DNA from: a virus
Length of the DNA stretch: 46,724 nucleotides
Virus record (IMG/VR): IMGVR_UViG_3300009537_000027
Span: 1-46,724 of that record
Reading direction: 5' to 3' (one strand)
Of this stretch, positions 1 to 46,724 are shown in pieces. The position numbers and the translations under genes were made by a program. How positions within the stretch are numbered: position 1 is the first letter of the stretch; each line of letters begins with the position of its first letter. Below the pieces are notes generated by a model. It did no database searches. It was not told the origin of the DNA and saw nothing but the letters and a program-made list of their open reading frames with translations.

Positions 1-642
1 GACTGTTAGGCCATTGAGAGCCAGAGCGTCTGTTCCATTCCCTCCAGCCGAGCCATTAGGAGAGCTGACTCGTAAGCCTGAGTTTCCCCCCGTGCCTCCA
101 AGCCCATAGATCGTGGCTTGATTCTTGAGGGTGAAGGTGCACCCTGCAGGGAACAGCCCGCCAGAATCCCAAGTCATGGTAGTGACGTTGCCAGTTACAG
201 TAACAAGGTAGGCACCAACAAAAGAGCCTGCATCTGCATACTTGGCAAGCGCCTGCGTGTAGACATTCACACTTGTGCCGCCTGTTATAGTGACTGTTCT
301 GCCAGGAAAGGGAGGCTCTCGCTTAAAGCGAAGAGAGACTCCTGAGCTCGTGCCTCCGGTACCTGTGCCCCCAGCCAGGATAAGAAGTGTATTACTTCCA
401 AGGCTAGTGCCTGTGCCAGTACTCACCCCCGGCATGAGACCAAGTCCAGGGAAGTTCGTCCCGGCTTCCTCTGCCTCCTCCAGCCCCGGCCTCATGTACA
501 CGCGGGGGCGAGGCTTGGCCTCCACGAAGCTGTTCGCAAGCCTCGCCCCCCTCGTGAGCCCGCCATCTCGGGACTGGATGGAGGTCACCAGGGGCACTCG
601 AGGTGGGCCTTGGGGAGCATCAGGTTTCTCTGGAGGGGTCAT
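1..642 (-). CDS. Gly-rich tail protein with tail-hub-like N-terminus (5' part; continues at 46724)
   Basis: This is the first 214 codons of a protein that runs off base 1 and continues in frame at 46724, for about 360 residues in all if the molecule is circular. ATG at 642 overlaps the stop of the preceding gene (ATGA). Residues 15-55 (PLVTSIQSRDGG, LANSFVE, VYMRPGL) resemble the first strand of P22 gp10-like tail-hub (packaged DNA stabilisation) proteins and closely match the N-terminus of the gene just upstream. The rest is Gly/Thr/Ser-rich, low-complexity beta sequence (GTGTSLGSN, GGTGTGGTSSG). A structural role at the tail tip or hub is inferred from position between the gp4-like adaptor and the gp10-like gene. 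It might instead be a separate adhesin-like protein that copied the hub N-terminus. Confidence 0.75.
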   Translation of the reverse strand, partial: MTPPEKPDAPQGPPRVPLVTSIQSRDGGLTRGARLANSFVEAKPRPRVYMRPGLEEAEEAGTNFPGLGLMPGVSTGTGTSLGSNTLLILAGGTGTGGTSSGVSLRFKREPPFPGRTVTITGGTSVNVYTQALAKYADAGSFVGAYLVTVTGNVTTMTWDSGGLFPAGCTFTLKNQATIYGLGGTGGNSGLRVSSPNGSAGGNGTDALALNGLTV

Positions 643-929
643 GTGAAAGTCCCTCTAGCTAGTGTGTACACAGTTCCTGTGGTGGTGGCAGTTGCAGTTC
701 CTGTGCCTGTAGAGGTGACCCCTCTCACGATGAAGAAAGAAGAGCCTGTTCCTAAGACCCAGCCCCCTGCTCCGTGAGAGCCGGCTTGAGCAAGTGCCAG
801 CCCCGGCCTCATGTACACACAAGTAGGAGGTGTGGTCTCCACAAAGCAGTTTGCTAGCAAGCCTCCCCTCGAGAGTGTGCCATCTCGACTTTCCAAGGGG
901 GTTTCTTCCACGAGAGGAATCTTCGGCAT
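639..929 (-). CDS. Short protein resembling the N-terminus of a P22 gp10-like tail hub
   Basis: A 96-residue protein. ATG at 929 overlaps the stop of the gp4-like gene, and its own TGA overlaps the next ATG. It begins MPKIPLVEETP, followed by SRDGTLSRGG, LANCFVE and VYMRPGL. This is the arrangement seen at the start of P22 gp10-like proteins (PLV, SR, N.Y.E, PGL). A short beta segment (GGWVLGTGSSFFIVRG) follows, then a Thr/Gly stretch and a stop. Full family members are about 470 residues, so this is only the opening strands. The next gene repeats the same motif, and the remaining propeller is encoded at 44878-46284. It could be a working separate subunit or a remnant of a duplicated hub gene. 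Translational coupling suggests it is expressed. Confidence 0.75.
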   Translation of the reverse strand: MPKIPLVEETPLESRDGTLSRGGLLANCFVETTPPTCVYMRPGLALAQAGSHGAGGWVLGTGSSFFIVRGVTSTGTGTATATTTGTVYTLARGTFT

Positions 930-1933
930 CAGGGCCTCGTGAAGGGACTTCCCACATCAGTTGCCTCTCGCCCAGGTTCAAAGCTCAGGCTCGTCTCTTG
1001 CGGGTTGAGGTTCACGCCTTCGCGGACTGCGATCTCCCAGTGCTGGGCAAGGTCTGCGGTCCACGGCCTGCCAAACTTCGCAGCGCACCTCCGGGCAAGC
1101 TCCCACTCGAGAGCTGCGAAGTACTCTTGGGGGTACGCAATATCATCACTTCCCGCAGCGTTGTCATAATCCTCCGCTGGGTAGATGACTGTGAGGTGGA
1201 GTGTCTTATACACGTTCGCTGCGGCAAAGTTGAGGGTCACAGCCGTTGTGAGGCGCAAGGGCTCGATGAGGATGGCTGTGGGGTCCCCGGAGGCGAGCTT
1301 CTGGGTGACGAGCTCGTACTGCTGGACATCTGTGTACACTTCAAGGGGGATATCTATGGGCTGGCCCGGCGTGCTCCAGTCCCGCAAGCTCACCGCCTCG
1401 AGCTCCACGAAACGCTGTGCCTTGGAGGTGTAGGTGAACACAACGGCTCCGCTGTTAGCAGCCCCAATGCTGTTGGCCGCGATTGTCACTTGAGTGGAGG
1501 AATCCACCGTACTGATTGTACCCCAACCCAAAGCTCCCGTCGCAAGGACAAAACCAATCGTGTCCGCGGCTGTCATGCCTGTGGTACTGGCAAGGGTTAT
1601 CGTAGTGGCGCTTGCTCCCTTTGCAGCTGTGAGAGTTGTAACGACGGGGCTTACTGCGGCTCGAGCGTCTGCGCTTGCAGGGCCGACAAGGTAGCGAGCT
1701 TGCCCGGAGACGAAGAACATCTCGACCCTCTGGCGGGTCCACACCTTGAGGCCAGGGAACTTGTCGCTCTGGCCTTGCCACTGCTTCACAAGGAGGTTGA
1801 GAGTACGGAGCATGGTGGCAAGATCATTGCTGTCCAGGCTCTGGTTGTTCTCCGCAACTCCAATGTCCTCCGCTGCAGAGGTGATGATCTGAAGGGCAGT
1901 GACGCTGTAGTCCCAGCTTCCACTAGTTGCCAT
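929..1933 (-). CDS. Head-to-tail adaptor, P22 gp4-like
   Basis: A 334-residue protein likely to sit under the portal as head completion/tail adaptor. The first 90 residues match the gp4-like pattern: a helical start with SAAEDIGV, LNLLVKQWQGQ, an aromatic-rich stretch around VWTRQR, then the Y-x-V/I-G strand (ARYLVGP). Residues about 95-170 look like an inserted beta domain (TTITLASTTGM, TIGFVLATG, TYTSKAQRF), a kind of module often inserted in phage adaptor and tail proteins. The C-terminal half returns to helix (YFAALEWELARRCAAKFG), as in other family members. ATG at 1933 overlaps the preceding gene by 11 bases. Its position between capsid genes and the tail hub supports the role; the family call rests on pattern and context only. 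Confidence 0.72.
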   Translation of the reverse strand: MATSGSWDYSVTALQIITSAAEDIGVAENNQSLDSNDLATMLRTLNLLVKQWQGQSDKFPGLKVWTRQRVEMFFVSGQARYLVGPASADARAAVSPVVTTLTAAKGASATTITLASTTGMTAADTIGFVLATGALGWGTISTVDSSTQVTIAANSIGAANSGAVVFTYTSKAQRFVELEAVSLRDWSTPGQPIDIPLEVYTDVQQYELVTQKLASGDPTAILIEPLRLTTAVTLNFAAANVYKTLHLTVIYPAEDYDNAAGSDDIAYPQEYFAALEWELARRCAAKFGRPWTADLAQHWEIAVREGVNLNPQETSLSFEPGREATDVGSPFTRP

Positions 1934-4175
1934 CTTGACTCCTGGGGTAATCTCTTCGAGATCCGCTGAAGTCTACAGCCTTCTCTCGTTCAGCGGTGGT
2001 GTAGTATTCTTTCTCTCCAAACAGTTCTATCATCTTTCTACGAATAGGACTGTCTTTGGCGTTGGGGAGTCTATGTAGGCCTGTATTCCCCAAATCCCCC
2101 ACCTCTCCCCACTTCCCACTGCGCACAAAGTCCTGCACGTAAGGGAGGTACTCTGCGTTGGGAGCACGGTTTTGCTTGCCTTTGATTTGGAGGATGTCGT
2201 TGTATTCAGTCCAGGGCAGCTCAGCCCCAGCTTCGTCCACAGCCGCACCAACCTCCACCGTCACATGACTCTTCCCCTTTGCATCCCTCAGGGAGTAGAT
2301 CTTCGACTCTCCAGATGCCACCCCCTCACAGTACCCTCCCACACAGTGGCCCATCTGGTTGCCTTCTTGAGCGAGCTGGCCGGCGAGGTGGGCTTCTTCG
2401 GGGGTGCTTCCAGTAACCCACTCGTTTGTGTAAAAACTCTTAATAGGTTTACCCGCAGCATCTCTCGCTATTAAGATACTCATACGAGCGTGGTCGCGGT
2501 CATAATCCATAGTTCTAACCAGAATATCTAACTCAGCTTCTGTAGGAGGACTTACAGCTTTTGCTTGCTCCTCCGTCAGCCTCTCCGGCTTCTTCAGCTC
2601 CACCCACTTCATGCCCCGCAACGTGCCCGGATTCTGCGCACTGTAGTCCTTGTACACCGGCAAGTCCTTCATGCTTGCCGCAGCAGCTCTCTCCATCTCC
2701 TTCGCCACGCGGGCATCGTTCACGGCGGTCTCCTTCACTGCGCGCACGAGATCATACTGCTGGAGCTTCTCAGGAGGCACATTCTGCCGGAGGTAGTCTC
2801 CGACGTGGGAGAGGTAGGAAGTGATAGCTTGAAGCCTTGGAGTATCACTGTAGTCCCCATGATCCTTACCCCGGTCTGAGATTTTGTAGACAGGCTCCTT
2901 CACGGGCATTGAGTCTTTTATAGCCACAGTCTCTATATCAGACTTAATTATGGAGTCTGTCAATTCCTCCCACCTCTTCACTCCCTCTCCAAACGGCACC
3001 TCCACATCCTTCAGCGGGTCTGTGGCTGTGCCAGCATGCTTGTTGAGGTAGTTGGAGATGGCGCGAGTAGCCCACGCGCCCTCCATCTCGCCGCCAGTTG
3101 CATTAAACGGAATAGGTATAGCTCCCCTCGGATAGTGCACAGGAGGAGCAAGCCTGTCTACTAGGGGCCTACCTAACCTCTCCACCGCCTCCGGGTGCCA
3201 CATCCCCCCTTTCTCCTTCACCGCCTCTGCCACAGCCCCCGGAGCCTGCTTGATAATCTGCATCTCTCGGGGGAACTGGGCATCCTCCGTAAGGCTCGGA
3301 GCGAAGTTCCTAAGCTCCGGGTCCATCAGCCGAGCCTCCGCGTTCCGCGCCCGGACCTCTGCAGCATTCTTCCAGTAGTCTGGATCATCCAGCTGCGTCC
3401 CGTAGGAGAAGCCTTCTGCCTTGTCCATTGCGTGCTGGACCTCGTGCTCCATGACTGTGCGGCGGCCTTCAAAGCCCGCAGCTTCTGGTCCCCGTACAGC
3501 CCCTTGAGCATAGATCCTGTTCGTGCCTGGATGGAATGAGCCTTCCCGGGGGCCTTCCTTACGCAGGGACCTCAGCACAAGATCCGGGTAAGCTTGCCGG
3601 AACTGCTCCATAAGTTCCTCTTCTGTCTTCACAAGAGGGAACTCAAAGATCGGATGCCCTTCCTTGTTCAACTCCACTCCGTGTGTGCGCCAGACTTCTT
3701 GGGGAGGCTTCCCTTCTGCTAGGGCTTTCTTCCCGAGCAAGAACCTCATGAGGGTCTTTCCTCCAAGGTTCTCTGCCGCCTTCGCACCCCCCATCACGCC
3801 GAGGGCATACGGCGTGGCGTCCAGAGCAACTCCCAAGTCTCCCAGCCTCCAGTCCGGCTTGCCTCCCTGCTCTGCCTCCACAAGCTCTTCCAGCGCATCT
3901 TTCCTCCCCTCCACACCGAGCTTACCAAATAGGTTCCAGAGTTTCTTGGCATAGGTCTTAGCTTCGTCTGCAGGCTCTTCCGCGGCAGTCCTCGCTACGT
4001 TGAGGCGAGCTTGGTTCTGGGTGGGCGCAGCGAAGCGGCGGGCGTTCAGGAGAGGGTCATTCACGCTCTGCTGACCTCCCACTTGCTCTGGCATCCGAGC
4101 CCACTCAGGGCGGGCTTGCTGAATCAGCCCCTCAGTGTTCCGAGACTTGAGGATAGCCTCAAGCAGGGGGTCCAC
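1923..4175 (-). CDS. Large virion-associated protein with HExxH metallopeptidase-like motif and PcfJ-like C-terminus
   Basis: A 750-residue protein starting GTG at 4175, overlapping the previous stop (TAGTG). Residues 238-250 contain RRTVMEHEVQHAMD, an HExxH zinc-metallopeptidase signature (H244, E245, H248). Residues about 609-690 (GHCVGGYCEGVASGES, IYSLRD, VTVEV, QIKGKQN) resemble the C-terminal domain of PcfJ-like proteins. The middle is mostly charged helix without a recognised domain. This mixture resembles polyvalent proteins carried by phages and plasmids, which are thought to enter the recipient cell with the DNA. It lies in the late operon between the glycosyltransferase fusion and the adaptor, so it is made with the virion and could be packaged. 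Protease activity is inferred from the motif; a third zinc ligand is not obvious. Confidence 0.7.
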   Translation of the reverse strand: MDPLLEAILKSRNTEGLIQQARPEWARMPEQVGGQQSVNDPLLNARRFAAPTQNQARLNVARTAAEEPADEAKTYAKKLWNLFGKLGVEGRKDALEELVEAEQGGKPDWRLGDLGVALDATPYALGVMGGAKAAENLGGKTLMRFLLGKKALAEGKPPQEVWRTHGVELNKEGHPIFEFPLVKTEEELMEQFRQAYPDLVLRSLRKEGPREGSFHPGTNRIYAQGAVRGPEAAGFEGRRTVMEHEVQHAMDKAEGFSYGTQLDDPDYWKNAAEVRARNAEARLMDPELRNFAPSLTEDAQFPREMQIIKQAPGAVAEAVKEKGGMWHPEAVERLGRPLVDRLAPPVHYPRGAIPIPFNATGGEMEGAWATRAISNYLNKHAGTATDPLKDVEVPFGEGVKRWEELTDSIIKSDIETVAIKDSMPVKEPVYKISDRGKDHGDYSDTPRLQAITSYLSHVGDYLRQNVPPEKLQQYDLVRAVKETAVNDARVAKEMERAAAASMKDLPVYKDYSAQNPGTLRGMKWVELKKPERLTEEQAKAVSPPTEAELDILVRTMDYDRDHARMSILIARDAAGKPIKSFYTNEWVTGSTPEEAHLAGQLAQEGNQMGHCVGGYCEGVASGESKIYSLRDAKGKSHVTVEVGAAVDEAGAELPWTEYNDILQIKGKQNRAPNAEYLPYVQDFVRSGKWGEVGDLGNTGLHRLPNAKDSPIRRKMIELFGEKEYYTTAEREKAVDFSGSRRDYPRSQDGN

Positions 4176-4555
4176 TACATCCCCCTCGGAGGAATGAACC
4201 CATGCCGTCGCATCATCTGCATCATGAGCTGGCGCTGGAACTGGTCGAGGGCTTGAGGGTCTGTGTCATCCTGCGTGCCTATCCGAGGGTTGAGGCGTTG
4301 CTGGAGCCTCTGCTGGAACATCGCGGCCCCCTGGCGCATCCTCTCTGCTTGCACCTGCTCAAGCCTCTGCCTCTCCCCCATGAGGACAGACTGCTGGTGC
4401 TCGCCTTGCTGGTCTGGATGCCGAATGGCCTTGTCGATCTGGCTGAGATTCCTCGGATCAAGGTCCTCTTGCTCGTTCTGGCCCTCTGCGAGGTCTAGCC
4501 TCGGGGGCACTATCTCCCGCATCCGGTCGATCATCTTTCTGTACGGACTAGGCAC
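4175..4555 (-). CDS. Gln/Met/Arg-rich late protein, unknown function
   Basis: About 126 residues. GTG at 4555 is preferred because GGAGG lies six bases upstream; an in-frame TTG at 4561 sits too close to that site. It overlaps the end of the methyltransferase/glycosyltransferase gene by eight bases, and its stop overlaps the next start. The N-terminal part is basic (YRKMIDRMREIVPPR), followed by an acidic-polar linker. A long Gln-rich helix (MGERQRLEQVQAERMRQG, MFQQRLQQRL) ends in MMQMMRRHGF. It is probably mostly helical and able to form a coiled coil. No family was recognised. Location suggests a minor virion or assembly protein. Confidence 0.7.
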   Translation of the reverse strand: MPSPYRKMIDRMREIVPPRLDLAEGQNEQEDLDPRNLSQIDKAIRHPDQQGEHQQSVLMGERQRLEQVQAERMRQGAAMFQQRLQQRLNPRIGTQDDTDPQALDQFQRQLMMQMMRRHGFIPPRGM

Positions 4556-6149
4556 GAGCAACCTCCAATTTCTTGATCGGGATTGGTGCGGGAATCACGT
4601 TCGGGACTTTCAAGGCCCTCCCAATCGCAGTCCAACAAGCCTCTGGTGTGAGGTCCACCTGGCACTGGGCTGTGCCCTCCCAGTACTGCCCCTTGTCCTC
4701 ATTCCTATTGCAATGCTCCCAGGTGTAGTGGAGCTTGTGGCAGGGGTAGCAGGGAGTCTTCGTGCTGAAGAGCGCGATGGTGTTGTTCCAGTCCCGAGTG
4801 AGGTTCTCATGACTACTGTGGCTGAGGAATACGATCTTGGGCATAGGCTCCATGCACATGCCGCTCAGGACACCAGTCTCTGGCCCCACGATGAGGTCAC
4901 AGAGTTGAGCCATCGCGAGGGTCTGTCGGATGGACCACTTGCCGGCAGTCCGGATGATCCGGGGTTCATTCTGCCAAGGCTCATCCAGCATCAAGCTCTT
5001 CGCATCCCCCACAGTGATGATCTTGCACTCAGGATACACGAGAAGCATCCGGGCGTAGATCTGGTCGATGTGAGGCCAGACCTTGTGGACGCTGCTGCCA
5101 TTCAGGGCCCAGAGGAGCAAGGGGGCTGCCTTGAACTCAATCCGCCTCTCCAGTGCCCAGGCCTTCTCCTCCTCCGTGGGGAAGAAACGAGTCTCAGGCC
5201 TCTTGTACGGCACCTCCGCAAGTTCGTGCTGGAACTCCACGTAGTTGTAGTTCAGGTGCTTGTCTCGCACAGCCTTGGGCCACCGACTCGGCATCCGGTC
5301 GTTGAGGCTCAGCCAGGTGCCTTCCACACTTTCACTCAGGTTAATCCACCGATCATACTTCTTGCTCTCACTCCCCCAGAACGAGCCGAGAGCAACGTTG
5401 GGGACCTGGTCTGTGTCTTGAAGAATCACCCTGTCGATGTGGGGGTCGTGCTGGATCACCTCGAAGGCTCGAGGCGTGCTGTAGAGAGTGATGTGGAAGC
5501 CCTGCTTCTTGAGGGCCGGGAACACGCTGCAGGCCTGCAAGCTATCCCCCCAGGCACCATACCGCACAATGCCACAAGTCTTCGCGGGCCGGGGCTCCAT
5601 GTAGCTCATCTTGTGTCCCGCACCTGCCTCGAGCTTGCGGAACACCTGGAAGAAGCTATACTCCATAGCCTCGCTGCGCTTCTCACTCCGGAGGCAATCC
5701 CAGTCCGGGAACTCATCCATCACGTCGAGGATGTCGGCCTCCACAAAGTCATGCTTGTGGTCGGTGTTCGCTCCTGGCTGGCCGATGTTGGGGTAGAGCT
5801 CCTTGTGGGGGAGGTACAAACAGAGGTGGCCTCCCACCTTCACAAGCCTCCACCACTCCTTGAGTGCCCCCTTGTAGTCCTCCACGTGCTCCAGCATGTG
5901 ACTACTAAAGATGAAGTCACAGCTCTCACTCGCGAACATGGGGAGGCTGCAAGCATCCGGCACAGTGAGATCTGGATTCATAGGAGTGCCGAAGAGCTGG
6001 CAATCCTTCTTGTTATCCACCCCGATGAAGTGCGGGAAGGCCTTGTGAGGCCCGCAGCCTAAGTCAAGGCCGAAGCCTCTCGTGTAAGGCACAAGCTCCC
6101 AAAGCATCTTCCCGGCTTCATTCCCCTGAGGATCTTCCGCACGCCACAT
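4548..6149 (-). CDS. Fusion: SAM methyltransferase + GT9 heptosyltransferase-like glycosyltransferase
   Basis: A 533-residue protein with two parts. Residues about 25-125 form a class I SAM methyltransferase: motif I GLDLGCGP at 27-34, acidic FIGVDN at 41-46, LPMFASESCDFIFSSHMLEHVED at 69-91 and WWRLVKVGGHLCLYLP at 99-114. Residues about 190-490 look like a GT9 (ADP-heptose:LPS heptosyltransferase family) domain, with GIVRYGAWGDSLQ at 193-205, a second Rossmann-like half (IITVGDAKSL) and the donor-site-like segment DLIVGPETGVLSGM. Known GT9 enzymes move heptose from ADP-heptose to LPS core. This phage also carries heptose-nucleotide genes at 32.9-37.4 kb on the other strand, which supports that substrate. 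It sits in the late operon, so it would act during virion assembly, on LPS or on a virion protein. Methylation of the transferred sugar is inference. Confidence 0.8.
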   Translation of the reverse strand: MWRAEDPQGNEAGKMLWELVPYTRGFGLDLGCGPHKAFPHFIGVDNKKDCQLFGTPMNPDLTVPDACSLPMFASESCDFIFSSHMLEHVEDYKGALKEWWRLVKVGGHLCLYLPHKELYPNIGQPGANTDHKHDFVEADILDVMDEFPDWDCLRSEKRSEAMEYSFFQVFRKLEAGAGHKMSYMEPRPAKTCGIVRYGAWGDSLQACSVFPALKKQGFHITLYSTPRAFEVIQHDPHIDRVILQDTDQVPNVALGSFWGSESKKYDRWINLSESVEGTWLSLNDRMPSRWPKAVRDKHLNYNYVEFQHELAEVPYKRPETRFFPTEEEKAWALERRIEFKAAPLLLWALNGSSVHKVWPHIDQIYARMLLVYPECKIITVGDAKSLMLDEPWQNEPRIIRTAGKWSIRQTLAMAQLCDLIVGPETGVLSGMCMEPMPKIVFLSHSSHENLTRDWNNTIALFSTKTPCYPCHKLHYTWEHCNRNEDKGQYWEGTAQCQVDLTPEACWTAIGRALKVPNVIPAPIPIKKLEVARA

Positions 6150-6152
6150 GGC

Positions 6153-6371
6153 TCAGCCGACCTTCGTGTAACCCTTGGCCAGGCCACTCTCTCCCTCAGT
6201 CCGGGGAGCCGAGAACGTGGACTTCTTGCCGTTCCCTTTGGCCTCAGACACGATGACTCTGTTCTTCGTGCTTGCGGGTAGGTTTGGCTTGGTCATGACC
6301 TTGGGGTGGCCTCGACCATGCACTTCTGCGACAAGGGGGGCGCTTCCAGACTTCTTCGATGGTTTCAGCAT
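6153..6371 (-). CDS. Small basic late protein, unknown
   Basis: A 72-residue, Lys/Ser/Pro-rich protein with few hydrophobic residues (MLKPSKKSGS, KVMTKPNLPASTKNR, AKGNGKKSTF). It probably has little fixed structure. ATG at 6371 lies just after the preceding stop, and its TGA is followed at once by the next ATG. No family was recognised. Its place in the tightly packed head operon and matching codon use argue that it is real. Confidence 0.6.
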   Translation of the reverse strand: MLKPSKKSGSAPLVAEVHGRGHPKVMTKPNLPASTKNRVIVSEAKGNGKKSTFSAPRTEGESGLAKGYTKVG

Positions 6372-6373
6372 GA

Positions 6374-6565
6374 CTAGAACCTATCTCCATAGTTGTTCCG
6401 ACGAAGGAAACCGCCTGGCTGCTCGAGGCCAGAGCCTCCGGCGGGATTCTCGAACTCCTGCAAGGCCTCATTCTTCGAGAGGCCCCCTTGCTGCATCCGA
6501 CGCTTGTGAGCCGCGTTCGTCGGCTCGGGCTTCCCGGCGTCAGTGAATCCTTTCTCTTCTTTCAT
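6374..6565 (-). CDS. Small polar late protein, unknown
   Basis: About 63 residues. ATG at 6565 is chosen over an upstream in-frame start at 6613 because a strong AAAGGAG lies immediately upstream. The product (MKEEKGFTDAGKPEPTNAAHKRRMQQGGLSKNEALQEF) is charged with a short helix near KNEALQEF and a Gly-rich end. No family was recognised. It lies downstream of the capsid gene, where small head accessory proteins are common. Confidence 0.6.
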   Translation of the reverse strand: MKEEKGFTDAGKPEPTNAAHKRRMQQGGLSKNEALQEFENPAGGSGLEQPGGFLRRNNYGDRF

Positions 6566-6616
6566 CTGCTCTCCTTTAGCAGGTGGAAGGGGCCGAAGCC
6601 CCCTCCATCCCACAGG

Positions 6617-7003
6617 TTACACCGTGACGTTCGCGCCTGGTACGATCTGATACTCAACGGAGAACGCACCGACTTCAGTTGCATCAGTGCCTTTCCCCAC
6701 ATACATCACATCTCCCTTCGCCAGAGTGGCTGTGGAGAGGATGTTCAGAGCGTAGTACGCTGCAGTCGTGGTTGCAAGTGCTGTCGTGGTCGTGGCGGTC
6801 CCGCTGATGAGGAAGAGGGACTTCACGTCCGAGGCAGCGCCCGTGCCGACGGTGACTGTCGAGTAGTTGACGGATCGCAACTGCAGGTTCGCGTGCGCAG
6901 CGAACCGCTGGCTGAGGGCACCCGAACCTGCAAGAATTGATCCCCCAAACGCAAAGACAGCCGTGTACGCCGGATGGTCGTAGGCGAAGTTTCTGGTAGC
7001 CAT
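6617..7003 (-). CDS. Possible capsid decoration or head-fibre protein
   Basis: A 128-residue protein directly downstream of the major capsid gene, 12 bases after its stop. It is rich in Thr, Ala and beta-branched residues (YSTVTVGTGAASDVKSLFLISGTATTTTALATTTAAYYALNIL) and has almost no Lys, Cys or Trp. This fits a small all-beta capsid-surface protein. Genes in this place are often decoration (cement) proteins, which is the basis of the call. No specific family was recognised, and a minor tail-associated protein is also possible. Confidence 0.6.
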   Translation of the reverse strand: MATRNFAYDHPAYTAVFAFGGSILAGSGALSQRFAAHANLQLRSVNYSTVTVGTGAASDVKSLFLISGTATTTTALATTTAAYYALNILSTATLAKGDVMYVGKGTDATEVGAFSVEYQIVPGANVTV

Positions 7004-7015
7004 GAGATTCTCCGG

Positions 7016-7987
7016 TTAAGCCGCCGAGTCCCACATAACCATGCGGGCTTCGGTTGCTACGGTTTGGACCAGGCCGAAGCCCCCGAGGTAGTACCATGCC
7101 ACGCCCTTACTCCGACCGTAGTCTGTCGGAATCTTGGCGCGCATTTCCTCAGGAATCGCGACCCCCTCTGCGACGGTGTCTTCTCCAAGGAAGAAGATCC
7201 AGTCATTTCCGCTCGCCCAAGCCGTTCCAGTCAGACCCGCGGTGGAGATACCCTTGGGAATGTTGGTTTGCTCAGTGTACCGAACGTTCTCGTACCGACC
7301 GATCTCCGCGTTGAAGATGAGCTGAATGCCCGGCACCGTGTACTGGTGAATGGCTTCCAGATCGTTCTTCAGCCGGCGGAGAGCCGAAGGCCAGGCAATC
7401 GCCGCGTAGTCATCATTCGTATACGCAGGGATGTTCCTTTCCTTCATCAAGTCCACAACGAGCTTGGCGTGTTCTTTCTGGAACGCGATGTTGTTCGTCG
7501 CAGTTGCAGTGCCATTCGTCGTGAGCGTGAGGACGGTGGTGGAGGTGCCTGCGGTCGCCGGGACCACGTGGAGGGGAGTTGCCTTGAACTGCGTCCAGGC
7601 CGCACGGTCAAACGTCTTGACCGCATCGTTCCGGAGTGCTTGCATCACCGGCTTCCTCACCTCGAACTTGGAGAGGGCTTCCAGCTTGCCGCTATACGGC
7701 ACGCTGTTCCCGTACTCGTTGATCGTGAGGGTTGCCTGGGTGATGGTGAATTCCGTCTCTGGCATGGTGTTGGTCTCAACAAGCGTCCCGCCTGCTGTCG
7801 CCGCGTTGCCCACCACGTCCCAGGTGAAGGTCTGTCCTTTCCCCTTCCCCTGCTGAGAGGCATCCTTCACATCGCAAAACTGCCGGAACCGCGCCATCGG
7901 CTGCAGAGCTTCTCGCAGCTCGTCGGAGAGGTTGAGCGAGTAGAAGAATCCACCCAGAGAGTTGACGGCCCATAGTTGGCCAGCCAT
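7016..7987 (-). CDS. Major capsid protein (HK97-fold type)
   Basis: A 323-residue protein with good start context: ATG at 7987 and AAAGGAAC upstream. The N-terminus (LNLSDELREALQPMARFRQFCDV) leads into a G-K-G-Q-T-F-T-W strand and TLTINEYGNSVPYSGKLEAL, an arrangement I associate with N4 gp56-like capsid proteins. Long helices with SKFEVRKPVMQALRNDAVKTFDRA and PSALRRLKNDLEAIHQY follow, typical of the A-domain and spine of HK97-fold shells. Length and position (scaffold immediately upstream, then portal) fit the shell protein. The exact capsid subfamily is uncertain; the role is well supported by synteny. Confidence 0.85.
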   Translation of the reverse strand: MAGQLWAVNSLGGFFYSLNLSDELREALQPMARFRQFCDVKDASQQGKGKGQTFTWDVVGNAATAGGTLVETNTMPETEFTITQATLTINEYGNSVPYSGKLEALSKFEVRKPVMQALRNDAVKTFDRAAWTQFKATPLHVVPATAGTSTTVLTLTTNGTATATNNIAFQKEHAKLVVDLMKERNIPAYTNDDYAAIAWPSALRRLKNDLEAIHQYTVPGIQLIFNAEIGRYENVRYTEQTNIPKGISTAGLTGTAWASGNDWIFFLGEDTVAEGVAIPEEMRAKIPTDYGRSKGVAWYYLGGFGLVQTVATEARMVMWDSAA

Positions 7988-7988
7988 G

Positions 7989-9089
7989 TTATGTTCCTTT
8001 TCTCGGAGGTGAAAGTTGAGCCTTGCCGCGAAGTGCGGCCATGCTCGCTATGATCTCACTGGGAGTCTTCGCCTTCTCTGAGGCAGCGCCCTCTTGGAGC
8101 CGCGCGGCGGCTGTCCTGGGGACGGGAGGAGTTTCTGCTTTCCTCGCAGCTCGGGCCGCCACCGTTCCTTGCGGAGTGGGTGCGCCGGGGGCTGATGCCT
8201 TGGGCAAGTTGAAGGCCTTTCTGAGATCATCGCCGATTGCTTGGTACAGTTCCTTGTAAGGCCGGCGATCATTCTCGCCCCCTCTCTCTTTTGGCGCTCG
8301 GCGGCGGTTCTCTTCAACGAAGAACAGCCGCTTCAGGTAGTCGTTAGAGAAAAGGTCCTTGTACTCGGTCTGTACGAAGCTCAGGGCGCTTTGAAACTGG
8401 AGTTCGTCCTGCGCAGCCATCCGGGCCTGCTGTGCTGCAAACTGCTGAATCTGATCTGGTCTGACGACGTCGCGAGTGCGGAGCTCTGCCATCGCGGCGG
8501 TCGCTTGCTCTGGAGAGCCGAACTGGAGATCATGCGCAAGCTCTGCGTCTGTTCTGCCTTCTGGCTTCTCGGAAGGTTCTTGCTTCTGAGGCGTCCCTTG
8601 CGGGGTGGACTCTCGAGCTTTTGCCTCGGCCTCTCGGAGCAACTCTGAGGCCATTTTGAGTCTGAAGTCTGCCGCAGTTTCCTTCTGAAAAGTGCGGTAT
8701 CCTGCGTCGATGATGGCGCTGCCCTTGACTTCGAGCTCTTGCCCATCGACTTTGACTTTGTACATCTTCTCCGGGTCTACAGCCTCGGGGGCCGCCGGAG
8801 CTAGGGTGGTGGGCTCCCCGGAGGGGGCACCCGGCACCACAGCTTCCTCTGAGGCAAGGGGAGGAGGAGGCTCTTCGGCCTCAGCAGCGGCTGCCTCCGG
8901 CGGCTGGGTGATCTCTCCGTCCTCACTGATCGTGGGGAGGGTCTCTGCGAACTCAACCTTGTGCTGCTCAGCCACAGTCTTGGCGATCTCGGCCAGGCTG
9001 ATATTCCGAGGACTTACCTCCGGGTTCGGCTTGGAGTACTCTTCCTCAGGACTCGGGTCTTGGGGTTTCGGGTCTGGATCAATCTTCAT
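7989..9089 (-). CDS. Scaffolding protein
   Basis: A 366-residue acidic, Pro/Glu/Ala-rich protein located between portal and capsid genes, where tailed phages encode scaffold. The N-terminal 110 residues are disordered and acidic (DPDPKPQDPSPEEE, AAAEAEEPPPPL). The centre is helical (ADFRLKMASELLREAEAKARES, IQQFAAQQARMAAQDELQFQ). The C-terminus is basic (RKAETPPVPR, ALRGKAQLSPPRKGT), as in scaffolds that bind coat through a basic tail. The stop falls two bases before the capsid start. Function is inferred from composition and position rather than from a specific family. Confidence 0.75.
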   Translation of the reverse strand: MKIDPDPKPQDPSPEEEYSKPNPEVSPRNISLAEIAKTVAEQHKVEFAETLPTISEDGEITQPPEAAAAEAEEPPPPLASEEAVVPGAPSGEPTTLAPAAPEAVDPEKMYKVKVDGQELEVKGSAIIDAGYRTFQKETAADFRLKMASELLREAEAKARESTPQGTPQKQEPSEKPEGRTDAELAHDLQFGSPEQATAAMAELRTRDVVRPDQIQQFAAQQARMAAQDELQFQSALSFVQTEYKDLFSNDYLKRLFFVEENRRRAPKERGGENDRRPYKELYQAIGDDLRKAFNLPKASAPGAPTPQGTVAARAARKAETPPVPRTAAARLQEGAASEKAKTPSEIIASMAALRGKAQLSPPRKGT

Positions 9090-9405
9090 GTGCTACCTCT
9101 TGGAGTGCGCCGTCCGCCGACTTGCCGGATAGGATCAGGTCTCGAAGCCAGCTCAGGAAGAACTGGGCTCGCCAGATGCGATTTTGCAGGTTCTGAATCT
9201 TGCGTCTCCGCCAGGGCAAGACTCGCGCAAGCTCCTCTTGCGCCAGGATGATTTCTTGGTTAAGACACCCCACGAGGTGCCGCCCAAGATCTCCGTGGAG
9301 GAAGTCTCGGGCCTGCAGGCCGAGGTCCACTTCCGCCACATAAGTGCGAGTCGTGGGATCGAGGCTGTCGAGGAGGTTCTGCAGGTCGAGGTCTGGAGTG
9401 TCCAT
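9079..9405 (-). CDS. Small helical protein between portal and scaffold
   Basis: A 108-residue, mostly alpha-helical protein. ATG at 9405 overlaps the portal stop (TGATG), and its end overlaps the scaffold start by 11 bases. The first half is acidic (MDTPDLDLQNLLDSLD). The second half is basic and amphipathic (EELARVLPWRRRKIQNLQNRIWRAQFFLSWLRDLI). No family was recognised. Position suggests a head-assembly accessory factor. Confidence 0.65.
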   Translation of the reverse strand: MDTPDLDLQNLLDSLDPTTRTYVAEVDLGLQARDFLHGDLGRHLVGCLNQEIILAQEELARVLPWRRRKIQNLQNRIWRAQFFLSWLRDLILSGKSADGALQEVAHED

Positions 9406-11675
9406 CAGCGGGCTCTCGCATCTCCGTTACCACCCGCAGGCTTGGGGGCGTGCTTAGCAGCTTCAGTCATTGCCTTCGCCTTTGCTACAGCAAGGAAGCG
9501 GTCTGTGGCAGCCTTGACTCGAGCCTTGAACCACTCAAGGTCGGCTTGCTGCCGGGCCTTGGCGGCCTCGAGGGCGGCTTGCTGGGCGGCTTTCCTCTGA
9601 TCAAGCTGGAGATTCTGCTGGTTCTCCCGAGTTTTGGCTGCGAACTCAAAGGCTTGCTCTTTCTGCCTGAGGCTGAACTCCATCATAAGCTCTTGCATCT
9701 TCCCATCGAACTCATGCTGGGCCTCAAGTTGCTGCATCTCGAGGGTGTGCTCCTTCTCATCCAGGGCTCTCTCCCGCCTCTGGATGCGATCTTTGTGGCT
9801 GTCCACGATTTGCTGGGCAGTTGCCTCTGCTTGCTGCATGAGCTGCTGGGCCTGGACGAGCCGAGGATCCACTTGGGTGAAGAAGCGGGCGCTATCCTTG
9901 AAACCAGCCAAGCCGTAGAGTTCCTTACGCACTTCTGGCAAGTTCATGTCGGAGGGAGCCTGCTGAGAGATCTGTCCATACGCCCCAGTTGCCTGCATGA
10001 ACTTCTGGAACCTCTGCTCTGGATCTGTAGCTCCCATGCCTACGTTCACAGCGAGAGTCAGCTCCTGATCAAGGAGCTTGTCAAGGTCTGGATTCTGCTG
10101 GTAGTGCTCCCAGGCTCCCGCCTTCTTCGCCGCAATCGCGAGCACGACCTCATCACTCTCGTACTTCTGCTCGAGCTTGATGAGTTGCCTAAGGGTGGGC
10201 TCCACCCAAGTCTCAACCCAGACTCGGAAGGTGTATTCTGTGAGCATGTTGCTGCCGGCCCCCATCATCTTCATGCCGCCCACAGTCTCATTCATCCGCC
10301 TGTTCGTCATGACGGAGCTGCTGTTCAAGCCACCGCCTTCCAAGTCGTCGAAATCCGCGTTCAAACGGTCCTGTTCCTGGAAACTGCTGGCGGTGACATC
10401 TGTCCAGTTTACCTCTCTCACATCCTTCTCTGTGTCATTCGCCATTGTGACTCCCCCAGGGACGTTCCTCAAGATCCCTTCCACATCCACATTGGAGCCC
10501 CGGCGCACAATCCAGCGCTTGTTCAGGACGAACTTCACGTTATCCAGCCTCTGGTTCGCAACCTCATTCGCCTCTTGCTGGAGCTGCGAGCCCAGCCCCG
10601 CGAGGCCCTTCGGCATGGCTTGGTGGGTCTCGATCAGGCAGAAGCCAATGGTGACTGGGATCTCCCCTATGGGGAACATCTCCCTCAAGGGCACAGACTC
10701 TGTGAGCAGTTCCAGGTCCTTGAGACTGTAGAAAGTGTAGCACTTCCCCCCACTCTTGATGAAGTTGAGGTGAACCTGAATCACGTCGAATTCATTCACA
10801 GTGCTCGTGACTGTATCTGGGTTCTCCTTGCGGCCATCTCGGGCCTGCTGCACAGGGTCATCTTCTGACATGCGGGCTTGGAGGAGCCTCTCCTTACTCA
10901 CCCGCTTCCAGGGCTTGCCTTGCTTCCCGTAGCCTTTCTCCATCCGGTCGAGCACATCCTGCACGTACATCGGCATTTCGAGGATGAGATAAGGGCTCGT
11001 ACCGACGACATCGAACCACTTGGCTGCGGGATCAAAGTGGACCCGCTGGATGCTCAGCAGCTCGCAGCACGGCTTGTCCACAACAGGGACATCTTCTTCC
11101 AGTTCCAGAGAGATGGGCCCAAGCCCCGGGACCTCCACAGTCTTCTGCACCTTCTGCGGCTCTGTGATGTAGTCCCAGTACTGGAAGGAAGCACAAATCC
11201 CCACGCTCATTGCGTCTTGGAAGGCCCCCAAACTCGTGATGAACCAAGGCACGCCATTCTTCACACTTGAGAGGCGGTACTGGAGGAGTTCCTTGTTTAT
11301 CCGAGCGGAGATGGCTTGCTGCTGGTTCTCCTCATTGATCGGGTCCACGCTCACGACATCAGGGTTGCTGAAGAGAGCCTGAGCTGCAGTGGCCTCGTGC
11401 TTGCGAATCACACTCCGAGTCTTCGGGCGGAAGATTCGGCTGCGGTACTTATACGCATCACTGTTGTACTTGCTGTCTCGAGGATGCTGGGAGTTGAAGA
11501 GACGGAGGCCATCCTCCCAGATCTTCCGGTAGTTGTTCTCTGCGTAGGTGGTACTACGCTTGAAGGCGTCCTTGGCGAGCTTCATCCAGGGATCTGGGCT
11601 CGAGGTAGAACCACTGGCTCCGCCTCCCATCTCGTCTCCCTGGGCTTGCCCAGGAATAAGATTCGTGCTAGCCAT
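9405..11675 (-). CDS. Portal protein
   Basis: About 756 residues from ATG at 11675; an upstream in-frame start at 11723 would run far into the previous gene. The N-terminus carries portal features: PWMKLAKDAFKRS, a conserved RKIWEDGLRLFNSQHPRDSKYNS segment and FRPKTRSVIRKHEATAAQALFSNPD. The middle has a typical stem/wing pattern (ECFPIGEIP-like strand REMFPIGEIPVTIGFC, then GLGSQLQQEANEVANQRLDNVK). The last 120 residues are a long Gln/Ala/Lys coiled coil (EEKEHTLEMQQLEAQH-like, ENQQNLQLDQRKAAQQAALEAAKARQQADL), comparable to the barrel extension of podovirus portals. It lies between terminase and scaffold. Dodecameric assembly at one capsid vertex is family knowledge. Confidence 0.85.
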   Translation of the reverse strand: MASTNLIPGQAQGDEMGGGASGSTSSPDPWMKLAKDAFKRSTTYAENNYRKIWEDGLRLFNSQHPRDSKYNSDAYKYRSRIFRPKTRSVIRKHEATAAQALFSNPDVVSVDPINEENQQQAISARINKELLQYRLSSVKNGVPWFITSLGAFQDAMSVGICASFQYWDYITEPQKVQKTVEVPGLGPISLELEEDVPVVDKPCCELLSIQRVHFDPAAKWFDVVGTSPYLILEMPMYVQDVLDRMEKGYGKQGKPWKRVSKERLLQARMSEDDPVQQARDGRKENPDTVTSTVNEFDVIQVHLNFIKSGGKCYTFYSLKDLELLTESVPLREMFPIGEIPVTIGFCLIETHQAMPKGLAGLGSQLQQEANEVANQRLDNVKFVLNKRWIVRRGSNVDVEGILRNVPGGVTMANDTEKDVREVNWTDVTASSFQEQDRLNADFDDLEGGGLNSSSVMTNRRMNETVGGMKMMGAGSNMLTEYTFRVWVETWVEPTLRQLIKLEQKYESDEVVLAIAAKKAGAWEHYQQNPDLDKLLDQELTLAVNVGMGATDPEQRFQKFMQATGAYGQISQQAPSDMNLPEVRKELYGLAGFKDSARFFTQVDPRLVQAQQLMQQAEATAQQIVDSHKDRIQRRERALDEKEHTLEMQQLEAQHEFDGKMQELMMEFSLRQKEQAFEFAAKTRENQQNLQLDQRKAAQQAALEAAKARQQADLEWFKARVKAATDRFLAVAKAKAMTEAAKHAPKPAGGNGDARAR

Positions 11676-12036
11676 GCGGGAGGTGCCTCGGGGCCTTCCA
11701 GTACTTCTCAAGCTTGCGATCATCTAGCTCGAAGGTGAGGACTGGGTCTTCTCCTCTGGGCCCGCGAGCGAGGTTGGCCCGTTCAAGCAGCTCTCCTGCA
11801 GCTCGAATATACTCTCTCTTACGAGCTCCCGCATCATGGGCAAGGGCCTCCACTTTGCGCAGCATCCCAATGAGGCCGCGTGCGCCGCTGGCCTCGAGGT
11901 GCTTGATGACGAGGACTCCCCCTTTACACTCGATCCACCAGCTGTGGTTGGGGTAAGCGAAGGTGAGGACTTCGGCGGCTTCCTTGGCGAAGTTATCAGC
12001 AAGGGGGTTATCTCCTATTGCGTGGATGAGGGCCAT
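11668..12036 (-). CDS. Small late protein, unknown
   Basis: About 122 residues from ATG at 12036, which lies two bases after the preceding stop. Upstream in-frame starts at 12075 and 12117 would overlap that gene by 38 or 80 bases, more than is usual here, but cannot be excluded. The protein has an alpha/beta start (MALIHAIGDNPLADNFAKEAAEVLTFAYPNHSWWIECKGGVLVIKHLEASGARGL) and a charged helical end. No family was recognised. The stop overlaps the portal start by eight bases. Confidence 0.65.
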   Translation of the reverse strand: MALIHAIGDNPLADNFAKEAAEVLTFAYPNHSWWIECKGGVLVIKHLEASGARGLIGMLRKVEALAHDAGARKREYIRAAGELLERANLARGPRGEDPVLTFELDDRKLEKYWKAPRHLPHG

Positions 12037-12037
12037 C

Positions 12038-12226
12038 TTAGGTGCCGGAGGCAGTTCCAGTGTAAGGGCCACCATTGGGCTCGGAGGCAGCGAACTTCCG
12101 CCCATTGCTGAACTCATAAGCCACGTCTTTCTTCCCCCAGTCGTCTCCCCAGGCCTGCTTGACCAGGCCCCCGAAGGAGATCTGGCGAGTCACTGGGGGG
12201 ATGGTAGGAACGCCTGAGCGGGGCAT
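12038..12226 (-). CDS. Small late protein, unknown
   Basis: A 62-residue protein (MPRSGVPTIPPVTRQ, GLVKQAWGDDWGKKDVAYEF). ATG at 12226 overlaps the preceding stop (TAATG). Trp/Gly/Lys-rich centre, flexible ends. No family was recognised; the overlap chain and codon use support translation. Confidence 0.55.
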   Translation of the reverse strand: MPRSGVPTIPPVTRQISFGGLVKQAWGDDWGKKDVAYEFSNGRKFAASEPNGGPYTGTASGT

Positions 12227-12423
12227 TAGCGGAGATACTTCAAGAGCACGAGGATCAACGCAATAGCTCCATTCGCCATCCAGATGATGCGCTCCAAGCG
12301 CGTAAAGCGCTCTTCCACTCTCTGGCGAGAAGTTGCACAGTCCACGAGGTGCTTGTCCAGCACTCGGGTTAAGGTTTCCACCTGCGATTCTAGCACAGCC
12401 ACACGCTCAGCTCCTTGTGCCAT
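12226..12423 (-). CDS. Coiled-coil protein with C-terminal membrane segment, XhlA-like
   Basis: A 65-residue protein. Residues 5-45 form a heptad-rich helix (VAVLESQVETLTRVLDKHLVDC, RVEERFTRLERII). Residues about 48-63 are one hydrophobic membrane-spanning segment (WMANGAIALILVLLKYL). This arrangement resembles small XhlA-type phage proteins that help lysis at the membrane. It lies between terminase and portal, far from the holin and endolysin, so the lysis role is only possible. A tether for assembly is the alternative. Confidence 0.65.
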   Translation of the reverse strand: MAQGAERVAVLESQVETLTRVLDKHLVDCATSRQRVEERFTRLERIIWMANGAIALILVLLKYLR

Positions 12424-12426
12424 ATG

Positions 12427-13866
12427 TTAGTAGTCCGGGTAGTAAGGAGGGTCATAGGAGGCTTGGCCTTTGTACTCGGCGGCATCTCCAAAAGTGAGGC
12501 AGAAAGCATCTGCCACGTCAGGGCTACGAGGATATCGTTTTTTCATTTCATCTTTGCTTTCTACCTTAATCTTCCCGGTGGAGGTGAAGGAATACTTTGG
12601 CATGCTTAGCTCTGCAAAGAGGATGTCATCCCGGAAGAGCAAGCAGTCCTTCTTCTCAAGCCACTTGCGGGCTCGGAACCATAGCTCGTCCCGGAGGCGA
12701 CTGTACTTGTCGTCCACACTCGCGCTCTCCGCCACATTCACGCCCACTGCGGGGAGGTTCAGCTCGAGCAGGCGGTCTAGGACCCCGCCTCCCACACCAA
12801 TAACATCCACGAAGATGGTGTCTGGGCGGTTCTCAGGAAGGGTCGCCTGCCACTCTGCGAGCACCTTCCCCGCACTCTGCATCGTGTCCATGCCGCTCCA
12901 GCTGATGTGGGCACAGGTCGTGGCGTTGGTCTGGCGCTTGATGAGAACAGTCCGATCTCCGCCGAAGCGGGCCACATCCACCCCCCAGACAGGCTTGCCG
13001 TAGGGCTTGATGTCCCGCACAGCGGCCGCCTCACACAGGTGCATGGGGATCACACTATCCGCCTCCTCGAGAGGGAAGTCTCCCATGACTCGAACGCGAT
13101 ACACGTTGGAATCTCGTCCGTACTGGTGGATAATCTCGTCTCGGAAGAGCTGGCTCTGGAGGGGGCTGTCTTCCCCATTCACCTGGATAGTGCCCCAGAG
13201 GGAACGAAGCTTGTGGTGAGTGTCGTAGAACAGGCCCTCGAGGCGGGTGGGGTTCCCGGCAAGGATAACGAAGCTGTTCTTGTCTGAGAGGGCTCCACGG
13301 GCGGCCTCAAAGATGCTGTCAGCCACACCAGGGGCCTCATCCGCAATCACGAGCACAACGCCTTTGTGAGCGTGCAGGCCCTGCAAGGCATCTGGCTTCT
13401 CCGGGCGTGCAGTCCGGGCAACTGTGAAGGACTCTTCTGGTCTGTCTTTGAGGTAGAACGAATCACTTGTCCACTCGAAGCTTGCTCCCAGCTCCGGCAC
13501 GCGCTCCTTGAGGATGCGGTGCCACTTGCTCAGCTCCGCCCAGAGCACGTCGGACATCTGGGTAGCTGTGGGGGCTGTGCAGCCGCCCTTCACTGGGAGG
13601 AAGCATGTGTGGGCCCAGAGGATCGTGATTGCAAGGAAGGCCGACTTGCCTACACCGTGGCCGCTTCTCACACTGAGCCTGTGGCGAGCGACGAGGAGCT
13701 TGCTGGCCTCCCACCACCACTCAGGCACACCTTCCTCTGCCTCCGCATCCCACGTGGAGGGTAGGCCGAGTGCCTCTGTAGCGAAGAGAGCGGGGCCCCC
13801 TGCCCTCCAGCGAAGAATCCGCTCGCGGGCGGGGTCTAGATCTGCAAGGAGGGGCTGTGCGCTCAT
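12427..13866 (-). CDS. terL: Terminase large subunit
   Basis: A 479-residue packaging motor. The ATPase Walker A is SGHGVGKSA at residues 68-76 and Walker B is VVLVIADEAPG at 170-180 (D176, E177). A coupling-motif-like ILAGNPTR follows at about 201-208. The nuclease domain starts with GVDVARFGGDR at 295-305 (D297), continues with FVDVIGVGGGVLDRL and ends with the acidic RSPDVADAFCLTF. All key acidic positions are present, so both activities look intact. It cuts and translocates concatemeric DNA into proheads through the portal. A headful mechanism is suggested by the lack of visible terminal repeats and by the circular map, but is not proven. ATG overlaps the small-subunit stop (ATGA). Confidence 0.93.
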   Translation of the reverse strand: MSAQPLLADLDPARERILRWRAGGPALFATEALGLPSTWDAEAEEGVPEWWWEASKLLVARHRLSVRSGHGVGKSAFLAITILWAHTCFLPVKGGCTAPTATQMSDVLWAELSKWHRILKERVPELGASFEWTSDSFYLKDRPEESFTVARTARPEKPDALQGLHAHKGVVLVIADEAPGVADSIFEAARGALSDKNSFVILAGNPTRLEGLFYDTHHKLRSLWGTIQVNGEDSPLQSQLFRDEIIHQYGRDSNVYRVRVMGDFPLEEADSVIPMHLCEAAAVRDIKPYGKPVWGVDVARFGGDRTVLIKRQTNATTCAHISWSGMDTMQSAGKVLAEWQATLPENRPDTIFVDVIGVGGGVLDRLLELNLPAVGVNVAESASVDDKYSRLRDELWFRARKWLEKKDCLLFRDDILFAELSMPKYSFTSTGKIKVESKDEMKKRYPRSPDVADAFCLTFGDAAEYKGQASYDPPYYPDY

Positions 13867-14330
13867 GCAGGGAGCTTGGGGTTGATCTCTTTCTCCACAG
13901 GGAGAGCAGAGAGGATCCCCGCAAGGCTATGCGTGTGGTGGACATTCGCGTTCACCTCCACCCGCGCACCATACCCGAGGGCCCGGGCACTGTTCTTGAA
14001 GACCTCCAACACGAGCTGATCACTGGGGTTCGCGTCCAGCTTCTGCCGAAGCTTCTCCATACTCTGGAGCACCAGGCCCTTGAAACTTGCTTCCACCTCC
14101 CCCCGGAGGATCGGATCTAGGATCTCGTCCTTGCGGGTGGCAAGAAACGCCTGGAACGCATCACTCGCGATGACTTGGCTCACCCACCCGGCTGTGTACC
14201 CGAAGAATTGAGCAATCTCCCCCTGGCTGATGGCGGGGTTCTGGAGGATAAGCTCCGCCATCGCTTCATGGCTGTACGAAGTCTTCGCTATACCTCCACG
14301 TGCTTGGCCTGTTGCTGGATCTACCCACAT
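13863..14330 (-). CDS. terS: Terminase small subunit
   Basis: A 155-residue DNA-recognition subunit, first gene of the late operon. Residues about 22-62 contain a helix-turn-helix (EAMAELILQNPAISQGEIAQFFGYTAGWVSQVIASDAFQAFLATRK), typical of small terminases that bind pac DNA. A central helical oligomerisation region (LDPILRGEVEASFKGLVLQSMEKLRQKLD) and a short C-terminal tail follow. ATG at 14330 has AAGGAG eight bases upstream, and a strong promoter lies about 50 bp further up. The gene overlaps terL by four bases. Confidence 0.85.
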   Translation of the reverse strand: MWVDPATGQARGGIAKTSYSHEAMAELILQNPAISQGEIAQFFGYTAGWVSQVIASDAFQAFLATRKDEILDPILRGEVEASFKGLVLQSMEKLRQKLDANPSDQLVLEVFKNSARALGYGARVEVNANVHHTHSLAGILSALPVEKEINPKLPA

Positions 14331-14377
14331 ACGCTGCTCCTTAAAGGGGCAAGGGCGCGTGGCCCCGGCGTTTGTAC

Positions 14378-14406
14378 ATTGTGCGCCGGGAGCTCCAAGG
14401 TGTCAA
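14378..14406 (-). promoter_or_regulatory. Late promoter for the terminase-led operon
   Basis: Read on the minus strand: TTGACA at 14406-14401, 17-bp spacer, CACAAT at 14383-14378. The -35 box is a perfect sigma70 consensus. The -10 is identical to those at 21655-21660 and 22384-22389. The start point would fall about 40 bases upstream of the small terminase ATG, leaving room for the AAGGAG site. Confidence 0.75.
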
Positions 14407-14442
14407 CCTAAGGGGGTGGCGGGCGTGGGGGGTCTTGTAGTA

Positions 14443-14472
14443 CGAACGAGATATAGCGTCCAATCTCGTTCG
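14443..14472. promoter_or_regulatory. CGAACG dyad, putative operator
   Basis: Perfect inverted repeat CGAACGAGAT / ATCTCGTTCG with a 10-base spacer. The CGAACG cores start at 14443 and 14467, 24 bp apart. The same 24-bp spacing of CGAACG or CGTTCG occurs at three plus-strand promoters. It lies 37 bp upstream of the late -35 box, where a bound dimer could block or activate either direction. Confidence 0.65.
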
Positions 14473-14573
14473 AGTTTCCTATCAGCTTGCGGCGGAAACT
14501 GAGGGGCTATCCCCTCACACTCCCCCCGTCACTTTCCCTTGTATACCGGCGTGCCGCCGGCCTCGGGTCCCCT

Positions 14574-14589
14574 AAGTGAGTGCTCACTT
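14574..14589. promoter_or_regulatory. Short palindrome, possible operator
   Basis: AAGTGAG-TG-CTCACTT, a perfect 7-bp inverted repeat with a 2-base centre in the divergent region. No second copy was noticed. It could bind a dimeric regulator, but may be chance. Confidence 0.35.
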
Positions 14590-14705
14590 CGCAGGCGCGT
14601 GGAATGATTCTCATTCAGTGTGGGCGCTCACATCTCTACCGCACTGCAGCATCCAGTGGCATGGTGCACCTCACAAGCCAGTTACATTTTGTTACAATTT
14701 CGGCC

Positions 14706-14734
14706 TTGCTTGGTGCGTTGCACAATGGTATACT
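14706..14734 (+). promoter_or_regulatory. Early promoter
   Basis: TTGCTT at 14706-14711, 17-bp spacer, TATACT at 14729-14734: a good sigma70-type match on the plus strand. Transcription would start near 14742 and run about 240 bases before the first early gene at 14980. Confidence 0.6.
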
Positions 14735-14979
14735 GGATTCACGGTGATCGAGGCCGCAGGTTGAATCCCTACGGTACAGTCCCAAGCATAGCACGACGGT
14801 GCTCGGACCGTGATAGTAGATACCGCGCAAGCACCCGTAACAAATGCCCACGTTGGCCGCGAGGCTTGTGGTGGGGGGACATGGCGAACCTGACAACCCG
14901 CCGGCGGCAGCGGATAGCCGACACAAAGCTACGTTCGCATGGGCGGACGAGTTTATCCATAACCTGACGGAGGTTTCAG

Positions 14980-15486
14980 ATGGCAGAACGCAAGAAAGTC
15001 GTATCCTTCAAGTGGGACTTCACCGGGCGCAAGATTCATTTCCATGTGCTCGGCGGCGGGGATGCAGTGCTGGACCTGAGCAAGGTCCTCCCTGCGAACC
15101 ACCAGCGCGCGGAGTTCCACGGCTGGACGCAGAAGTGTGTGGACAAGTGCGCTATCCAGCGCGACCCCACCACGGGCAAGAGCGCCACGGCGAAGGAGAA
15201 GTTCGAGGTCCTCAAGGCGTGCGTGGATCACCTGAACGCAGGCGGCGAGTGGCTCATGCGGGGAGTGAAGGACTTGCTCGACCGCGGGGCCTTGTACCAA
15301 GCCGTCGCCACGGTGAGGGGCTTCGATCCCAAAGTCGTGGAAGCGAAGTGGCGGGACCGGCAAGACGATGTTATCAGGCAGGTCCTGACGGATCCCCTCG
15401 TGGCTGCGGAGTACACGCGGCTTACGGTGAAGGGAGATTCCAGCGGCGCGGATGCCCTGCTGGAGGAGTTCGAGGGGCTGGCGTAG
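14980..15486 (+). CDS. First early gene, conserved hypothetical; paralogue of the 21733 gene
   Basis: A 168-residue protein translated from ATG with CTGACGGAGG just upstream, a leader shared by two other first-in-unit genes. N-terminal strands (VVSFKWDFTGRKIHFHV, DAVLDLSKVL) lead to an A-EFHGWTQKCVDKCAI segment, a linker with LKACVDHLNAGGEW and a helical end (GFDPKVVEAKWRDRQDDVIRQVL, ADALLEEFEGLA). The same order, with AACHGGEQKYGDSYA, ENLNSGDW and TGALFAEL, occurs in the gene at 21733, so the two are likely paralogues. No enzyme motif was recognised. As the first early gene it may act on the host or in regulation. Confidence 0.8.
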   Translation: MAERKKVVSFKWDFTGRKIHFHVLGGGDAVLDLSKVLPANHQRAEFHGWTQKCVDKCAIQRDPTTGKSATAKEKFEVLKACVDHLNAGGEWLMRGVKDLLDRGALYQAVATVRGFDPKVVEAKWRDRQDDVIRQVLTDPLVAAEYTRLTVKGDSSGADALLEEFEGLA

Positions 15487-15494
15487 GGCCAAGT

Positions 15495-15518
15495 GGGGAG
15501 GGGCGCAAGCCTCTCCCC
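15495..15518 (+). other. Stable hairpin after the first early gene
   Basis: GGGGAGGGGC-GCAA-GCCTCTCCCC: a 10-bp stem with one mismatch and a GCAA tetraloop, nine bases after the stop of the 14980 gene. No T-run follows, so it may protect the message end or pause polymerase rather than terminate. Confidence 0.5.
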
Positions 15519-15544
15519 GCTGTTGGCACTGAGGTGAGGGTAGC

Positions 15545-15567
15545 ACTACTACTACTACTACTACTAC
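15545..15567. repeat. ACT triplet repeat
   Basis: Seven full copies of ACT plus two bases in non-coding DNA. This kind of tract is prone to slippage. Confidence 0.85.
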
Positions 15568-15615
15568 CCTGCAGCCCCCCCTATTCTATACCCGTTCGAG
15601 TATGTCCAAGTGTCC

Positions 15616-15661
15616 AAGGGACTATGATTTTGGTCCCTTAGTATGTATTATATTTTTTTTT
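15616..15661 (+). terminator. Possible terminator
   Basis: Inverted repeat AAGGGAC / GTCCCTT (15616-15622 and 15633-15639) with a 10-base loop. A run of nine T residues (15653-15661) follows after a 13-base AT-rich gap. The gap is longer than in a standard intrinsic terminator, so the call is tentative. Confidence 0.4.
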
Positions 15662-15789
15662 ACTTATAAGGGAAAGAGATACAGACCCTGGGGCACTTGG
15701 GGCATAAGGCACTTGGGGTTATCCGTTCGGACTTAGAGAAGGGGGGGCTGCAGGGTGGTGGTGGTGGTGCAAGTAGTGCTATAACTTGC

Positions 15790-15818
15790 TTGACATCTGG
15801 GTTGGAGTGTGGGAGAAT
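15790..15818 (+). promoter_or_regulatory. Promoter for the accessory operon
   Basis: TTGACA at 15790-15795, 17-bp spacer, GAGAAT at 15813-15818. Perfect -35 with a 4/6 -10, about 60 bp upstream of the gene at 15878. Confidence 0.6.
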
Positions 15819-15877
15819 GTGGGGTATGGGGGCCGGCGGTCGGCCCTTGGTGGGTGGGACCTTGATGGAGAGCGCGC

Positions 15878-16072
15878 ATGAAACCTCAATTGCAGTGTCC
15901 GAACTGCTTGCAGTTCGAGCTAGGGTTCAAAGTGCTGGTGGTGGAGAAAGAGGTAGACCACCAGCAGCAACTAACAGCAGGCCCAAACGAGACTCGGTAT
16001 TTGGGCTGCAAGGCCTTTGATTGCGCCTATGTGGGCAGAGCAGAACAGTTCTTCCCCAAGGAGGCTGCATGA
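15878..16072 (+). CDS. Small zinc-ribbon-like protein
   Basis: A 64-residue protein with CPNC at residues 7-10 and a later C-x4-C (GCKAFDCAYVG), a pattern suggesting one zinc site. ATG follows a GATGGAG site. The stop overlaps the next start (ATGA). Function unknown; it could bind nucleic acid or protein. Confidence 0.65.
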   Translation: MKPQLQCPNCLQFELGFKVLVVEKEVDHQQQLTAGPNETRYLGCKAFDCAYVGRAEQFFPKEAA

Positions 16073-16443
16073 ACACGAACCACGAAGCGCAGCACGCACC
16101 GCTTGACTTGACGCAGTTTGAAGGGCATGCGCCGGAGCCGTGGACCGCAGAACTTAACACGGCGATGCAGGGACAGCCACTCGTCGTGCTGGACGCAAAC
16201 CGCAAGCCCGTCGTCTATAGCGATGCGACCGGGCCGTATCTTGAGCGATGCACGCGCAGGACCATTTCCGAGGACGACTGGAAGCGAATGAGCCTCATCG
16301 CCGCCGCGCCCACCCTCCTCGCGGAGTGCAAGCGTCAGCGTTCCGAGCTTGCGGAGTTGCGCGACGAGGCCGCTGCGCTGCGGGAGGCGCTGGAAAAAAT
16401 CGGCACTACTCCAACGCAGCATCTTCGCTACTGGCGCGTATGA
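16069..16443 (+). CDS. Early accessory protein, unknown
   Basis: A 124-residue protein. ATG at 16069 has AAGGAGG immediately upstream. Residues 10-60 look like a small beta-rich fold (GQPLVVLDANRKPVVYSDATGPYLERC). The C-terminal third is a coiled coil (LLAECKRQRSELAELRDEAAALREALEKI). No family was recognised. The coiled-coil C-terminus resembles those of its neighbours. Confidence 0.65.
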   Translation: MNTNHEAQHAPLDLTQFEGHAPEPWTAELNTAMQGQPLVVLDANRKPVVYSDATGPYLERCTRRTISEDDWKRMSLIAAAPTLLAECKRQRSELAELRDEAAALREALEKIGTTPTQHLRYWRV

Positions 16444-16444
16444 A

Positions 16445-16567
16445 GTGCCAGACCAAACTCACGTGCTTGACCTCAAGGAAGGGGCGAAGGTGAACGTCAC
16501 GAACCATCCCAAGCGCTCGTGGTACGCCTCGATCATTCGGAAGAATGGAAGGCTGGTGGTGCTATGA
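16445..16567 (+). CDS. Very small basic protein (possible)
   Basis: An open frame of about 40 residues ending at the start of the next gene (ATGA overlap): VLDLKEGAKVNVTN, then HPKRSWYASIIRKNGRLVVL. The beta-like pattern and overlap suggest it is real, but the GTG start has no good ribosome site and the frame stays open further upstream. Confidence 0.4.
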   Translation: MPDQTHVLDLKEGAKVNVTNHPKRSWYASIIRKNGRLVVL

Positions 16568-16920
16568 GCGCCGGCGGGTACTCCCCACAAGGGCGGGCCG
16601 CCCGAGCAAGCCTCACAGAAGCCGACGTGAGGCGCATCCGGCAGCTCGGGGCAGAGGGCGTGCCCACTCGCAAGCTCGCAGACACGTACAGCATGACCCC
16701 AGAGGCCATCCGCCGTATTCTGCGCTGGGAGACTTGGCGCTGGGTCAGTGAGGAGGGAGCCGGCTTCGAGGCTCGAGCCCTGCCCCCAGACCAAGCGGCC
16801 TTGCTGGAAGAATTCATGAAGCCAAAACCACAACTTGCTGGACAACTGAACCCGAACGGAATACAATCCACAATCCCGAACGAATCGGGCAAGCCTACTG
16901 ACGGAGGTACTGGAACATGA
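16564..16920 (+). CDS. Helix-turn-helix protein, possible regulator
   Basis: A 118-residue protein. Residues about 15-58 (SLTEADVRRIRQLGAEGVPTRKLADTYSMTPEAIRRILRWETW) form a clear helix-turn-helix of the resolvase/HNH-associated type, with an R-x-I-L-R recognition helix. A flexible Pro/Asn-rich C-terminus follows. The end of the gene overlaps a promoter with paired CGAACG sites (16846-16882), so it is one candidate for the protein that reads them. It could also be a homing-endonuclease-derived DNA-binding fragment. Confidence 0.7.
   Translation: MSAGGYSPQGRAARASLTEADVRRIRQLGAEGVPTRKLADTYSMTPEAIRRILRWETWRWVSEEGAGFEARALPPDQAALLEEFMKPKPQLAGQLNPNGIQSTIPNESGKPTDGGTGT
16846..16882 (+). promoter_or_regulatory. 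Promoter with paired CGAACG operator half-sites
   Basis: Weak -35 CTGAAC (16846-16851), 17-bp spacer, CACAAT (16869-16874). CGAACG starts at 16853 just after the -35 and again at 16877, two bases after the -10. An overlapping alternative is TGGACA-N17-TACAAT at 16839-16867. The half-site layout matches the promoter at 22361. The site lies inside the end of the helix-turn-helix gene and would drive 16917 onward. Confidence 0.6.
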
Positions 16921-17093
16921 AGCTCATACTCAAGAAAGAAGTCAAGCACAGCGTGGTGTATGAGACCTCGGATGAGGGGGCTCCCTGCAAGAGCGTGTAC
17001 GTGATGAAGGAGTGGTTGCTTGCGAATGGAGCGCAGGACGTGATCCATGCCTGGCCGAAGAGCATTGAGCTGGAAGTGAAGGTGGCCGCATGA
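16917..17093 (+). CDS. Small hypothetical protein
   Basis: A 58-residue alpha/beta protein (MKLILKKEVKHSVVYETSDEG, KSVYVMKEWLLANGAQDVIHAWPKSIELEVKVAA). ATG at 16917 is preceded by CTGACGGAGG and overlaps the previous stop. Its TGA overlaps the next ATG. No family was recognised. Confidence 0.7.
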   Translation: MKLILKKEVKHSVVYETSDEGAPCKSVYVMKEWLLANGAQDVIHAWPKSIELEVKVAA

Positions 17094-17752
17094 AGATCAC
17101 CGCAGCACTCGCCGCGAAGGTTCTCAAGGTCGTTGACGCCGGGTTGGTCAATGGGCTAGGCGAACCAACTCCCGGCAAGATGTGCGTGGAGGCTGCGGTC
17201 TGCTACGCGCTCGACCTCCCTCATTCCGATCATCCGACTTGCGTGGGCGAGGCGGTGCGCGCCTTCAAGATCAGGCTGAACGATGCGCGCTGGTCGTCGG
17301 ACAAAGCGCGCACCAATGGGATGCGAAAGCTCGCCATCGCGCAACTCGGCAGCAACGAGATCGACCAAGCCGTATTCGTCAAGGAACTGACTCTCGGCAC
17401 GATAAAGAAGATTGTTCCGCTTGCCCTGCGGTGCGCGGCCAATAAGCAAAAGGAGAAGAAACACAAAGTGGCGTTAGAGGCCGCTGCTGTGCGCTGCGAG
17501 GAGGAAGGAACGAGAGAAGCCGCCGCTGCTGCCTACGCTGCCGCCTACGCTGCCTACGCCACCACCGCCGCTGCCGCTGCTGCCTACGCTGCTGCCTACG
17601 CTGCCAGCGCCGCTGCCAAAGCTGCCAGCACCGCAGACAACGCCACAACCTCCGATGAATCCCTGCTTCTCATGGCGGACATCGGCCTTGAGGCCCTCAA
17701 GAAAGCCAAGTCTCCGGGCTGCGAGTTTCTCTACTTAGCGGAGGCTGCATGA
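17090..17752 (+). CDS. Protein with alanine/tyrosine repeat tract
   Basis: A 220-residue protein. Residues 1-125 form a helical domain (MKITAALAAKVLKVVDAGLVNGLG, CVEAAVCYALDLPHSDHPTCVGEAVRAFKIRLNDARWS, IDQAVFVKELTLGTIKKIVPLALR). Residues about 140-185 are an almost pure Ala tract with Tyr every four or so residues (AAAYAAAYAAY). A short helical end (LLLMADIGLEALKKAKSPGCEFLYLAE) follows. I recall similar repeat proteins with this conserved front domain in proteobacteria and their phages, of unknown function. The tract is made of repeated GCC/GCT/TAC codons and could vary in length. Confidence 0.75.
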   Translation: MKITAALAAKVLKVVDAGLVNGLGEPTPGKMCVEAAVCYALDLPHSDHPTCVGEAVRAFKIRLNDARWSSDKARTNGMRKLAIAQLGSNEIDQAVFVKELTLGTIKKIVPLALRCAANKQKEKKHKVALEAAAVRCEEEGTREAAAAAYAAAYAAYATTAAAAAAYAAAYAASAAAKAASTADNATTSDESLLLMADIGLEALKKAKSPGCEFLYLAEAA

Positions 17753-18399
17753 GCCACGATACCCCACAGGACAGCCCAACGCCGAGGACGGATGCGCTTG
17801 CAAAAGAACTACCGCCCTATGCTGGCAAGTGGGTTGAATCCGAGGAATACGAGCAGCTTGAGCGCGAGCTTGCGGAGGTGAGCGCGTTGCTGGCGAAGAA
17901 CGAGGGCCGCGTCAAAAAAATAGTAGATGAATCGTTGCTGGAACGCGCCAAGCGAGCAGAGGCCGCGCTTGCCAACATAACAATCAGTGCTAACGCATGG
18001 GCTGAAACGTGTCGAGAGCTGGAGGACAAGATTGATTCCACCCCATCCGCAGAGGCCGCGCTTGCCGCCCTTCGCTCTGGCCGGGACGAGGCGCTGGAGG
18101 AAGCGGCAGTCTATGTTGAAACACGAGAGCTGTTGTGGTCCAAAAGCAGAAATGGCGCTAAAGAGGTTGATGACATTAAGGAATACATTGCGCGCGGCAT
18201 TCGCGGATTGAAACGCGCTCTAAAGATCGCAGCGCCACAGCCCGCGCCGGTGGATGCGGAGTTGAAAAAACTCATGCGTTTTTACAGTGTCGAAAATCTA
18301 CCCGATCTGGTGACGATTCAAAATGAACACATTGAAAAGCTGCAAGCCAAGATGCCCGCATTGCGCGACACGGAACCTCTCAATCCAAGGAAAGGCTAA
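17749..18399 (+). CDS. Ea22/Ead-like mosaic coiled-coil protein
   Basis: A 216-residue protein with a short DTPQDSPTPRTDA front. A coiled coil follows (YEQLERELAEVSALLAKNEGRVKKIVDESLLERAKRAEAALANI), then AEAALAALRSGRDEALEEAA, a module ending in ALKIAAPQ, and a helical C-terminus. The front, the RAEAALA block and the ALKIAAPQ block recur in the 18928 and 19845 genes. This design resembles phage Ea22/Ead-like early proteins of unknown function. Start overlaps the previous stop. Confidence 0.7.
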   Translation: MSHDTPQDSPTPRTDALAKELPPYAGKWVESEEYEQLERELAEVSALLAKNEGRVKKIVDESLLERAKRAEAALANITISANAWAETCRELEDKIDSTPSAEAALAALRSGRDEALEEAAVYVETRELLWSKSRNGAKEVDDIKEYIARGIRGLKRALKIAAPQPAPVDAELKKLMRFYSVENLPDLVTIQNEHIEKLQAKMPALRDTEPLNPRKG

Positions 18400-18403
18400 T
18401 CGC

Positions 18404-18817
18404 ATGGTTACGCACACAACGATGGGGCAGCCCGAGCCGCAGCCTTACAGCAAGCCTGCGGACGCTGCGGCCATAAACTCCAGCAAAGTATTTGCTGAAT
18501 CTCTGCCACTAGATTGGAACCATTTTCCTGCTGACGCAACGGAAGGTTGGGAAATGCTTTGCCGAGCAAAAGCACGATACGACCGGCTAGAGCGCGAACT
18601 CGCCGCCCTACGCGCCGGGCGATTCTCAAGCCAACCGACAGGAGAAGCCGCCGCCCTCCAGCGCACCGGGCCGAGCGAGGAAGCGAGGAAATTGCATGAC
18701 CTGCTTGGTGGAATGATCGACCAAGTTGGTCATCCTGATTTCTCACTGCGCGAATTGGTGAACGGACTTCGGGGCATCAGGGATGGACTCCTGCGCCTCG
18801 CGGGGGATAAGCCATGA
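18404..18817 (+). CDS. Early accessory protein, unknown
   Basis: About 137 residues from ATG at 18404, five bases after the previous stop; an upstream in-frame start would overlap that gene. It has a Pro/Gln-rich front, a short domain (SSKVFAESLPLDWNHFPADATEGWEML), a helix (ARYDRLERELAALRAGR) and a C-terminal helical part (EEARKLHDLLGGMIDQVGHPDFSLRELVNGLRGIRDGLLRL). The coiled-coil piece matches its neighbours in style. Confidence 0.65.
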   Translation: MVTHTTMGQPEPQPYSKPADAAAINSSKVFAESLPLDWNHFPADATEGWEMLCRAKARYDRLERELAALRAGRFSSQPTGEAAALQRTGPSEEARKLHDLLGGMIDQVGHPDFSLRELVNGLRGIRDGLLRLAGDKP

Positions 18818-18915
18818 GCGGAATGATGGTTGCCCTGCTGGTCGTCAGCGGATGCGGTCTTTTTCTGGCCGGGGTTGTTGCTGGTGTAGTTTTATTCATC
18901 TACTTCGGTGGCTAA
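18814..18915 (+). CDS. 33-residue single-pass membrane peptide
   Basis: ATG overlaps the previous stop (ATGA). Residues 4-31 are almost entirely hydrophobic (MMVALLVVSGCGLFLAGV, then VAGVVLFIYFGG), so it should span the inner membrane once. A small-protein role in the host membrane (exclusion, depolarisation or an accessory holin) is possible. Short but well placed between two genes with good start signals. Confidence 0.55.
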   Translation: MSGMMVALLVVSGCGLFLAGVVAGVVLFIYFGG

Positions 18916-18927
18916 GGAGAAGGACCG

Positions 18928-19848
18928 ATGAGCGAATCTGACCAGCAACGATACGATACCCCACAGGACAGCCCGACAGCAGACGCCTACGAAAAGGTCT
19001 GCGCTGCGCGAACGAAATGGCAGGAACGCGCCGAGCGAGCAGAGGCCGCGCTTGCCGCCGCACAAAGGTGGAAAGCGGCTGTCAATGAGTCCTTGGTAGT
19101 TAGCCGGTGTCTGAGCGAGACAAACAAGGACGACCCCGAGCGGGCGATCAACGACTTGCTCTGCCAAGCGCAGAAGGAAGCACTAGACCCGCTGATTAGT
19201 GCCGAGGCCATACGCTTGCAAGAAAAAGTGTGGAATATCGCGCTGGATAGTGCAGCGATAGTGTGTGAACTGCGCGCCTCTGTTAATTCAATGCACACAT
19301 TTGCTCAACTTCACTGGGAGGATGCGGAAGCCATCCGCGCACTCAAGATCGCAGCGCCGCAGTATGACGAAGCTACCATCAAGGCGCGAGATAACCCTGC
19401 GGACGCTGCGACTGTGGTGGTGCCGATTGACATGCTGCTTTTCTGCCCGCGCTGCCAGATGCAGCACATCGACGCACCGCAGCCTGAGCAGGGCTGGACG
19501 AACCCGCCGCACGCTACGCACACTTGCCAAGGCTGCGGCTTGATCTGGCGACCGAGTAACGCGCTGACCAACGGGGCCGCCACCATCGAGCAGCTTGAGC
19601 CGAAGCACGCCGAGCGCATCGCTGCTTCGCACCCTCCCGTCCAGTCGGAAGTCGCCGCCGCCCCGCAGCCCGGTGTTCAACGGGACGAAGCCCCTACAGT
19701 GGCTGCGTTGCCAGACGCCGCCGCGTGGGACCGGCGTCTGCATAGGTTGCTGACCGAGGTTCGTGCGACGGTGGACGACTTGGATGCGATTGCCGCCGCG
19801 CCCAGTGGCACCGAGGACAAGCGCGACGACAAGGGGAACGGCGAATGA
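18928..19848 (+). CDS. Mosaic early protein with zinc ribbon
   Basis: A 306-residue protein with AAGGAGAAGG before ATG. Modules in order: DTPQDSPT front; coiled coil with RAERAEAALAAAQRW; helix ending ALKIAAPQ; a zinc ribbon LFCPRCQMQHIDAPQP with THTCQGCGLIWRPS (two CxxC pairs) around residues 170-212; a long flexible linker; and a C-terminal helix ending DKRDDKGNGE. The zinc-ribbon block is one I recall from many proteobacterial phage early proteins. Function is unknown; nucleic-acid or protein binding is likely. Confidence 0.72.
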   Translation: MSESDQQRYDTPQDSPTADAYEKVCAARTKWQERAERAEAALAAAQRWKAAVNESLVVSRCLSETNKDDPERAINDLLCQAQKEALDPLISAEAIRLQEKVWNIALDSAAIVCELRASVNSMHTFAQLHWEDAEAIRALKIAAPQYDEATIKARDNPADAATVVVPIDMLLFCPRCQMQHIDAPQPEQGWTNPPHATHTCQGCGLIWRPSNALTNGAATIEQLEPKHAERIAASHPPVQSEVAAAPQPGVQRDEAPTVAALPDAAAWDRRLHRLLTEVRATVDDLDAIAAAPSGTEDKRDDKGNGE

Positions 19849-20555
19849 GCAAGAAACCCACATTCCAGGAACAGGTCCACTTCATGTCTTGCCAGGCCGA
19901 CATGCTCGACGAACAGGGCAACGATATCTCGGCGGAGGTCATGCGAGACGCGACTAAGGTGCTGGTGGACGAACACCAGCGCGCGGGGAAACTGGAAGCC
20001 AAGCTGCGGGCGGCTAACGAGCGCATGGACAGGCTCGTAGATACCCAAATCGCCCTGCTCAAGCATGAGTTGTCCAAGCTGAAATCCGCCCAGCCGGAAG
20101 CCGCGCCCACGCGGGACGAAGTGCTGGAGGACGCACTTAAGGACATCGCTGATGGCCCGCAGCCGATTGAGAGCTACAAACAGGGAATCCGCTGCGGACT
20201 CGAAGATCGAGATTTGCAAGCCGCTGGCGAGTACGCCGCCGCAGAATACGGATACGAACAGGGGCTAGATTGGTGCGCTGACATTGCTGCCCGCGCCCTC
20301 AAGATCGCAGCGCCGCAAGGCGCGGTAACTGAGCCGTGCAGTACGCCTTCGAGCGTACCGTCTGCGGTGGCTGCGACTGTGGTGCCGAGGGAGCGCAGGC
20401 AATTAGCGTTGTTGCTCGCTCACATAAGCCGTGATGGAGAGATTATTCCGTCGCGCTCTTTCTGGCTTGAATTGGTAGAACAGTCACGCTCCGTGCTCGC
20501 AGCAGCGCCCGACGTTACCAAGGACAAGCGCGGCGACAAGGGGCCGGGCGGATGA
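19845..20555 (+). CDS. Mosaic coiled-coil early protein
   Basis: A 236-residue protein: MSKKPTFQEQVHFMSCQADML, then a long coiled coil (LVDEHQRAGKLEAKLRAANERMDRLVDTQIALLKHELSKL), a middle domain (YEQGLDWCADIAARALKIAAPQ), a helix (RRQLALLLAHISRDGEII) and a C-terminal tail DKRGDKGPGG nearly copied from the preceding gene. Start and stop overlap both neighbours. It is a third member of the module-sharing set. Confidence 0.7.
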   Translation: MSKKPTFQEQVHFMSCQADMLDEQGNDISAEVMRDATKVLVDEHQRAGKLEAKLRAANERMDRLVDTQIALLKHELSKLKSAQPEAAPTRDEVLEDALKDIADGPQPIESYKQGIRCGLEDRDLQAAGEYAAAEYGYEQGLDWCADIAARALKIAAPQGAVTEPCSTPSSVPSAVAATVVPRERRQLALLLAHISRDGEIIPSRSFWLELVEQSRSVLAAAPDVTKDKRGDKGPGG

Positions 20556-20746
20556 ACGCATGGCAGCACTTCATTTTACTGCTGGCCGGTAAGGTCAGAG
20601 TGCATCACGGTGCGGGCCGATTTACGGACGTGCCGATGAAGAAGTTGATCTACTCTGGAATGAACGCGCAGCAGAAGGTTTACCGCAAACGAGAGGGGCG
20701 CGCTGGTCGGCAGTTCGCCGCACAGGAGAAACCCGATGGCAGCTAA
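20552..20746 (+). CDS. Small basic early protein
   Basis: A 64-residue protein with a hydrophobic start (MNAWQHFILLLAGKVRV) and a basic end (QQKVYRKREGRAGRQFAAQEKP). Start overlaps the previous stop. No family was recognised; nucleic-acid or membrane contact is possible. Confidence 0.55.
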   Translation: MNAWQHFILLLAGKVRVHHGAGRFTDVPMKKLIYSGMNAQQKVYRKREGRAGRQFAAQEKPDGS

Positions 20747-21029
20747 CGTGAAGGGGGACGACCTGACCGACCTTGAAATAAGGCGGCTGTGCGCGCAGGC
20801 GATTGGATTCCCTGCTGTGTATATAGCTACAGCCTACGACCCTTTCCACAACGACGCGCTAGCGATGGAGCTGTTGAAGAAGTTTAAGCTAGAGCCGAGA
20901 TTTAACGAAGAACGGCGGGCTTGGCACGTTACCAGGTCTTACGCATCAGATCCGTACTCATGGAACGCCGACCTCAACCGCGCCATCTGCGAGTGCGTGG
21001 CGAAGATGCAGCAGGGAGAGAAGCCATGA
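20736..21029 (+). CDS. Phage ABA-sandwich-like small protein
   Basis: A 97-residue protein. The block YDPFHNDALAMELLKKF, then RAWHVTRSY, and the ending WNADLNRAICECVAKMQ match a pattern I recall for small phage proteins annotated with an ABA-sandwich domain. Function unknown. It overlaps its neighbours by 11 and four bases. Confidence 0.65.
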   Translation: MAANVKGDDLTDLEIRRLCAQAIGFPAVYIATAYDPFHNDALAMELLKKFKLEPRFNEERRAWHVTRSYASDPYSWNADLNRAICECVAKMQQGEKP

Positions 21030-21223
21030 GTGGATCAGGCGTACTTAAACGCCGACAAGCCGAGGCAATGCGTGCTGCAAAGCTGGCTGCAAACGGATGG
21101 ACGCATCGCAACATCGCAGAACTGCTTGGCAAGCGCGATGAGCAGATCAAGGCACTCATTATTCTTGGCGAGCGTTTGCAGCACGCAGCACCACAGGGGG
21201 AGAAGCCAGATGGAAGAGGCTAG
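21026..21223 (+). CDS. Small helix-turn-helix-like protein
   Basis: A 65-residue protein: KRRQAEAMRAAKLAANGWTHRNIAELLGKRDEQIKALIILGERL. Two helices separated by a NGWTHRNIAELLG turn look like a helix-turn-helix that binds DNA. Second candidate for a regulator in this operon. Confidence 0.6.
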   Translation: MSGSGVLKRRQAEAMRAAKLAANGWTHRNIAELLGKRDEQIKALIILGERLQHAAPQGEKPDGRG

Positions 21224-21422
21224 ATATTGCATTAAGTGTGGAGAAAGAAAAACACCGTACTGGACCGGCAGATTCAACGAAAAAGACGGCTCCAAGCACA
21301 CAATCCCAAGATGCCCAAACGCTTGCGCTCATGGTGACCACGACATCATCAAGGGCTTGTCTCCCAAACTATTTGGCCCTGATCATGAGTGCAGAGCCTG
21401 CGGCAAAGGTTTGTACCTGTAA
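21210..21422 (+). CDS. Small zinc-finger-like protein
   Basis: A 70-residue protein with CIKCGERK near the start, CPNAC in the middle and CRACGKG near the end, six cysteines arranged as likely zinc ligands. The gene overlaps its predecessor by 14 bases. Function unknown. Confidence 0.65.
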   Translation: MEEARYCIKCGERKTPYWTGRFNEKDGSKHTIPRCPNACAHGDHDIIKGLSPKLFGPDHECRACGKGLYL

Positions 21423-21425
21423 AAG

Positions 21426-21635
21426 ATGCCAAACCTTGTTTGTCACTGCTCTGGCTACACCTGGCCCCACAGACGCACCTCTGGCAAGTGTATGTGGAAC
21501 TCAGACAACGATCTGATGTTCTGTGAAGAGTGCCAGTACCCCTGCGAGTGGCACTATGAGGGGAAGGTGCCGAATAGCGACTGCTGCAACGCGCTAGTCG
21601 TGCATCAAGGGGCAGTAATGAAAAAACTCGATTGA
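21426..21635 (+). CDS. Small Cys-rich protein
   Basis: A 69-residue protein with cysteine clusters (LVCHCSGY, FCEECQYPCEW, DCCNAL) likely to hold zinc. It lies at the end of the accessory operon; its last codons overlap the promoter at 21632. Confidence 0.6.
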   Translation: MPNLVCHCSGYTWPHRRTSGKCMWNSDNDLMFCEECQYPCEWHYEGKVPNSDCCNALVVHQGAVMKKLD

Positions 21636-21660
21636 CACGGGCTCAAGGCTCGGGCACAAT
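21632..21660 (+). promoter_or_regulatory. Promoter upstream of the 21733 gene
   Basis: TTGACA (21632-21637), 17-bp spacer, CACAAT (21655-21660). The spacer (CGGGCTCAAGGCTCGGG) lacks CGAACG, unlike the promoter at 22361. A perfect 12-bp palindrome AGGGCGCGCCCT follows at 21695-21706 in the leader. Confidence 0.7.
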
Positions 21661-21732
21661 ACACAATCCCCCGTATTATGCGGGGAGGGAGCAGAGGGCG
21701 CGCCCTAAAGGGCCCTCACAACTGGAGGCAAC

Positions 21733-22266
21733 ATGGCAGACAATGTGGAAGTGGTGAAGATGAGCGATGGCCGCGAGGTCAGCTTTGCAGGGAAACGCAA
21801 GGCCCTCAAGTCCAGCGAGTTCGTCAACGGGGAGGTGCAGATTCGGCTGGACTTCAGGAACGGAGTCACGAAGCTCTACACCGTGCCGAAGAGTAATGTG
21901 GAGAGGGCTGCATGCCACGGAGGTGAGCAGAAGTACGGGGATTCCTACGCTGGAGTCGACGACATCGACGACATGATCGAGTGCTGCGACAAGGTGCAGG
22001 AGAACCTGAACTCCGGGGACTGGACTGCGCGGGTGGAAGGCAGCGGCATCGCCGGAACCTCTGTGCTGGCTCGTGCCCTCGTGGAGCTCACCGGCAAGGC
22101 CCCGGAAGATGTCAAGACGTTCCTGAAGGGCAAGTCCCCGGCAGACAAGATGGCACTGCGGCAAAGCAGCAAGCTTCAGCCCATCATCCAGCGCCTGGAA
22201 GCCGAGAAGGTCGCCAAGGCGTCGAAGGTGGACACCGGGGCGCTCTTCGCAGAACTGGGCGTGTAG
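21733..22266 (+). CDS. Conserved hypothetical, paralogue of the first early gene
   Basis: A 177-residue protein with ACTGGAGG upstream. N-terminal strands (MSDGREVSFAGKRKAL, VQIRLDFRNGVTKLYTV) are followed by AACHGGEQKYGDSYAGVDDIDDMIECCDKVQENLNSGDW, a helical region (LARALVELTGKAPEDVKTFLKGKSPADKMALR) and a C-terminal VDTGALFAELGV. The order of elements and the HG-x2-QK-x2-D core match the 14980 gene. Having its own promoter and terminator suggests high early expression. Function unknown. Confidence 0.8.
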   Translation: MADNVEVVKMSDGREVSFAGKRKALKSSEFVNGEVQIRLDFRNGVTKLYTVPKSNVERAACHGGEQKYGDSYAGVDDIDDMIECCDKVQENLNSGDWTARVEGSGIAGTSVLARALVELTGKAPEDVKTFLKGKSPADKMALRQSSKLQPIIQRLEAEKVAKASKVDTGALFAELGV

Positions 22267-22318
22267 CGAGTCCGTCAGCTCACTCACGTCAAGTGCCGGC
22301 ACCCGCCGGTGCGGGGAG

Positions 22319-22350
22319 GTGCCAGGGAGGGGTCCCTGGCATTTCTTTTT
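22319..22350 (+). terminator. Intrinsic terminator
   Basis: TGCCAGGGA-GGGG-TCCCTGGCA (22320-22341), a perfect 9-bp stem, followed directly by TTTCTTTTT. It closes the 21733 gene and lies just before the next promoter. A smaller GC-rich hairpin (GCACC/GGTGC) precedes it. Confidence 0.9.
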
Positions 22351-22360
22351 CACAACTTGG

Positions 22361-22398
22361 TTGACACCGAACGGGATTCATGTCACAATTGCGTTCGG
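22361..22398 (+). promoter_or_regulatory. Promoter with paired CGAACG operator half-sites
   Basis: TTGACA (22361-22366), 17-bp spacer, CACAAT (22384-22389). CCGAACG (22367-22373) follows the -35, and the inverted copy CGTTCGG (22392-22398) follows the -10. Core starts are 24 bp apart. It drives the replication/recombination unit from 22427. Confidence 0.8.
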
Positions 22399-22426
22399 AC
22401 AATTCCTAAACCTGACGGAGGAACAC

Positions 22427-22600
22427 ATGGCCTTCAAGGCTATCTATCTAAGAATAGACCAAGCGTCTCGAGTCTCTCTCAAGCTTGGCTATCGTACTGC
22501 CCAGATCCTTCTTGAAATTCCTACGAAGCAGCTTGCTGTGCAGGCTGTACGAGCGGCCTTCGGGAAGAAGGCGCGTATTGTGGGAGGGAGAAAGCCGTGA
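22427..22600 (+). CDS. Small basic protein
   Basis: A 57-residue protein, first of the unit, with CTGACGGAGG upstream. MAFKAIYLRIDQASRVSLKLGYRTAQILLEIPTKQLAVQAVRAAF, then a Lys/Arg-rich tail. Helical and positively charged; DNA binding is possible. No family was recognised. Confidence 0.65.
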   Translation: MAFKAIYLRIDQASRVSLKLGYRTAQILLEIPTKQLAVQAVRAAFGKKARIVGGRKP

Positions 22601-23193
22601 GCCAAGACCTTGACTCCCTCCTCACAGGCGCGCTCCTTGAGCAAGCCTCCCGCACGCCCAAGAAAGCTCGCAGCCCCAATGAGAACTACAGAGCCTGCTT
22701 CACAAAGCCAGAGAATTGGCTGCTTGTGGGACAAGTCCGCCTCGTCCATGTGGAGGGGAGTGTGTACACCCTCATCGGCCTCTTCAATGAGCAGATTCAC
22801 AAGACCGTGCCGAAGTGCAGGTGGCTCACAGCCGCCGCAACCATTGATTCTGCGCTTCCCCAGAAGTCTGAAGAAGTCCGGGGTAAGCACTGGCTTCCGG
22901 ATGAAGTCCTCGGGTTCAAGCAGCGACAAGCTGAGCGCAAGCTCATCTTGGTGGTGGATCTGATCCTTGACATGGGACAGCACCTCCGTGCAGGTGCTGT
23001 GGTGTGCGAGGCCCACTTGCTGGGCGGCGGCCTCCAGAGGCTCACCCTGTGGGAGGACACAGTGTTTGAAGGCACCACTCCCCGCACGATCTTGAGACTT
23101 CCAGCAGGCCTAGATGTCCTTGAGGGCTTGCTGGGTGGGTGCAAGGTGCTTGTGTGGAGGAGTATAAACGAGGAGCTTGCTCATGGAACCTAG
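22597..23193 (+). CDS. Hypothetical protein
   Basis: A 198-residue protein from GTG overlapping the previous stop (GTGA). The front is charged (LLEQASRTPKKARSPNENYR). The middle and end are hydrophobic alpha/beta (NWLLVGQVRLVHVEGSVYTLIGLFN, KLILVVDLILDMGQHL, VVCEAHLLGGGLQRLTLW). No motif was recognised. Its place ahead of the nuclease suggests a DNA-metabolism role. Confidence 0.65.
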   Translation: MSQDLDSLLTGALLEQASRTPKKARSPNENYRACFTKPENWLLVGQVRLVHVEGSVYTLIGLFNEQIHKTVPKCRWLTAAATIDSALPQKSEEVRGKHWLPDEVLGFKQRQAERKLILVVDLILDMGQHLRAGAVVCEAHLLGGGLQRLTLWEDTVFEGTTPRTILRLPAGLDVLEGLLGGCKVLVWRSINEELAHGT

Positions 23194-23380
23194 TGTGAGC
23201 CGGCTGCAAGAACTCGAGAGCAAGATTTACTTGCTCAAGAGACAAGTCGGCTGGGAACAAGCGTTCAAGGCCGTGTTCGAGGTTTCAGTAGAGTATAGGG
23301 ATAATTTCCCTCCTGGCTTTATCACGAAGCTGCTCGCCGCCCACGAAAAGGGAGTACCTCCCGATGCCCCGACTTCGTAA
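23183..23380 (+). CDS. Small helical protein
   Basis: A 65-residue protein; ATG at 23183 with AGGAG upstream, overlapping the previous gene by 11 bases. VSRLQELESKIYLLKRQVGWEQAFKAVFEVSVEY is helical. No family was recognised. Confidence 0.6.
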   Translation: MEPSVSRLQELESKIYLLKRQVGWEQAFKAVFEVSVEYRDNFPPGFITKLLAAHEKGVPPDAPTS

Positions 23381-23639
23381 TGCTGTCCCAAGTCGGGATC
23401 TCCACATCATGCTTGCAGAGGAGGACCTCGCAAGGCTGGATCTTTACTTGTACAACGCAGCAGAGCAGCGAATTCCTCATGCAGCCCGCCAGAGATTCTT
23501 CACTGAGCGCATGAGGGAGTTCTTTACGAGGGAGAGCCTGGATCTCCACGCCTACGTGCCGGGGCTTGCGCCTGGGAGCTTGGTCTACGGACCACCGGCA
23601 CTCATTGAATTCTTGAAAGGGAGGCTCCGTGGTACTTGA
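23364..23639 (+). CDS. Small hypothetical protein
   Basis: A 91-residue, helix-rich protein (DLHIMLAEEDLARLDLYLYNAAEQRIPHAARQRFFTERMREFF). Pattern EDLARLDLYLYNAAEQRIPHAARQRF resembles an RHH-like or protein-binding helix pair. It overlaps the previous gene by 17 bases. Function unknown. Confidence 0.65.
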   Translation: MPRLRNAVPSRDLHIMLAEEDLARLDLYLYNAAEQRIPHAARQRFFTERMREFFTRESLDLHAYVPGLAPGSLVYGPPALIEFLKGRLRGT

Positions 23640-23659
23640 CCCCTTAGCTAAGGCCCCTA

Positions 23660-23869
23660 ATGTATAGTCCTGAAGACAACGCTTGCATCGCGGCATACCG
23701 GGCGAAGGCGGTTGCCGGCACCCTCACAGATGAAGAACTCAAGCACGTGGCTGTGCTTCTCCGCCAAGCTCGCTCCAGCGCAGTCGCTGCTGCCGCGAAG
23801 AAACGCCGGGCTGCCGCAACGCAGACTCGGTCCGCAGATGATCTGATAAATGAACTGGAGGGGTTGTGA
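23660..23869 (+). CDS. Small helical protein with KRR-A motif
   Basis: A 69-residue protein: ACIAAYRAKAVAGTLTDEELKHVAVLLRQAR, AAAKKRRAAATQTRS, DDLINELEGL. Small phage proteins with a similar LTDEEL-x-x-A-VLLRQ-R / DDL-x-x-L pattern are common near replication genes, with unknown function. Confidence 0.65.
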   Translation: MYSPEDNACIAAYRAKAVAGTLTDEELKHVAVLLRQARSSAVAAAAKKRRAAATQTRSADDLINELEGL

Positions 23870-24054
23870 GAGTTGGAGAGCTTATAGAGAACTTGAAGAA
23901 ATACCCCCCTTACTATGATGTAAGGATCCTACTAATAGAGCCAGGAGAAATAGCGACTTTCGAGCACTTCTGGGTCACTCAAGGGAACTATCAGTCCTAT
24001 GAACCAAGCGCAGCAACCCAAGCCATAGTGAACATTCATGTGGAGTGCGCATGA
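23866..24054 (+). CDS. Small protein, unknown
   Basis: A 62-residue protein from GTG overlapping the preceding stop (GTGA). VGELIENLKKYPPYYDVRILLIEPGEIATF resembles small phage proteins of the pattern ELI-x-L-x-x-YP-x-D-V, function unknown. Its codon use is more AT-rich than its neighbours. Confidence 0.6.
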   Translation: MRVGELIENLKKYPPYYDVRILLIEPGEIATFEHFWVTQGNYQSYEPSAATQAIVNIHVECA

Positions 24055-24971
24055 GCCTCCCTTTCCCTGCAGTCTGGGACAGCTCCATGCTTGCAGCCCT
24101 TCGAAGCTGCCCCCAGAAATTCGCCCTCACTTACCTTCAGAACTGGAAGCCCCGCACAGAAAGTCACCACCTCGTGGCTGGTGGTGCCTTCGCTCGCGGG
24201 CTCGAGGTCGCTCGCAAAGCATTCTACGCAGAAGGCAAGCCCCCGGATACTGCTCTCGAGGCTGGCATCCGCGCTCTCTTCCAGGCCTATGGAGACTTCA
24301 ACCCGCCGGACGACAGCCCCAAGACTGCGGCCCGTATGGCGGGGGCTCTCGAGTTTTACTTCAGCAAGTGGCCCCTCGGTTCTGACCCAGCCGTGCCAGC
24401 GGTCCTCGGCGACCGCCTCGGTATTGAATTCAGCTTCGCAACGCCACTCCCTCTCAACCATCCAGAGACAGGAGAGCCCCTCATGTACTGCGGACGTGCA
24501 GACCAGGTCTGTGACTTCGCAGGGGGGCGGTACGTGGAAGATGATAAAACTGCTTCGCAACTTGGTGCGACTTGGTCTCGGCAATGGGACCTCCGCTCAC
24601 AGTTTACTGGCTACTGCTGGGCAGCTCGCGCTGCTGGTATTGCTGTACAAGGGGTTATCATTCGCGGTGTCAGTATTCTGAAGACCAAGTACGACTGCGC
24701 GGAGGCCATATCATATCGGCCAGAGTGGCAAGTGGAGCGCTGGCTGGGCCAAACAGTCCGAGACATCCAGCGAGCTGTGGATTGCTGGAAGGAAGGGTAC
24801 TGGGATTGGAGCCTAGACCACGCCTGCACAGAATACGGAGGCTGTGTTTTTCGACAGATCTGCCTCCTCCAAGACCCCACACCGTTCCTTGAGCTGAACT
24901 TCGAGCGCAGGTACTGGAACCCACTCACAAGAGAGGAGACAGTCCTTGGACCCCTTCCAGTCGCCGCCTAG
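24051..24971 (+). CDS. PD-(D/E)XK exonuclease, RecB/Cas4-like
   Basis: A 306-residue nuclease. ATG at 24051 overlaps the prior stop. The front has a Cys in LAALRSCPQKFALTYLQNW. The active-site region is CGRADQVCDFAGGRYVEDDKTAS, giving the D...(D/E)xK triad, followed by QFTGYCWAARAAG (Q-x-x-x-Y motif). Three more Cys lie at the end (C-x5-C-x5-C), so an Fe-S cluster like that of Cas4/AddB is likely. In phages such enzymes resect DNA for annealing or recombination. It sits upstream of the Sak4-like ATPase, a common pairing. This is not CRISPR-linked. Confidence 0.85.
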   Translation: MSLPFPAVWDSSMLAALRSCPQKFALTYLQNWKPRTESHHLVAGGAFARGLEVARKAFYAEGKPPDTALEAGIRALFQAYGDFNPPDDSPKTAARMAGALEFYFSKWPLGSDPAVPAVLGDRLGIEFSFATPLPLNHPETGEPLMYCGRADQVCDFAGGRYVEDDKTASQLGATWSRQWDLRSQFTGYCWAARAAGIAVQGVIIRGVSILKTKYDCAEAISYRPEWQVERWLGQTVRDIQRAVDCWKEGYWDWSLDHACTEYGGCVFRQICLLQDPTPFLELNFERRYWNPLTREETVLGPLPVAA

Positions 24972-25278
24972 ACTCTGCGTGGAGTGCAAGCACCTCCTCG
25001 GGAAGAGAGAGGTGGTGAGTGCTTCAGAGAGTTGGCAGTGCCTCGCTCCCTCAAACGTGGTGAGAGTGGATGTGAGCCTTGTCACTGGGGTTGCACAGCA
25101 CGCTCTCGTAACTCCAAACTGCCGCCGGGCGAGAGAAGACACCTCGGCCTGCGGCCCAGATGGGAAGTGGTTCGAGAAGTACGAGCCCCCTGTCTGGGCC
25201 CCGACCTCGCATCGCCCACGCACTGGGGGCACAGCCAGTGCAGACGCACTTCTTGCAGAACTGGAGAACACAAAGTGA
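24946..25278 (+). CDS. Small Cys-rich phage protein
   Basis: A 110-residue protein from TTG at 24946 with GAGAGGAG upstream, overlapping the nuclease end by 26 bases. CVECKHLL, WQCLAP, VSLVTGVAQHALVTPNCRRARED, ACGPDGKWFE follow a pattern of small zinc-binding phage proteins that I recall (C-x2-C-x-H ... D-x-VTG ... C-x3-R ... CG). Function unknown. Confidence 0.65.
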   Translation: MDPFQSPPRLCVECKHLLGKREVVSASESWQCLAPSNVVRVDVSLVTGVAQHALVTPNCRRAREDTSACGPDGKWFEKYEPPVWAPTSHRPRTGGTASADALLAELENTK

Positions 25279-25478
25279 TCTACATTCATGAGCAGAGCTC
25301 AGCAGGCCAGCACAGGATCGTGGCAGTGGCAGATGATGGGACGAACAAGGCAGGAGAATGGTTTCCCATGGCAGAGCTAGCAACTCTCCTTGACCTCTAC
25401 GCGAGTGCGAACCCGAGCCTCCCTGTCCCGCCGGGAGTCTTCAAGGTGAAGGAAGTTCCCCACCAGGTGCTGGTATGA
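25275..25478 (+). CDS. Small hypothetical protein
   Basis: A 67-residue protein from GTG overlapping the previous stop (GTGA). MIYIHEQSSAGQHRIVAVADDGTNKAGEWFPMAELATLLDLYASAN has an alpha/beta pattern. No family was recognised. Confidence 0.55.
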   Translation: MIYIHEQSSAGQHRIVAVADDGTNKAGEWFPMAELATLLDLYASANPSLPVPPGVFKVKEVPHQVLV

Positions 25479-25639
25479 ACGGCCTTAACGAAAGAGAGAA
25501 GCGAGATCTGAGAGATATGTTCTTGGAGGGCTTCGACGCTACTCTAGACTGGGTAAACGCCAAGGTGGAGGAAGTGTACGAGAAGGCCTTTGATGAGGGC
25601 AAGGAGGAAGGTATTTCCAAGACAGAGGCCTCCAAATGA
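25475..25639 (+). CDS. Small acidic helical protein
   Basis: A 54-residue protein, start overlapping the previous stop and end overlapping the ATPase start. LNEREKRDLRDMFLEGFDATLDWVNAKVEEVYEKAFDEGKEEG is one long charged helix. The EGKEEG ending resembles the repeat in the gene at 28830. Confidence 0.6.
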   Translation: MNGLNEREKRDLRDMFLEGFDATLDWVNAKVEEVYEKAFDEGKEEGISKTEASK

Positions 25640-26493
25640 GCGCAGTCCTCGCCCCAGCACGCAGCCCCCTGGCAGGGGTCAACATCCTCGTGGAAGGTCC
25701 CACAGGCACAGGGAAGACAACTGCCCTCAAGACCCTCGCGGACGCCGGCCTCGAGGTCTTTGTTCTCTTCACAGAAAGCGGGCTTGAGTCCTTCGCGGGT
25801 GCCTGGACGGACCACGGCCTCAAGATCCCAGACAACGTCCACTGGCACGTAGTCAAGAAAGCGGAGGCAAACTTTGGCAGCATGGCGGAAGACGCAACCA
25901 GGATCAACACTCTCGCCCTTGAAAGCCTTGCTAAGCTTTCAGATCCCAACCGCACTAAGCACAATCAGTTCATTGAACTCCTTCGAAGCCTTGCTGACTT
26001 CGAGGATCAGAGATCTGGAAAGAAGTTCGGCTCCGTGGATAGCTGGGGAACAGGACGAGTACTTGCGATTGATTCGCTTACAGGAATCAACCCAATCGCT
26101 CTGTCGCTTGTTGTCGGAGGCAAGCCGGTCAAGTCTCAAAGCGACTGGGGCATCGCGCAAGACCAGATTGAGAAAGTTGTCCGTCAGCTCTGTGATGGGT
26201 GCAGATGTCACTTTGTTCTCACAGCCCACGTGGAGCGAGAGGTCGATCAGATCTTTGGAGGCGTCAAACTTACCGTTTCAACTCTTGGTCGCGCCCTCGC
26301 GCCTAAGATCCCTCCGATGTTCAGTGACGTTGTACTCTCCTACAGAGAAGGCCAGAACTTTCTCTGGTCTACTGACAACGCCCAGGCGGACCTCAAAGCA
26401 CGGAACCTCCCGATCAAAAGCGGGCTCCCGCAGAGCTTCGGGCAGATAGTGGAGAAGTGGAAGTCGAGAGGGGGCTTGCTGGAGTCCTCATGA
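25636..26493 (+). CDS. Sak4-like RecA-fold ATPase
   Basis: A 285-residue ATPase. Walker A GPTGTGKT lies at residues 21-28, and a Walker B-like RVLAIDSLTG in the middle. HFVLTAHVEREVD resembles the sensor segment, and the end has a beta-rich part (FLWSTDNAQADLKARNLPIK). This matches phage Sak4/AAA_24 proteins that promote single-strand annealing or strand exchange. It is flanked by a RecB-like nuclease and a possible single-strand-binding protein, the usual Sak4 neighbourhood. It likely repairs and recombines replicating phage DNA. Confidence 0.82.
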   Translation: MSAVLAPARSPLAGVNILVEGPTGTGKTTALKTLADAGLEVFVLFTESGLESFAGAWTDHGLKIPDNVHWHVVKKAEANFGSMAEDATRINTLALESLAKLSDPNRTKHNQFIELLRSLADFEDQRSGKKFGSVDSWGTGRVLAIDSLTGINPIALSLVVGGKPVKSQSDWGIAQDQIEKVVRQLCDGCRCHFVLTAHVEREVDQIFGGVKLTVSTLGRALAPKIPPMFSDVVLSYREGQNFLWSTDNAQADLKARNLPIKSGLPQSFGQIVEKWKSRGGLLESS

Positions 26494-26540
26494 AGCTACC
26501 AGACCTCCAACAATACGAGTTTGAGGCTCGTGGGCTATGA
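26490..26540 (+). CDS. 16-residue peptide frame (possible)
   Basis: ATG overlaps the ATPase stop and TGA overlaps the next ATG. MKLPDLQQYEFEARGL has no recognisable family. Its likely purpose, if translated, is to couple translation of the two flanking genes. Confidence 0.3.
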   Translation: MKLPDLQQYEFEARGL

Positions 26541-26737
26541 CCCCACACGCCGCCCTTGCCCTCATGACTCAGGAGGAAGCCTCCGAGCTTCTCTGCGCTT
26601 GCGTGCAGTACCTGACTGTGGACAAGATAGAGGCTGCCTTGCGTGAGGGCCTCGAGCCTCAAGAACGTCGCCAGCTGGCCTACCAGCTGAGCATAGAATT
26701 TGACTTGGACAGCCCGCAGGAGTCCGAGTCATCTTAG
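26537..26737 (+). CDS. Small acidic helical protein
   Basis: A 66-residue protein: AALALMTQEEASELLCACVQYLTVDKIEAALREGLEPQERRQLAYQLSIEFDLDSPQESESS. Helical with an acidic end. It lies between the ATPase and the possible single-strand-binding protein. Function unknown. Confidence 0.6.
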   Translation: MTPHAALALMTQEEASELLCACVQYLTVDKIEAALREGLEPQERRQLAYQLSIEFDLDSPQESESS

Positions 26738-26779
26738 CAGCAAGCAAGCCTGCACACACGACACAAGGAGCAACATCGC

Positions 26780-27244
26780 ATGGAAAGTAACTTCAGTCCA
26801 GAGCAGTTCCTCGGAGCCGCCTTGAACGCACCGCTGACTAAGCGGCCGCCGGCACCCGCCGGTCGCCCCTTTGATGCAGTGATCCAGGTGCCGAAGATTC
26901 GTCCCTGGAGCAGCGAGAAGAACGGCCAAGCCCGCAGTGGCTTTGCTGCCGACATTGGCCTGGAGATCACTCTCCCGGCAGATGTGGCAGCAGCTGTGGG
27001 CCAGCCCAAGATCACCCTGAACGACAGCGTGTTTCTCGACACGACAGACAGCGGGGGTCTCGACATGTCTCCTGGGAGAAACTGGGGCCTTCGCAGGTAC
27101 TACGATGCGACTGGCCTCAACAAGCCTGGCACGACCATGAATCACCTTGCTGGCCAGATGGTCAAAGTTGTCCTGAGCCATGATGTGGCGAAGAATGGCT
27201 CGGGTGATGTGTATGAAAGGGTCGCGGGTATCGCCAAGGCCTAG
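26780..27244 (+). CDS. Possible single-strand DNA-binding protein
   Basis: A 154-residue protein with AAGGAG upstream. It has a Pro-rich linker (LTKRPPAPAGRPF) and a beta-rich centre and end (IGLEITLPADVAAAVG, KITLNDSVFLDT, AGQMVKVVLSHDV, YERVAGIAKA). The spaced strands would fit an OB-fold or similar barrel. Placement right after a Sak4-like ATPase and before a strong terminator suggests an abundant DNA-binding protein. Without a recognisable family this is context-based; any small beta-barrel accessory protein would also fit. Confidence 0.6.
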   Translation: MESNFSPEQFLGAALNAPLTKRPPAPAGRPFDAVIQVPKIRPWSSEKNGQARSGFAADIGLEITLPADVAAAVGQPKITLNDSVFLDTTDSGGLDMSPGRNWGLRRYYDATGLNKPGTTMNHLAGQMVKVVLSHDVAKNGSGDVYERVAGIAKA

Positions 27245-27257
27245 GTTCTTGCTCCTC

Positions 27258-27305
27258 CTTGAGCCCCTCTGGGCAGCGCTGCGCTGCGTTGCTCGGGGGT
27301 TTTTT
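27258..27305 (+). terminator. Likely intrinsic terminator
   Basis: GC-rich nested hairpin (GAGC 27261-27264 with GCTC 27291-27294, and GCAGCG 27273-27278 with CGCTGC 27282-27287) followed by GGGGG and T6 (27300-27305). It lies 15 bases after the stop of the 26780 gene. Confidence 0.65.
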
Positions 27306-27338
27306 CAGTCACCCACATAGGATGTCTGATAAAACCCA

Positions 27339-27584
27339 ATGGAACTAAGTGAACTAAGCACAACTCTCCTCGCAGCTAGGAAAGCTTGGTGGCAGGCTAT
27401 CTTGGACAAGGACTATCTCCTTGCGAGCTTCCTCGCGGCTGACATGGCTCGAGCAGCCCGTGCTATCTCCCTCGAAACTGAACGCCTTCATCAACAGCAA
27501 AGGAGTCTTCGTGCAGATTCTTCAGCTAGCCCTAAGCCAAATCACAATCCCTCCCTACCGCCAGCGCAAGGAGATCGAGGGTGA
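27339..27584 (+). CDS. Small helical protein
   Basis: An 81-residue protein: LSELSTTLLAARKAWWQAILDKDYLLASFLAADMARAARAISLETERLHQQQRSL, then a Pro/Ser tail. The 3' end overlaps the ParB/methyltransferase gene in another frame by 74 bases, an unusually long overlap here, so one of the two boundaries may differ. No family was recognised. Confidence 0.55.
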   Translation: MELSELSTTLLAARKAWWQAILDKDYLLASFLAADMARAARAISLETERLHQQQRSLRADSSASPKPNHNPSLPPAQGDRG

Positions 27585-28833
27585 AGCCCTGGGCGCGCTT
27601 ATGGCGAGCATTGAGGCCAACGGCTTGCTCCAGCCCATTGTGGTCAGATCCGGGCCAGATGGGAGATATACCCTCGTTGCAGGGCATAGGAGGCTCAGCG
27701 CAATATCCAATCTCGTCGGTCTCGAGACCAGAATACGTTATGGCACAGCAGAGATTGAACTTGGAAGCATCCCAGCGGTTGACTTCGGTGAGCTTGACCA
27801 GCTCGCAGCTGAAGAAGCCGAGCTTGAAGAGAACGTGCGACGAGTTGACCTTACTTGGGAGGAGCGAGCAGCTGCAACGGGGAGACTTGCTGATCTTCGA
27901 AGCAGAAAAGCGCGTGCTCTGGGTGGCGAGTCCCCCAGTGTGGGGGAGATCTCAGTTGAAGTTAGGGGATCATCTAGCGGGCCTGCTCACGAGAGTACTC
28001 GTAGAGAGCTCATTCTCGCTCCCCTCCTAGCCGCGGAAGCCCCCCACCTCAAAGGCACCAAGAGCCTTGACGAAGCGTGGAAAGCGCACCTCCGGGAAGA
28101 AGATCGCCAGAGGAACATCGCGCTCGGGCAGGCGGTAGGAGCAACCTTCGGTGCGCATAGCCATACCCTTGTTCACGATGACTGTATCCGATGGATCAGG
28201 GAATGTCCAGACAGTCAATTTGACGTTATCATCACCGATCCTCCTTACGGCGTCGGAGCGAATGACTTTGGCGACGCTGGCGGCAGACTCACTAGCCAGA
28301 CCCATAGCTATGATGATTCTCCAGAGGAATGGCAAAGACTTATTGGAGTACTTGGGGCCCACTGGTTCCGGGTAGCAAAGCCCCAGGCACACTTGTACGT
28401 GTGCTGTGACATAGATGGCTTCTCCTACGCAAGAGAGTGGCTTCGTCGGGTGGGCTGGAATGTCCACCGCACACCTCTCGTGAACTTCAAGCGAGATGGC
28501 TCCCGCGTGCCTTGGCCCCAACATGGGCCGCAGCGCAAGTGGGAGCTCGTGCTGTATGCAGAGAAAGGCCGCAGACCTGTTACCCGCATCTACCCAGATG
28601 TCATAGAGACGAAAGGAGATGAGAACCTTGGACATGGAGCCCAGAAGCCGGTGGAGCTTTATAAGAACTTGCTGGTACGCAGCGTGCGGCCTGGTGATAG
28701 TGTACTGGATTGCTTTGGTGGGACTGGTACTGTTCTCGTAGCGTGCCATGAGCTGCAGTGCAAGGCCACGTATGTGGAGGCGGAGGCAGAGTATTATGGG
28801 GTTGCAGTGAAGAGACTGGAGACTCTAGAATGA
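27511..28833 (+). CDS. ParB/Srx-like domain fused to DPPY DNA methyltransferase
   Basis: About 440 residues from GTG at 27511, with AGGAGT five bases upstream; an earlier in-frame start lies deep inside the preceding gene. Residues 1-75 are ParB-like (IPPYRQRKE, LMASIEANGLLQPIVVRSG, YTLVAGHRRLSAIS). Residues about 230-440 are an adenine/N4-cytosine methyltransferase: DVIITDPPYGVG (motif IV) comes before DSVLDCFGGTGTVLVACHE (motif I), the beta-class order. It methylates phage or host DNA, likely to avoid restriction or mark replication. ParB-methyltransferase fusions are known in phages; the target site cannot be read from sequence. No matching nuclease is nearby. Confidence 0.88.
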   Translation: MQILQLALSQITIPPYRQRKEIEGEALGALMASIEANGLLQPIVVRSGPDGRYTLVAGHRRLSAISNLVGLETRIRYGTAEIELGSIPAVDFGELDQLAAEEAELEENVRRVDLTWEERAAATGRLADLRSRKARALGGESPSVGEISVEVRGSSSGPAHESTRRELILAPLLAAEAPHLKGTKSLDEAWKAHLREEDRQRNIALGQAVGATFGAHSHTLVHDDCIRWIRECPDSQFDVIITDPPYGVGANDFGDAGGRLTSQTHSYDDSPEEWQRLIGVLGAHWFRVAKPQAHLYVCCDIDGFSYAREWLRRVGWNVHRTPLVNFKRDGSRVPWPQHGPQRKWELVLYAEKGRRPVTRIYPDVIETKGDENLGHGAQKPVELYKNLLVRSVRPGDSVLDCFGGTGTVLVACHELQCKATYVEAEAEYYGVAVKRLETLE

Positions 28834-29051
28834 GGCGAGATAAGCTGGAGGATATAGAAGCCTTGCTCGAGCGTCTGTGGGGGCACCTTGCTGTTAGCAA
28901 GGAAACTCGCCACAAGTTTTACACAGAGGGTTATAGGGAGGGGAAGAAAGCGGGCTACAGAGAAGGCCGGCAAGATGGCTTTGAGGAAGGTTTCAAAGAG
29001 GGGAAGATTTTTCCTTCGATCCATCAACCCAAAGATCCTCTCGCTGGATGA
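28830..29051 (+). CDS. Small protein with EG repeat
   Basis: A 73-residue protein, start overlapping the methyltransferase stop (ATGA). RRDKLEDIEALLERLWGHLAVSKETRHKF leads into a repeat with Gly every four residues (YTEGYREGKKAGYREGRQDG, then FEEGFKEGK). Such charged EG-x-x-x-G helices occur in small phage proteins and resemble extended amphipathic helices. It overlaps the polymerase start by four bases. Confidence 0.65.
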   Translation: MRRDKLEDIEALLERLWGHLAVSKETRHKFYTEGYREGKKAGYREGRQDGFEEGFKEGKIFPSIHQPKDPLAG

Positions 29052-31387
29052 ACGTTCCAGGGGAAGGTCCAGTCCCCGCGAGGATCATGCTCGTGGGGGA
29101 GGCTCCAGGGCGGGATGAGGAGGCCTCCGGGCATCCCTTTGTGGGTGCCAGTGGCCGCGAGCTCGACCGCATGCTCCACGAAGCGGGCTTGCTAAGGAGC
29201 GAGTGCTTCACCACCAATGTCTGCCGACACAGACCCCCTGAGAACAAGATCGAGGTCTGGCTCAGCAAGGCAAAGAAACGCGCCAGCATCCCCCAAGGCT
29301 TCGTCCCAATGAGGAACCTCCATGTCCACCCATACATCTCCCAAGGCTTTGATAATCTCCTCAGAGAAATCGAGCTTGTCAAGCCGAATGTCATTGTTGC
29401 TTTTGGAAACGTGTCCATGTGGGCACTTACAGGTAAATGGGGCATATCCAAGTGGAGGGGATCACACCTTCGTGTTGATTGGGACCAGGATGGGCCTCTC
29501 GTTCTACCGAGCTGGCACCCTGCTCATATCCTTCGGGACTGGGCCGAGCGAGCTGCCGGTGTGCGAGACCTGCGACGCGCGGCTGCCTTACAATCCGGAA
29601 GGGATGCTAGAGAGCCTCGATGGTCCTTCATTATCCGACCCACCTTTGAGCAAGCAGTAAGCACTCTCCAGATGCTGCTTGGGAGGCTTGCCGGCGGCCC
29701 CCTCAGGCTGGTGCATGATCTTGAGACTCGGGCGGGGCACATAGCCTGCAGCGGACTTGCATGGTCCAAGACAGAGGCCATCTGCATCCCTTTCATGGCT
29801 GTGGGGAGCCCGGAGGGGTACTGGAGCTTGGAGCAAGAGGCCCACCTCCTCTGGCTCCACTACCAAGTCTTGTGCCATCCTAACGCAAGGGTCGTGAACC
29901 AGAACTATCTCTACGACGCTCAGTACACCCACAGGTGGTGGTGCTTCGTGGGGAGGTTCCACCGAGACACTATGATCGCGCATCATACTGCGTTTTGCGC
30001 TCTCCCCAAGGCTGTGGACTACCAGGCCTCTCTCTACTGCGAACACTACAGGTACTGGAAGGACGATGGCCGGGACTGGGATCCAAAGGTTGGTGAGGAC
30101 CAGCTCTGGGAGTACAACTGCGTGGACTGTGTACGCACCTACGAGGTGGATGATGTTGTGTCTGCGAGTGTGGAGAGCCTCGGCCTCGGGGCAGTGAACG
30201 CTTTCCAGCAGAACCAATTCCACTGCACTCTCACCACAATGAACAGGGGGATCAGGCTTGATCCCAGAGCCAGGGACGCAATGGCAGTGGAGCTACTGCA
30301 AGAAGCGGAGGAGAAGCAAGCCTGGCTCGAGCGAGTCCTCGGCCACAGTATCAATATCAAGAGCCCCCAGCAGCTCCAAGCCCTCTTCTACGAGGATCTC
30401 AAGCAACCTATTATCTTCAACCGGAAGACCAAGAGGCCTACCCTTGACGACGATGCGCTCCAGAAAATCGCGAAGAGGGAGCCCCTCCTCGCTCCCATCA
30501 TCAAGCGAATTACAGAACTCCGAAGTATCGGGGTATTTGTTTCTACCTTTCTCAACGCGAAGCTCGACATTGACGGTCGCCTCCGTTGCTCGTTCAATCC
30601 TTGCGGGACCTATACCTTTAGGTATAGTTCAAGTAAGAACGCCTTCTGGACAGGTACTAACCTCCAGAATATACCTAAAGGCGTCGAAGCTAAAGAGCCT
30701 GAAGACTTAGAGCTACCTAACATCCGGAAGCTCTTCGTGCCAGACCCCGGCTTCACGTTCTTTGATATGGACCTGGACAGGGCGGATCTCCAAGTCGTGG
30801 TTTGGGAGGCGGAAGACAAGGAGCTTAAAGAGATGCTCCGCCTCGGTGTGGATATGCACAGTGAGAACGCCAAGCTCCTCGGCTGCCCCCGACAGCTTGC
30901 CAAGGTCTGGGTGCATGGTACGAACTACGGAGGCGGCCCCCGGACAATGGCCCAGAACTGTGGCCTCACTGTCCACACTGCAGAGAGGATGCGGGCTCGC
31001 TGGTTTGGGGCTCATCCCGGCATCGAGCGGTGGCAAGAGCGCACGGCGGCCCTCGGGACAAGCAAAGGCTACGTTGAGAATGTCTTCGGCTATCGCTGGT
31101 ATCAGTTTGATAGGTTCCACCTCCCTGATGCTCTCGCCTGGCAGCCCCAGAGTGTCGTAGGCCGGGTCATAAACACTGCCTGGCAACGCATCCACGAGGA
31201 AGCCCCCGAGATCCAAGTCCTCCTCCAAGTCCATGACTCCCTCGCGGGGCAAGTTCCCACCCACCTCATCCAGCAAGCTCTCACTACCCTCAAGAACCTC
31301 GCTCATGTAGAAGTCCCTTACTCAGATCCTCTTGTCATTCCTGTGAATATCAAGACCAGCGAGGAGTCTTGGGGTGCCTGCAGATAA
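29048..31387 (+). CDS. Uracil-DNA-glycosylase-like domain fused to DNA polymerase I (family A)
   Basis: A 779-residue protein. Residues 12-170 are family 4/5 UDG-like: VGEAPGRDEEASGHPFVGASG at 16-36, TTNVCRHRPPEN at 55-66, and SWHPAHILRD at 155-164; the usual Fe-S cysteines are missing. Residues about 220-375 are a 3'-5' exonuclease with D224/E226, NQNYLYD at 284-290 and YNCVDCVRTYEVD. Residues about 430-779 are the polymerase: motif A FFDMDLDRADLQ (D575), motif B R615-K619-H623-Y627, and motif C QVHDS. It replicates phage DNA. The UDG part may remove or sense uracil; a UDG-like domain is also known on SPO1 DNA polymerase. Positions matching E. coli E710, F762 and E883 are D580, H623 and S. 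Confidence 0.92.
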   Translation: MNVPGEGPVPARIMLVGEAPGRDEEASGHPFVGASGRELDRMLHEAGLLRSECFTTNVCRHRPPENKIEVWLSKAKKRASIPQGFVPMRNLHVHPYISQGFDNLLREIELVKPNVIVAFGNVSMWALTGKWGISKWRGSHLRVDWDQDGPLVLPSWHPAHILRDWAERAAGVRDLRRAAALQSGRDAREPRWSFIIRPTFEQAVSTLQMLLGRLAGGPLRLVHDLETRAGHIACSGLAWSKTEAICIPFMAVGSPEGYWSLEQEAHLLWLHYQVLCHPNARVVNQNYLYDAQYTHRWWCFVGRFHRDTMIAHHTAFCALPKAVDYQASLYCEHYRYWKDDGRDWDPKVGEDQLWEYNCVDCVRTYEVDDVVSASVESLGLGAVNAFQQNQFHCTLTTMNRGIRLDPRARDAMAVELLQEAEEKQAWLERVLGHSINIKSPQQLQALFYEDLKQPIIFNRKTKRPTLDDDALQKIAKREPLLAPIIKRITELRSIGVFVSTFLNAKLDIDGRLRCSFNPCGTYTFRYSSSKNAFWTGTNLQNIPKGVEAKEPEDLELPNIRKLFVPDPGFTFFDMDLDRADLQVVVWEAEDKELKEMLRLGVDMHSENAKLLGCPRQLAKVWVHGTNYGGGPRTMAQNCGLTVHTAERMRARWFGAHPGIERWQERTAALGTSKGYVENVFGYRWYQFDRFHLPDALAWQPQSVVGRVINTAWQRIHEEAPEIQVLLQVHDSLAGQVPTHLIQQALTTLKNLAHVEVPYSDPLVIPVNIKTSEESWGACR

Positions 31388-32570
31388 TCGGAACTTTGAT
31401 GACTGGTTAGGAGAATTCCTTGAATATAGCTCATATTCTGAAGCGCCCAAGCGGATGCGTTTCTGGTGTGGTGTTTCAGCCCTGGCCGGGGCACTTCGTC
31501 GCCGGGTGTGGCTTGATATGGCGTACTTCAAGTGGACACCCAATTTTTTCATCATCCTCGTGGCTCCCCCTGGAATTGTATCTAAGTCTACCACCGCTGG
31601 AGTCGCTATCAACCTTCTCCGTAAGGTGCCCGGGATCAAGTTTGGTCCTGATGTTTGTACATGGCAGAGCCTTGTGAAGAGCTTGAGCGAGAGCCAGGAG
31701 CAATTCCAGATCAACGGGTATGATGCCTTGACAGCCGCCGAGATCACCATTGAGAGTGGGGAGCTTGGGAACCTCCTCAACCCACAGGACAGAGAAATGG
31801 TGGACCTCCTTGTGACCTTGTGGGATGGTCGAGCAGTTTTTAACAAAACAACCAAGATGAGTGGCTCAGAGACTATAGAGAACCCTTGGATCAACATCAT
31901 TGCCTGCACGACTCCGAGCTGGATTTCAGGAAACTTCCCCGAGTACATGATTGGAGGTGGCTTCACCTCTCGCTGTGTATTCATCTACGCTGATGTGAAG
32001 GAGAAATACGTTGCATATCCTGCCTTGCAAGTACCTGTTGGCCTTGGAGAAACCCAAAGGAAGCTCGTTCAAGATCTCGAGAGAATCTCTCTTCTCGCCG
32101 GACCCTTCCGCCTCCTTCCAAGTGCTGTCGAGTGGGGGAACGCCTGGTACAAGCACCACTACGAGAATCGCCCGAAGGAACTGGATGATGATCGCTTCGG
32201 TGGTTACATCGCGAGGAAGCAGACCCACCTCCACAAGCTTGCGATGGTGCTCTCGGCAAGCCAACGTGGGGACCTTACCCTCACGGTGGAGGACCTGGCG
32301 GCGGCGAACACGATGATAAGTGATCTTGAGCTCGACATGCCGAAGGTATTTGCTCGCATAGGCAAGACAGAAGCCGGCGCTCACCTCGACCGCTTTGTAA
32401 GCTTCGTACGAGGCCAGGGAGCTGTCTCCTACGAGCAAGCCTTCCGCTTCTTGCAAGCCCACTTCCCGGCGGACAAAGATATGGAGGGAGCTCTGGCGGG
32501 CCTTCTCAAAAGCGGTATCCTCCGCATAGAGAACATTGGCGGCACCCTTGTAATTAGGCACAACACTTAA
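31374..32570 (+). CDS. DUF3987-like P-loop protein, possible helicase/primase component
   Basis: A 398-residue protein from GTG overlapping the polymerase stop by 14 bases. A P-loop-like APPGIVSKSTT lies at residues 64-74 (K71), with Ser where the second Gly is usual. TAAEITIESGELGNLL and PWINIIACTTPSWI resemble Walker B and sensor segments of DUF3987-type phage proteins. The C-terminal part is helical with winged-helix character (GAVSYEQAFRFLQAHF, GALAGLLKSGILRIENIGG). Next to the polymerase it probably helps unwind DNA or load the replication complex. It could also be an atypical ATPase with another role. Confidence 0.72.
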   Translation: MPADNRNFDDWLGEFLEYSSYSEAPKRMRFWCGVSALAGALRRRVWLDMAYFKWTPNFFIILVAPPGIVSKSTTAGVAINLLRKVPGIKFGPDVCTWQSLVKSLSESQEQFQINGYDALTAAEITIESGELGNLLNPQDREMVDLLVTLWDGRAVFNKTTKMSGSETIENPWINIIACTTPSWISGNFPEYMIGGGFTSRCVFIYADVKEKYVAYPALQVPVGLGETQRKLVQDLERISLLAGPFRLLPSAVEWGNAWYKHHYENRPKELDDDRFGGYIARKQTHLHKLAMVLSASQRGDLTLTVEDLAAANTMISDLELDMPKVFARIGKTEAGAHLDRFVSFVRGQGAVSYEQAFRFLQAHFPADKDMEGALAGLLKSGILRIENIGGTLVIRHNT

Positions 32571-32606
32571 TTGACGCGAACGAAATATTCATGCATACTA
32601 CGAACG
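32571..32606 (+). promoter_or_regulatory. Promoter with paired CGAACG half-sites, start of the sugar cassette
   Basis: TTGACG (32571-32576), 17-bp spacer, CATACT (32594-32599). CGAACG starts at 32577 right after the -35 and again at 32601 right after the -10, 24 bp apart in direct orientation. It would drive the heptose cassette. Confidence 0.7.
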
Positions 32607-32631
32607 ACAAACCAACACTCTCCAACCTCGT

Positions 32632-32943
32632 ATGTCAACCTCCCCTAAGCTTCTGCTGCATACCGGCGTTCTTCGCCGCAAACAGGCGCGTAAGAACGGG
32701 GCTACTCGCGGCCCGTCTGGGGCTCGACACACGTACAGTAAGGATGTGGAGGGCTCGCTGGATGGCTCAGACCCTTGGCTGTGGCCTCGGGCCAGCATGC
32801 CTCCTCGCCGGCTGCCCACCCGCTCTACACAGGCGGCTCCGGGAGAGGCTCCGGCTGCCCGCTGGACGCGGTACGGTCGTTGGAGTGAAGATGGGAGCCA
32901 AGTCTTGAACAACCTCGGAAGGGTGATATATGAGCACCCCTAA
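32632..32943 (+). CDS. Basic protein at the start of the sugar cassette (uncertain)
   Basis: A 103-residue frame from ATG at 32632, overlapping the start of the kinase gene by 14 bases. Its codon use looks more like neighbouring genes than the other frames do. MSTSPKLLLHTGVLRRKQARKNGATRG, then a Pro/Arg/Trp-rich low-order stretch, then WSEDGSQVLNNLGRVIYEHP. No family was recognised and no clear ribosome site is seen. If it is not translated, 32600-32929 is an untranslated leader. Confidence 0.5.
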   Translation: MSTSPKLLLHTGVLRRKQARKNGATRGPSGARHTYSKDVEGSLDGSDPWLWPRASMPPRRLPTRSTQAAPGEAPAARWTRYGRWSEDGSQVLNNLGRVIYEHP

Positions 32944-33754
32944 GCCCATCCTTGTGTGTGGAGACGCGATGGTGGATGAGTACTGGTATGGGGAGGTCTC
33001 CCGTATCAGCCCAGAGGCTCCTGTACCAGTCGTCAAAGTCATCCGGCAAGAGGACCGCTTCGGGGCCGCCGACAACGTGGCTGCGAACATCCAGGCCCTT
33101 GGCGGCACCTTCATCTCAGCTACTTGCAACACTGCTCGCAAGATCCGCCTCATAGGCCGGAACCAGCAAGTCGCCCGTGTAGACTTTGACTGGACTCCCA
33201 AAGAAGAGGACCTCCAGGCCATGGAGCAAGCCTTCCTAGCCGCTCTCCCCAAGTGCTCCATCGTGGTGTTCAGTGACTATGGGAAAGGAAGCCTTGCTCG
33301 TGTAGATGAGCTTATCTTGAGGGCAAAAAACTCCCTCATACTCGTGGACCCCAAGGGGCATGACTACGCTCGGTATGCCGGCGCTGATCTCATCAAGCCG
33401 AATACAGACGAGCTTCGCCAAGTTGTGGGTGGTTGGTCTGACGAGCACCAGCTTAAACGCAAGGTCCAGGCCCTGCTCACAACAGTTCGCATTAAGCACC
33501 TTCTTCTTACTCAAGCCTCAGAAGGTATGACCTTCTTTACTAAAGAGGGAAGCTCTCATTTCCCTTCTGAAGCCCGCGAGGTCTATGACGTGACAGGGGC
33601 TGGAGACACCGCCATCGCAGCACTGGCTGTATCTCTTAGTGAGGAGTACGGCTGGTTACGTGCAGTTCACTACGCTAACAAGGCTGCCGGCATCGTCTGT
33701 GGGAAGTTCGGTACAGCGGTAGCCACAAAGGAGGAAGTCTATGAAGCTGGCTGA
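32930..33754 (+). CDS. hldA: Heptose-7-phosphate kinase, HldA/RfaE N-terminal type
   Basis: A 274-residue PfkB/ribokinase-family protein. SRISPEAPVPVVKV (24-37) is the signature of heptose-7-phosphate 1-kinases. FGAADNVAANIQALGG (44-59) is the substrate strand. TGAGDT (residues 222-227, catalytic D226) is the anion hole and base. Known enzymes convert D-glycero-D-manno-heptose 7-phosphate to the 1,7-bisphosphate. It is shorter than the HldE kinase domain (about 318), but the key motifs are intact. GGAAGG precedes ATG. It overlaps the isomerase gene by 14 bases. With 33741 and 37045 it gives most of the ADP-heptose route; a GmhB phosphatase and HldD epimerase were not found in the window. Confidence 0.88.
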   Translation: MSTPKPILVCGDAMVDEYWYGEVSRISPEAPVPVVKVIRQEDRFGAADNVAANIQALGGTFISATCNTARKIRLIGRNQQVARVDFDWTPKEEDLQAMEQAFLAALPKCSIVVFSDYGKGSLARVDELILRAKNSLILVDPKGHDYARYAGADLIKPNTDELRQVVGGWSDEHQLKRKVQALLTTVRIKHLLLTQASEGMTFFTKEGSSHFPSEAREVYDVTGAGDTAIAALAVSLSEEYGWLRAVHYANKAAGIVCGKFGTAVATKEEVYEAG

Positions 33755-34160
33755 AGCAATCCACAAGGCCAAGCGAATCTACATCATCGGGAATGGAGGA
33801 AGCTTCGCCAACGCCCAACACATCTGTAATGACCTCCTCCTCTGCGGAGTGAGAGCCCACACCCTTGACCCCGCGACCCTCACGGCGATAGCAAATGACT
33901 TTGGCTACGAGTGGGTCTTCGCTCGCTGGCTCAACGTGATGGCAGAGAAAGGAGACCTCCTCATTGCGCTGAGTGGAAGTGGAAAGTCTCCCAACATCCT
34001 CAAGGCTCTCGGCGTGGCTCACCAGAAAGGCATGGAAGTCTGGCCCCTTTTCGGCGCAGCCCAAGGGCAAGACATGCAGACTGCAGAGGAGTTTCAGATC
34101 AAGACTGGCCATGACATCATGCGCTGGTATAAGGGAGAGGCTCGTGACAAACGCGGATAG
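33741..34160 (+). CDS. gmhA: SIS-domain sedoheptulose-7-phosphate isomerase, GmhA-like, short form
   Basis: A 139-residue SIS protein. IIGNGGSFANAQH (15-27) and LIALSGSGKSPNILKAL (74-90) are the sugar-phosphate loops, and ANDFGYEWVFARW (51-63) matches the GmhA pattern NDFGF-x-x-x-F. Family enzymes turn sedoheptulose 7-phosphate into D-glycero-D-manno-heptose 7-phosphate. It is some 50 residues shorter than usual. The position matching catalytic Glu65 of E. coli GmhA appears to be Asp31. The protein ends before the C-terminal helix that carries the catalytic His in E. coli. It may therefore work differently, or with the host enzyme. It overlaps both neighbours and has GAGGAAG upstream. Confidence 0.8.
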   Translation: MKLAEAIHKAKRIYIIGNGGSFANAQHICNDLLLCGVRAHTLDPATLTAIANDFGYEWVFARWLNVMAEKGDLLIALSGSGKSPNILKALGVAHQKGMEVWPLFGAAQGQDMQTAEEFQIKTGHDIMRWYKGEARDKRG

Positions 34161-34644
34161 GGTGGCAGAGTGGCTCGCAAGCAAAGACATCACCCACGCC
34201 TTCGGCATTATTGGAGGGGGGAATGTGGCTTTCTGGAACGCAGTGGTGGCGCGAGGCAAGACCCAGATCGTGTGCTGCCACCATGAGCAGGCGGCCGCCC
34301 AGGCCTCCACGTTCTACTTCCGCACGTGTGGGAAGATTGCCCCCTGTATCGTGACGACTGGTGCAGGAAGCACGAACGCCATTACAGGAGTCATGAGCGC
34401 CTGGATGGACAGTATGCCTCTCCTCGTGATAAGTGGAAACGAAGCATACCAGTACCACGGGGATGGAGGCCGGGGATTCGGCTTCCAGGGGTACTCCAGC
34501 CACCACATCGCGAGGCGCTTCACGAAGCGAGCAGCTTTCCTCACCCCGAGCCGCCTGGACGAAGACCTCGCGGCCGCCCTTGAACCTCGCCAAGGTCCTG
34601 TCTGGCTTGACTTCCCCAAGGATAACCAAAATGCTCTGGCGTAA
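34144..34644 (+). CDS. Thiamine-diphosphate enzyme, N-terminal (PYR) subunit
   Basis: A 166-residue protein from GTG at 34144 with GGGAGAGG upstream, overlapping the isomerase end by 17 bases. NADRVAEWLASKDITHAFGIIGGGN and CCHHEQAAAQAS (catalytic Glu48, which activates the cofactor) are the pyrimidine-binding domain of acetolactate-synthase-type enzymes. IVTTGAGSTNAITGVMSAWMDSMPLLVISG is its second conserved block. The domain ends with GPVWLDFPKDNQ, where a full enzyme would continue; the next gene supplies the rest and starts 14 bases before this stop. It must pair with the following gene product to be active. Confidence 0.85.
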   Translation: MTNADRVAEWLASKDITHAFGIIGGGNVAFWNAVVARGKTQIVCCHHEQAAAQASTFYFRTCGKIAPCIVTTGAGSTNAITGVMSAWMDSMPLLVISGNEAYQYHGDGGRGFGFQGYSSHHIARRFTKRAAFLTPSRLDEDLAAALEPRQGPVWLDFPKDNQNALA

Positions 34645-35710
34645 GCGCCCTCTCCTCATGCTCGGCCACGGTATCCGGGCAGCCGGATGCCAAGACCTCG
34701 CCCCCATGCTCCTCAACCTTGGAGTCCCTGTGGTCGCGAGCTGGCAAGCCAAAGACCTCGTGGACAACAGGCATCCGGCCTTTCTTGGTTGCACTGGCAT
34801 CTATGGGAACCGCGGGGCAAACAAGGCCCTCGCCAATGCTGACCAGCTTGTTGTTCTTGGCAACCGGCTGAGTCTCTGGAACATCTCCGAGCATGGCCTC
34901 GCGGCTAAGCCTGAAGTCCTCATGGTGGACGTGGACCCTATAGAGGCAACTCGCCTCGGGGCTGAGTACCTGAGTACTCCTCTCTCTTTCTTCATCAGGA
35001 ATCTGGAGTCCGCAAGGTGCCCTGAGTGGATGAAGCAGTGCCTGGATTGGAACACAGACTGGCTCGAGCACAGGGACACAGAAGCCTACATCAACTCCTA
35101 CAAGTTCACCAATGCGCTCACTCCCTTCCTCGAGCCAGACCATGTTATTGTGACTGACATGGGGGCTCCCCTCATGAGTGCCCACCAAGTCCTTCGCCTC
35201 AAGCCTCCCCAGCGCCTTATGACGAGCGGGGGCCTGGGAGAGATGGGAGTTGCACTCCCCGCAGCCATCGGAGCTTGCTTCGCGGGAGCCAAGCATGTTC
35301 TCTGCCTTCACGCAGATGGGGGTATGATGATGAACCTGCAGGAACTCCAGACCATCCTCCATCACAACCTTCCCATCAAGATCATCATATATGAGAATGA
35401 AGGCTACCTCATGATGAAGCACACCCAGAAAGCTCAAAGCCTCATACCTCATGGAGTGAGTCCACGCACGGGTGTGAGCCTCCCAGACTATGAGCGCCTT
35501 CTCAGAGGCTGGGGCTTCCGTGTGGGAAGCTTGCGTACATCCACAGACTTTTCCACCCTCATCCCCCAGTTGTTTGGAGCAGAGGGCCCGGCTGCCGTTA
35601 TTTACCACATGGACCCTGAGCAGCCTCTCGTTCCCAAGATGACTTACCGCTACGAGGGGCCGACTCTTGTTTATGACACCCTTTCTGATATGAGCCCCCA
35701 CAAGGAGTGA
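34631..35710 (+). CDS. Thiamine-diphosphate enzyme, central and C-terminal (PP) subunit
   Basis: A 359-residue protein from ATG at 34631, overlapping the PYR gene in another frame. Residues about 8-150 look like the central domain (RPLLMLGHGIRAAG, VVASWQAKDLVDN, ALANADQLVVLGNRLSLW). Residues about 170-350 are the pyrophosphate domain: GGLGEMGVALPAAIGACF, then HADGGMMMNLQELQTIL and LPIKIIIYENEGYLMMKHTQ. The last resembles the Mg-diphosphate motif GDG...NN, with ADG and ENE at the key places. The family uses thiamine diphosphate to join or cleave 2-keto acids. In a sugar cassette, a carboligase building a branched sugar (as YerE does) is one idea; a decarboxylase is another. Confidence 0.85.
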   Translation: MLWRKRPLLMLGHGIRAAGCQDLAPMLLNLGVPVVASWQAKDLVDNRHPAFLGCTGIYGNRGANKALANADQLVVLGNRLSLWNISEHGLAAKPEVLMVDVDPIEATRLGAEYLSTPLSFFIRNLESARCPEWMKQCLDWNTDWLEHRDTEAYINSYKFTNALTPFLEPDHVIVTDMGAPLMSAHQVLRLKPPQRLMTSGGLGEMGVALPAAIGACFAGAKHVLCLHADGGMMMNLQELQTILHHNLPIKIIIYENEGYLMMKHTQKAQSLIPHGVSPRTGVSLPDYERLLRGWGFRVGSLRTSTDFSTLIPQLFGAEGPAAVIYHMDPEQPLVPKMTYRYEGPTLVYDTLSDMSPHKE

Positions 35711-35711
35711 T

Positions 35712-35909
35712 ATGAGCACCCCCCATCTTGAAGTCGTCGTGAAGTTCCCGAAAGAGGTTCCCACAGATGCCCAGGGACCTGCCCTCATGCTCCTCGAGCT
35801 TACCCTTCGCACCCTCACAAGGCTTGATGTAAGAGTCGTGAAGGACCTCATGGGAGATGATTCCAAGCTCCGTAAACTTATGACCATCCAGCAAAGAGAG
35901 GCACTATGA
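35712..35909 (+). CDS. Small protein in the sugar cassette
   Basis: A 65-residue protein, one base after the thiamine-enzyme stop. HLEVVVKFPKEVPTDAQGPALMLLELTLRTLTRLDVRVVKDLMGDDSKLR has an alpha/beta pattern and no cysteines. It overlaps the radical SAM start (ATGA). No family was recognised; a partner or chaperone of a neighbouring enzyme is possible. Confidence 0.65.
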   Translation: MSTPHLEVVVKFPKEVPTDAQGPALMLLELTLRTLTRLDVRVVKDLMGDDSKLRKLMTIQQREAL

Positions 35910-37048
35910 ACTTCGACTACCAGTCTCACACAGAGGTCGGCGGCCAGGCCCTCGCCCTTGACGGCTCGAACATTGGGTATCACAGGGAGCGCGTGGAAGC
36001 CTGGGCTCGCGGAGAGCGAGTCGCGCCTATCTTCATAGATGTAGCCTTCACTCGGAAGTGTCAAGCTGCGTGCTACTTCTGCGCTGCCCAGACCCAGGCC
36101 TCTGAGGGCGGAGTCATCACCCGCGAGCACGCGATGAACTTCCTGGAAGATGCTGCCGAGGTCGGCGTCCTTGCCATGAACTACATCTCAGATGGAGAGT
36201 CCACAATGGTGCCTTGGTACGCAGATGCCGTGGAGAAGGCCACAGACCTCGGCCTTCAGATCGGCGCAGGCACCAATGGCATTGCCACGACGAGACCTGT
36301 GCTGGAGCGTATCCTCCCTCGCCTGGCCTCCTTCCGGGTGAACTTCTCCGCGGGAGAGAAGAAACGCTACGCCGAGATCATGGGCCTTAAGCAAGCTGTC
36401 TACGACATTGTGATAAGGAACATTCGCACTGCTGTCGAGCTTGTTCGGGGCAATGGCTGGCCCTGCATTACAAATATGAACCTTGTCTGTGATCCTGACC
36501 AGTCTGACCAGCTCCTCCCATTCGCGCGCCTGGCCAAGGACCTCGGTGTCCACTACGCAATCATCAAGCACTGTTGGGTAGACACCCACATGGAGAACTC
36601 CCTCCATGTAGACTACAAGGGATATGATCGGATCAAGGAGGTTCTGGAAGAGTGTGAGTCCCTCTCCAACTCCACTACCAAGATCGTGGTGAAGTGGAAC
36701 AAGATGAAGCACAAGGGAGAGCGTGAGTACTCTCGCTGCTTCGGCCCTCCATTCGCCCTTCAGATGTCTGGGAATGGTCTCATTGCTCCCTGCGGGCCCT
36801 TCTTCAATGAAAAGTGGCGCGCCTTTCACATCGGGAACATCACCCAGGCTCGCTTCCGGGACATCTTCCACTCAGAACGCTACTGGGAAGTCATGCGGTA
36901 CATCGCCTCAGATGAGTTTGATCCCCGCAAGCGGTGCCCGAGTGACTGCATGCAGAACCTCACGAATGACTGGCTGTACAAGTACCTCGAGGGCAAGGTC
37001 ACGTTCCCTCTCACACCAGCACCTGCGAATGTGAGATTCCTTGCGTGA
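35906..37048 (+). CDS. Radical SAM enzyme with C-terminal Cys cluster
   Basis: A 380-residue enzyme. CQAACYFC at residues 52-59 is the CxxxCxxC site for the 4Fe-4S cluster. MNYISDGESTMVPWYADAVE is the GGE-like motif, followed by the TIM-barrel pattern IGAGTNGIATTRPVLERIL and FRVNFSAGEKKRY. The C-terminal third has CFGPPFALQMSGNGLIAPCGPF, FHIGNIT, FRDIFHSERYWEVM and RCPSDC, a SPASM-like arrangement for extra Fe-S centres. It may perform a radical step (epimerisation, dehydration, methylation or coupling) on the cassette's sugar or a peptide. Substrate unknown. It overlaps both neighbours. Confidence 0.85.
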   Translation: MNFDYQSHTEVGGQALALDGSNIGYHRERVEAWARGERVAPIFIDVAFTRKCQAACYFCAAQTQASEGGVITREHAMNFLEDAAEVGVLAMNYISDGESTMVPWYADAVEKATDLGLQIGAGTNGIATTRPVLERILPRLASFRVNFSAGEKKRYAEIMGLKQAVYDIVIRNIRTAVELVRGNGWPCITNMNLVCDPDQSDQLLPFARLAKDLGVHYAIIKHCWVDTHMENSLHVDYKGYDRIKEVLEECESLSNSTTKIVVKWNKMKHKGEREYSRCFGPPFALQMSGNGLIAPCGPFFNEKWRAFHIGNITQARFRDIFHSERYWEVMRYIASDEFDPRKRCPSDCMQNLTNDWLYKYLEGKVTFPLTPAPANVRFLA

Positions 37049-37440
37049 AGACTGTCCTCGCGCATGGAGTCTTCGACCTTCTTCACGTGGGGCATATGGC
37101 GCACTTGCAGAGGTGCAGGGACCTGGGGGACTTCCTCTACGTCTCGGTTGTTGCAGACAAGTCTGTGAAGAAAGGCCGCCCCCTTGTCTACAGCGAGAAG
37201 GACCGACTCTTCGCTCTCTCCTGCCTAGAGTGCGTGGACGAGCTTGTCCTCTGTGAGGCCGCCGGCCCTTGGAACATACTCCGAGAGCTGAAGCCCACCA
37301 TCTACGCCCGCAGTGAGGAGTACGCAGCCAAGACCCAGCCGGAGTACGCTGTGTGCAAGGAGCTAGGGATCAAGACTGCGTTCGTCCCCTCTCGGCCCCC
37401 TCACACAATGGACCTGATCAAGCAGATAAAGAAGCTGTGA
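37045..37440 (+). CDS. hldC: Heptose-1-phosphate adenylyltransferase-like protein (HldE C-terminal type)
   Basis: A 131-residue nucleotidyltransferase from GTG overlapping the radical SAM stop (GTGA). HGVFDLLHVGHMAHLQRCRDLGD (residues 7-29) has the HxGH motif (H14-V-G-H17). VSVVADKSVKKGRP and RLFALSCLECVDELVL complete the cytidylyltransferase-like fold. RfaE2/HldC members join ATP with heptose 1-phosphate to make ADP-heptose. Here kinase and transferase are separate genes rather than fused as in E. coli HldE. A glycerol-3-phosphate cytidylyltransferase-like activity is the alternative; the HldA and GmhA neighbours favour heptose. Confidence 0.83.
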   Translation: MKTVLAHGVFDLLHVGHMAHLQRCRDLGDFLYVSVVADKSVKKGRPLVYSEKDRLFALSCLECVDELVLCEAAGPWNILRELKPTIYARSEEYAAKTQPEYAVCKELGIKTAFVPSRPPHTMDLIKQIKKL

Positions 37441-38336
37441 GAAAGTACGCGCTCCTCCTCACTACTCGCAACAAGGTTCGCTGGACCACGGACGCTGTTC
37501 GGAGCATGTTCGCCCAGGTCGGCCCCCCAATCGAGCTTATCCTAAGCGACAGCGGAAGCGTAGATGGAACCCGCGAGCTTCTGGATGAACTCGCCCAGCG
37601 CTACAATGGTCCCCACAAGGTTCGGAGGCTGAACTGCCCCTGCGCAAGCGCCCCAGGAATGTCTGGCCTCAACGCCCACATCACCTGGGCCATGACTCAG
37701 ACTGATGCAGAGGTTGTGATGTCCCTCAGTGGAGATGACTACGACCTCGCACAGAGGAGCGAACTCGTCATCAAAGCCTACGAGGAGTTCTCCCCCAGCA
37801 TGGTCCTCGGAGGCATGTACTACGTCAATGAGAAGATGGAGTACCTTGGGGAGAACGCCTGGCCCCAAGCAGATGGCTGGTGCAAGCTGGAAGAAATGTT
37901 CCCCAAGCTAGTGGGAGGAAGCACCATCCAAAGCTGGTCTCGAGAGTTCTTTGATAAGATTGGGGGCTTGGAGGGCATAGGCAGCCCTGATGTGGTACTT
38001 CCCTTCCTTGCGTGCTTGGACAAGGGAGCCTACTACGTCCATGCTCGAGCACACTGCTATCGCAAGGTCAAGGGCCTGCAGAACACAGGTTTGGAGAGCG
38101 TGTATGACTGCTTCCCGGAGAATGCGCCTGAGCGCCTCCAGATCGAGGAGCATATGCACTTCCAGGTCCTCTCTGGTCACTACACCACCCTTGCGAAGAT
38201 GGATGCCGCCGGCCTCAGGACAGATGAGGCTGTCCCTCTCCTCGCGAACGCGATCTTGGATAGGAGTGCGGCCTGGGTAGCAACCCGCCAGAAAATGACC
38301 TTCGCAGGCATCCCACCGACTCCCTTCCGGGCCTAG
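37437..38336 (+). CDS. Family-2 glycosyltransferase
   Basis: A 299-residue protein from GTG overlapping the previous stop. RKYALLLTTRNKVRWTTDAVRSMFAQVGPPIELILSDSGSVDGTRELL is the GT2 nucleotide-binding half. VVMSLSGDDYDLAQRSELV carries a DxD-type metal site. VGGSTIQSWSREFFDKIGGLEGIGSPDVVLPF resembles the acceptor and D-x-x-L region. It probably transfers a sugar from a nucleotide donor, perhaps the cassette product, to glycan or protein. It ends tail to tail with the holin gene with a four-base overlap. Confidence 0.82.
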   Translation: MRKYALLLTTRNKVRWTTDAVRSMFAQVGPPIELILSDSGSVDGTRELLDELAQRYNGPHKVRRLNCPCASAPGMSGLNAHITWAMTQTDAEVVMSLSGDDYDLAQRSELVIKAYEEFSPSMVLGGMYYVNEKMEYLGENAWPQADGWCKLEEMFPKLVGGSTIQSWSREFFDKIGGLEGIGSPDVVLPFLACLDKGAYYVHARAHCYRKVKGLQNTGLESVYDCFPENAPERLQIEEHMHFQVLSGHYTTLAKMDAAGLRTDEAVPLLANAILDRSAAWVATRQKMTFAGIPPTPFRA

Positions 38337-38734
38337 GGCTTCTTCATCGCCGCAGCGACCATCGGGACGATCTTCTCCGCGCTGCGCCCAACAACATACC
38401 CGCCAATTCCGATCTTGATGAGGTCGTAGACGCTCAGGTACTCGGCTTCCGTCATACCCGGTGCGGTCCAGCCAAGCCACCGCGCCACGATCAGCCCCAC
38501 GAACACCAGCATCGTCAGCGGCCTCCAGTTAGCCGCCAGCCAGTGGGAACTCGCCGCCTCTGCCTTCACCACTTCCGCCGCAGCCTGCTCAATGGCGTTG
38601 GCGTGCTGCATCACCCCGAGCGTGAACTTGTGTTCCGCTTCGGCCCTCTTTTGCTGGTCGGCAGGGTCGGGGAACAGGTTTTTCGCAACCGTAGAGCCTA
38701 TCTGGCCGAGGATGGGTAGGAGTAAGTGCAGCAT
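38333..38734 (-). CDS. Holin, three-TM/GTA type
   Basis: A 133-residue membrane protein, last gene of the late block. An amphipathic N-terminus (MLHLLLPILGQIGSTVAKNLF) and a charged helical middle (AEHKFTLGVMQHANAIEQAAAEVVKAEA) lead to SSHWLAANWRPLTMLVFVGLIVARWLGW, a hydrophobic span with the WLAANWRP motif I associate with GTA/3TM holins. A further span (LIKIGIGGYVVGRSAEKIVPMVAAAM) follows. It opens the inner membrane for the endolysin. ATG overlaps the previous stop (TGATG). Confidence 0.82.
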   Translation of the reverse strand: MLHLLLPILGQIGSTVAKNLFPDPADQQKRAEAEHKFTLGVMQHANAIEQAAAEVVKAEAASSHWLAANWRPLTMLVFVGLIVARWLGWTAPGMTEAEYLSVYDLIKIGIGGYVVGRSAEKIVPMVAAAMKKP

Positions 38735-38856
38735 CAGAAGAACCTCGACACGTCAAGATACCGACTCAGGATGACTCCGATCTCTCCCTTGAAGAAGAGA
38801 ACATCCACAATACCGAAGACTCCGCAAACTGCAAGCACGTACAGTGTGATCGTCAC
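38734..38856 (-). CDS. 40-residue membrane peptide in the lysis cassette
   Basis: From GTG at 38856, overlapping the endolysin stop (GTGA). TITLYVLAVCGVFGIVDVLFF is one membrane span, then KGEIGVILSRYLDVSRFF. Its place between endolysin and holin, with overlaps at both ends, suggests an accessory holin or spanin-like role. Confidence 0.6.
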   Translation of the reverse strand: MTITLYVLAVCGVFGIVDVLFFKGEIGVILSRYLDVSRFF

Positions 38857-39197
38857 TTGACTCCTCCATGCTCGAAAGAAAAATGGTTCCCATCAGGTCT
38901 GCTGAAATCTCCTCCCCAGCAGCACAGAGGGTTCAGCGACTTCCAATACTCTCCCAAAGGCGCATAAGCCTCACTATCAGTTCGGTATACTCCGTCAATG
39001 AAGAGATTAAGGTCAACAGCAAGGCGAATAAGGTGGTTTGACCGAGCAACTCCCGCCCCCGACGCGGCATTAGCCTGGGCCTGCGCCTCTGTCCGAACGG
39101 CTTCTCCAAAGGTGAGTTCGTAGCCATGTTCGTAGCTCCATAGGATTAGTTGGCCGATTAGCTTGGTGAAAAGACGCTGCTTTTGCCCGAGAGTCAT
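38853..39197 (-). CDS. Endolysin, M15-type peptidase
   Basis: A 114-residue protein; ATG at 39197 is chosen over a longer frame because the upstream part overlaps the tail fibre and looks non-coding. Zinc ligands: SNHLIRLAVDLNLF (H55 and D62 of the S-x-H-x6-D motif) and DGNHFSFEHGG (H-x-x-x-H near the end). These define VanY/M15 peptidases that cut the peptide stem of peptidoglycan, as in the T5 endolysin. No signal peptide is seen, so it needs the holin. Confidence 0.83.
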   Translation of the reverse strand: MTLGQKQRLFTKLIGQLILWSYEHGYELTFGEAVRTEAQAQANAASGAGVARSNHLIRLAVDLNLFIDGVYRTDSEAYAPLGEYWKSLNPLCCWGGDFSRPDGNHFSFEHGGVK

Positions 39198-39199
39198 AC

Positions 39200-41116
39200 T
39201 CAGTTCCTCACATCCACAATCATGCCTTGTTGGGCAGCCGTGAACGTTCCTGTCCTCCCTGCTCTCACAAGCAGTGTATTCGCGCTCGCTCCCGTGAGGG
39301 CCATTGTACCTTCTGTGATGAGGGCTCCATGGGAAGTCTGAGAGTCCCCAGCATCTCCTGTACACTCCCAACGGCAACGATAGCGCTGGGAAGAAGCTCC
39401 CATAGCCACAACATCAGCGTCGAACTGCCACCGCTTGTAGTTGAAGGAAGTCTGGCCTGTGCCTAGAACAACCCCTGCAAGTTCTAGATTCATAGTAGTA
39501 AGATTGAGTGCCGTAGTTCCCCAAGCAATGACCCGGAAACTTTGTCCAGCTACTGCAAGAGCAGAAGCCGGCACTGCATAGCTCATGGCTGTGGTTGTGC
39601 CTGTGCTAAGAGCCACAGGGGTCGTGATGGCTGTGCCTCGAACAAGAGTATTTCCAAGAGTAGCAGAGCTCCCAAGGGCGAAGCGTGTCTGGGCGGCTAC
39701 GGAGGTGAGGGTGCCTGCAATAGAAGCAGCCCCAGAAAGAGCAATATCCCCCCCATCCGTTATAGAGAAGACAACTGCTGAGTACGCGTTGTTTACGAGT
39801 TGAAGCTGTCCCCCATCTACACGAAGAAACTTGCTCGGAGTAGCTCCCGTACCAGTGAGTTGAAAGTTAGGGCCCCCTGCTCCAGCATAGTAGAACTGAA
39901 AGTTGCCATGGCCATTATAATTAAGACCAACGTTTCCTGTGCCAAGCCCAAAGCCTCCGGGAGCACCACTCCAGCGACCTGCAGGGGAGGAAATTGACCA
40001 AGGCACAGTTATAGGACTCTGGTTAGCATCCAGAATTCTTATACTCGGAGTCGTGCCTCCTCCGGCAATGTCCAGCACATACGACACAGCCGCATCAGAG
40101 GCTCTCTCAAAACGAAGTTCTCCTCCCTCATCGGAGGTATTGTTTCTTCCCAAGTTTATAGGGCTCTTCACATCCAGGGCATAAAATACTGAGGCTCCTG
40201 TGCCGACTTGAAGAAAGCCGTTCACGACCAAAGTTCCGGTGATGCCAGAACTTGTAAGTGTGCCAGTAGTCGTCGTCCCTGTTACAAGGCCCGCGAGGAC
40301 AAGAGAGTTGAACCCCGCGAAGGTGCCGAGGGTGCCTGCCTGGGAGGCACTCGTCAGCCGACCTTTCGCGTCCACCACTAGCTGGCTCGTGATACGAGCC
40401 GCCCCATAGGTGCCAGCAGTCACTCCAGTTGTGCTGAGAGCGCCAGTGAAAGTACCAGTAGTACTTGTGCCCAGTACGTCCCCTGCGCCAACCTGTGTCC
40501 AATTCTGGGCTGTCGTGAGTGTGCCTGTGGTCGTGGTGCCAGTGACTACCCCCGCTGCAACGAGAGTCTGGGCTGTAGTTAATGTCCCTGTGGTTGTAGT
40601 GCCAGTAACTGCGCCGGCGACAGCAAAGGAGTTGAATGATGCAAAGGTGCCAAGCGTCCCAGCATTTGTCCCACTCGTCACGTGGCCTCTTGCATCCACC
40701 ACCAACTGGTTCGTGACGAAAGCAGCTCCGTAAGTGCCTGCAGCTACTCCTGAGGTGTTGTGGCTTACTGTGTACGTACCAGCAGCTGTAGCCACTGCAA
40801 TGGGGGCTGTGCCCTCCAAAGCTCTAGGAGCGGGGAACGCAATGGCTACATTCGCAGCAGAGACAACGTGCCCTCGAGTGTCTACGGATACCTGGGCAGC
40901 CGCTGTGCTGTTTCCATAAGTGCCGGGGGTGACCCCAGAGACTGCGTGCCCAACTGTGAATGTGCCGGAGGAGCCTGTTCCAATCGTGATCGGGCTATTC
41001 CCCACAATCCCGTTCGCGGTTCCTGCCCCGTACCTGTTTCGAGCAACATAGTCCCAGAGCTGGTAGGCCCACTTACCAAAGCGACCTTCTGGCGGCGGGG
41101 GGATCTGATAAGCCAC
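39200..41116 (-). CDS. Tail fibre / receptor-binding protein
   Basis: A 638-residue protein. The N-terminus (MAYQIPPPPEGRFGKWAYQLWDYVARN) is a likely virion-attachment piece. Residues about 60-310 carry tandem beta repeats: the TYG-x4-Q-V-VDARGHVTS module occurs at least three times, and GTTTTGTLTTAQ at least twice. The C-terminal region (LDVKSPINLGRNNTSDEGGELRFERASDA, FQFYYAGAGGPNFQLTGTG, then TTAMSYAVPASALAV and QRYRCRWECTGDAG) looks like a globular receptor-binding tip. It probably forms a trimeric fibre that binds a surface glycan. It lies just after the ejection genes and before the lysis genes. Confidence 0.8.
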   Translation of the reverse strand: MAYQIPPPPEGRFGKWAYQLWDYVARNRYGAGTANGIVGNSPITIGTGSSGTFTVGHAVSGVTPGTYGNSTAAAQVSVDTRGHVVSAANVAIAFPAPRALEGTAPIAVATAAGTYTVSHNTSGVAAGTYGAAFVTNQLVVDARGHVTSGTNAGTLGTFASFNSFAVAGAVTGTTTTGTLTTAQTLVAAGVVTGTTTTGTLTTAQNWTQVGAGDVLGTSTTGTFTGALSTTGVTAGTYGAARITSQLVVDAKGRLTSASQAGTLGTFAGFNSLVLAGLVTGTTTTGTLTSSGITGTLVVNGFLQVGTGASVFYALDVKSPINLGRNNTSDEGGELRFERASDAAVSYVLDIAGGGTTPSIRILDANQSPITVPWSISSPAGRWSGAPGGFGLGTGNVGLNYNGHGNFQFYYAGAGGPNFQLTGTGATPSKFLRVDGGQLQLVNNAYSAVVFSITDGGDIALSGAASIAGTLTSVAAQTRFALGSSATLGNTLVRGTAITTPVALSTGTTTAMSYAVPASALAVAGQSFRVIAWGTTALNLTTMNLELAGVVLGTGQTSFNYKRWQFDADVVAMGASSQRYRCRWECTGDAGDSQTSHGALITEGTMALTGASANTLLVRAGRTGTFTAAQQGMIVDVRN

Positions 41117-42843
41117 TAGGGTTGGGCTCCCTCTGCTTCAGATCTCTGATGGTCTGCGATGAGGTTTGCAAGGGCCCCCGCCCGCACAAGCACATCATAC
41201 GCGATCTTGCGGGCGGGCATGGAGGCCGGCCTGTCCATGAGGCGAACGAACTCCTTGGGGTCAGCAAGAGCCTGCGCGATCTTGCGCTCCACTGGGGGCA
41301 CCGCGCTCTGGCCAATGAGCTTGAGGGCAAAGTTCACTGCCATAGTGGGTCGATGCAGCAAGGTCGGTATCGTGGGGAGCTCTTCTTTCACGAGCTCCGT
41401 GGTGGACCTCTTAGCAGTCTCTCCCGCAATGCGGTGGACTTCAGCCCAGCGGCCTGCTTGCAGCTCTTGCGCAAGCTTCCCCTTGCTGTATATGTCCAAG
41501 TACTTCTTCCAGCCGGCTGCCCCGGCCTGTTCTATCTCATCATCAATGGCAGTCTTCACTGCTTTCAGCGCCTTGACAGCAGTAGCCTGATCAAAGCTCC
41601 CCTCTGCCGCCATCCTCTGCTCTATGAGCTTGCCGGCCTGGCCTCGGAGGGAGATAAGATCTTCTGGGCTGATTTGACCAGTCTTGCCACGCCGGGCGGC
41701 CGCCTTGCCCATCTCCTTGGAGATGTCTTCCAGAGCCCGCACAATCCCCTTGTTGGACCTCACTCCCGGCTGCGAGGCAATGATGTTCATCTTCCGAATA
41801 GGGAGCATTGCATTCACCATGCCTTGCTCTGCTTGCTGGATAGCCCGCTGCCGCATGGGGCCTGTACGGGCCTGCAGCCGGGCGTCCTGAGCCTCCACTG
41901 CTGCGTCTTGCTTCTTCATTACTGTGGCAAAGAAGTCTTCAATCTTCTTCGCCCCCGCGAGCTCCTCCTGCATCTTGATGGCAGCTCCCCCTATCTGCTT
42001 CGTGGGATCCTTGAGGTTCGCCTCAGCCAGGGCCTCCCCCACAGTTGTGGGAGCGCCTCGGATGTACCTCGAGGGCTTGCTCACTGCCCGCCGGATGTCT
42101 CCAGGGGTCTCTTTCGTGAGCTCCTTCACTACATCTGAGGCAAGGGCATCCACACTTGCCTTGTGCCCCCAGCCAGCACCAAACGTCGCCGCCACGTCTC
42201 GAGCCATGCCCCCAACAGCCCGCCCCGTAGCCTTCATTGCCCCCACACCTGCGGGCGCAACGAGGCTTCCTGCGAACTCCGCAGCGAACTTCTCCCCAGA
42301 GCTCGCTCCCTCCTGCTCTGCAGCTTCCCCCGCAGCCGCTCCTGAAGCTGTAGCCACCGCTCCCATCCCTGGGTTCTCTACCACTGCTTCCAGGGTAGGT
42401 CGCATAGAGGAAGTTGGCTTGGCTGTGCGGAGAGCTGTCTTAGCGGCCCCCGTGACTCCTCCGAAGCTCGCGAGAGCCTCTTGCACAGCCCCAAGGAACT
42501 TCTCTTGATCTCCCTCTGCTCGAGGAAGGCCAAGCTTATCCATAATCTTGTCTACGTAGTTCGTGCCTCCCAGAGCATCCACAAGCTGCGTGAGGCCCAT
42601 TGCAGCAGCCCCCGCTGCGGCCCCAGGCACTGCGCCTACGCCTCCGATTGGTGCTCCCATTGCAGCCCCCGCTGCCGCCCCCACAGCCATAGGCCCCATG
42701 TGGCGAGCAGTGAGGCCCGCCTGGCGTACAACCTCCTCCCCTGTACTCCTCTCCACAGGCTCATCTGGGGGAGCCTCTCCAGCCCGCATTCGGGCTGTTG
42801 CTATTGCAAGAGCTCGTTGCTGCTCTAGCGTTGGGTCTGCCAT
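41116..42843 (-). CDS. Internal virion (ejection) protein, large
   Basis: A 575-residue protein; start overlaps the previous gene by 19 bases. Residues about 48-90 are Gly/Ala-rich and membrane-friendly (MAVGAAAGAAMGAPIGGVGAVPGAAAGAAAMGL). A second small-residue region is at about 155-215. The rest is long charged helix (EDFFATVMKKQDAAVEAQDARLQARTGPMRQRA, ISPEDLISLRGQAGKLIEQRMAAEG). This matches ejection proteins that leave the capsid with the DNA and build a channel through the cell envelope. Role inferred from composition and its place between tail hub and fibre. Confidence 0.7.
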   Translation of the reverse strand: MADPTLEQQRALAIATARMRAGEAPPDEPVERSTGEEVVRQAGLTARHMGPMAVGAAAGAAMGAPIGGVGAVPGAAAGAAAMGLTQLVDALGGTNYVDKIMDKLGLPRAEGDQEKFLGAVQEALASFGGVTGAAKTALRTAKPTSSMRPTLEAVVENPGMGAVATASGAAAGEAAEQEGASSGEKFAAEFAGSLVAPAGVGAMKATGRAVGGMARDVAATFGAGWGHKASVDALASDVVKELTKETPGDIRRAVSKPSRYIRGAPTTVGEALAEANLKDPTKQIGGAAIKMQEELAGAKKIEDFFATVMKKQDAAVEAQDARLQARTGPMRQRAIQQAEQGMVNAMLPIRKMNIIASQPGVRSNKGIVRALEDISKEMGKAAARRGKTGQISPEDLISLRGQAGKLIEQRMAAEGSFDQATAVKALKAVKTAIDDEIEQAGAAGWKKYLDIYSKGKLAQELQAGRWAEVHRIAGETAKRSTTELVKEELPTIPTLLHRPTMAVNFALKLIGQSAVPPVERKIAQALADPKEFVRLMDRPASMPARKIAYDVLVRAGALANLIADHQRSEAEGAQP

Positions 42844-43802
42844 AGCTTCTTCTCCGCCGGGGTCATGAAGCGCCAGACTTTAGGATCAACTCCCTTTGGC
42901 ACAGTGGCAGTGCCTTCAGGCCCCTGTTGGGAGGACCGAGTCAGAGGATCTGCCTTGTAGAAAGGACTATCTCCCCACTCAGCTTTGTAGACTTCCAGCG
43001 CCCGCCCCCGCATCTGCTCCATGCGGGCCTTGATTCGCTTGAGGGCATCCTCTGCGGCCCCCTCACTCATCAGGGGAGACAAGCTCTCGATCTGCTTCTC
43101 CAGGATCGGCCACTCCCTCTCCGTGATGCTGCCCACAGCTCCAGAGCTCGAACGAATGAGGCTCAGACCAAAGGTCTTGAGGCTCGCTTTCAAGGTCTCA
43201 AGATCGTTCCTCACGTCCTGAGTCTCCCCCGGAAGGTACTGCGTGGCCAGGGCATTGTACCCACCGAAGTTCGAGTTGAAGCTTCCCTTCTTCTTCGGGT
43301 CCAGGATTCGATCAATCTTAGCTGCTGCCTCAGTAGAAGCCTCATCCACAATGCCTATGGAGGCGAGGTCCCCTCCATGCTTCGAGCTCAGATCCCTCCA
43401 TGCCGGGCCCCCAGGCACAGGAGTCTGCTCCGCTGGATTCTGGGGGTTCCTCATGTAGCCGAGCTTGAGGGGAGGGCGATCCCGTTGCTCAGCTGCCCGC
43501 CGAGCCTGATCTCCTTGCTGCTCCAGCCGCTTCAACCCAAGCTCGTGCTGCTCCCCACGCGCTCGCTCTCTGGCTACATGCTCCCTCTGGCGCGCTTGCT
43601 CAGCCCTCGCCGCAGCATCCAGCCCGAACTGCAGCCTCTGCTCCTGCATCTGCCCTTGCTGCTGCATGAGCTGGTACTGCCGCTGGAGGGTCTGCAGATG
43701 CCGCTGCTGCTCCATGTCATGCTGGCGCTGGGCTTCCTGCAGCCGCCTCTTCTGCATCTCGTTGTTCAAGATTGTGGAGAAGACTTCACCATATCCGGCC
43801 AT
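42825..43802 (-). CDS. Internal virion (ejection) protein, Gln-rich coiled coil
   Basis: A 325-residue protein. Residues 10-120 are a Gln/Arg/Glu coiled coil (MQKRRLQEAQRQHDMEQQRHLQTLQRQYQ, then QHELGLKRLEQQGDQARRAAEQ). The second half is a helical domain (ALATQYLPGETQDVRNDLETLKASLKTFGLSLIR, GSITEREWPILEKQIESLSPLMSEGAAEDALKRIK) ending FMTPAEKKLWQTQR. Such a layout fits a second ejection protein. Start ATG at 43802 lies 14 bases after the previous stop. Confidence 0.68.
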   Translation of the reverse strand: MAGYGEVFSTILNNEMQKRRLQEAQRQHDMEQQRHLQTLQRQYQLMQQQGQMQEQRLQFGLDAAARAEQARQREHVARERARGEQHELGLKRLEQQGDQARRAAEQRDRPPLKLGYMRNPQNPAEQTPVPGGPAWRDLSSKHGGDLASIGIVDEASTEAAAKIDRILDPKKKGSFNSNFGGYNALATQYLPGETQDVRNDLETLKASLKTFGLSLIRSSSGAVGSITEREWPILEKQIESLSPLMSEGAAEDALKRIKARMEQMRGRALEVYKAEWGDSPFYKADPLTRSSQQGPEGTATVPKGVDPKVWRFMTPAEKKLWQTQR

Positions 43803-43816
43803 TTGGGTCTCCTTGG

Positions 43817-44878
43817 CTACGGGCCTGTATAGAGCTCATCCCAGTCAGGCAGGGCCTGCTGGGGAGGTTGGTAGTAGTTCGGAGGAGCGTACTCTTGCTG
43901 CAGCCTCCGCGTGGGGTTGTAGTCACTGCTCACGCCGCCGAAGCTTCCGCCACTTGATGGCAGGGGGGCAGCAGAGAAGCCACTTCCACCTCCGTCTCCG
44001 CCCTGGGAGCCCATGTAGTCTTGCAGCATCCTGCGACTCTGGTCACTCTCAATGGCGCGGTTGTTGCTGGCAGCGTACCGAGGGAGCAACTCTGCCGGCC
44101 CCAGGAAGCGAGTGAGCTCCTCGCGGGCTCCTGCTTGGTACTGGGGGAGCATCTTGTTCATATAGTCATACGCCATGCCTTGACCGAACTGGGTGGTATC
44201 TGCAAGGCTCTTCCCACTATACATGAGCCTCTTGGCTGCAAGAGACCGCTTGAGAGCCTGCTCTCCTTGGTTGAAGAGGAACTTGTACGCAGGATCTCCT
44301 GCCATACCCTCAGGATTGAGGAGCTGGTTCTTGTACCTGTTGTACAACTCTGTGTCTGGCTGGCCCAGAGCAATCTGTTGCTGGGTCTGGCTGCCAGAGC
44401 TTCCTCCACCGCCCCCACCACCTATGGGCTTCCCTCCCAAGGGGTTGCTCCCCATGCCTCCAGTGTAGGGAGCCAGATTCGAGGCACTCGCATTGATGTT
44501 GGAGGGAGCTGCTGGAGGCCTTCCATACCCGGCCCCTCGATAGGTCTGCTGATGCTGCCCTCCGGGAGCGTAGATCTGCTGCCAGGGCTGGTTGCCTGTC
44601 TGGAACTGGCCTCCCCCCGGAGGGATGTAGTCTGCTCCTCCGGGAAGGTATCTCCCAATGTCCCGACTCGGAGCAGGTGGAGGTGGAGGAACGTACCCAC
44701 CACCGCCGCCTTGGTCTATCCCCTCCCAACCAGAAGCATCCCAGCTTGTCCCAGGGTTGTATGTCCCGCCTCCCTGGTCATACACCACAGGAGAGGCTCC
44801 TCCACCTCCACCGTAGTCATACCCTGGGTCCCAAGAGCCAAAATCCAAGCTCCCGTAGTCAAAGTCATCATAAGCCAT
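43817..44878 (-). CDS. Ejection protein with Gly/Pro-rich front, P22 gp7-like
   Basis: About 353 residues; ATG at 44878 overlaps the tail-hub stop (TGATG). The first 160 residues are Gly/Tyr/Asp/Pro-rich and likely unfolded (FDYGSLDFGSWDPGYDYGGGGG, VPPPPPAPS). Then DPAYKFLFNQGEQALKRSLAAKRLMYSGKSLADTTQFGQGMAYDYMNKM, a pattern seen in small P22 gp7-like DNA-transfer proteins (DP-x-Y-F-x2-Q-G-ALKRS-AA-x-SG). It would be packaged and injected to help DNA cross the envelope. Confidence 0.72.
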   Translation of the reverse strand: MAYDDFDYGSLDFGSWDPGYDYGGGGGASPVVYDQGGGTYNPGTSWDASGWEGIDQGGGGGYVPPPPPAPSRDIGRYLPGGADYIPPGGGQFQTGNQPWQQIYAPGGQHQQTYRGAGYGRPPAAPSNINASASNLAPYTGGMGSNPLGGKPIGGGGGGGSSGSQTQQQIALGQPDTELYNRYKNQLLNPEGMAGDPAYKFLFNQGEQALKRSLAAKRLMYSGKSLADTTQFGQGMAYDYMNKMLPQYQAGAREELTRFLGPAELLPRYAASNNRAIESDQSRRMLQDYMGSQGGDGGGSGFSAAPLPSSGGSFGGVSSDYNPTRRLQQEYAPPNYYQPPQQALPDWDELYTGP

Positions 44879-46284
44879 CACGTTACTCCTTGTGTAAGTT
44901 TAACTTCCAAGGCCTCGAGCCTCTGTCTCTGGCTTCCAGTGTATCTCCACTCCCAGGCACGACGCCGAAAGACTCCCTGACGGAAGAGTTCTGGACGAAC
45001 CTGGCTCATGTCAATTCTCCGGTAGTAGCTCCAATTCTGGTAGTCATCATCACTGTACCGGAGGAGTCCGTTTGCAGAACTTGCAAGCACATCTCCTACA
45101 GGGGTGATGGAGAAGCAGAACTTGTTGTTGTTGTTTCCAAAGTCTTGGTTGGTTGTGCGGATCTTCCAGTCAATAGGAATATCCCCGGCGTCTGTGTTGT
45201 TACTCAGAGAGAACTCATACACATTTCCTGCTGTGTCTAGCAGTAGTTGGTCTCCGGCGAAGCCTGTGGCAGCCACGATAGCGAAGTACGCTTCTGTGTA
45301 GCCTGTAGCGAGGATCGTGCCGGTGGCCGGGCTCACAGTTGCGGCTGCCACAGGATACGTGAAGGTGGAGCTGCTTGTAACAGTTACATTTACAGACAGA
45401 TTGTAGCCTGCTTGGGCGGCCCCCGAGATCGTGACAGGATCTCCATCACTGAAGCCGTGGCCCACCTTCGTGGCGGTAGCGAGGCCATTCGTCTGGGTAA
45501 GTGTCGTGAGGGTCACAGGGCTGCCAGCGGTAAGCCGAGTCCACACACTCCAGTGCTTCATCTGGAGATCAAACACGAGGGTCACGTCACTTGTCCCAAG
45601 CCCCAGGACATACCACGTATGGCCGGAGATCTCTATTGTGCATGAGTACACTGTGGCAAGATCATCCGCATCCAGGATGCGACTCACGTCTGGCGTGCTT
45701 ATGGTTTCATAGCTCGTCCCCACAAGCATGGCAACGAAGCGGCCTTTCTGGGAGCTGGAGCCTTGGGCTTTCCTCTGCGCAACCCAGATAACGGTGCTCT
45801 CAGTTTGGGCCACGCTGTCGGCGGCAGCACAGCCTACGAGGATCACACCGTTGTTCACGGGAAGCAAGGGGCTGCCTGTTGGGTTCCCGGCGTCCCAGAA
45901 GAGCTCCGTGGACCAGCCTCCGAGGGCCACGATGTAGTTCAGAGCCTTGGCGAGGAAGACTCCTGTATCTGACTCAAACTCCGCTGCGATGAAGCCATCT
46001 GTGGGCCAGTCTGTGGGGTCGTTGGAAGCTGCAAGACTGTTCCAGATCGTGCCATCTGGCTCCATGACGTAGAATGTGCCATCAAGGTACTGCACCCCCC
46101 GGACAGTTGTTGCAGGGTAGTCGGCGTCAGAGATGTTGGTGGCAACTCCTGTGCTCATGTTCACAGAGAACGCAGCCGCGGTTCCCTTGAGCATCCCAGT
46201 GTTCCCGAGCTTCGTTAAGGCTGTGTCAATCTTCTCCCCAACAACAAGGCCGGGGAGAGCATCTCCTGGGTTATATGAAGGCAT
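44878..46284 (-). CDS. P22 gp10-like tail hub (packaged DNA stabilisation) protein, lacking the usual N-terminus
   Basis: A 468-residue beta-rich protein; ATG overlaps the previous stop (TAATG). MLKGTAAAFSVNMSTGVATNISDADYPATTVRGVQYLDGTFYVMEPDGTIW, FIAAEFESDTGVFLAKALNYIVALGGWSTELFWDAGNPTG and WVAQRKAQGSSSQKGRFVAMLVGTSYETISTPDVSRIL are repeated propeller-like blades of gp10-family hubs. Residues about 255-325 are an inserted beta module (LATATKVGHGFSDGDPVTISGA, STFTYPVA). FCFSITPVGDVLASSANGLLRYSDDDYQNWSYYRRIDM closes the fold. The conserved front of the family (PLV, SR, PGL) is absent here but present on the two upstream genes, so the hub may be assembled from separate chains. Confidence 0.78.
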   Translation of the reverse strand: MPSYNPGDALPGLVVGEKIDTALTKLGNTGMLKGTAAAFSVNMSTGVATNISDADYPATTVRGVQYLDGTFYVMEPDGTIWNSLAASNDPTDWPTDGFIAAEFESDTGVFLAKALNYIVALGGWSTELFWDAGNPTGSPLLPVNNGVILVGCAAADSVAQTESTVIWVAQRKAQGSSSQKGRFVAMLVGTSYETISTPDVSRILDADDLATVYSCTIEISGHTWYVLGLGTSDVTLVFDLQMKHWSVWTRLTAGSPVTLTTLTQTNGLATATKVGHGFSDGDPVTISGAAQAGYNLSVNVTVTSSSTFTYPVAAATVSPATGTILATGYTEAYFAIVAATGFAGDQLLLDTAGNVYEFSLSNNTDAGDIPIDWKIRTTNQDFGNNNNKFCFSITPVGDVLASSANGLLRYSDDDYQNWSYYRRIDMSQVRPELFRQGVFRRRAWEWRYTGSQRQRLEALEVKLTQGVT

Positions 46285-46724
46285 TAGCTCACAGCTCCTT
46301 TCACGTTAGGAGAGCCACTTCCAGAGGTAAAGTTCGCAGTTCCGCCTCCAAGGGCGATGGCCTTGCCAGCAGTGCCGCCGGTGCCTCCAGTACCCTGTAC
46401 TGTGCAGCCTGCTCCGAGACTTGTGCCAGAGACAGTTCCCGCAGAGCCATTAGAGCCGGCTGCTCCAAAGTCTCCCCCAGCACCGCCTGCGCCTCCCGCA
46501 ACAGCTAGAGAGAGTGTCCCTGTACAAGCCGCATTAGTGCCGCCGGCCCCCAGACCTCCACTTCCCCCAGCAGCTCCTTCTGTAGACAGCTGCGTAATGC
46601 AGGCAGTAGGGGTAGAGGGCGTGCAAGCAACTGTATCTATAACCTTCTCTACCCCCAAGTTCTGGGCCTCTGCTCGTATACAAGTATACGCATTCGAGGG
46701 CTGCACGCAGCCAGAAGCTCCCAC
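46284..46724 (-). CDS. Gly-rich tail protein, 3' part (continues from base 1)
   Basis: The last 146 codons of the protein that starts at 642 and crosses the window edge. The apparent start at 46724 is only the edge (a GTG codon); the frame is open across the join (NGLTV then VGASGCVQPS). Composition is Gly/Ala/Thr-rich (GAAGGSGGLGAGGTNAACTGTLSLAVAGGAGGAGGDFGAAGSNGSAG), like collagen-free Gly-rich tail or adhesin stalks. Several Cys (TCIRAEA, VACTPSTPTACI) could form disulphides outside the cell. The stop overlaps the hub gene start. Confidence 0.75.
   Translation of the reverse strand: MGASGCVQPSNAYTCIRAEAQNLGVEKVIDTVACTPSTPTACITQLSTEGAAGGSGGLGAGGTNAACTGTLSLAVAGGAGGAGGDFGAAGSNGSAGTVSGTSLGAGCTVQGTGGTGGTAGKAIALGGGTANFTSGSGSPNVKGAVS

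Follow-up and report, generated by a model that had tools for sequence, protein, structure and literature searches.

A late phage protein joining a putative zincin-type metallopeptidase to a PcfJ domain with a GNAT-like predicted fold

The window analysed here, the whole 46,724 bases of a virus record, encodes a 750-aa protein that combines a putative zincin-type metallopeptidase with a C-terminal GGxW/PcfJ module. We propose that it is a polyvalent-type late protein carrying exchangeable effectors, and consider the chances of this reading about even: a podovirus-like phage would make the protein late, package it and deliver it with the DNA; in the cell the peptidase would act in trans on another protein, of the host or the virion; and the PcfJ domain would serve as a transferase of GNAT fold, or else be related to one and bind a cofactor or a protein. 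Late delivery is suggested by overlapping genes, colinearity with the related contigs L001 and L012, terminase and portal genes as neighbours, and an N-terminal SLT domain in the relative L017. Action in trans is suggested by the colinear sister phage L096, whose ORF at the same slot keeps the catalytic residues without the C-terminal module, and because this ORF has only the peptidase, the two units may be exchangeable. The genes at the locus are:

929-1933, minus strand: 334-aa downstream late gene (phrog_12985; weak match to the head-tail adaptor phrog_637)
1923-4175, minus strand: 750-aa late protein with LPD23-like stretch, zincin metallopeptidase and GGxW/PcfJ module (ORF, Pfam and alignment)
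4175-4561, minus strand: 128-aa upstream partner gene (its stop codon and the GTG start overlap; L096 and L001 have homologs)

The ORF at 1923-4175 was found as originally predicted and lies on the minus strand, which the original prediction had not given. Its start codon is GTG, supported by the L001 homolog, which opens with MDPLLQAIL where the 750-aa protein opens with VDPLLEAIL. This GTG overlaps the preceding stop (TAGTG), with GAGGGGG immediately 5' of it, and the ATG of the 334-aa downstream gene falls within the 3' end of the 750-aa gene. Further upstream, also on the minus strand, follow genes for a methyltransferase (4548-6149), the capsid (7016-7987), the portal (9405-11723) and the terminase (12427-13866). 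That the protein is made with virion genes, as had been claimed, holds at the level of gene order, as the overlapping genes stand in one row with those for terminase, portal and capsid. The methyltransferase (minus strand) has an N-terminal methyltransferase part and a weak GT9-like C-terminal part, and is conserved in L001 and, with 81% identity, in L096.

Late genes of the same direction reach both ends of the record (1-929 and 46284-46724, minus strand), and a single L096 ORF matches both, with residues 4-45 at 481-615 and residues 210-662 at 44881-46248. The genome is therefore probably circularly permuted, with the record cut inside a late gene; no exact terminal repeats longer than 10 bases were found in the record. 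Elsewhere, at 32930-38336 (plus strand), genes for a PfkB kinase, a TPP enzyme, a radical SAM/SPASM protein and a GT2 protein stand in a row ahead of a tail-fibre-like gene, possibly a surface-glycan or lipid modification cassette.

The N-terminal half of the protein comprises the following features:

3636-3722, minus strand: LPD23-like stretch, residues about 152-180 (alignments A2 and A6 with L001, L002, L022 and L041)
3324-3623, minus strand: zincin-like metallopeptidase core, residues about 185-284 (secondary structure of the model)
3432-3446, minus strand: predicted catalytic motif HEVQH, residues 244-248 (motif position and conservation in A6)
3357-3359, minus strand: E273, predicted third zinc ligand (invariant in 9/9 A6 sequences)
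3234-3320, minus strand: low-confidence linker from peptidase to C-terminal module, residues 286-314 (pLDDT below 50)

HEVQH was located at residues 244-248, where it had been predicted. An HExxH by itself is weak evidence, as it occurred in 557 of 20,000 shuffles of the 750-aa protein and is also present in four other ORFs of the window, which are probably spurious. What lifts HEVQH above chance is the conservation of H244, E245, H248 and E273, not the motif itself. In the nine sequences of A6, with overall identities to the 750-aa protein of 24-38%, the invariant residues are H244, E245, Q247, H248, E254, G259, A271, E273, A276 and R282, and E273 lies in the context Y-x3-A-x-E-x2-A-x5-R in all nine. 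A wider viral search led to 56 ORFs, 44 of them distinct; as HExQH was part of one search pattern, its conservation among the 44 was left uncounted. A third-ligand-like motif, [AG]ExxA[RSEK], followed within 260 residues in 37 of the 44 distinct HExQH ORFs (3.1 expected in shuffles), and from this count and the conservation in A6 a chance HExxH was rejected. Other relatives have HEGRH (e.g. L022 at 228, L035, L057 and L085), which was dismissed as a decoy: no third-ligand motif was found downstream of it, and its GHEGRHR contexts are presumably ParB-like.

The full-length model, of modest confidence in the peptidase part (pLDDT about 45-76), contains helix 185-195, strands 200-203, 213-215 and 220-223, the HExxH helix 235-253 and the Glu helix 265-284, which holds E273. 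The same order of helices and strands is described for the zincin core of polyvalent proteins (Iyer et al. 2017, PMC5512222). Pfam showed no family match over the HEVQH part, and no solved relative was found by sequence for the 750-aa protein, nor a plausible one with a profile of the peptidase part. The search for polyvalent-associated domains that the original prediction had called for gave a divided result: LPD23 (PF18838) had no match at E 1 in the 750-aa protein itself, and its Pfam cut-off is passed by L001, L002, L022 and L041, in the first two just before HExxH. From conserved residues and predicted secondary structure, the N-terminal half is thus a putative zincin-type metallopeptidase of the kind found in polyvalent proteins.

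In L096, gene order is the same from the gene before the large terminase through Hc3, with identities of 77% for the portal, 79% for the terminase, 90% for the capsid, 81% for the methyltransferase and 74% for the downstream gene; the lowest values among the other matched late proteins are 41-44%. The ORF at the slot has 295 aa and 33% identity to the 750-aa protein, over residues 126-315 only, so that homology stops near the linker, and no other match to the 750-aa protein was found in the 18,604-base L096 record. It keeps HELQH and GEIEAEN (the GE motif), and its LPD23 score of 18.3 bits is below the cut-off of 27. L001, with the long form of the protein, follows the same gene order upstream of the slot, and L012, which has the same metagenome number in its contig name, does so downstream. 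Vibrio phage D279 has portal, capsid and terminase homologs, but no match to the 750-aa protein in the stretch examined. Judged by these comparisons, the predicted peptidase is retained and the PcfJ module is gained or lost. The slot form of L096 could be a recent truncation; a dead gene is disfavoured by the intact catalytic residues. As L096 has the peptidase without PcfJ, the peptidase would not be merely a release device for the module, which suggests work of its own beyond freeing its partner. The protease reading originally put forward is strengthened by this sister form and by the third zinc-ligand Glu.

The C-terminal half is divided as follows:

2694-3230, minus strand: residues 316-494, helical first half of the C-terminal module, GGxW...KRWEE (alignment)
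2070-2678, minus strand: PcfJ domain, predicted to fold like a GNAT, residues about 500-702 (Pfam and models)
2328-2351, minus strand: GHCVGGYC motif, residues 609-616 (motif position and A7)
2169-2189, minus strand: QIKGKQN, residues 663-669 (QxxG between strand and helix, where GNATs have their CoA-binding loop)

PcfJ is an uncharacterised family that is widespread in phages and also occurs on some bacterial chromosomes, and in the open-licence literature searched, also for PcfJ together with polyvalent proteins or bacteriophage, no function was found for it. The predicted PcfJ-like block is present, with GHCVGGYC at 609, IYSLRD at 626 and QIKGKQN at 663 (block about 599-690), and Pfam PcfJ (PF14284) matches residues 599-672 with E 1.3e-7 and 32 bits against a cut-off of 25. 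The conserved unit, about 316-705, is far longer than Pfam PcfJ. A viral contig scan with a profile from seven sequences led to 483 encoding stretches, and in the best 80 of the 483, which were kept, the module was found in 84 ORFs (some near-duplicates) of up to 2,510 aa. Invariant in the 66 rows of A7 are W524, G613, R630, H637, T639, E641, Q663, K665, G666 and P672, though for W524 and QIKG this is in part a product of the search, in which those stretches were used. Chromosomal PcfJ genes were found at 61 loci. On the Citrobacter sp. R56 chromosome (L183, 4574-9505) the gene adjoins DUF1266 and DUF4034 genes, with no clear function; related loci occur in Comamonas, Burkholderia and Variovorax.

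A domain model of residues 495-745 alone reached a pLDDT of 90.2 and a pTM of 0.87 (AlphaFold). When matches from the 1000 best PDB candidates were re-aligned, 50 of the 50 listed belonged to the GNAT superfamily, by their titles or, for a few such as isocitrate lyase 2 and FemA, because we take them to be members. The top match was HAT1 (7xay_A), with Z 8.0 and 3.8 A over 131 residues; this Z is at the edge of the tool's middling class, and according to the tool values below 8 are common by chance. The list for the full-length model was likewise one of GNAT folds (HAT1, Z 7.3). No zincin appeared in either list; since the full-length list was filled by the PcfJ part (505-727) and the peptidase was folded only within the full-length model, this says nothing against the peptidase. 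Foldseek against the PDB gave no match at E 0.001 (best 0.02 and 0.14). Among structural matches in BFVD, PcfJ-like phage proteins came first (E down to 1.9e-22), with several acetyltransferase-named proteins lower and with weak E-values.

GNATs bind CoA at the loop between a core strand and a helix, with the motif (Q/R)xxGx(G/A). In the model a core strand ends in QIKG and a helix follows, and Q663-I-K-G666 occupies this place in 66/66 A7 rows, a count biased by QIKG being in the search pattern; the final G/A of the loop is Q in the 750-aa protein. We know of no GNATs with the conserved GHCVGGYC and H-x-T-x-E. Sequence proof of the relation failed, as a PcfJ profile against 30 GNAT sequences led to an hhalign probability of 1.2%, although with such small alignments a missing signal proves little. 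Profiles of the two halves brought only weak and implausible matches to solved structures, and one of these, a short GHCVGGYC-like stretch in SecB, was taken as coincidence. From the models, the PcfJ part, no more than a label in the original prediction, likely has a GNAT-like fold.

The peptidase and the PcfJ module make at least two unrelated domains in one late phage protein, as is characteristic of polyvalent proteins. The proposed membership in this group was supported by LPD23, by the zincin and by relatives with ART-PolyVal, InPase, ParB, SLT and sigma-70 domains. When 29 ORFs were scanned together, PcfJ was detected in 29/29, ART-PolyVal in 9/29, and LPD23, ParB_N and a GDSL lipase in 1/29 each; ORFs scanned separately revealed InPase in L004, N-terminal SLT in L017 and sigma-70 regions 2 + 4 in L014 and L017. 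Zincin and module share one ORF in 6 of the 84 (L001, L002, L022, L023, L033 and L041), a number from a peptidase profile of three sequences only, which may miss others. Fusions of sigma-70 regions 2 + 4 to the module were found in two of the 40 relatives scanned, namely L014 (5817-13214, 2,465 aa) and L017 (4962-11015, 2,017 aa, the one with the SLT transglycosylase), and searches with the sigma stretch for further fusions returned the same two contigs and one stand-alone sigma-like gene. These may be virion-delivered sigma factors. The large ORFs of L014, L046 and L067 each contain two copies of the module, the second being weaker in L014.

In other viruses the module most often neighbours terminase genes: among 70 neighbour ORFs, 25 match one terminase-large-subunit family, five a portal family and one a family annotated as 'released from the phage upon host infection'. 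In L008, L009, L010 and L013-L017 an Hc3 homolog is followed downstream by a long ORF that contains the module. The genes of roughly 400 aa before the large ORFs matched none of the late proteins of the window, and PHROGs were uninformative; 'ejection slot' is therefore positional, as the intervening genes are not tied to known ejection proteins. From setting and domain partners together, we infer that the 750-aa protein would be packaged and delivered with the DNA.

The peptidase might instead be a processing enzyme that cleaves partner virion proteins, or the linker at 286-314 within its own chain, at head assembly and so frees PcfJ, with no host target. Autoprocessing is discussed as a likely role of polyvalent MPTases by Iyer et al. 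(PMC5512222), the same idea has been proposed for P1 DdrB-type polyvalent proteins, and the low-confidence linker parts the two halves near the point where L096 homology stops. Still, in L096 the catalytic residues are intact although a C-terminal module that could be freed is missing, and we regard this explanation as unlikely; processing of other virion proteins in trans is possible. A late protein that stays behind, as a head-assembly factor or chaperone in the infected cell using degenerate enzymes for binding, would suit a gene between capsid and adaptor-like genes, outside the tail/ejection-like cluster 41116-44881. Against it, the catalytic residues are invariant in A6 despite the low overall identity, and relatives of the module carry ART, SLT and sigma-70 domains suited to a newly infected cell, which makes it quite improbable.

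A dedicated anti-defence effector, an idea also in the original prediction, which immediately on entry would use its peptidase or PcfJ to disable a restriction, CRISPR or abortive system, would agree with the general expectation for polyvalent proteins (PMC5512222) and with the faster divergence of the slot protein in L096 than of every other matched late protein, which resembles an arms race. Such divergence is non-specific, however, and the libraries searched, PADLOC not among them, contained no defence-related sequence match; none of the results speaks specifically for this role, which appears distinctly unlikely. The preferred reading of a delivered, trans-acting peptidase with a GNAT-related partner can be widened to the family: PcfJ proteins would then be divergent GNAT-fold transferases, delivered by virions as exchangeable modules beside a trans-acting zinc protease, with sigma factor, ADP-ribosyltransferase or lytic transglycosylase in relatives. 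In this wide form it is doubtful; if true, it would mean takeover of host proteins or transcription at entry.

With the predicted fold, a named domain gains a first activity that can be put to the test (acyl-CoA binding or transfer). The colinear L096 form with only the peptidase separates self-cutting from action on other proteins for polyvalent metallopeptidases, and its slot protein would be a small natural peptidase of less than 300 residues. The two sigma-70 fusions suggest a virion-delivered transcription factor, analogous to the virion RNA polymerase of N4.

Compared with known systems, the protein resembles the polyvalent zincin MPTase proteins (Iyer et al. 2017, PMC5512222) in being a multidomain late protein with an HExxH helix followed by a Glu helix, and in having LPD23-bearing relatives and others with ART-PolyVal, InPase, ParB and SLT. 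It differs in the PcfJ module attached to the peptidase and in the occurrence of the peptidase alone in a sister phage; in the main text of PMC5512222 the terms PcfJ and sigma are absent. With PcfJ-like proteins (PF14284) it shares a stretch passing the Pfam cut-off (599-672) and the BFVD structural matches, whereas its conserved unit extends over about 316-705, with the helical GGxW...KRWEE half in front. To GNAT acetyltransferases such as HAT1 the PcfJ part is similar in the fold that the models give it and in where its QxxG loop stands, behind a core strand, but the loop reads QxxGxQ instead of QxxGxG/A and the relation is without sequence support. The PcfJ-like protein of phage DSL-LC04 (OR003939.1), also from a late gene, is 43.5% identical in pieces within 597-743; unlike the 750-aa protein it is encoded between terminase and portal, at another position in the late cluster, and it has no LPD23 match and does not align to the HExxH stretch. 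The protein is thus ordinary in kind, as a polyvalent late protein, and new in combination within the searches made.

What the first reader, a model, noticed from the sequence alone, without database searches (positions are those of the whole stretch)
4548..6149. Methyltransferase fused to a GT9 heptosyltransferase-like domain inside the virion operon
Seen: class I methyltransferase motifs (GLDLGCGP) lead into GT9-like motifs (RYGAWGDSLQ, VGPETGVLSG) in one 533-aa chain, located among capsid and tail genes on the opposite strand from the sugar cassette. Family knowledge: GT9 enzymes use ADP-heptose. Inference: the late-timed enzyme may attach the cassette's heptose to a virion protein or seal host LPS against superinfection, perhaps with a methyl cap.
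Basis: partly seen in the sequence, partly recalled or inferred. Interest (0 to 1): 0.78.

Follow-up and report, generated by a model that had tools for sequence, protein, structure and literature searches.

The report
Capsid-operon sugar-transferase and methyltransferase fusion
A large group of never-cultured bacterial viruses keeps, right beside the gene for its shell protein, one enzyme that joins a methyl-adding half to a sugar-attaching half; it probably decorates the virus particle with methyl-capped sugar, but what it modifies has not been shown.

Summary
The 533-aa ORF is exact. AlphaFold2 (94-sequence alignment, pLDDT 93.8) gives a class I methyltransferase (residues 4-175) followed by a GT-B fold matching GT9 enzymes (WaaF Z 23.4, WaaC Z 21.0, TibC Z 20.1). 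Catalytic motifs and four Cys are essentially invariant in 94 relatives. At least 566 viral loci carry relatives; no GenBank phage record holds the fused protein. Loci picked only by capsid similarity carry both halves in 33 of 33 cases with 6 kb downstream (30 fused, 3 split), whereas cultured cousins (PTXU04, Bas95, Vibrio phages) lack it. It sits between the capsid gene and a head-tail connector gene, often overlapping the connector's start. An unrelated siphovirus lineage (HK97-type capsid, lambda FII-like connector) has it at the same junction. That junction also gathers other sugar O-methyltransferases and glycosyltransferases. Best reading: a virion-glycosylating, methyl-capping enzyme, like the O-methyltransferase and glycosyltransferases in Corndog's capsid operon. 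Donor, acceptor and methyl site are not shown. The LPS alternative is less likely but open.

The parts
4548..6149 (-). Fused methyltransferase-GT9 protein (MT-GT), 533 aa
5625..6140 (-). Class I SAM methyltransferase domain, residues 4-175 (Methyltransf_11); D29, G31, G33, D45 invariant
   Evidence: Pfam E 3.4e-11; fold match to 3dli Z 16.1; conservation in 94 sequences
4602..5588 (-). GT-B (GT9-like) glycosyltransferase domain, residues 188-516
   Evidence: 3tov Z 24.8, WaaF 1psw Z 23.4, WaaC 2h1h Z 21.0, TibC 4rap Z 20.1; R196, G201, D202, K356, E424 invariant
4662..4751 (-). Four-cysteine motif C467-x2-C470-x9-C480-x15-C496 in the GT domain, likely a bound metal
   Evidence: C470, C480, C496 in 94 of 94 and C467 in 93 of 94 sequences; TibC has C339-x2-C342-x15-C358-x11-C370 (PMC4358343)
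7016..7987 (-). Major capsid protein, upstream neighbour in the operon
   Evidence: phrog_1357 E 1.7e-16, PF25209 E 1.7e-7
6617..7003 (-). Small Ser/Thr-rich protein following the capsid gene (decoration-like by position)
   Evidence: relatives in 60 of 93 loci; 22% Ser+Thr
6153..6613 (-). Two small ORFs of unknown function (6153-6371 and 6374-6613) between the small protein and MT-GT
929..1933 (-). Head-tail adaptor-like gene that directly follows MT-GT in most relatives
   Evidence: phrog_637 (adaptor Ad3) E 4.7e-4 (weak); relatives in 60 of 93 loci, most starting within a few bases of the MT-GT stop
1923..4175 (-). PcfJ-like gene; with the ORF at 4175-4561 an insertion between MT-GT and the adaptor in the window and a few relatives
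   Evidence: PF14284 E 1.3e-7; only 3-5 of 93 loci have these genes
7989..9089 (-). Scaffold-like gene by position
   Evidence: relatives in 65 of 93 loci
9405..11723 (-). Portal protein
   Evidence: PF23899 (SU10 portal) E 9.6e-25
32930..37440 (+). Heptose cassette considered as donor source: HldE-type kinase 32930-33754, GmhA-type isomerase 33741-34160, HldE-type adenylyltransferase 37045-37440, with acetolactate-synthase-like and radical SAM genes between
   Evidence: NCBIfam matches; most MT-GT phages lack it

Best explanation
MT-GT is a late-expressed, cytosolic two-step glycan enzyme of the virion assembly operon. The GT9-fold half transfers a sugar from a nucleotide donor to a protein of the nascent head; the capsid protein, the small Ser/Thr-rich protein and the connector are the candidates. 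The fused methyltransferase half methylates that sugar, either as a cap or before transfer. Shown here: the two folds, invariant catalytic motifs, universal retention in the lineage, position between capsid and connector genes in two unrelated capsid lineages, and other sugar genes at that junction. Inferred: catalysis, late timing, the donor (ADP-heptose is only one possibility), the acceptor, the order of the two reactions, and any protective or adsorption role.
For: Fold and catalytic residues. Of loci chosen by capsid protein alone, 33 of 33 with >=6 kb downstream carry both halves, 30 fused and 3 as separate neighbouring genes, so the two activities stay together even when not in one chain. 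Gene order capsid - MT-GT - adaptor, all on one strand, with the adaptor start within -39 to +7 nt of the MT-GT stop in 45 of 60 loci. The same junction occurs in a siphovirus-type lineage: portal phrog_21, protease/HK97 capsid fusion (PF04586/PF05065), MT-GT, then PF05354 head-tail attachment protein, with ATGA or TAATG overlaps. Accessory ORFs at the junction include TylF sugar O-methyltransferases (8 of 75), GT2 (6 of 75) and GT1 (2 of 75); accessory ORFs elsewhere in the same set of loci gave one GT (GT41) in 75 (Fisher p 1.2e-4). The methyltransferase half's annotated GenBank phage relatives lie in sugar clusters. Precedent: Corndog-type phages carry an O-methyltransferase and glycosyltransferases between portal and protease (PMC4351075), reported to modify capsid and tail tube (Freeman 2023, as cited in PMC11600133).
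Against: No acceptor or modified virion has been seen. The small Ser/Thr-rich protein is about equally Ser/Thr-rich in cultured relatives that lack MT-GT, so it does not point to an acceptor. Those relatives assemble heads without the enzyme. GT9 enzymes with known function mostly modify LPS (my knowledge). Methyltransferase-half divergence does not track capsid divergence (rho 0.03, against 0.56 for the GT half), so the halves do not share one simple history.
Confidence: 0.6

Rival explanations
1. MT-GT modifies host LPS or another envelope glycan late in infection, blocking superinfection or readsorption of progeny, with the methyl group as a chain-terminating cap.
For: Closest folds include the LPS heptosyltransferases WaaF and WaaC. 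A heptose cassette is in the window and a few relatives. The two MAG contigs with the gene are labelled Zoogloea and Gallionellaceae, Gram-negative.
Against: Fixed position between capsid and connector genes in two unrelated capsid lineages, often overlapping the connector start; cassette absent from most carriers; two GT9 donor-contact positions changed.
Confidence: 0.2
2. The enzyme modifies something else: the phage genome's bases, a host protein, or a soluble metabolite.
For: Phages use GT-B enzymes to glycosylate DNA bases (my knowledge); substrate specificity cannot be read from the fold.
Against: DNA modification genes usually sit with early DNA-metabolism genes (my knowledge); here the gene is inside the virion operon, with sugar O-methyltransferases of the TylF and FkbM type at the same junction.
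Confidence: 0.12
3. One reading: the GT half attaches the heptose made by the phage's own plus-strand cassette.
For: The window encodes GmhA-, HldE-kinase- and HldE-adenylyltransferase-like proteins. Cyanophage relatives of the methyltransferase half lie next to heptose genes. Gram-negative hosts can also supply ADP-heptose (my knowledge).
Against: The GmhA-type gene is in 5 of 42 records checked; the cassette has its own GT2 at 37353-38336, a more direct candidate user; changed donor-pocket positions.
Confidence: 0.2
4. The two halves are functionally unrelated and only co-transcribed, for example a protein methyltransferase that happens to be fused to a glycosyltransferase.
For: Methyltransferase-half and GT-half identities correlate only weakly (rho 0.27); natural split forms exist.
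Against: Both halves are retained in all 33 informative loci, and the split genes stay neighbours; the methyltransferase half's phage relatives lie in sugar clusters.
Confidence: 0.12

Closest known systems
Corndog-type (cluster O mycobacteriophage) virion glycosylation genes
   Same: O-methyltransferase and glycosyltransferases inside the virion operon near portal and capsid; reported to modify capsid and tail tube (PMC4351075; Freeman 2023 cited in PMC11600133)
   Different: Separate genes, between portal and protease, in phages of mycobacteria; here one fused chain with a GT9-type fold at the capsid/connector junction, and no modification shown
GT9 LPS heptosyltransferases WaaF (1psw) and WaaC (2h1h)
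   Same: GT-B fold with Z 23.4 and 21.0; aligned catalytic Asp region and K-x-W-P motif
   Different: D-[ST]-G-x-x-H becomes E-[TS]-G-x-x-[NS]; fused methyltransferase; four-Cys motif; capsid operon setting
TibC / BAHT protein O-heptosyltransferases (4rap)
   Same: GT-B fold Z 20.1; a Ser/Thr-x3-Lys motif with the same spacing as TibC T226/K230; four Cys at a similar distance after the donor motif; known protein modifiers (PMC4358343)
   Different: Cys spacing differs; TibC's N-terminal beta-barrel is replaced by a methyltransferase; the TibC Trp305 position appears to be Asn/Ser (placed by motif spacing only)
Cyanophage 'methyltransferase type 11' (Synechococcus phage S-T4, Sf-CH8)
   Same: About 33% identical to the methyltransferase half, in a heptose/sugar cluster
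   Different: Stand-alone protein of about 165 aa, no GT half, not in a capsid operon in the region shown

Membership tests
Glycosyltransferase family 9 (PF01075) | GT-B fold of the GT9 type over the whole domain | tested here: met
   AF2 model pLDDT 93.8; 3tov Z 24.8, 1psw Z 23.4, 2h1h Z 21.0
Glycosyltransferase family 9 (PF01075) | Sequence score over the Pfam gathering cut-off (22 bits) | tested here: inconclusive
   Window protein 12.8 bits, below; relatives in G003 and G026 score 29.3 and 24.8, over it; 47 of 94 match at E<=0.01
Glycosyltransferase family 9 (PF01075) | Catalytic Asp in the N-lobe G-D motif and donor-phosphate Lys in the K-x-W-P motif | tested here: met
   D202 and K356 in 94 of 94, aligned with 3tov and 1psw
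GT9 heptosyltransferases (WaaC/WaaF type) | D-[ST]-G-x-x-H donor motif | tested here: not met
   E-[TS]-G-x-x-N in most members and E-T-G-V-L-S in the window
GT9 heptosyltransferases (WaaC/WaaF type) | Use of ADP-heptose on LPS core | not testable with these tools
   needs an enzyme assay
BAHT protein heptosyltransferases (TibC type) | Four Cys binding iron in an insertion of the C-lobe | tested here: inconclusive
   Four near-invariant Cys at a similar place but with spacing 2/9/15 instead of 2/15/11; metal binding not testable here
BAHT protein heptosyltransferases (TibC type) | N-terminal beta-barrel | tested here: not met
   The N-terminal part is a methyltransferase fold
Class I SAM methyltransferases (Methyltransf_11) | Rossmann methyltransferase fold with motif I D-x-G-x-G | tested here: met
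   94 of 94 match PF08241; D29, G31, G33 invariant; Z 16.1 to 3dli
Phage virion glycosylation systems (Corndog type) | Methyltransferase and glycosyltransferase genes within the virion operon | tested here: met
Phage virion glycosylation systems (Corndog type) | Glycan present on virion proteins | not testable with these tools
   needs mass spectrometry; no cultured member known

The most novel reading that the evidence does not exclude
A single-chain, methyl-capping protein glycosyltransferase of GT9 fold is a fixed part of head assembly in a large, uncultured group of phages (the two MAG-binned members point to Gram-negative hosts), has been placed at the capsid/connector junction in at least two unrelated capsid lineages, and makes virion glycosylation a routine, genome-encoded trait there, with the same junction acting as a hot spot where sugar-modifying genes are swapped.
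Probability: 0.45. Interest if true: 0.82.

Novelty: new variant of a known kind. Interest (0 to 1): 0.64.

Why it matters
Virion glycosylation is documented for a few mycobacteriophages and is linked to immune recognition (Freeman 2023, cited in PMC11600133). It gives a defined two-step enzyme, named candidate acceptors next door, and cultured cousins without it (PTXU04, Bas95) as natural controls. If true, glycan-coated capsids may be common in uncultured phages and have been missed because the relevant phages are not in culture.

Tried and rejected
A first structure job with only three sequences was useless (pLDDT 34); the 94-sequence job replaced it. The heptose-cassette link was tested by family searches on 42 viral records and found weak; many contigs are fragments, so the counts of absence are upper bounds. 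The Ser/Thr-rich neighbour as acceptor: composition does not separate lineages with and without MT-GT. No plasmid relatives of the GT half. Of 399 genomes of the order of the Zoogloea MAG, only that MAG had the full protein and three had methyltransferase-half matches. A sequence profile of the GT half finds GT9 structures only weakly; the fold carries the case. Domain swapping between halves was considered: the identity matrices disagree, but methyltransferase types segregate with GT neighbours, so I claim only unequal histories. An artefact from the antisense ORF (4263-6062 +) was rejected by conservation of the minus frame. Literature searches found no description of this fused family; the library lacks most subscription papers. 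The viral structure library showed no clear full-length two-domain match among its top 50, which does not prove absence.

Full report
WHAT IS THERE. The window is a 46,724-base virus record. Pfam finds a methyltransferase (E 3.4e-11) and a sub-threshold GT9 match (E 0.073). The gene lies among terminase, portal and capsid genes on the same strand; the sugar genes are on the other strand near 33-38 kb.

A LARGE FAMILY. All full-length relatives examined have both halves. GenBank phages (50,697 records) hold only stand-alone matches to the methyltransferase half, the annotated ones in cyanophages, and plasmids hold none to the GT half. A minus-frame artefact is excluded, although an antisense ORF of 599 aa exists.

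FOLD AND ACTIVE SITES. With 94 sequences AlphaFold2 gives pLDDT 93.8 and pTM 0.90. Residues 4-175 match class I methyltransferases (3dli, Z 16.1); residues 188-516 match GT9 structures 3tov (Z 24.8), WaaF (23.4), WaaC (21.0) and TibC (20.1). Invariant or nearly so in 94 sequences: D29, G31, G33, D45 (methyltransferase), R196, G201, D202, K356, E424 (GT), and C467, C470, C480, C496. Sequence alignment to 3tov and 1psw places D202 on the GT9 G-D motif and K356 on the K-x-W-P lysine. S352-x3-K356 has the same spacing as TibC Thr-226 and Lys-230, and the four Cys recall TibC's iron finger (C339, C342, C358, C370; PMC4358343), with different spacing. The donor motif differs from GT9 heptosyltransferases: E-[TS]-G-x-x-[NS] instead of D-[ST]-G-x-x-H. 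So the enzyme looks active, but its sugar cannot be read off.

GENE ORDER. In 93 non-redundant loci the capsid gene is found in 73, always on the same strand and upstream; with 6 kb of upstream sequence it is found in 50 of 55. An adaptor-like gene follows directly, its start within -39 to +7 nt of the MT-GT stop in 45 of 60 loci. In the window a PcfJ-like gene and a small ORF are inserted between the two. When loci are instead chosen by capsid similarity only, all 33 with 6 kb downstream contain both halves; in three (L180, L183, L197) they are separate neighbouring genes, a single well-supported clade that branches within the fused forms, although its nearest sister is weakly placed. Cultured relatives by capsid (45-49% identity: Vibrio phages, PTXU04, Bas95) have portal, scaffold, capsid, small genes and connector but no MT-GT.

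A SECOND CAPSID LINEAGE. Nine loci with more divergent GT halves (L050, L053, L055, L057, L060, L061, L063, L068, L076) have a different architecture: phrog_21 portal and tape measure (tested in L057 and L076), a large protease/HK97-type capsid ORF directly upstream (capsid PF05065 in L055 and L076, S78 protease PF04586 in L055), MT-GT, and then a PF05354 head-tail attachment protein (tested in L050 and L068). The other loci of this group were assigned by similar ORF ends and order only. Stop/start overlaps (ATGA, TAATG) recur at the MT-GT/connector boundary. The same place in two unrelated capsid systems argues that the product acts on the head or is needed with it.

A SUGAR HOT SPOT. Accessory ORFs between capsid and connector match TylF sugar O-methyltransferases (8 of 75), GT2 (6 of 75) and GT1 (2 of 75), with single FkbM, MptE-like and nucleotide-sugar-type genes. 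A control set of 75 accessory ORFs from elsewhere in the same loci gave one glycosyltransferase (GT41) (16 vs 1, Fisher p 1.2e-4; loci are related, so the p-value is optimistic). The methyltransferase half's annotated phage relatives lie in sugar clusters, two of the three contexts examined next to heptose genes.

THE CASSETTE LINK. The window does carry heptose genes. Of 42 viral records holding MT-GT that were searched, 5 have the GmhA-type isomerase (window, L006, L008, L054, L130) and one more has a PfkB kinase alone. Contigs may be incomplete, and hosts can supply ADP-heptose, so heptose is possible but not indicated.

MECHANISM. The most likely role is post-translational glycosylation of a head protein during assembly, followed or preceded by methylation of the sugar. 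Corndog-type mycobacteriophages are the functional precedent: an O-methyltransferase and glycosyltransferases in the virion operon (PMC4351075), reported to modify capsid and tail tube (Freeman 2023, cited in PMC11600133; that paper itself is not held). LPS modification remains a rival.

NOVELTY. The parts (GT9 fold, Methyltransf_11, virion-operon glycosylation) are known; the fused chain, its fixation in uncultured lineages and its repeated placement at the capsid/connector junction were not found in the literature available here. I call it a new variant of a known kind.

Noticed in passing
window 33973-35710 (+): The acetolactate-synthase-like TPP gene is split into two overlapping frames (33973-34644 and 34433-35710), each matching a different part of the enzyme, so it is frameshifted in this record (real or a sequencing error).
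   Followed up: partly
window 29048-31387 (+): A uracil-DNA-glycosylase-superfamily domain (E 9e-29) is fused to a family A DNA polymerase (E 4e-39) in one 779-aa ORF.
   Followed up: no
window 1 and 46724: Genes at the right end (43817-46284, minus) have relatives 1-3 kb downstream of MT-GT in other loci, so the two ends of the record probably join: a circular or permuted near-complete genome.
   Followed up: partly
L180, L183 and L197: Natural split forms: methyltransferase and GT halves are separate neighbouring genes, about 2 kb apart in L180.
   Followed up: yes
L034 8527-10014: At the same junction, a 495-aa protein with an MptE-like domain (E 5e-16) and a Methyltransf_23 match: another possible glycan-type domain fused to a methyltransferase.
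   Followed up: no
L135 4263-9021: A run of glycosyltransferase, methyltransferase+GT1, Gfo/Idh/MocA oxidoreductase and hexapeptide acetyltransferase genes between capsid and MT-GT, resembling a nucleotide-sugar pathway.
   Followed up: partly
A4 alignment, 67 loci with capsid gene: GT-half divergence tracks capsid divergence (rho 0.56) but methyltransferase-half divergence does not (rho 0.03), hinting at exchange or different selection on the methyltransferase half.
   Followed up: partly
window 1923-4175 (-): A 750-aa PcfJ-like gene is inserted between MT-GT and the adaptor gene; PcfJ-like proteins are otherwise known from conjugative plasmids (my knowledge).
   Followed up: no
window 4263-6062 (+): A 599-aa open frame antisense to MT-GT; no sign that it is a gene.
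   Followed up: partly

Follow-up and report, generated by a model that had tools for sequence, protein, structure and literature searches.

What recognises the pairs of CGAACG half-sites that stand exactly 24 bp apart at several promoters of this virus, and what would its binding do there? The window, that is the whole 46,724-nucleotide stretch analysed, contains 25 CGAACG/CGTTCG hexamers. The only pairs less than 100 bp apart are the four listed in the initial annotation, whose coordinates were borne out: 14443/14467 and 22368/22392 (inverted), 16853/16877 and 32577/32601 (direct), each with a spacing of exactly 24 bp. A chance origin of this spacing had been called unlikely and indeed no 24-bp pair turned up in 300 first-order Markov shuffles; the Poisson estimate for CGAACG at 24 bp is 8e-11 (P about 1e-10, a figure for this motif and spacing). 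When all hexamer/spacing combinations in the window were scanned this one ranked second, behind a coding alanine repeat, and in a blind scan of the closest relative, G001, it ranked first.

A 30-bp dyad in the window

All four pairs are versions of a single 30-bp dyad, CGWWCG-n-GATW-N8-WATC-n-CGWWCG, each site being an inverted repeat of CGWWCG-n-RATW. Within the half-site AA can stand for TT and vice versa, and the orientation of the hexamers is therefore immaterial; the direct and inverted labels are correct as written but superficial, since all four sites fit the one dyad. A weight matrix trained on the four exact window sites and three from G001 found seven dyads in each genome, those in the window including three new ones (4574, 13091 and 40987). 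Scores were bimodal in both genomes; in the window the seven sites score 22-33, the next best position 8 and the best shuffle 13. The CGAACG pairs are putative 30-bp palindromic operator-type sites on phage promoters, and the initial proposal of a regulon gains support from this multi-site family within one genome.

The dyad at 22368..22397 (+ strand; CGAACGGGATTCATGTCACAATTGCGTTCG) lies over a sigma-70-like promoter, TTGACA-17-CACAAT (22361..22389, +), both of which have a homologue in G001 (24654); in 42 listed records a dyad occupies the matching place downstream of the homologue of a conserved protein, p21733. The dyad at 32577..32606 (+) directly follows the primase gene and lies over the promoter TTGACG 32571-17-CATACT. 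It has a homologous dyad in G001 at 36155; in G002 the promoter is present after the primase gene and the dyad is absent there, which counts against the model. The dyad at 16853..16882 (+), 35 bp before a small gene at 16917, overlaps the promoter TGGACA 16839-17-TACAAT (end 16867), a better match in a different register. The common register proposed for these three sites thus holds for 22368 and 32577, which differ by 1 bp, and fails for 16853. All three overlap promoters, in keeping with the claim that the sites lie in or near control regions, but the fourth, at 14443..14472 (this and the following sites are listed without strand), overlaps none. It lies between the early and the late (terminase) transcription units. 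A leftward late promoter, TTGACA-17-CACAAT (14378..14406, -), which precedes a putative small terminase gene, has its -35 at a distance of 36 bp downstream of the dyad. G001 (21305) and L112 (1163, 1208) have degenerate dyads in the corresponding position.

The dyad at 4574..4603, with one imperfect outer hexamer, precedes the start of gene 4175-4561(-) by 13 bp and falls within the end of gene 4548-6149(-); its homologues are at 5409 in G001 and 11106 in L112. An operator-like dyad at 13091..13120 falls within the terminase large-subunit gene, in G001 and L112 too, and may be partly constrained by the encoded protein (YGRDSNVYRVRV); it had at first been set aside as protein-driven and was brought back by its matrix score. 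The weakest of the seven, also operator-like, is at 40987..41016, near the start of gene 39200-41116(-). A ribosome-binding box, AACCTGACGGAGG, conserved downstream of some sites, has too few copies to belong to the system.

Related phages with the same geometry

The group to which this phage belongs is known almost only from metagenomes, and its members were collected with p21733 homologues as the marker. In many of these uncultured phages a 30-bp dyad of their own recurs, with a 24-bp step between the outer half-sites and an inner ATTA...TAAT; the outer operator sequence is phage-specific. Significant repeated hexamer pairs concentrate at even spacings of 12-24, as one nested dyad predicts. 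In an anchored dyad search, 66 of 160 records scored above the highest of 160 shuffles. The 231 family sites are 69% non-coding, compared to 13% of random positions, and the next start downstream is at a median distance of 86 bp. Matches to a promoter that overlap the dyad are about 20-fold enriched, and at 23 sites the -35 starts exactly 6 bp before the dyad, so that it ends where the dyad begins.

In the window and G001 the inner element is GATW at positions 8-11, one base nearer the centre than ATTA; both therefore failed the anchored search and their operators were entered by hand, as was that of L376 in the co-variation set described below. Unanchored per-phage searches mixed true dyads with GC-rich coding noise, and since shuffles gave clusters of similar size the counts are taken from the anchored search only. 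CCCGGG pairs in L048 (the same contig as L411), once read as a single terminator-like hairpin, were later explained as the family operator. Among 40 viral matches of the dyad pattern, the multi-site cases L199 and L225 proved to be a coding tandem repeat (SPNG...). The sole related deposited genome with a recognisable regulator is MW202489, where it is annotated as hypothetical.

A candidate ribbon-helix-helix regulator

The best candidate for the protein that binds the dyads is probably the product of 23364..23639 (+; MPRLRNAVPSRDLHIMLAEEDLARL...), a gene within an early run (22427..23869, +) downstream of the 22361 promoter, an arrangement from which autoregulation would follow. Exactly one copy is present in 20 of 20 records tested. 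The protein has 91 amino acids with a 58-residue core, family members having about 60-90, and the family shares a conserved basic N-terminal arm, M-x-RPK. We infer that it belongs to the ribbon-helix-helix (RHH) superfamily. Pfam RHH_1 matched the L416 member with an E of 7.7e-4 (19.8 bits, just under the 20.5 cut-off; RHH_5, E 0.1). RHH_1 matches were obtained in 2 of 33 family members; most members gave no Pfam match, the window's own protein among them, and a hand-written consensus used as a Pfam/PHROG query likewise gave none. The ribbon and helix B are in register with the RHH antitoxin EndoAI, at a weak E of 0.36, and among NCBIfam RHH models that of NikR matched best (E 0.056, one member). 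No family protein matched NikR significantly and its C-terminal nickel-binding ACT-like domain is absent. AF2, given a 33-sequence alignment, predicted an extended segment up to residue 18 and helices at 19-29 and 41-61 (pLDDT 92); the model is a monomer, in which the RHH ribbon cannot form, hence no strand pairing is seen. Foldseek/VIA searches with the monomer gave no useful PDB match, and family members in BFVD only.

Co-variation between protein and operator was measured in 42 phages, over 713 columns in four protein families. The best single column of the 713 is D12 of the RHH-like protein (permutation p 5e-4), which with H14 and M16 makes up the predicted ribbon contacts, and the two highest-ranking of 524 alternating triplets are 10/12/14, then 12/14/16, of this protein. 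After removal of relatedness and of the rest of the RHH protein, triplet 12/14/16 still correlates with the outer operator (r 0.24, p 3e-4); the rest of the protein adds nothing (p 0.18). The triplet pattern had been noticed before it was tested on a largely overlapping set, so that less bias attaches to the rankings of whole columns and of alternating triplets. Particular residues also go with particular operators: E12 with N, T or S at 14 accompanies operators starting with CC (10/10, compared to 6/32 others) and K14 accompanies CG[AC]C[CG]G (5/6, compared to 0/36), the Fisher tests on both ignoring phylogeny. L376 has D-H-M and a CGNNCG operator as in the window, though it is only 34th of 41 in relatedness. 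On this statistical co-variation, the alternating strand residues 12, 14 and 16 appear to set operator specificity. With the triplet taken out, identity in p21733 also correlates with operator similarity (r 0.20, p 0.009), and a second factor or residual phylogeny is therefore possible.

Function, alternatives and comparison with known systems

Judging from sequence, the sites likely serve as operators for an RHH repressor that the phage itself encodes at 23364-23639 and that would act on early and middle promoters including its own. The two-stranded ribbon of an RHH dimer would read each outer hexamer (CGWWCG here) in the major groove, which with one dimer per hexamer would place two dimers about 24 bp apart, and the M-x-RPK arm would reach the conserved AT-rich inner element. 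At early and middle promoters, protein bound in this way would block RNA polymerase in the -35/-10 region; one of these promoters is that expected to transcribe the RHH gene. Since the sites cover promoters, repression, as initially suggested, would be the most natural reading, and the most likely function of the protein would be that of an autoregulating repressor. Neither a tyrosine integrase nor an HTH_3 (cI-type) repressor was found in 20 records (serine integrases lay outside the search); the regulator is therefore more likely to time gene expression in lytic growth than to maintain lysogeny.

Other readings accept the operators and differ in what binds them or what binding does. The RHH protein could be a dual switch which represses early promoters where its site overlaps them and activates late ones from upstream, a combination known for phi29 p4 (PMC3100819) and, among RHH proteins, for AmrZ (PMC3325190). 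Upstream of the -35 of the terminase promoter a dyad is found at distances of 36 bp (window), 37 bp (G001) and 25 bp (L112), as we read the alignment; 26 of the family sites are followed by a promoter at 20-60 bp, and only 2 of these 26 overlap one as well. However, these distances vary in the family without clear helical phasing and in L112 a second degenerate dyad, again read by eye, overlaps the late promoter; such a switch is rather unlikely. Less probable again is binding by another phage protein, above all p21733 (21733..22266, +), alone or with the RHH protein. It is encoded in every phage of the set, directly upstream of a conserved dyad, and its overall identity correlates with operator similarity (r 0.20-0.27) even after the RHH triplet is removed, but no DNA-binding domain was detected in it, and in the RHH protein the operator signal is found on the predicted contact strand only, where it is stronger than in any column or alternating triplet of p21733.

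The candidates of the initial annotation, the small HTH-like proteins of the early region at 16564 and 21026 or a host factor, have become very improbable. Although 16564 has a homologue over its HTH in G001, among fetched relatives it occurs there only and 21026 in none, whereas the operator geometry is family-wide. A host factor leaves unexplained why each phage has a different operator in step with its own protein, and the dyad pattern, too loose for the purpose, found in 85,000 bacterial and archaeal genomes scattered taxa as chance predicts, among the matches listed. The HTH/Cys-rich gene at 32591-32908, which starts within the 32577 dyad, was also considered as the binder; in G002 its HTH is almost unchanged and the dyad is absent there. 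Scarcely credible, finally, is that the dyads are RNA hairpins or terminators. The site at 14443 does have a nearly perfect 10-bp stem and the post-primase dyad of L048 extends into a long terminator-like stem, but the direct outer half-sites at 16853 and 32577 (CGAACG...CGAACG) are unable to pair fully, no T run follows the dyads, and they cover promoters rather than gene ends.

RHH proteins are common, but what is known of their recognition rules comes from few examples. The repressor proposed here would offer about 40 distinct protein-operator pairs of one geometry, whose differences lie chiefly in three residues of the ribbon and six to seven bases of the operator, which makes a recognition code for beta-ribbon DNA reading directly testable; a mutually independent set of repressors may exist among them. 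The phage group would also gain a regulator and operator map, and the question arises of why operator specificity diverges fast in phages that are apparently not temperate. It can be proposed tentatively, with somewhat less than even expectation, that these widespread, probably lytic phages share one RHH family with a fixed operator geometry and near-lineage-specific specificity, whose orthogonal pairs yield an RHH code, together with activation of late promoters.

The small protein, of putative beta-alpha-alpha topology, would resemble the RHH repressors Arc, RelB and other antitoxins (PMC2812701); its alternating ribbon residues are expected to read pseudo-palindromic hexads, and the operator over the promoter and the probable autoregulation are also shared. 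In relO two dimers bind close together on adjacent subsites (PMC2812701), whereas here the outer subsites stand 24 bp from each other; the inner AT element is conserved, as is the basic RPK arm of the protein, and, unlike the antitoxins, there are several sites per genome and no toxin partner is seen. NikR, with the operator GTATGA-N16-TCATAC (PMC7055735), is an RHH protein reading two far-apart outer half-sites, as is proposed here, 22 bp start-to-start by our own arithmetic compared to 24 bp in the present dyad. In NikR the separation is provided by a tetrameric nickel-binding C-terminal domain (PMC7055735); the present protein has no such domain and no metal dependence is implied. The stoperators of cluster A mycobacteriophages (PMC6550527, PMC9283540) are similarly dispersed, several per phage and some intragenic, and their sequence changes between phages together with the repressor. 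That immunity repressor is a two-domain monomer on an asymmetric site in temperate phages (PMC6550527, PMC9283540), unlike the 30-bp dyad and RHH-like protein here, where 20 records gave no tyrosine integrase or cI-type repressor. Although activation is here suggested by position only, the system also resembles phi29 p4 (PMC3100819), an early phage protein with sites both over early promoters and upstream of the late promoter.

Spaced hexamer pairs and the dyad that contains them

There are 25 CGAACG/CGTTCG hexamers in the 46,724 bp of the window, which comes from a virus record. The initial annotation had claimed a promoter-linked regulon marked by four pairs of these, at 14443, 16853, 22368 and 32577; these are indeed the only pairs less than 100 bp apart, each has a spacing of exactly 24 bp, and a 24-bp pair was seen in 0 of 300 Markov shuffles. 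The four pairs have a Poisson probability of 8e-11 and rank second among all hexamer/spacing combinations in the window. The strongest fixed-spacing signal is an alanine-rich coding repeat (17517-17640, GCTGCC every 21 bp) that is unrelated to the operators. A blind hexamer scan of the closest relative, G001 (IMGVR_UViG_3300049893_002819, large terminase 80% identical), ranks CGAACG at 24 bp first (24654, 36155, 42303); two of the three pairs are homologously placed, ahead of the homologue of the 22597 gene and past the primase gene. Pairs of CGTTCG type with 24-bp spacing also occur in another phage record, L412, at 5116 and 10946, under the score cut-off applied.

On alignment of the four window sites the hexamer extends inward as n-RATW on each arm, and every site is an inverted repeat, CGWWCG-n-RATW, around an 8-bp centre. 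The distinction previously drawn between direct and inverted pairs dissolves, as it depends only on whether the half-site has AA or TT at its centre; there is one type of dyad. A weight matrix built from seven exact sites (window and G001) gives seven matches in the window (14443, 22368, 16853, 32577, 4574, 13091 and 40987; scores 33.5 to 22.1), where the next score is 8.0 and no shuffle exceeds 13.0. In G001 it also gives seven (30.7 to 17.1), the corresponding limits being 10.2 and 16.4. The informative matches are those outside the training set, which overlaps the scored sites. The site at 13091 lies within a conserved terminase protein stretch and its conservation may be partly protein-driven. 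In the phage record L225, the DNA of 8053-9285, encoding a phage protein with tandem SPNGxxxP repeats, resembles the dyad by chance.

The strong sigma-70-like promoters of this phage have the form TTGACA-17-CACAAT. The proposal that half-sites sit in the same place within three promoters stands for those at 22361 and 32571, which the dyad covers, and fails for that at 16839, which is overlapped in a different register. No dyad accompanies the promoters at 15790 and 21632, so the motif is not an element of the promoter. The 14443 dyad is upstream of the leftward terminase promoter, 36 bp from its -35; read by eye, the alignment gives an upstream layout in G001 (37 bp) and in the phage record L112 (25 bp) too. 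A shared ribosome-binding box, AACCTGACGGAGG or CTGACGGAGG, stands in front of genes; it is found at 14961, 16899 and 22409 of the window and at 21726 and 24695 of G001.

Elsewhere in the window, 32591-32943 holds two overlapping frames: 32591-32908, with a conserved Cys-rich N-terminus and an HTH (LVCQPPL.FCC...ARLGLDTRTVR.WRARW), and 32632-32943, with a conserved C-terminus (WT.YGRWS.DG..V.N..G.VIYE.P). The same two-frame arrangement in G001 and a further phage, G002, suggests programmed frameshifting. Metabolic and surface genes at 32930-38336 (PfkB-like kinase, thiamine-pyrophosphate enzyme, radical SAM/SPASM protein, glycosyltransferase) are in part common to these two phages, and 27421-28833 encodes a ParB N-terminal domain fused to an N6/N4 DNA methyltransferase.

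Dyads across the phage family

The blind scan was repeated on 80 viral loci carrying a homologue of p21733, the conserved protein at 21733-22266(+). Many contain a repeated dyad of their own; its spacings are even, from 12 to 24, and amount to a single nested 30-bp dyad of varying sequence (CACCCGCATTA, CGCACGGATTA, TGCGCACATTA, CCCGGGGATTA, CGACCGGA(C/T)TA, TGTAGGAATTA, TACCGCGATTA and others). In a search anchored on the inner ATTA/TAAT, 66 of 160 records exceeded the top score of 160 shuffled records; the window and G001 fail it, their inner element lying one base nearer the centre, and their operators were entered from the exact pairs. In 42 listed records, window and G001 included, the p21733 homologue is followed by a dyad at a distance of about 100-450 bp. 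The dyad centre is non-coding at 69% of 231 sites, compared with 13% for random positions, as judged with an approximate gene caller. At the family sites, overlaps between a promoter match and the dyad are enriched about 20 times, with the -35 starting exactly 6 bp ahead of the dyad at 23 of them. Under relaxed thresholds, dyads are also present in the deposited genome MW202489.1, one about 146 bp past the p21733 homologue. The products of 14980-15486 and 21733-22266 are conserved early proteins of one similarity cluster, with members in 36 of the 36 phages compared.

A candidate regulator and its co-variation with the operator

In the shared-family comparison a small protein family, whose window member is 23364-23639(+), is present in 34 of 36 phages, and exactly one copy was found in each of 20 full records. 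Its pattern (M-x-RPK...VEKNISLPEDLVARVDLELYSELEGRVPHGA...) has a strand-helix-helix layout that suggests a ribbon-helix-helix (RHH) protein. One member matches Pfam RHH_1 at E 7.7e-4, slightly below cut-off; the ribbon and second helix of the RHH antitoxin EndoAI align in register, with a weak E-value; and the AF2 model has an extended N-terminus followed by two confident helices. Since searches of solved structures gave no useful match, the fold is treated here as predicted. PHROGs and NCBIfam gave no family above noise.

Across 42 non-redundant phages, similarity between operators, taken over their outer seven positions, was set against column identity in four protein families, with two other proteins as a control for relatedness. 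Position 12 of the RHH protein was top of 713 columns (r 0.35, permutation p 5e-4), and alternating triplets of the ribbon, the predicted DNA-contact strand, took ranks 1 and 2 among 524. The triplet 12/14/16, a pattern first noticed in a smaller overlapping set and then tested, retained r 0.24 (p 3e-4) once the rest of the RHH protein was removed, while that remainder added nothing in the 42 phages (p 0.18); p21733 retains a weaker correlation of its own. Operators starting with CC occur in 10/10 phages with E12 and N/T/S14 compared to 6/32 otherwise, and CG[AC]C[CG]G operators in 5/6 with K14 compared to 0/36. A D-H-M ribbon accompanies a CGNNCG operator in the window, in G001 and in L376, which is otherwise distant and whose operator (five sites) came from an unanchored search.

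Proposed mechanism and known systems

At the level of sequence, these comparisons establish the operators, their geometry, their position and their co-variation with the ribbon. We propose that one RHH dimer would sit on each outer hexamer, with the basic arm of the protein contacting the inner AT-rich element; the bound protein would cover the promoter and so repress it. The RHH gene would itself be autoregulated through the 22361 promoter, which is expected to transcribe 22427-23869. A dual role is also suggested, in which the RHH protein activates late promoters from upstream: at 26 sites a promoter lies 20-60 bp past the dyad and only 2 of these 26 overlap one as well, but the upstream distances show no clear phasing. 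A search of 20 records for HTH_3 repressors and for integrases of the tyrosine type found neither, so control of the timing of lytic growth is likelier than a role in lysogeny.

The 23364-23639 protein probably falls in a known fold class. Cluster A mycobacteriophages provide a precedent for phage operators that are dispersed and drift in sequence along with the repressor (PMC6550527, PMC9283540). Against the open-access literature, the protein family, the 30-bp geometry and the co-variation of strand and operator are new.

Follow-up and report, generated by a model that had tools for sequence, protein, structure and literature searches.

The window, a 46,724-nucleotide stretch of DNA from an uncultivated bacterial virus (IMG/VR record IMGVR_UViG_3300009537_000027), carries at positions 32930–38336 a run of genes for a kinase, an SIS isomerase, a two-gene thiamine diphosphate (ThDP) enzyme, a 65-aa protein (u65), a radical SAM enzyme, a nucleotidyltransferase and a GT2 glycosyltransferase, all on the + strand (Table 1). 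Every gene named there in a preliminary description, made from the sequence without database searches, was recovered at the stated coordinates, on the + strand. All junctions overlap except that between ThDP part 2 and u65, where the start follows the stop by 1 nt; ThDP part 1 begins with a GTG at 34144 and has the ribosome site GGGAG. The cassette is a genuine functional unit.

Table 1 Genes of the cassette and the matches that identify them
Feature	Position	Strand	Evidence
HldA-type (PfkB family) heptose-7-phosphate kinase, compact, ~36 aa missing	32930..33754	+	TIGR02198, HldA 4e84, PHROG 8133
GmhA-like SIS isomerase, short, Asp replacing catalytic Glu	33741..34160	+	gmhA profile, PDB phosphoheptose isomerases
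ThDP enzyme, N-terminal (pyrimidine-binding) part	34144..34644	+	PF02776 2.2e-25, JanthE 8rph
ThDP enzyme, middle and C-terminal part	34631..35710	+	PF00205, PF02775, JanthE 8rph
65-aa protein (u65), partner of radical SAM enzyme	35712..35909	+	conserved next to or near the radical SAM gene in phages
Radical SAM enzyme, DesII-like predicted fold	35906..37048	+	PF04055 4.7e-10, PF13186 3e-6
HldC-type nucleotidyltransferase (HVGH)	37045..37440	+	TIGR02199 1.5e-24, PHROG 7878
GT2 glycosyltransferase	37437..38336	+	PF00535 8.4e-10

Enzyme assignments

The preliminary description had named the sugar enzymes HldA, GmhA and HldC, and by sequence the first of these assignments is solid. The kinase matches PfkB (8.7e-27) and the HldA domain TIGR02198 (3.2e-87, 293 bits), where it scores under the cut-off of 345 because approximately 36 aa, residues 110–145 of Burkholderia cenocepacia HldA (4e84), are missing. 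That HldA is the top PDB match (1.9e-68) and the sole PDB sequence under 1e-20; the GAGDT motif is retained, and the kinase also matches PHROG 8133, a phage family of 246 aa. By sequence the other two are relatives of GmhA and HldC that fall under the equivalog cut-offs. The SIS protein matches SIS_2 (6.5e-12), gmhA (5.4e-24, 85 bits, cut-off 209) and PDB phosphoheptose isomerases (~1e-17), and it departs from GmhA both in equivalog score and in the catalytic Glu (which we take to be E65/E68), a position occupied by Asp in 15/15 members of the cassette SIS family. The nucleotidyltransferase reaches 86 bits against the HldC profile (cut-off 181.5) and has an HxGH motif.

As the preliminary description had it, GmhB and HldD are missing: neither a phosphatase nor a sugar epimerase was found among the 30 other window ORFs scanned (10 of them against PHROGs only), leaving the ADP-heptose pathway incomplete in the window. 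With that pathway (GmhA, HldA/HldE, HldC) the cassette shares a clearly HldA-type kinase and homologous SIS and nucleotidyltransferase proteins, but it differs in the shortened kinase, the SIS Asp, the added ThDP and radical steps and the lack of a detected phosphatase or epimerase. The bacterial kinases of the same set diverge strongly from HldA. Given this divergence and the sub-cut-off SIS and nucleotidyltransferase scores, the sugar need not be D-glycero-D-manno-heptose.

JanthE is a YerE-like enzyme that joins keto acids to ketones. Profile searches place ThDP N, M and C domains in the gene pair, and both halves have JanthE (PDB 8rph, identity confirmed in PMC12188165) as top PDB match, part 1 at 2.9e-40 and 141 bits against 70 bits for the best acetolactate synthase, and part 2 at 1.9e-76 and 261 bits against 123. 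The halves are YerE/JanthE-like in being nearer JanthE than the acetolactate synthases and in having the ThDP motif, (A/C)DGGMM, and the catalytic Glu, which lies within HHEQAAA of part 1. With the Janthinobacterium sp. HH01 enzyme they share the sequence class, the Glu, the (C/A)DG motif, NLQELQT and the KHTQK signature. JanthE has the rare form CDG, also found in phage relatives L001, L004 and L075 and bacterial relatives L069 and L070, whereas the window and the sibling phage L072 have ADG. Unlike JanthE and YerE, the phage enzyme is split into two overlapping genes; the split recurs in L001, L004, L072 and L075 and is therefore not a sequencing frameshift. Its setting also differs: YerE enzymes are known from CDP-dideoxyhexose clusters (PMC12247030), and the JanthE-like gene of L069 does lie inside an apparent RfbF/G/H cluster of this kind, whereas the phage enzyme sits in a heptose/radical SAM cassette. 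The physiological substrate of JanthE is not known (PMC12188165).

Depending on the relative, the ThDP slot adjoining the SIS, kinase, radical SAM and nucleotidyltransferase genes holds an IlvB/YerE-type, a PDH-E1-type or a split transketolase-type enzyme, the only three ThDP superfamilies known to accept ketones according to a 2025 review (PMC12247030). The latter two, found in relatives such as L002, L003, L048 and L054, are the classes of the α-KADH2 (KbDH-α/β, aldgamycin) and split transketolase branching enzymes; the known enzymes make antibiotic sugars from deoxyhexoses, whereas the phages have minimal forms (189 + 168 aa in L003). Alternatively, these two types could have a role in supply. 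Three partly read loci (L007, L009 and L010) have the radical SAM, u65 and nucleotidyltransferase genes with no ThDP enzyme detected, so within those limits ThDP is not always used. Most ThDP matches in the phage collection were annotated as bacterial acetolactate synthase or came from very short records, and these were treated as host DNA.

The radical SAM enzyme has Radical_SAM and SPASM domains by Pfam, with the CX3CX2C cysteines (C52/C56/C59) in 51/51 sequences and a single set of four auxiliary-cluster cysteines (C278, C296, C344 and C348) in 48 of the 51, the twitch/SPASM pattern of one auxiliary cluster in a radical SAM enzyme. DesII and BtrN are radical SAM enzymes of antibiotic-sugar synthesis. 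The predicted model (pLDDT 92) has DesII as all six of its best PDB fold matches (best 1.1e-15) and also retrieves the sugar enzymes BlsE and BtrN, and the four-Cys auxiliary region aligns with BtrN. The radical SAM core is shared (profile E 5e-13 to the DesII core), but at 16–18% identity the enzyme falls outside DesII at the sequence level, and it differs further in being viral and in having a conserved small partner protein. The modelled likeness would thus be an argument that it works like DesII, which produces TDP-3-keto sugars and dehydrogenates TDP-quinovose (PMC11434129). Because no dehydratase was found in the cassette, the enzyme is, on its predicted fold, the best candidate for making a ketone.

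The partner u65 had zero matches in Pfam, PHROG, NCBIfam and the PDB, and a PDB search with its profile was also empty. It is conserved from end to end and lacks a variable core, lies next to or near the radical SAM gene in phages, and its homologues are the C-terminal domains of bacterial proteins of 108–386 aa.

Distribution and constraint

The preliminary description had proposed looking for phages with the same gene order and had ranked the cassette as the strongest candidate for a new system in the window. All five core activities occur in ten phage contigs (window included), though in varying order, and the same gene set occurs in bacteria, in SAR11 and other Pseudomonadota, where it sits among apparent surface-polysaccharide genes; it is hence not particular to this phage. 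HldE-like and ThDP genes lie within approximately 19 kb in 10/20 radical SAM neighbourhoods compared with 1/20 control stretches. Whole-window DNA found no match in the phage records searched, and the window terminase and primase had none in the older relatives' records (searches without a positive control).

Comparison with L001, L003, L004 and L072 places the cassette under purifying selection. The most constrained gene is that of the radical SAM enzyme: its products are 81–87% identical, with synonymous sites saturated or nearly so, which rules out recent transfer as the source of the identity. The GT2 counterpart in L072 is 70% identical.

Discussion

To our knowledge, C-branched sugars are rare and the known routes begin with deoxyhexose nucleotides. 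The cassette looks like known branched nucleotide-sugar synthesis in a new form, and no description of a heptose, ThDP and radical SAM cluster was found in the literature searched. We consider it slightly better than an even chance that its product is a C-branched sugar of the heptose type in nucleotide-activated form. What we observe is a conserved and linked gene set whose members can be placed in families and have intact motifs; the individual reactions, the sequence in which they run, what they act on and where the product ends up are inferred. The SIS protein would convert a ketose phosphate (sedoheptulose-7-phosphate) to the aldose, the kinase would phosphorylate C1, a host phosphatase (GmhB) would remove the 7-phosphate and the nucleotidyltransferase would form the NDP-heptose (ADP by homology). 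The DesII-like enzyme with u65 may then generate a ketone from a carbinol of the ring, either through dehydrogenation or through radical elimination, and to this ketone the split JanthE/YerE-like enzyme would add the acyl unit of a decarboxylated α-keto acid, leaving a branch on a tertiary alcohol. The GT2 enzyme would then attach the sugar either to a glycan on the host surface or to a protein of the virion. The carbon branch and radical step suggested in the preliminary description are now well supported by the JanthE/YerE kinship, the three-class ThDP swapping, the DesII-like fold and the co-occurrence in phages and bacteria.

That account also proposed boosting of the host heptose pool, for which the support goes no further than the three enzymes themselves. 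It seems improbable that the phage only raises ADP-heptose for the host LPS core, a role suggested for cyanophages, with the ThDP and radical genes as separate metabolic extras. Many cyanophages do carry compact kinase, nucleotidyltransferase and GmhA-like genes, among them P-SSM2, S-CAM1 and SynMITS9220M01, and the paper on the last terms them heptose LPS genes (PMC7378029). No JanthE-like ThDP enzyme turned up in cultured phages, and the one radical SAM gene of SynMITS9220M01 is distant. Here the ThDP, radical SAM and u65 genes are dispersed among the heptose genes and overlap them translationally, the set stays together in phages and bacteria despite its shuffled order, and constraint is strongest on the radical SAM gene. 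We give very little credence to the ThDP enzyme acting as an acetolactate synthase to raise the output of branched-chain amino acids, since the weak profile matches in its favour are far under every equivalog cut-off, JanthE fits much better and PDH-E1 or transketolase types take its place in relatives.

Peptide chemistry, in which the SPASM-type enzyme would modify u65 in a RiPP-like manner and the sugar genes adjoin by chance or for a glycosylated peptide, is also quite improbable. The Pfam SPASM match, the small gene directly upstream and the sequence profile taken alone (peptide maturase SkfB 57 bits, DesII 52 bits) point that way. The RiPP reading of u65 is, however, weakened because its homologues are domains of larger proteins, and the absence of a variable core, the auxiliary cysteines numbering only four, the sugar-enzyme fold matches and the repeated placement beside HldE-like, ThDP and SIS genes argue against it. 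A somewhat unlikely variant keeps the branched sugar but puts it on the phage's own virion, for example a tail fibre: the GT2 gene end adjoins the lysis/tail-fibre block, the tail fibre (39200–41116) has Thr-rich repeats and the cassette has no membrane flippase or polymerase. Against a virion target stand the surface-polysaccharide setting of the bacterial versions and the usual reading of pelagiphage and cyanophage sugar genes as LPS modification (PMC7029224).

Beyond the C-branched heptose proposed for this phage, we hold it possible, at a little under even chances, that phages and bacteria including SAR11 have in common an undescribed nucleotide-sugar pathway: its radical SAM enzyme, together with a small partner specific to it, would yield a keto-heptose nucleotide for C-branching by interchangeable ThDP classes. 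If true, such a route from heptose, with its radical formation of a ketone, its mobility between phages and its presence in the surface-sugar regions of SAR11, would give a new surface-sugar class and extend viral sugar chemistry past plain LPS supply. It would also suggest one physiological role for JanthE-type biocatalysts and a substrate that could be tested on them. Separately from the pathway, the u65–radical SAM pair poses the question of a conserved radical SAM partner domain outside known families. A fold search with the predicted SAR11 partner protein (pTM 0.40) gave weak, partial IscU/SufU-like matches (E about 0.02), a likeness that is suggestive only.

Results

The cassette is a real, conserved and functionally coherent unit, and probably constitutes what we propose as a phage-carried pathway to a C-branched heptose-type nucleotide sugar. 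The eight ORFs listed in the preliminary description proved to be real and form a single run, in which adjacent genes overlap by 4–17 nt, except that the gene for the 65-aa protein (u65) starts 1 nt past the stop of thiamine diphosphate (ThDP) part 2. The G+C content of the cassette (0.573) is similar to that of the remainder of the window (0.58), and the 46.7-kb virus record has matches to terminase, portal, major head protein, DNA polymerase, primase, holin and tail fibre.

Coordinates of the cassette and associated features (L-numbers denote fetched loci; rSAM, radical SAM enzyme)
Sequence	Positions	Strand	Feature
Window	27421-28833	+	ParB-like N-terminal domain fused to N6/N4 DNA methyltransferase domain
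Window	32930-38336	+	Cassette
Window	32930-33754	+	Kinase
Window	39200-41116	-	Tail fibre-like protein, Thr/Gly-rich repeats (TGTTTTGTLTTAQ), convergent with GT2 gene
L002	9508-10599		WbuX/WbpG-type N-acetyl sugar amidotransferase, directly after cassette
L011	9297-10592		As L002
L005	3649-5850		Cupin-like domain fused to ThDP enzyme
L024	8198-8704		Free-standing protein related to L005 cupin-like domain, between u65 and rSAM
L026 (735-kb uncultured phage genome)	7370-9640		E1-beta, distant radical SAM gene and E1-alpha, consecutive
L075	1-924		Second radical SAM gene, at start of cassette contig
L012	10386-11537		~380-aa SAR11 protein near rSAM: unknown N-terminal, weakly IscU/SufU-like middle and C-terminal u65 domains
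L013	6832-7992		As L012
L016	10861-12000		As L012
L051	7585-8739		As L012

Among the sugar-activating genes, the kinase is HldA-type as judged by sequence (TIGR02198, 293 bits against a cut-off of 345; B. cenocepacia HldA is the sole PDB sequence matching better than 1e-20). The SIS protein and nucleotidyltransferase (NT) are homologues of GmhA and HldC, respectively, but score under the equivalog cut-offs. The kinase lacks one HldA segment of ~36 aa (4e84 residues 110–145), and compact related kinases occur in cyanophages too (PHROG 8133, 246 aa). Asp replaces the GmhA catalytic Glu in 15/15 SIS proteins of the cassette set, phage and bacterial.

Public viral contigs were searched with the rSAM, u65 and ThDP proteins, which gave L001–L007, L009, L010, L023, L024, L072 and L075. 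Kinase, SIS, ThDP, rSAM and NT are all present in ten phage contigs, counting the window (window, L001–L006, L024, L072 and L075), in differing arrangements. L072, a close sibling of the window with the same primase neighbourhood, has rSAM, u65 and NT inverted. The window terminase and primase were absent from the search results in the records of the earlier-found relatives, and the fetched flanks of relatives match the window little beyond the cassette. The rSAM proteins are 81–87% identical, compared with 40–60% for kinase, SIS and NT, despite near-saturated to saturated synonymous sites, which argues for strong constraint, and against recent transfer, as the source of this identity. The amidotransferases of L002 and L011 are a predicted further sugar-tailoring step.

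In bacteria, the radical SAM family is found in 10/297 Pelagibacteraceae genomes (E <= 1e-30) and 21/398 Pseudomonadota genomes (E <= 1e-40). HldE-like and ThDP genes occur together within ~19 kb in half of the rSAM neighbourhoods (10/20), compared with 1/20 control stretches taken from the same sampled genomes, and L059 has a compact run of HldE-like, radical SAM, fused PDH-E1-type (E1) and SIS genes.

The CX3CX2C motif is present in 51/51 radical SAM family members, and 48 of the 51 have four further cysteines (278, 296, 344 and 348), predicted to bind a single auxiliary cluster in the manner of twitch-type enzymes. The six top PDB matches of the AlphaFold2 model (pLDDT 92, pTM 0.91) in a fold search are DesII chains, and BlsE and BtrN are also matched, amid peptide maturases and viperins. 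A profile built from 31 sequences hits SkfB (1e-14) slightly better than DesII (5e-13); for BtrN the value is 1e-11. Second radical SAM copies are also seen in L048, L059 and L062.

Both ThDP halves have JanthE (PDB 8rph) as their top solved relative (N part 141 bits, C part 261 bits); the best acetolactate synthases score 70 and 123 bits, respectively. JanthE belongs to the YerE-like enzymes, carries an unusual CDG motif and joins alpha-keto acids to ketones; its physiological substrate is unknown (PMC12188165). The CDG motif occurs in phage relatives L001, L004 and L075 and bacterial L069 and L070, with ADG in its place in the window and L072. In L001, L004, L072 and L075, as in the window, the enzyme is divided between two overlapping genes. 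A JanthE-like gene occurs in 2/398 sampled Pseudomonadota genomes. One of the two genes (L069) has neighbours that by eye look like RfbF, RfbG, RfbH and an aldolase/dehydrogenase pair. This apparent CDP-dideoxyhexose cluster is consistent with a branched CDP-sugar pathway of the YerE/ErwE type, and the aldolase and aldehyde dehydrogenase-like gene suggest that the donor is a hydroxylated keto acid, as with erwiniose.

u65 matches no known family in Pfam, PHROG, NCBIfam or PDB. It is conserved over its full length near rSAM in phages, and its motif (LLxLExxLK ... DxxKLR) recurs as the C-terminal domain of 108–386-aa bacterial proteins near the radical SAM gene. In SAR11 these proteins have two more domains, one N-terminal and one in the middle, the latter weakly predicted to fold like IscU/SufU. 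We take u65 to be a putative rSAM partner.

Discussion

What argues most strongly for a branching reaction is that the ThDP classes swapped in the slot among the examined loci match the superfamilies known to use ketone acceptors. According to a review, these are only decarboxylase (YerE), alpha-KADH2 (E1) and transketolase, mostly in making branched sugars (PMC12247030). Minimal PDH-E1 alpha/beta-type genes fill the slot in L002, L003 (189 + 168 aa), L006 and L011, E1 types in bacterial L047, L048, L050, L052, L053, L055, L059 and L066 (the last two fused), IlvB types in SAR11 L012, L013 and L016, and split transketolase types in L054 and apparently L051.

Such a reaction would need a ketone. 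DesII forms a TDP-3-keto sugar from a TDP-amino sugar and also dehydrogenates TDP-quinovose (PMC11434129). Because neither a 4,6-dehydratase nor any other sugar oxidase was found in the cassette and DesII is the best fold match, we assign this step to rSAM as a putative ketone maker. In L012 and L048, NAD-dependent epimerase-like genes close to the locus could supply the ketone. On the most economical reading, heptose activation would be followed by radical ketone formation, ThDP branching and GT2 transfer.

Radical SAM cassettes and rfaE have been noted in pelagimyophages (PMC7029224) and heptose genes in a cyanophage (PMC7378029); no description of the combined cassette was found in the literature searched, the scope of which excluded subscription journals and preprints. 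The tail fibre-like protein encoded beside the cassette is a possible glycosylation target.
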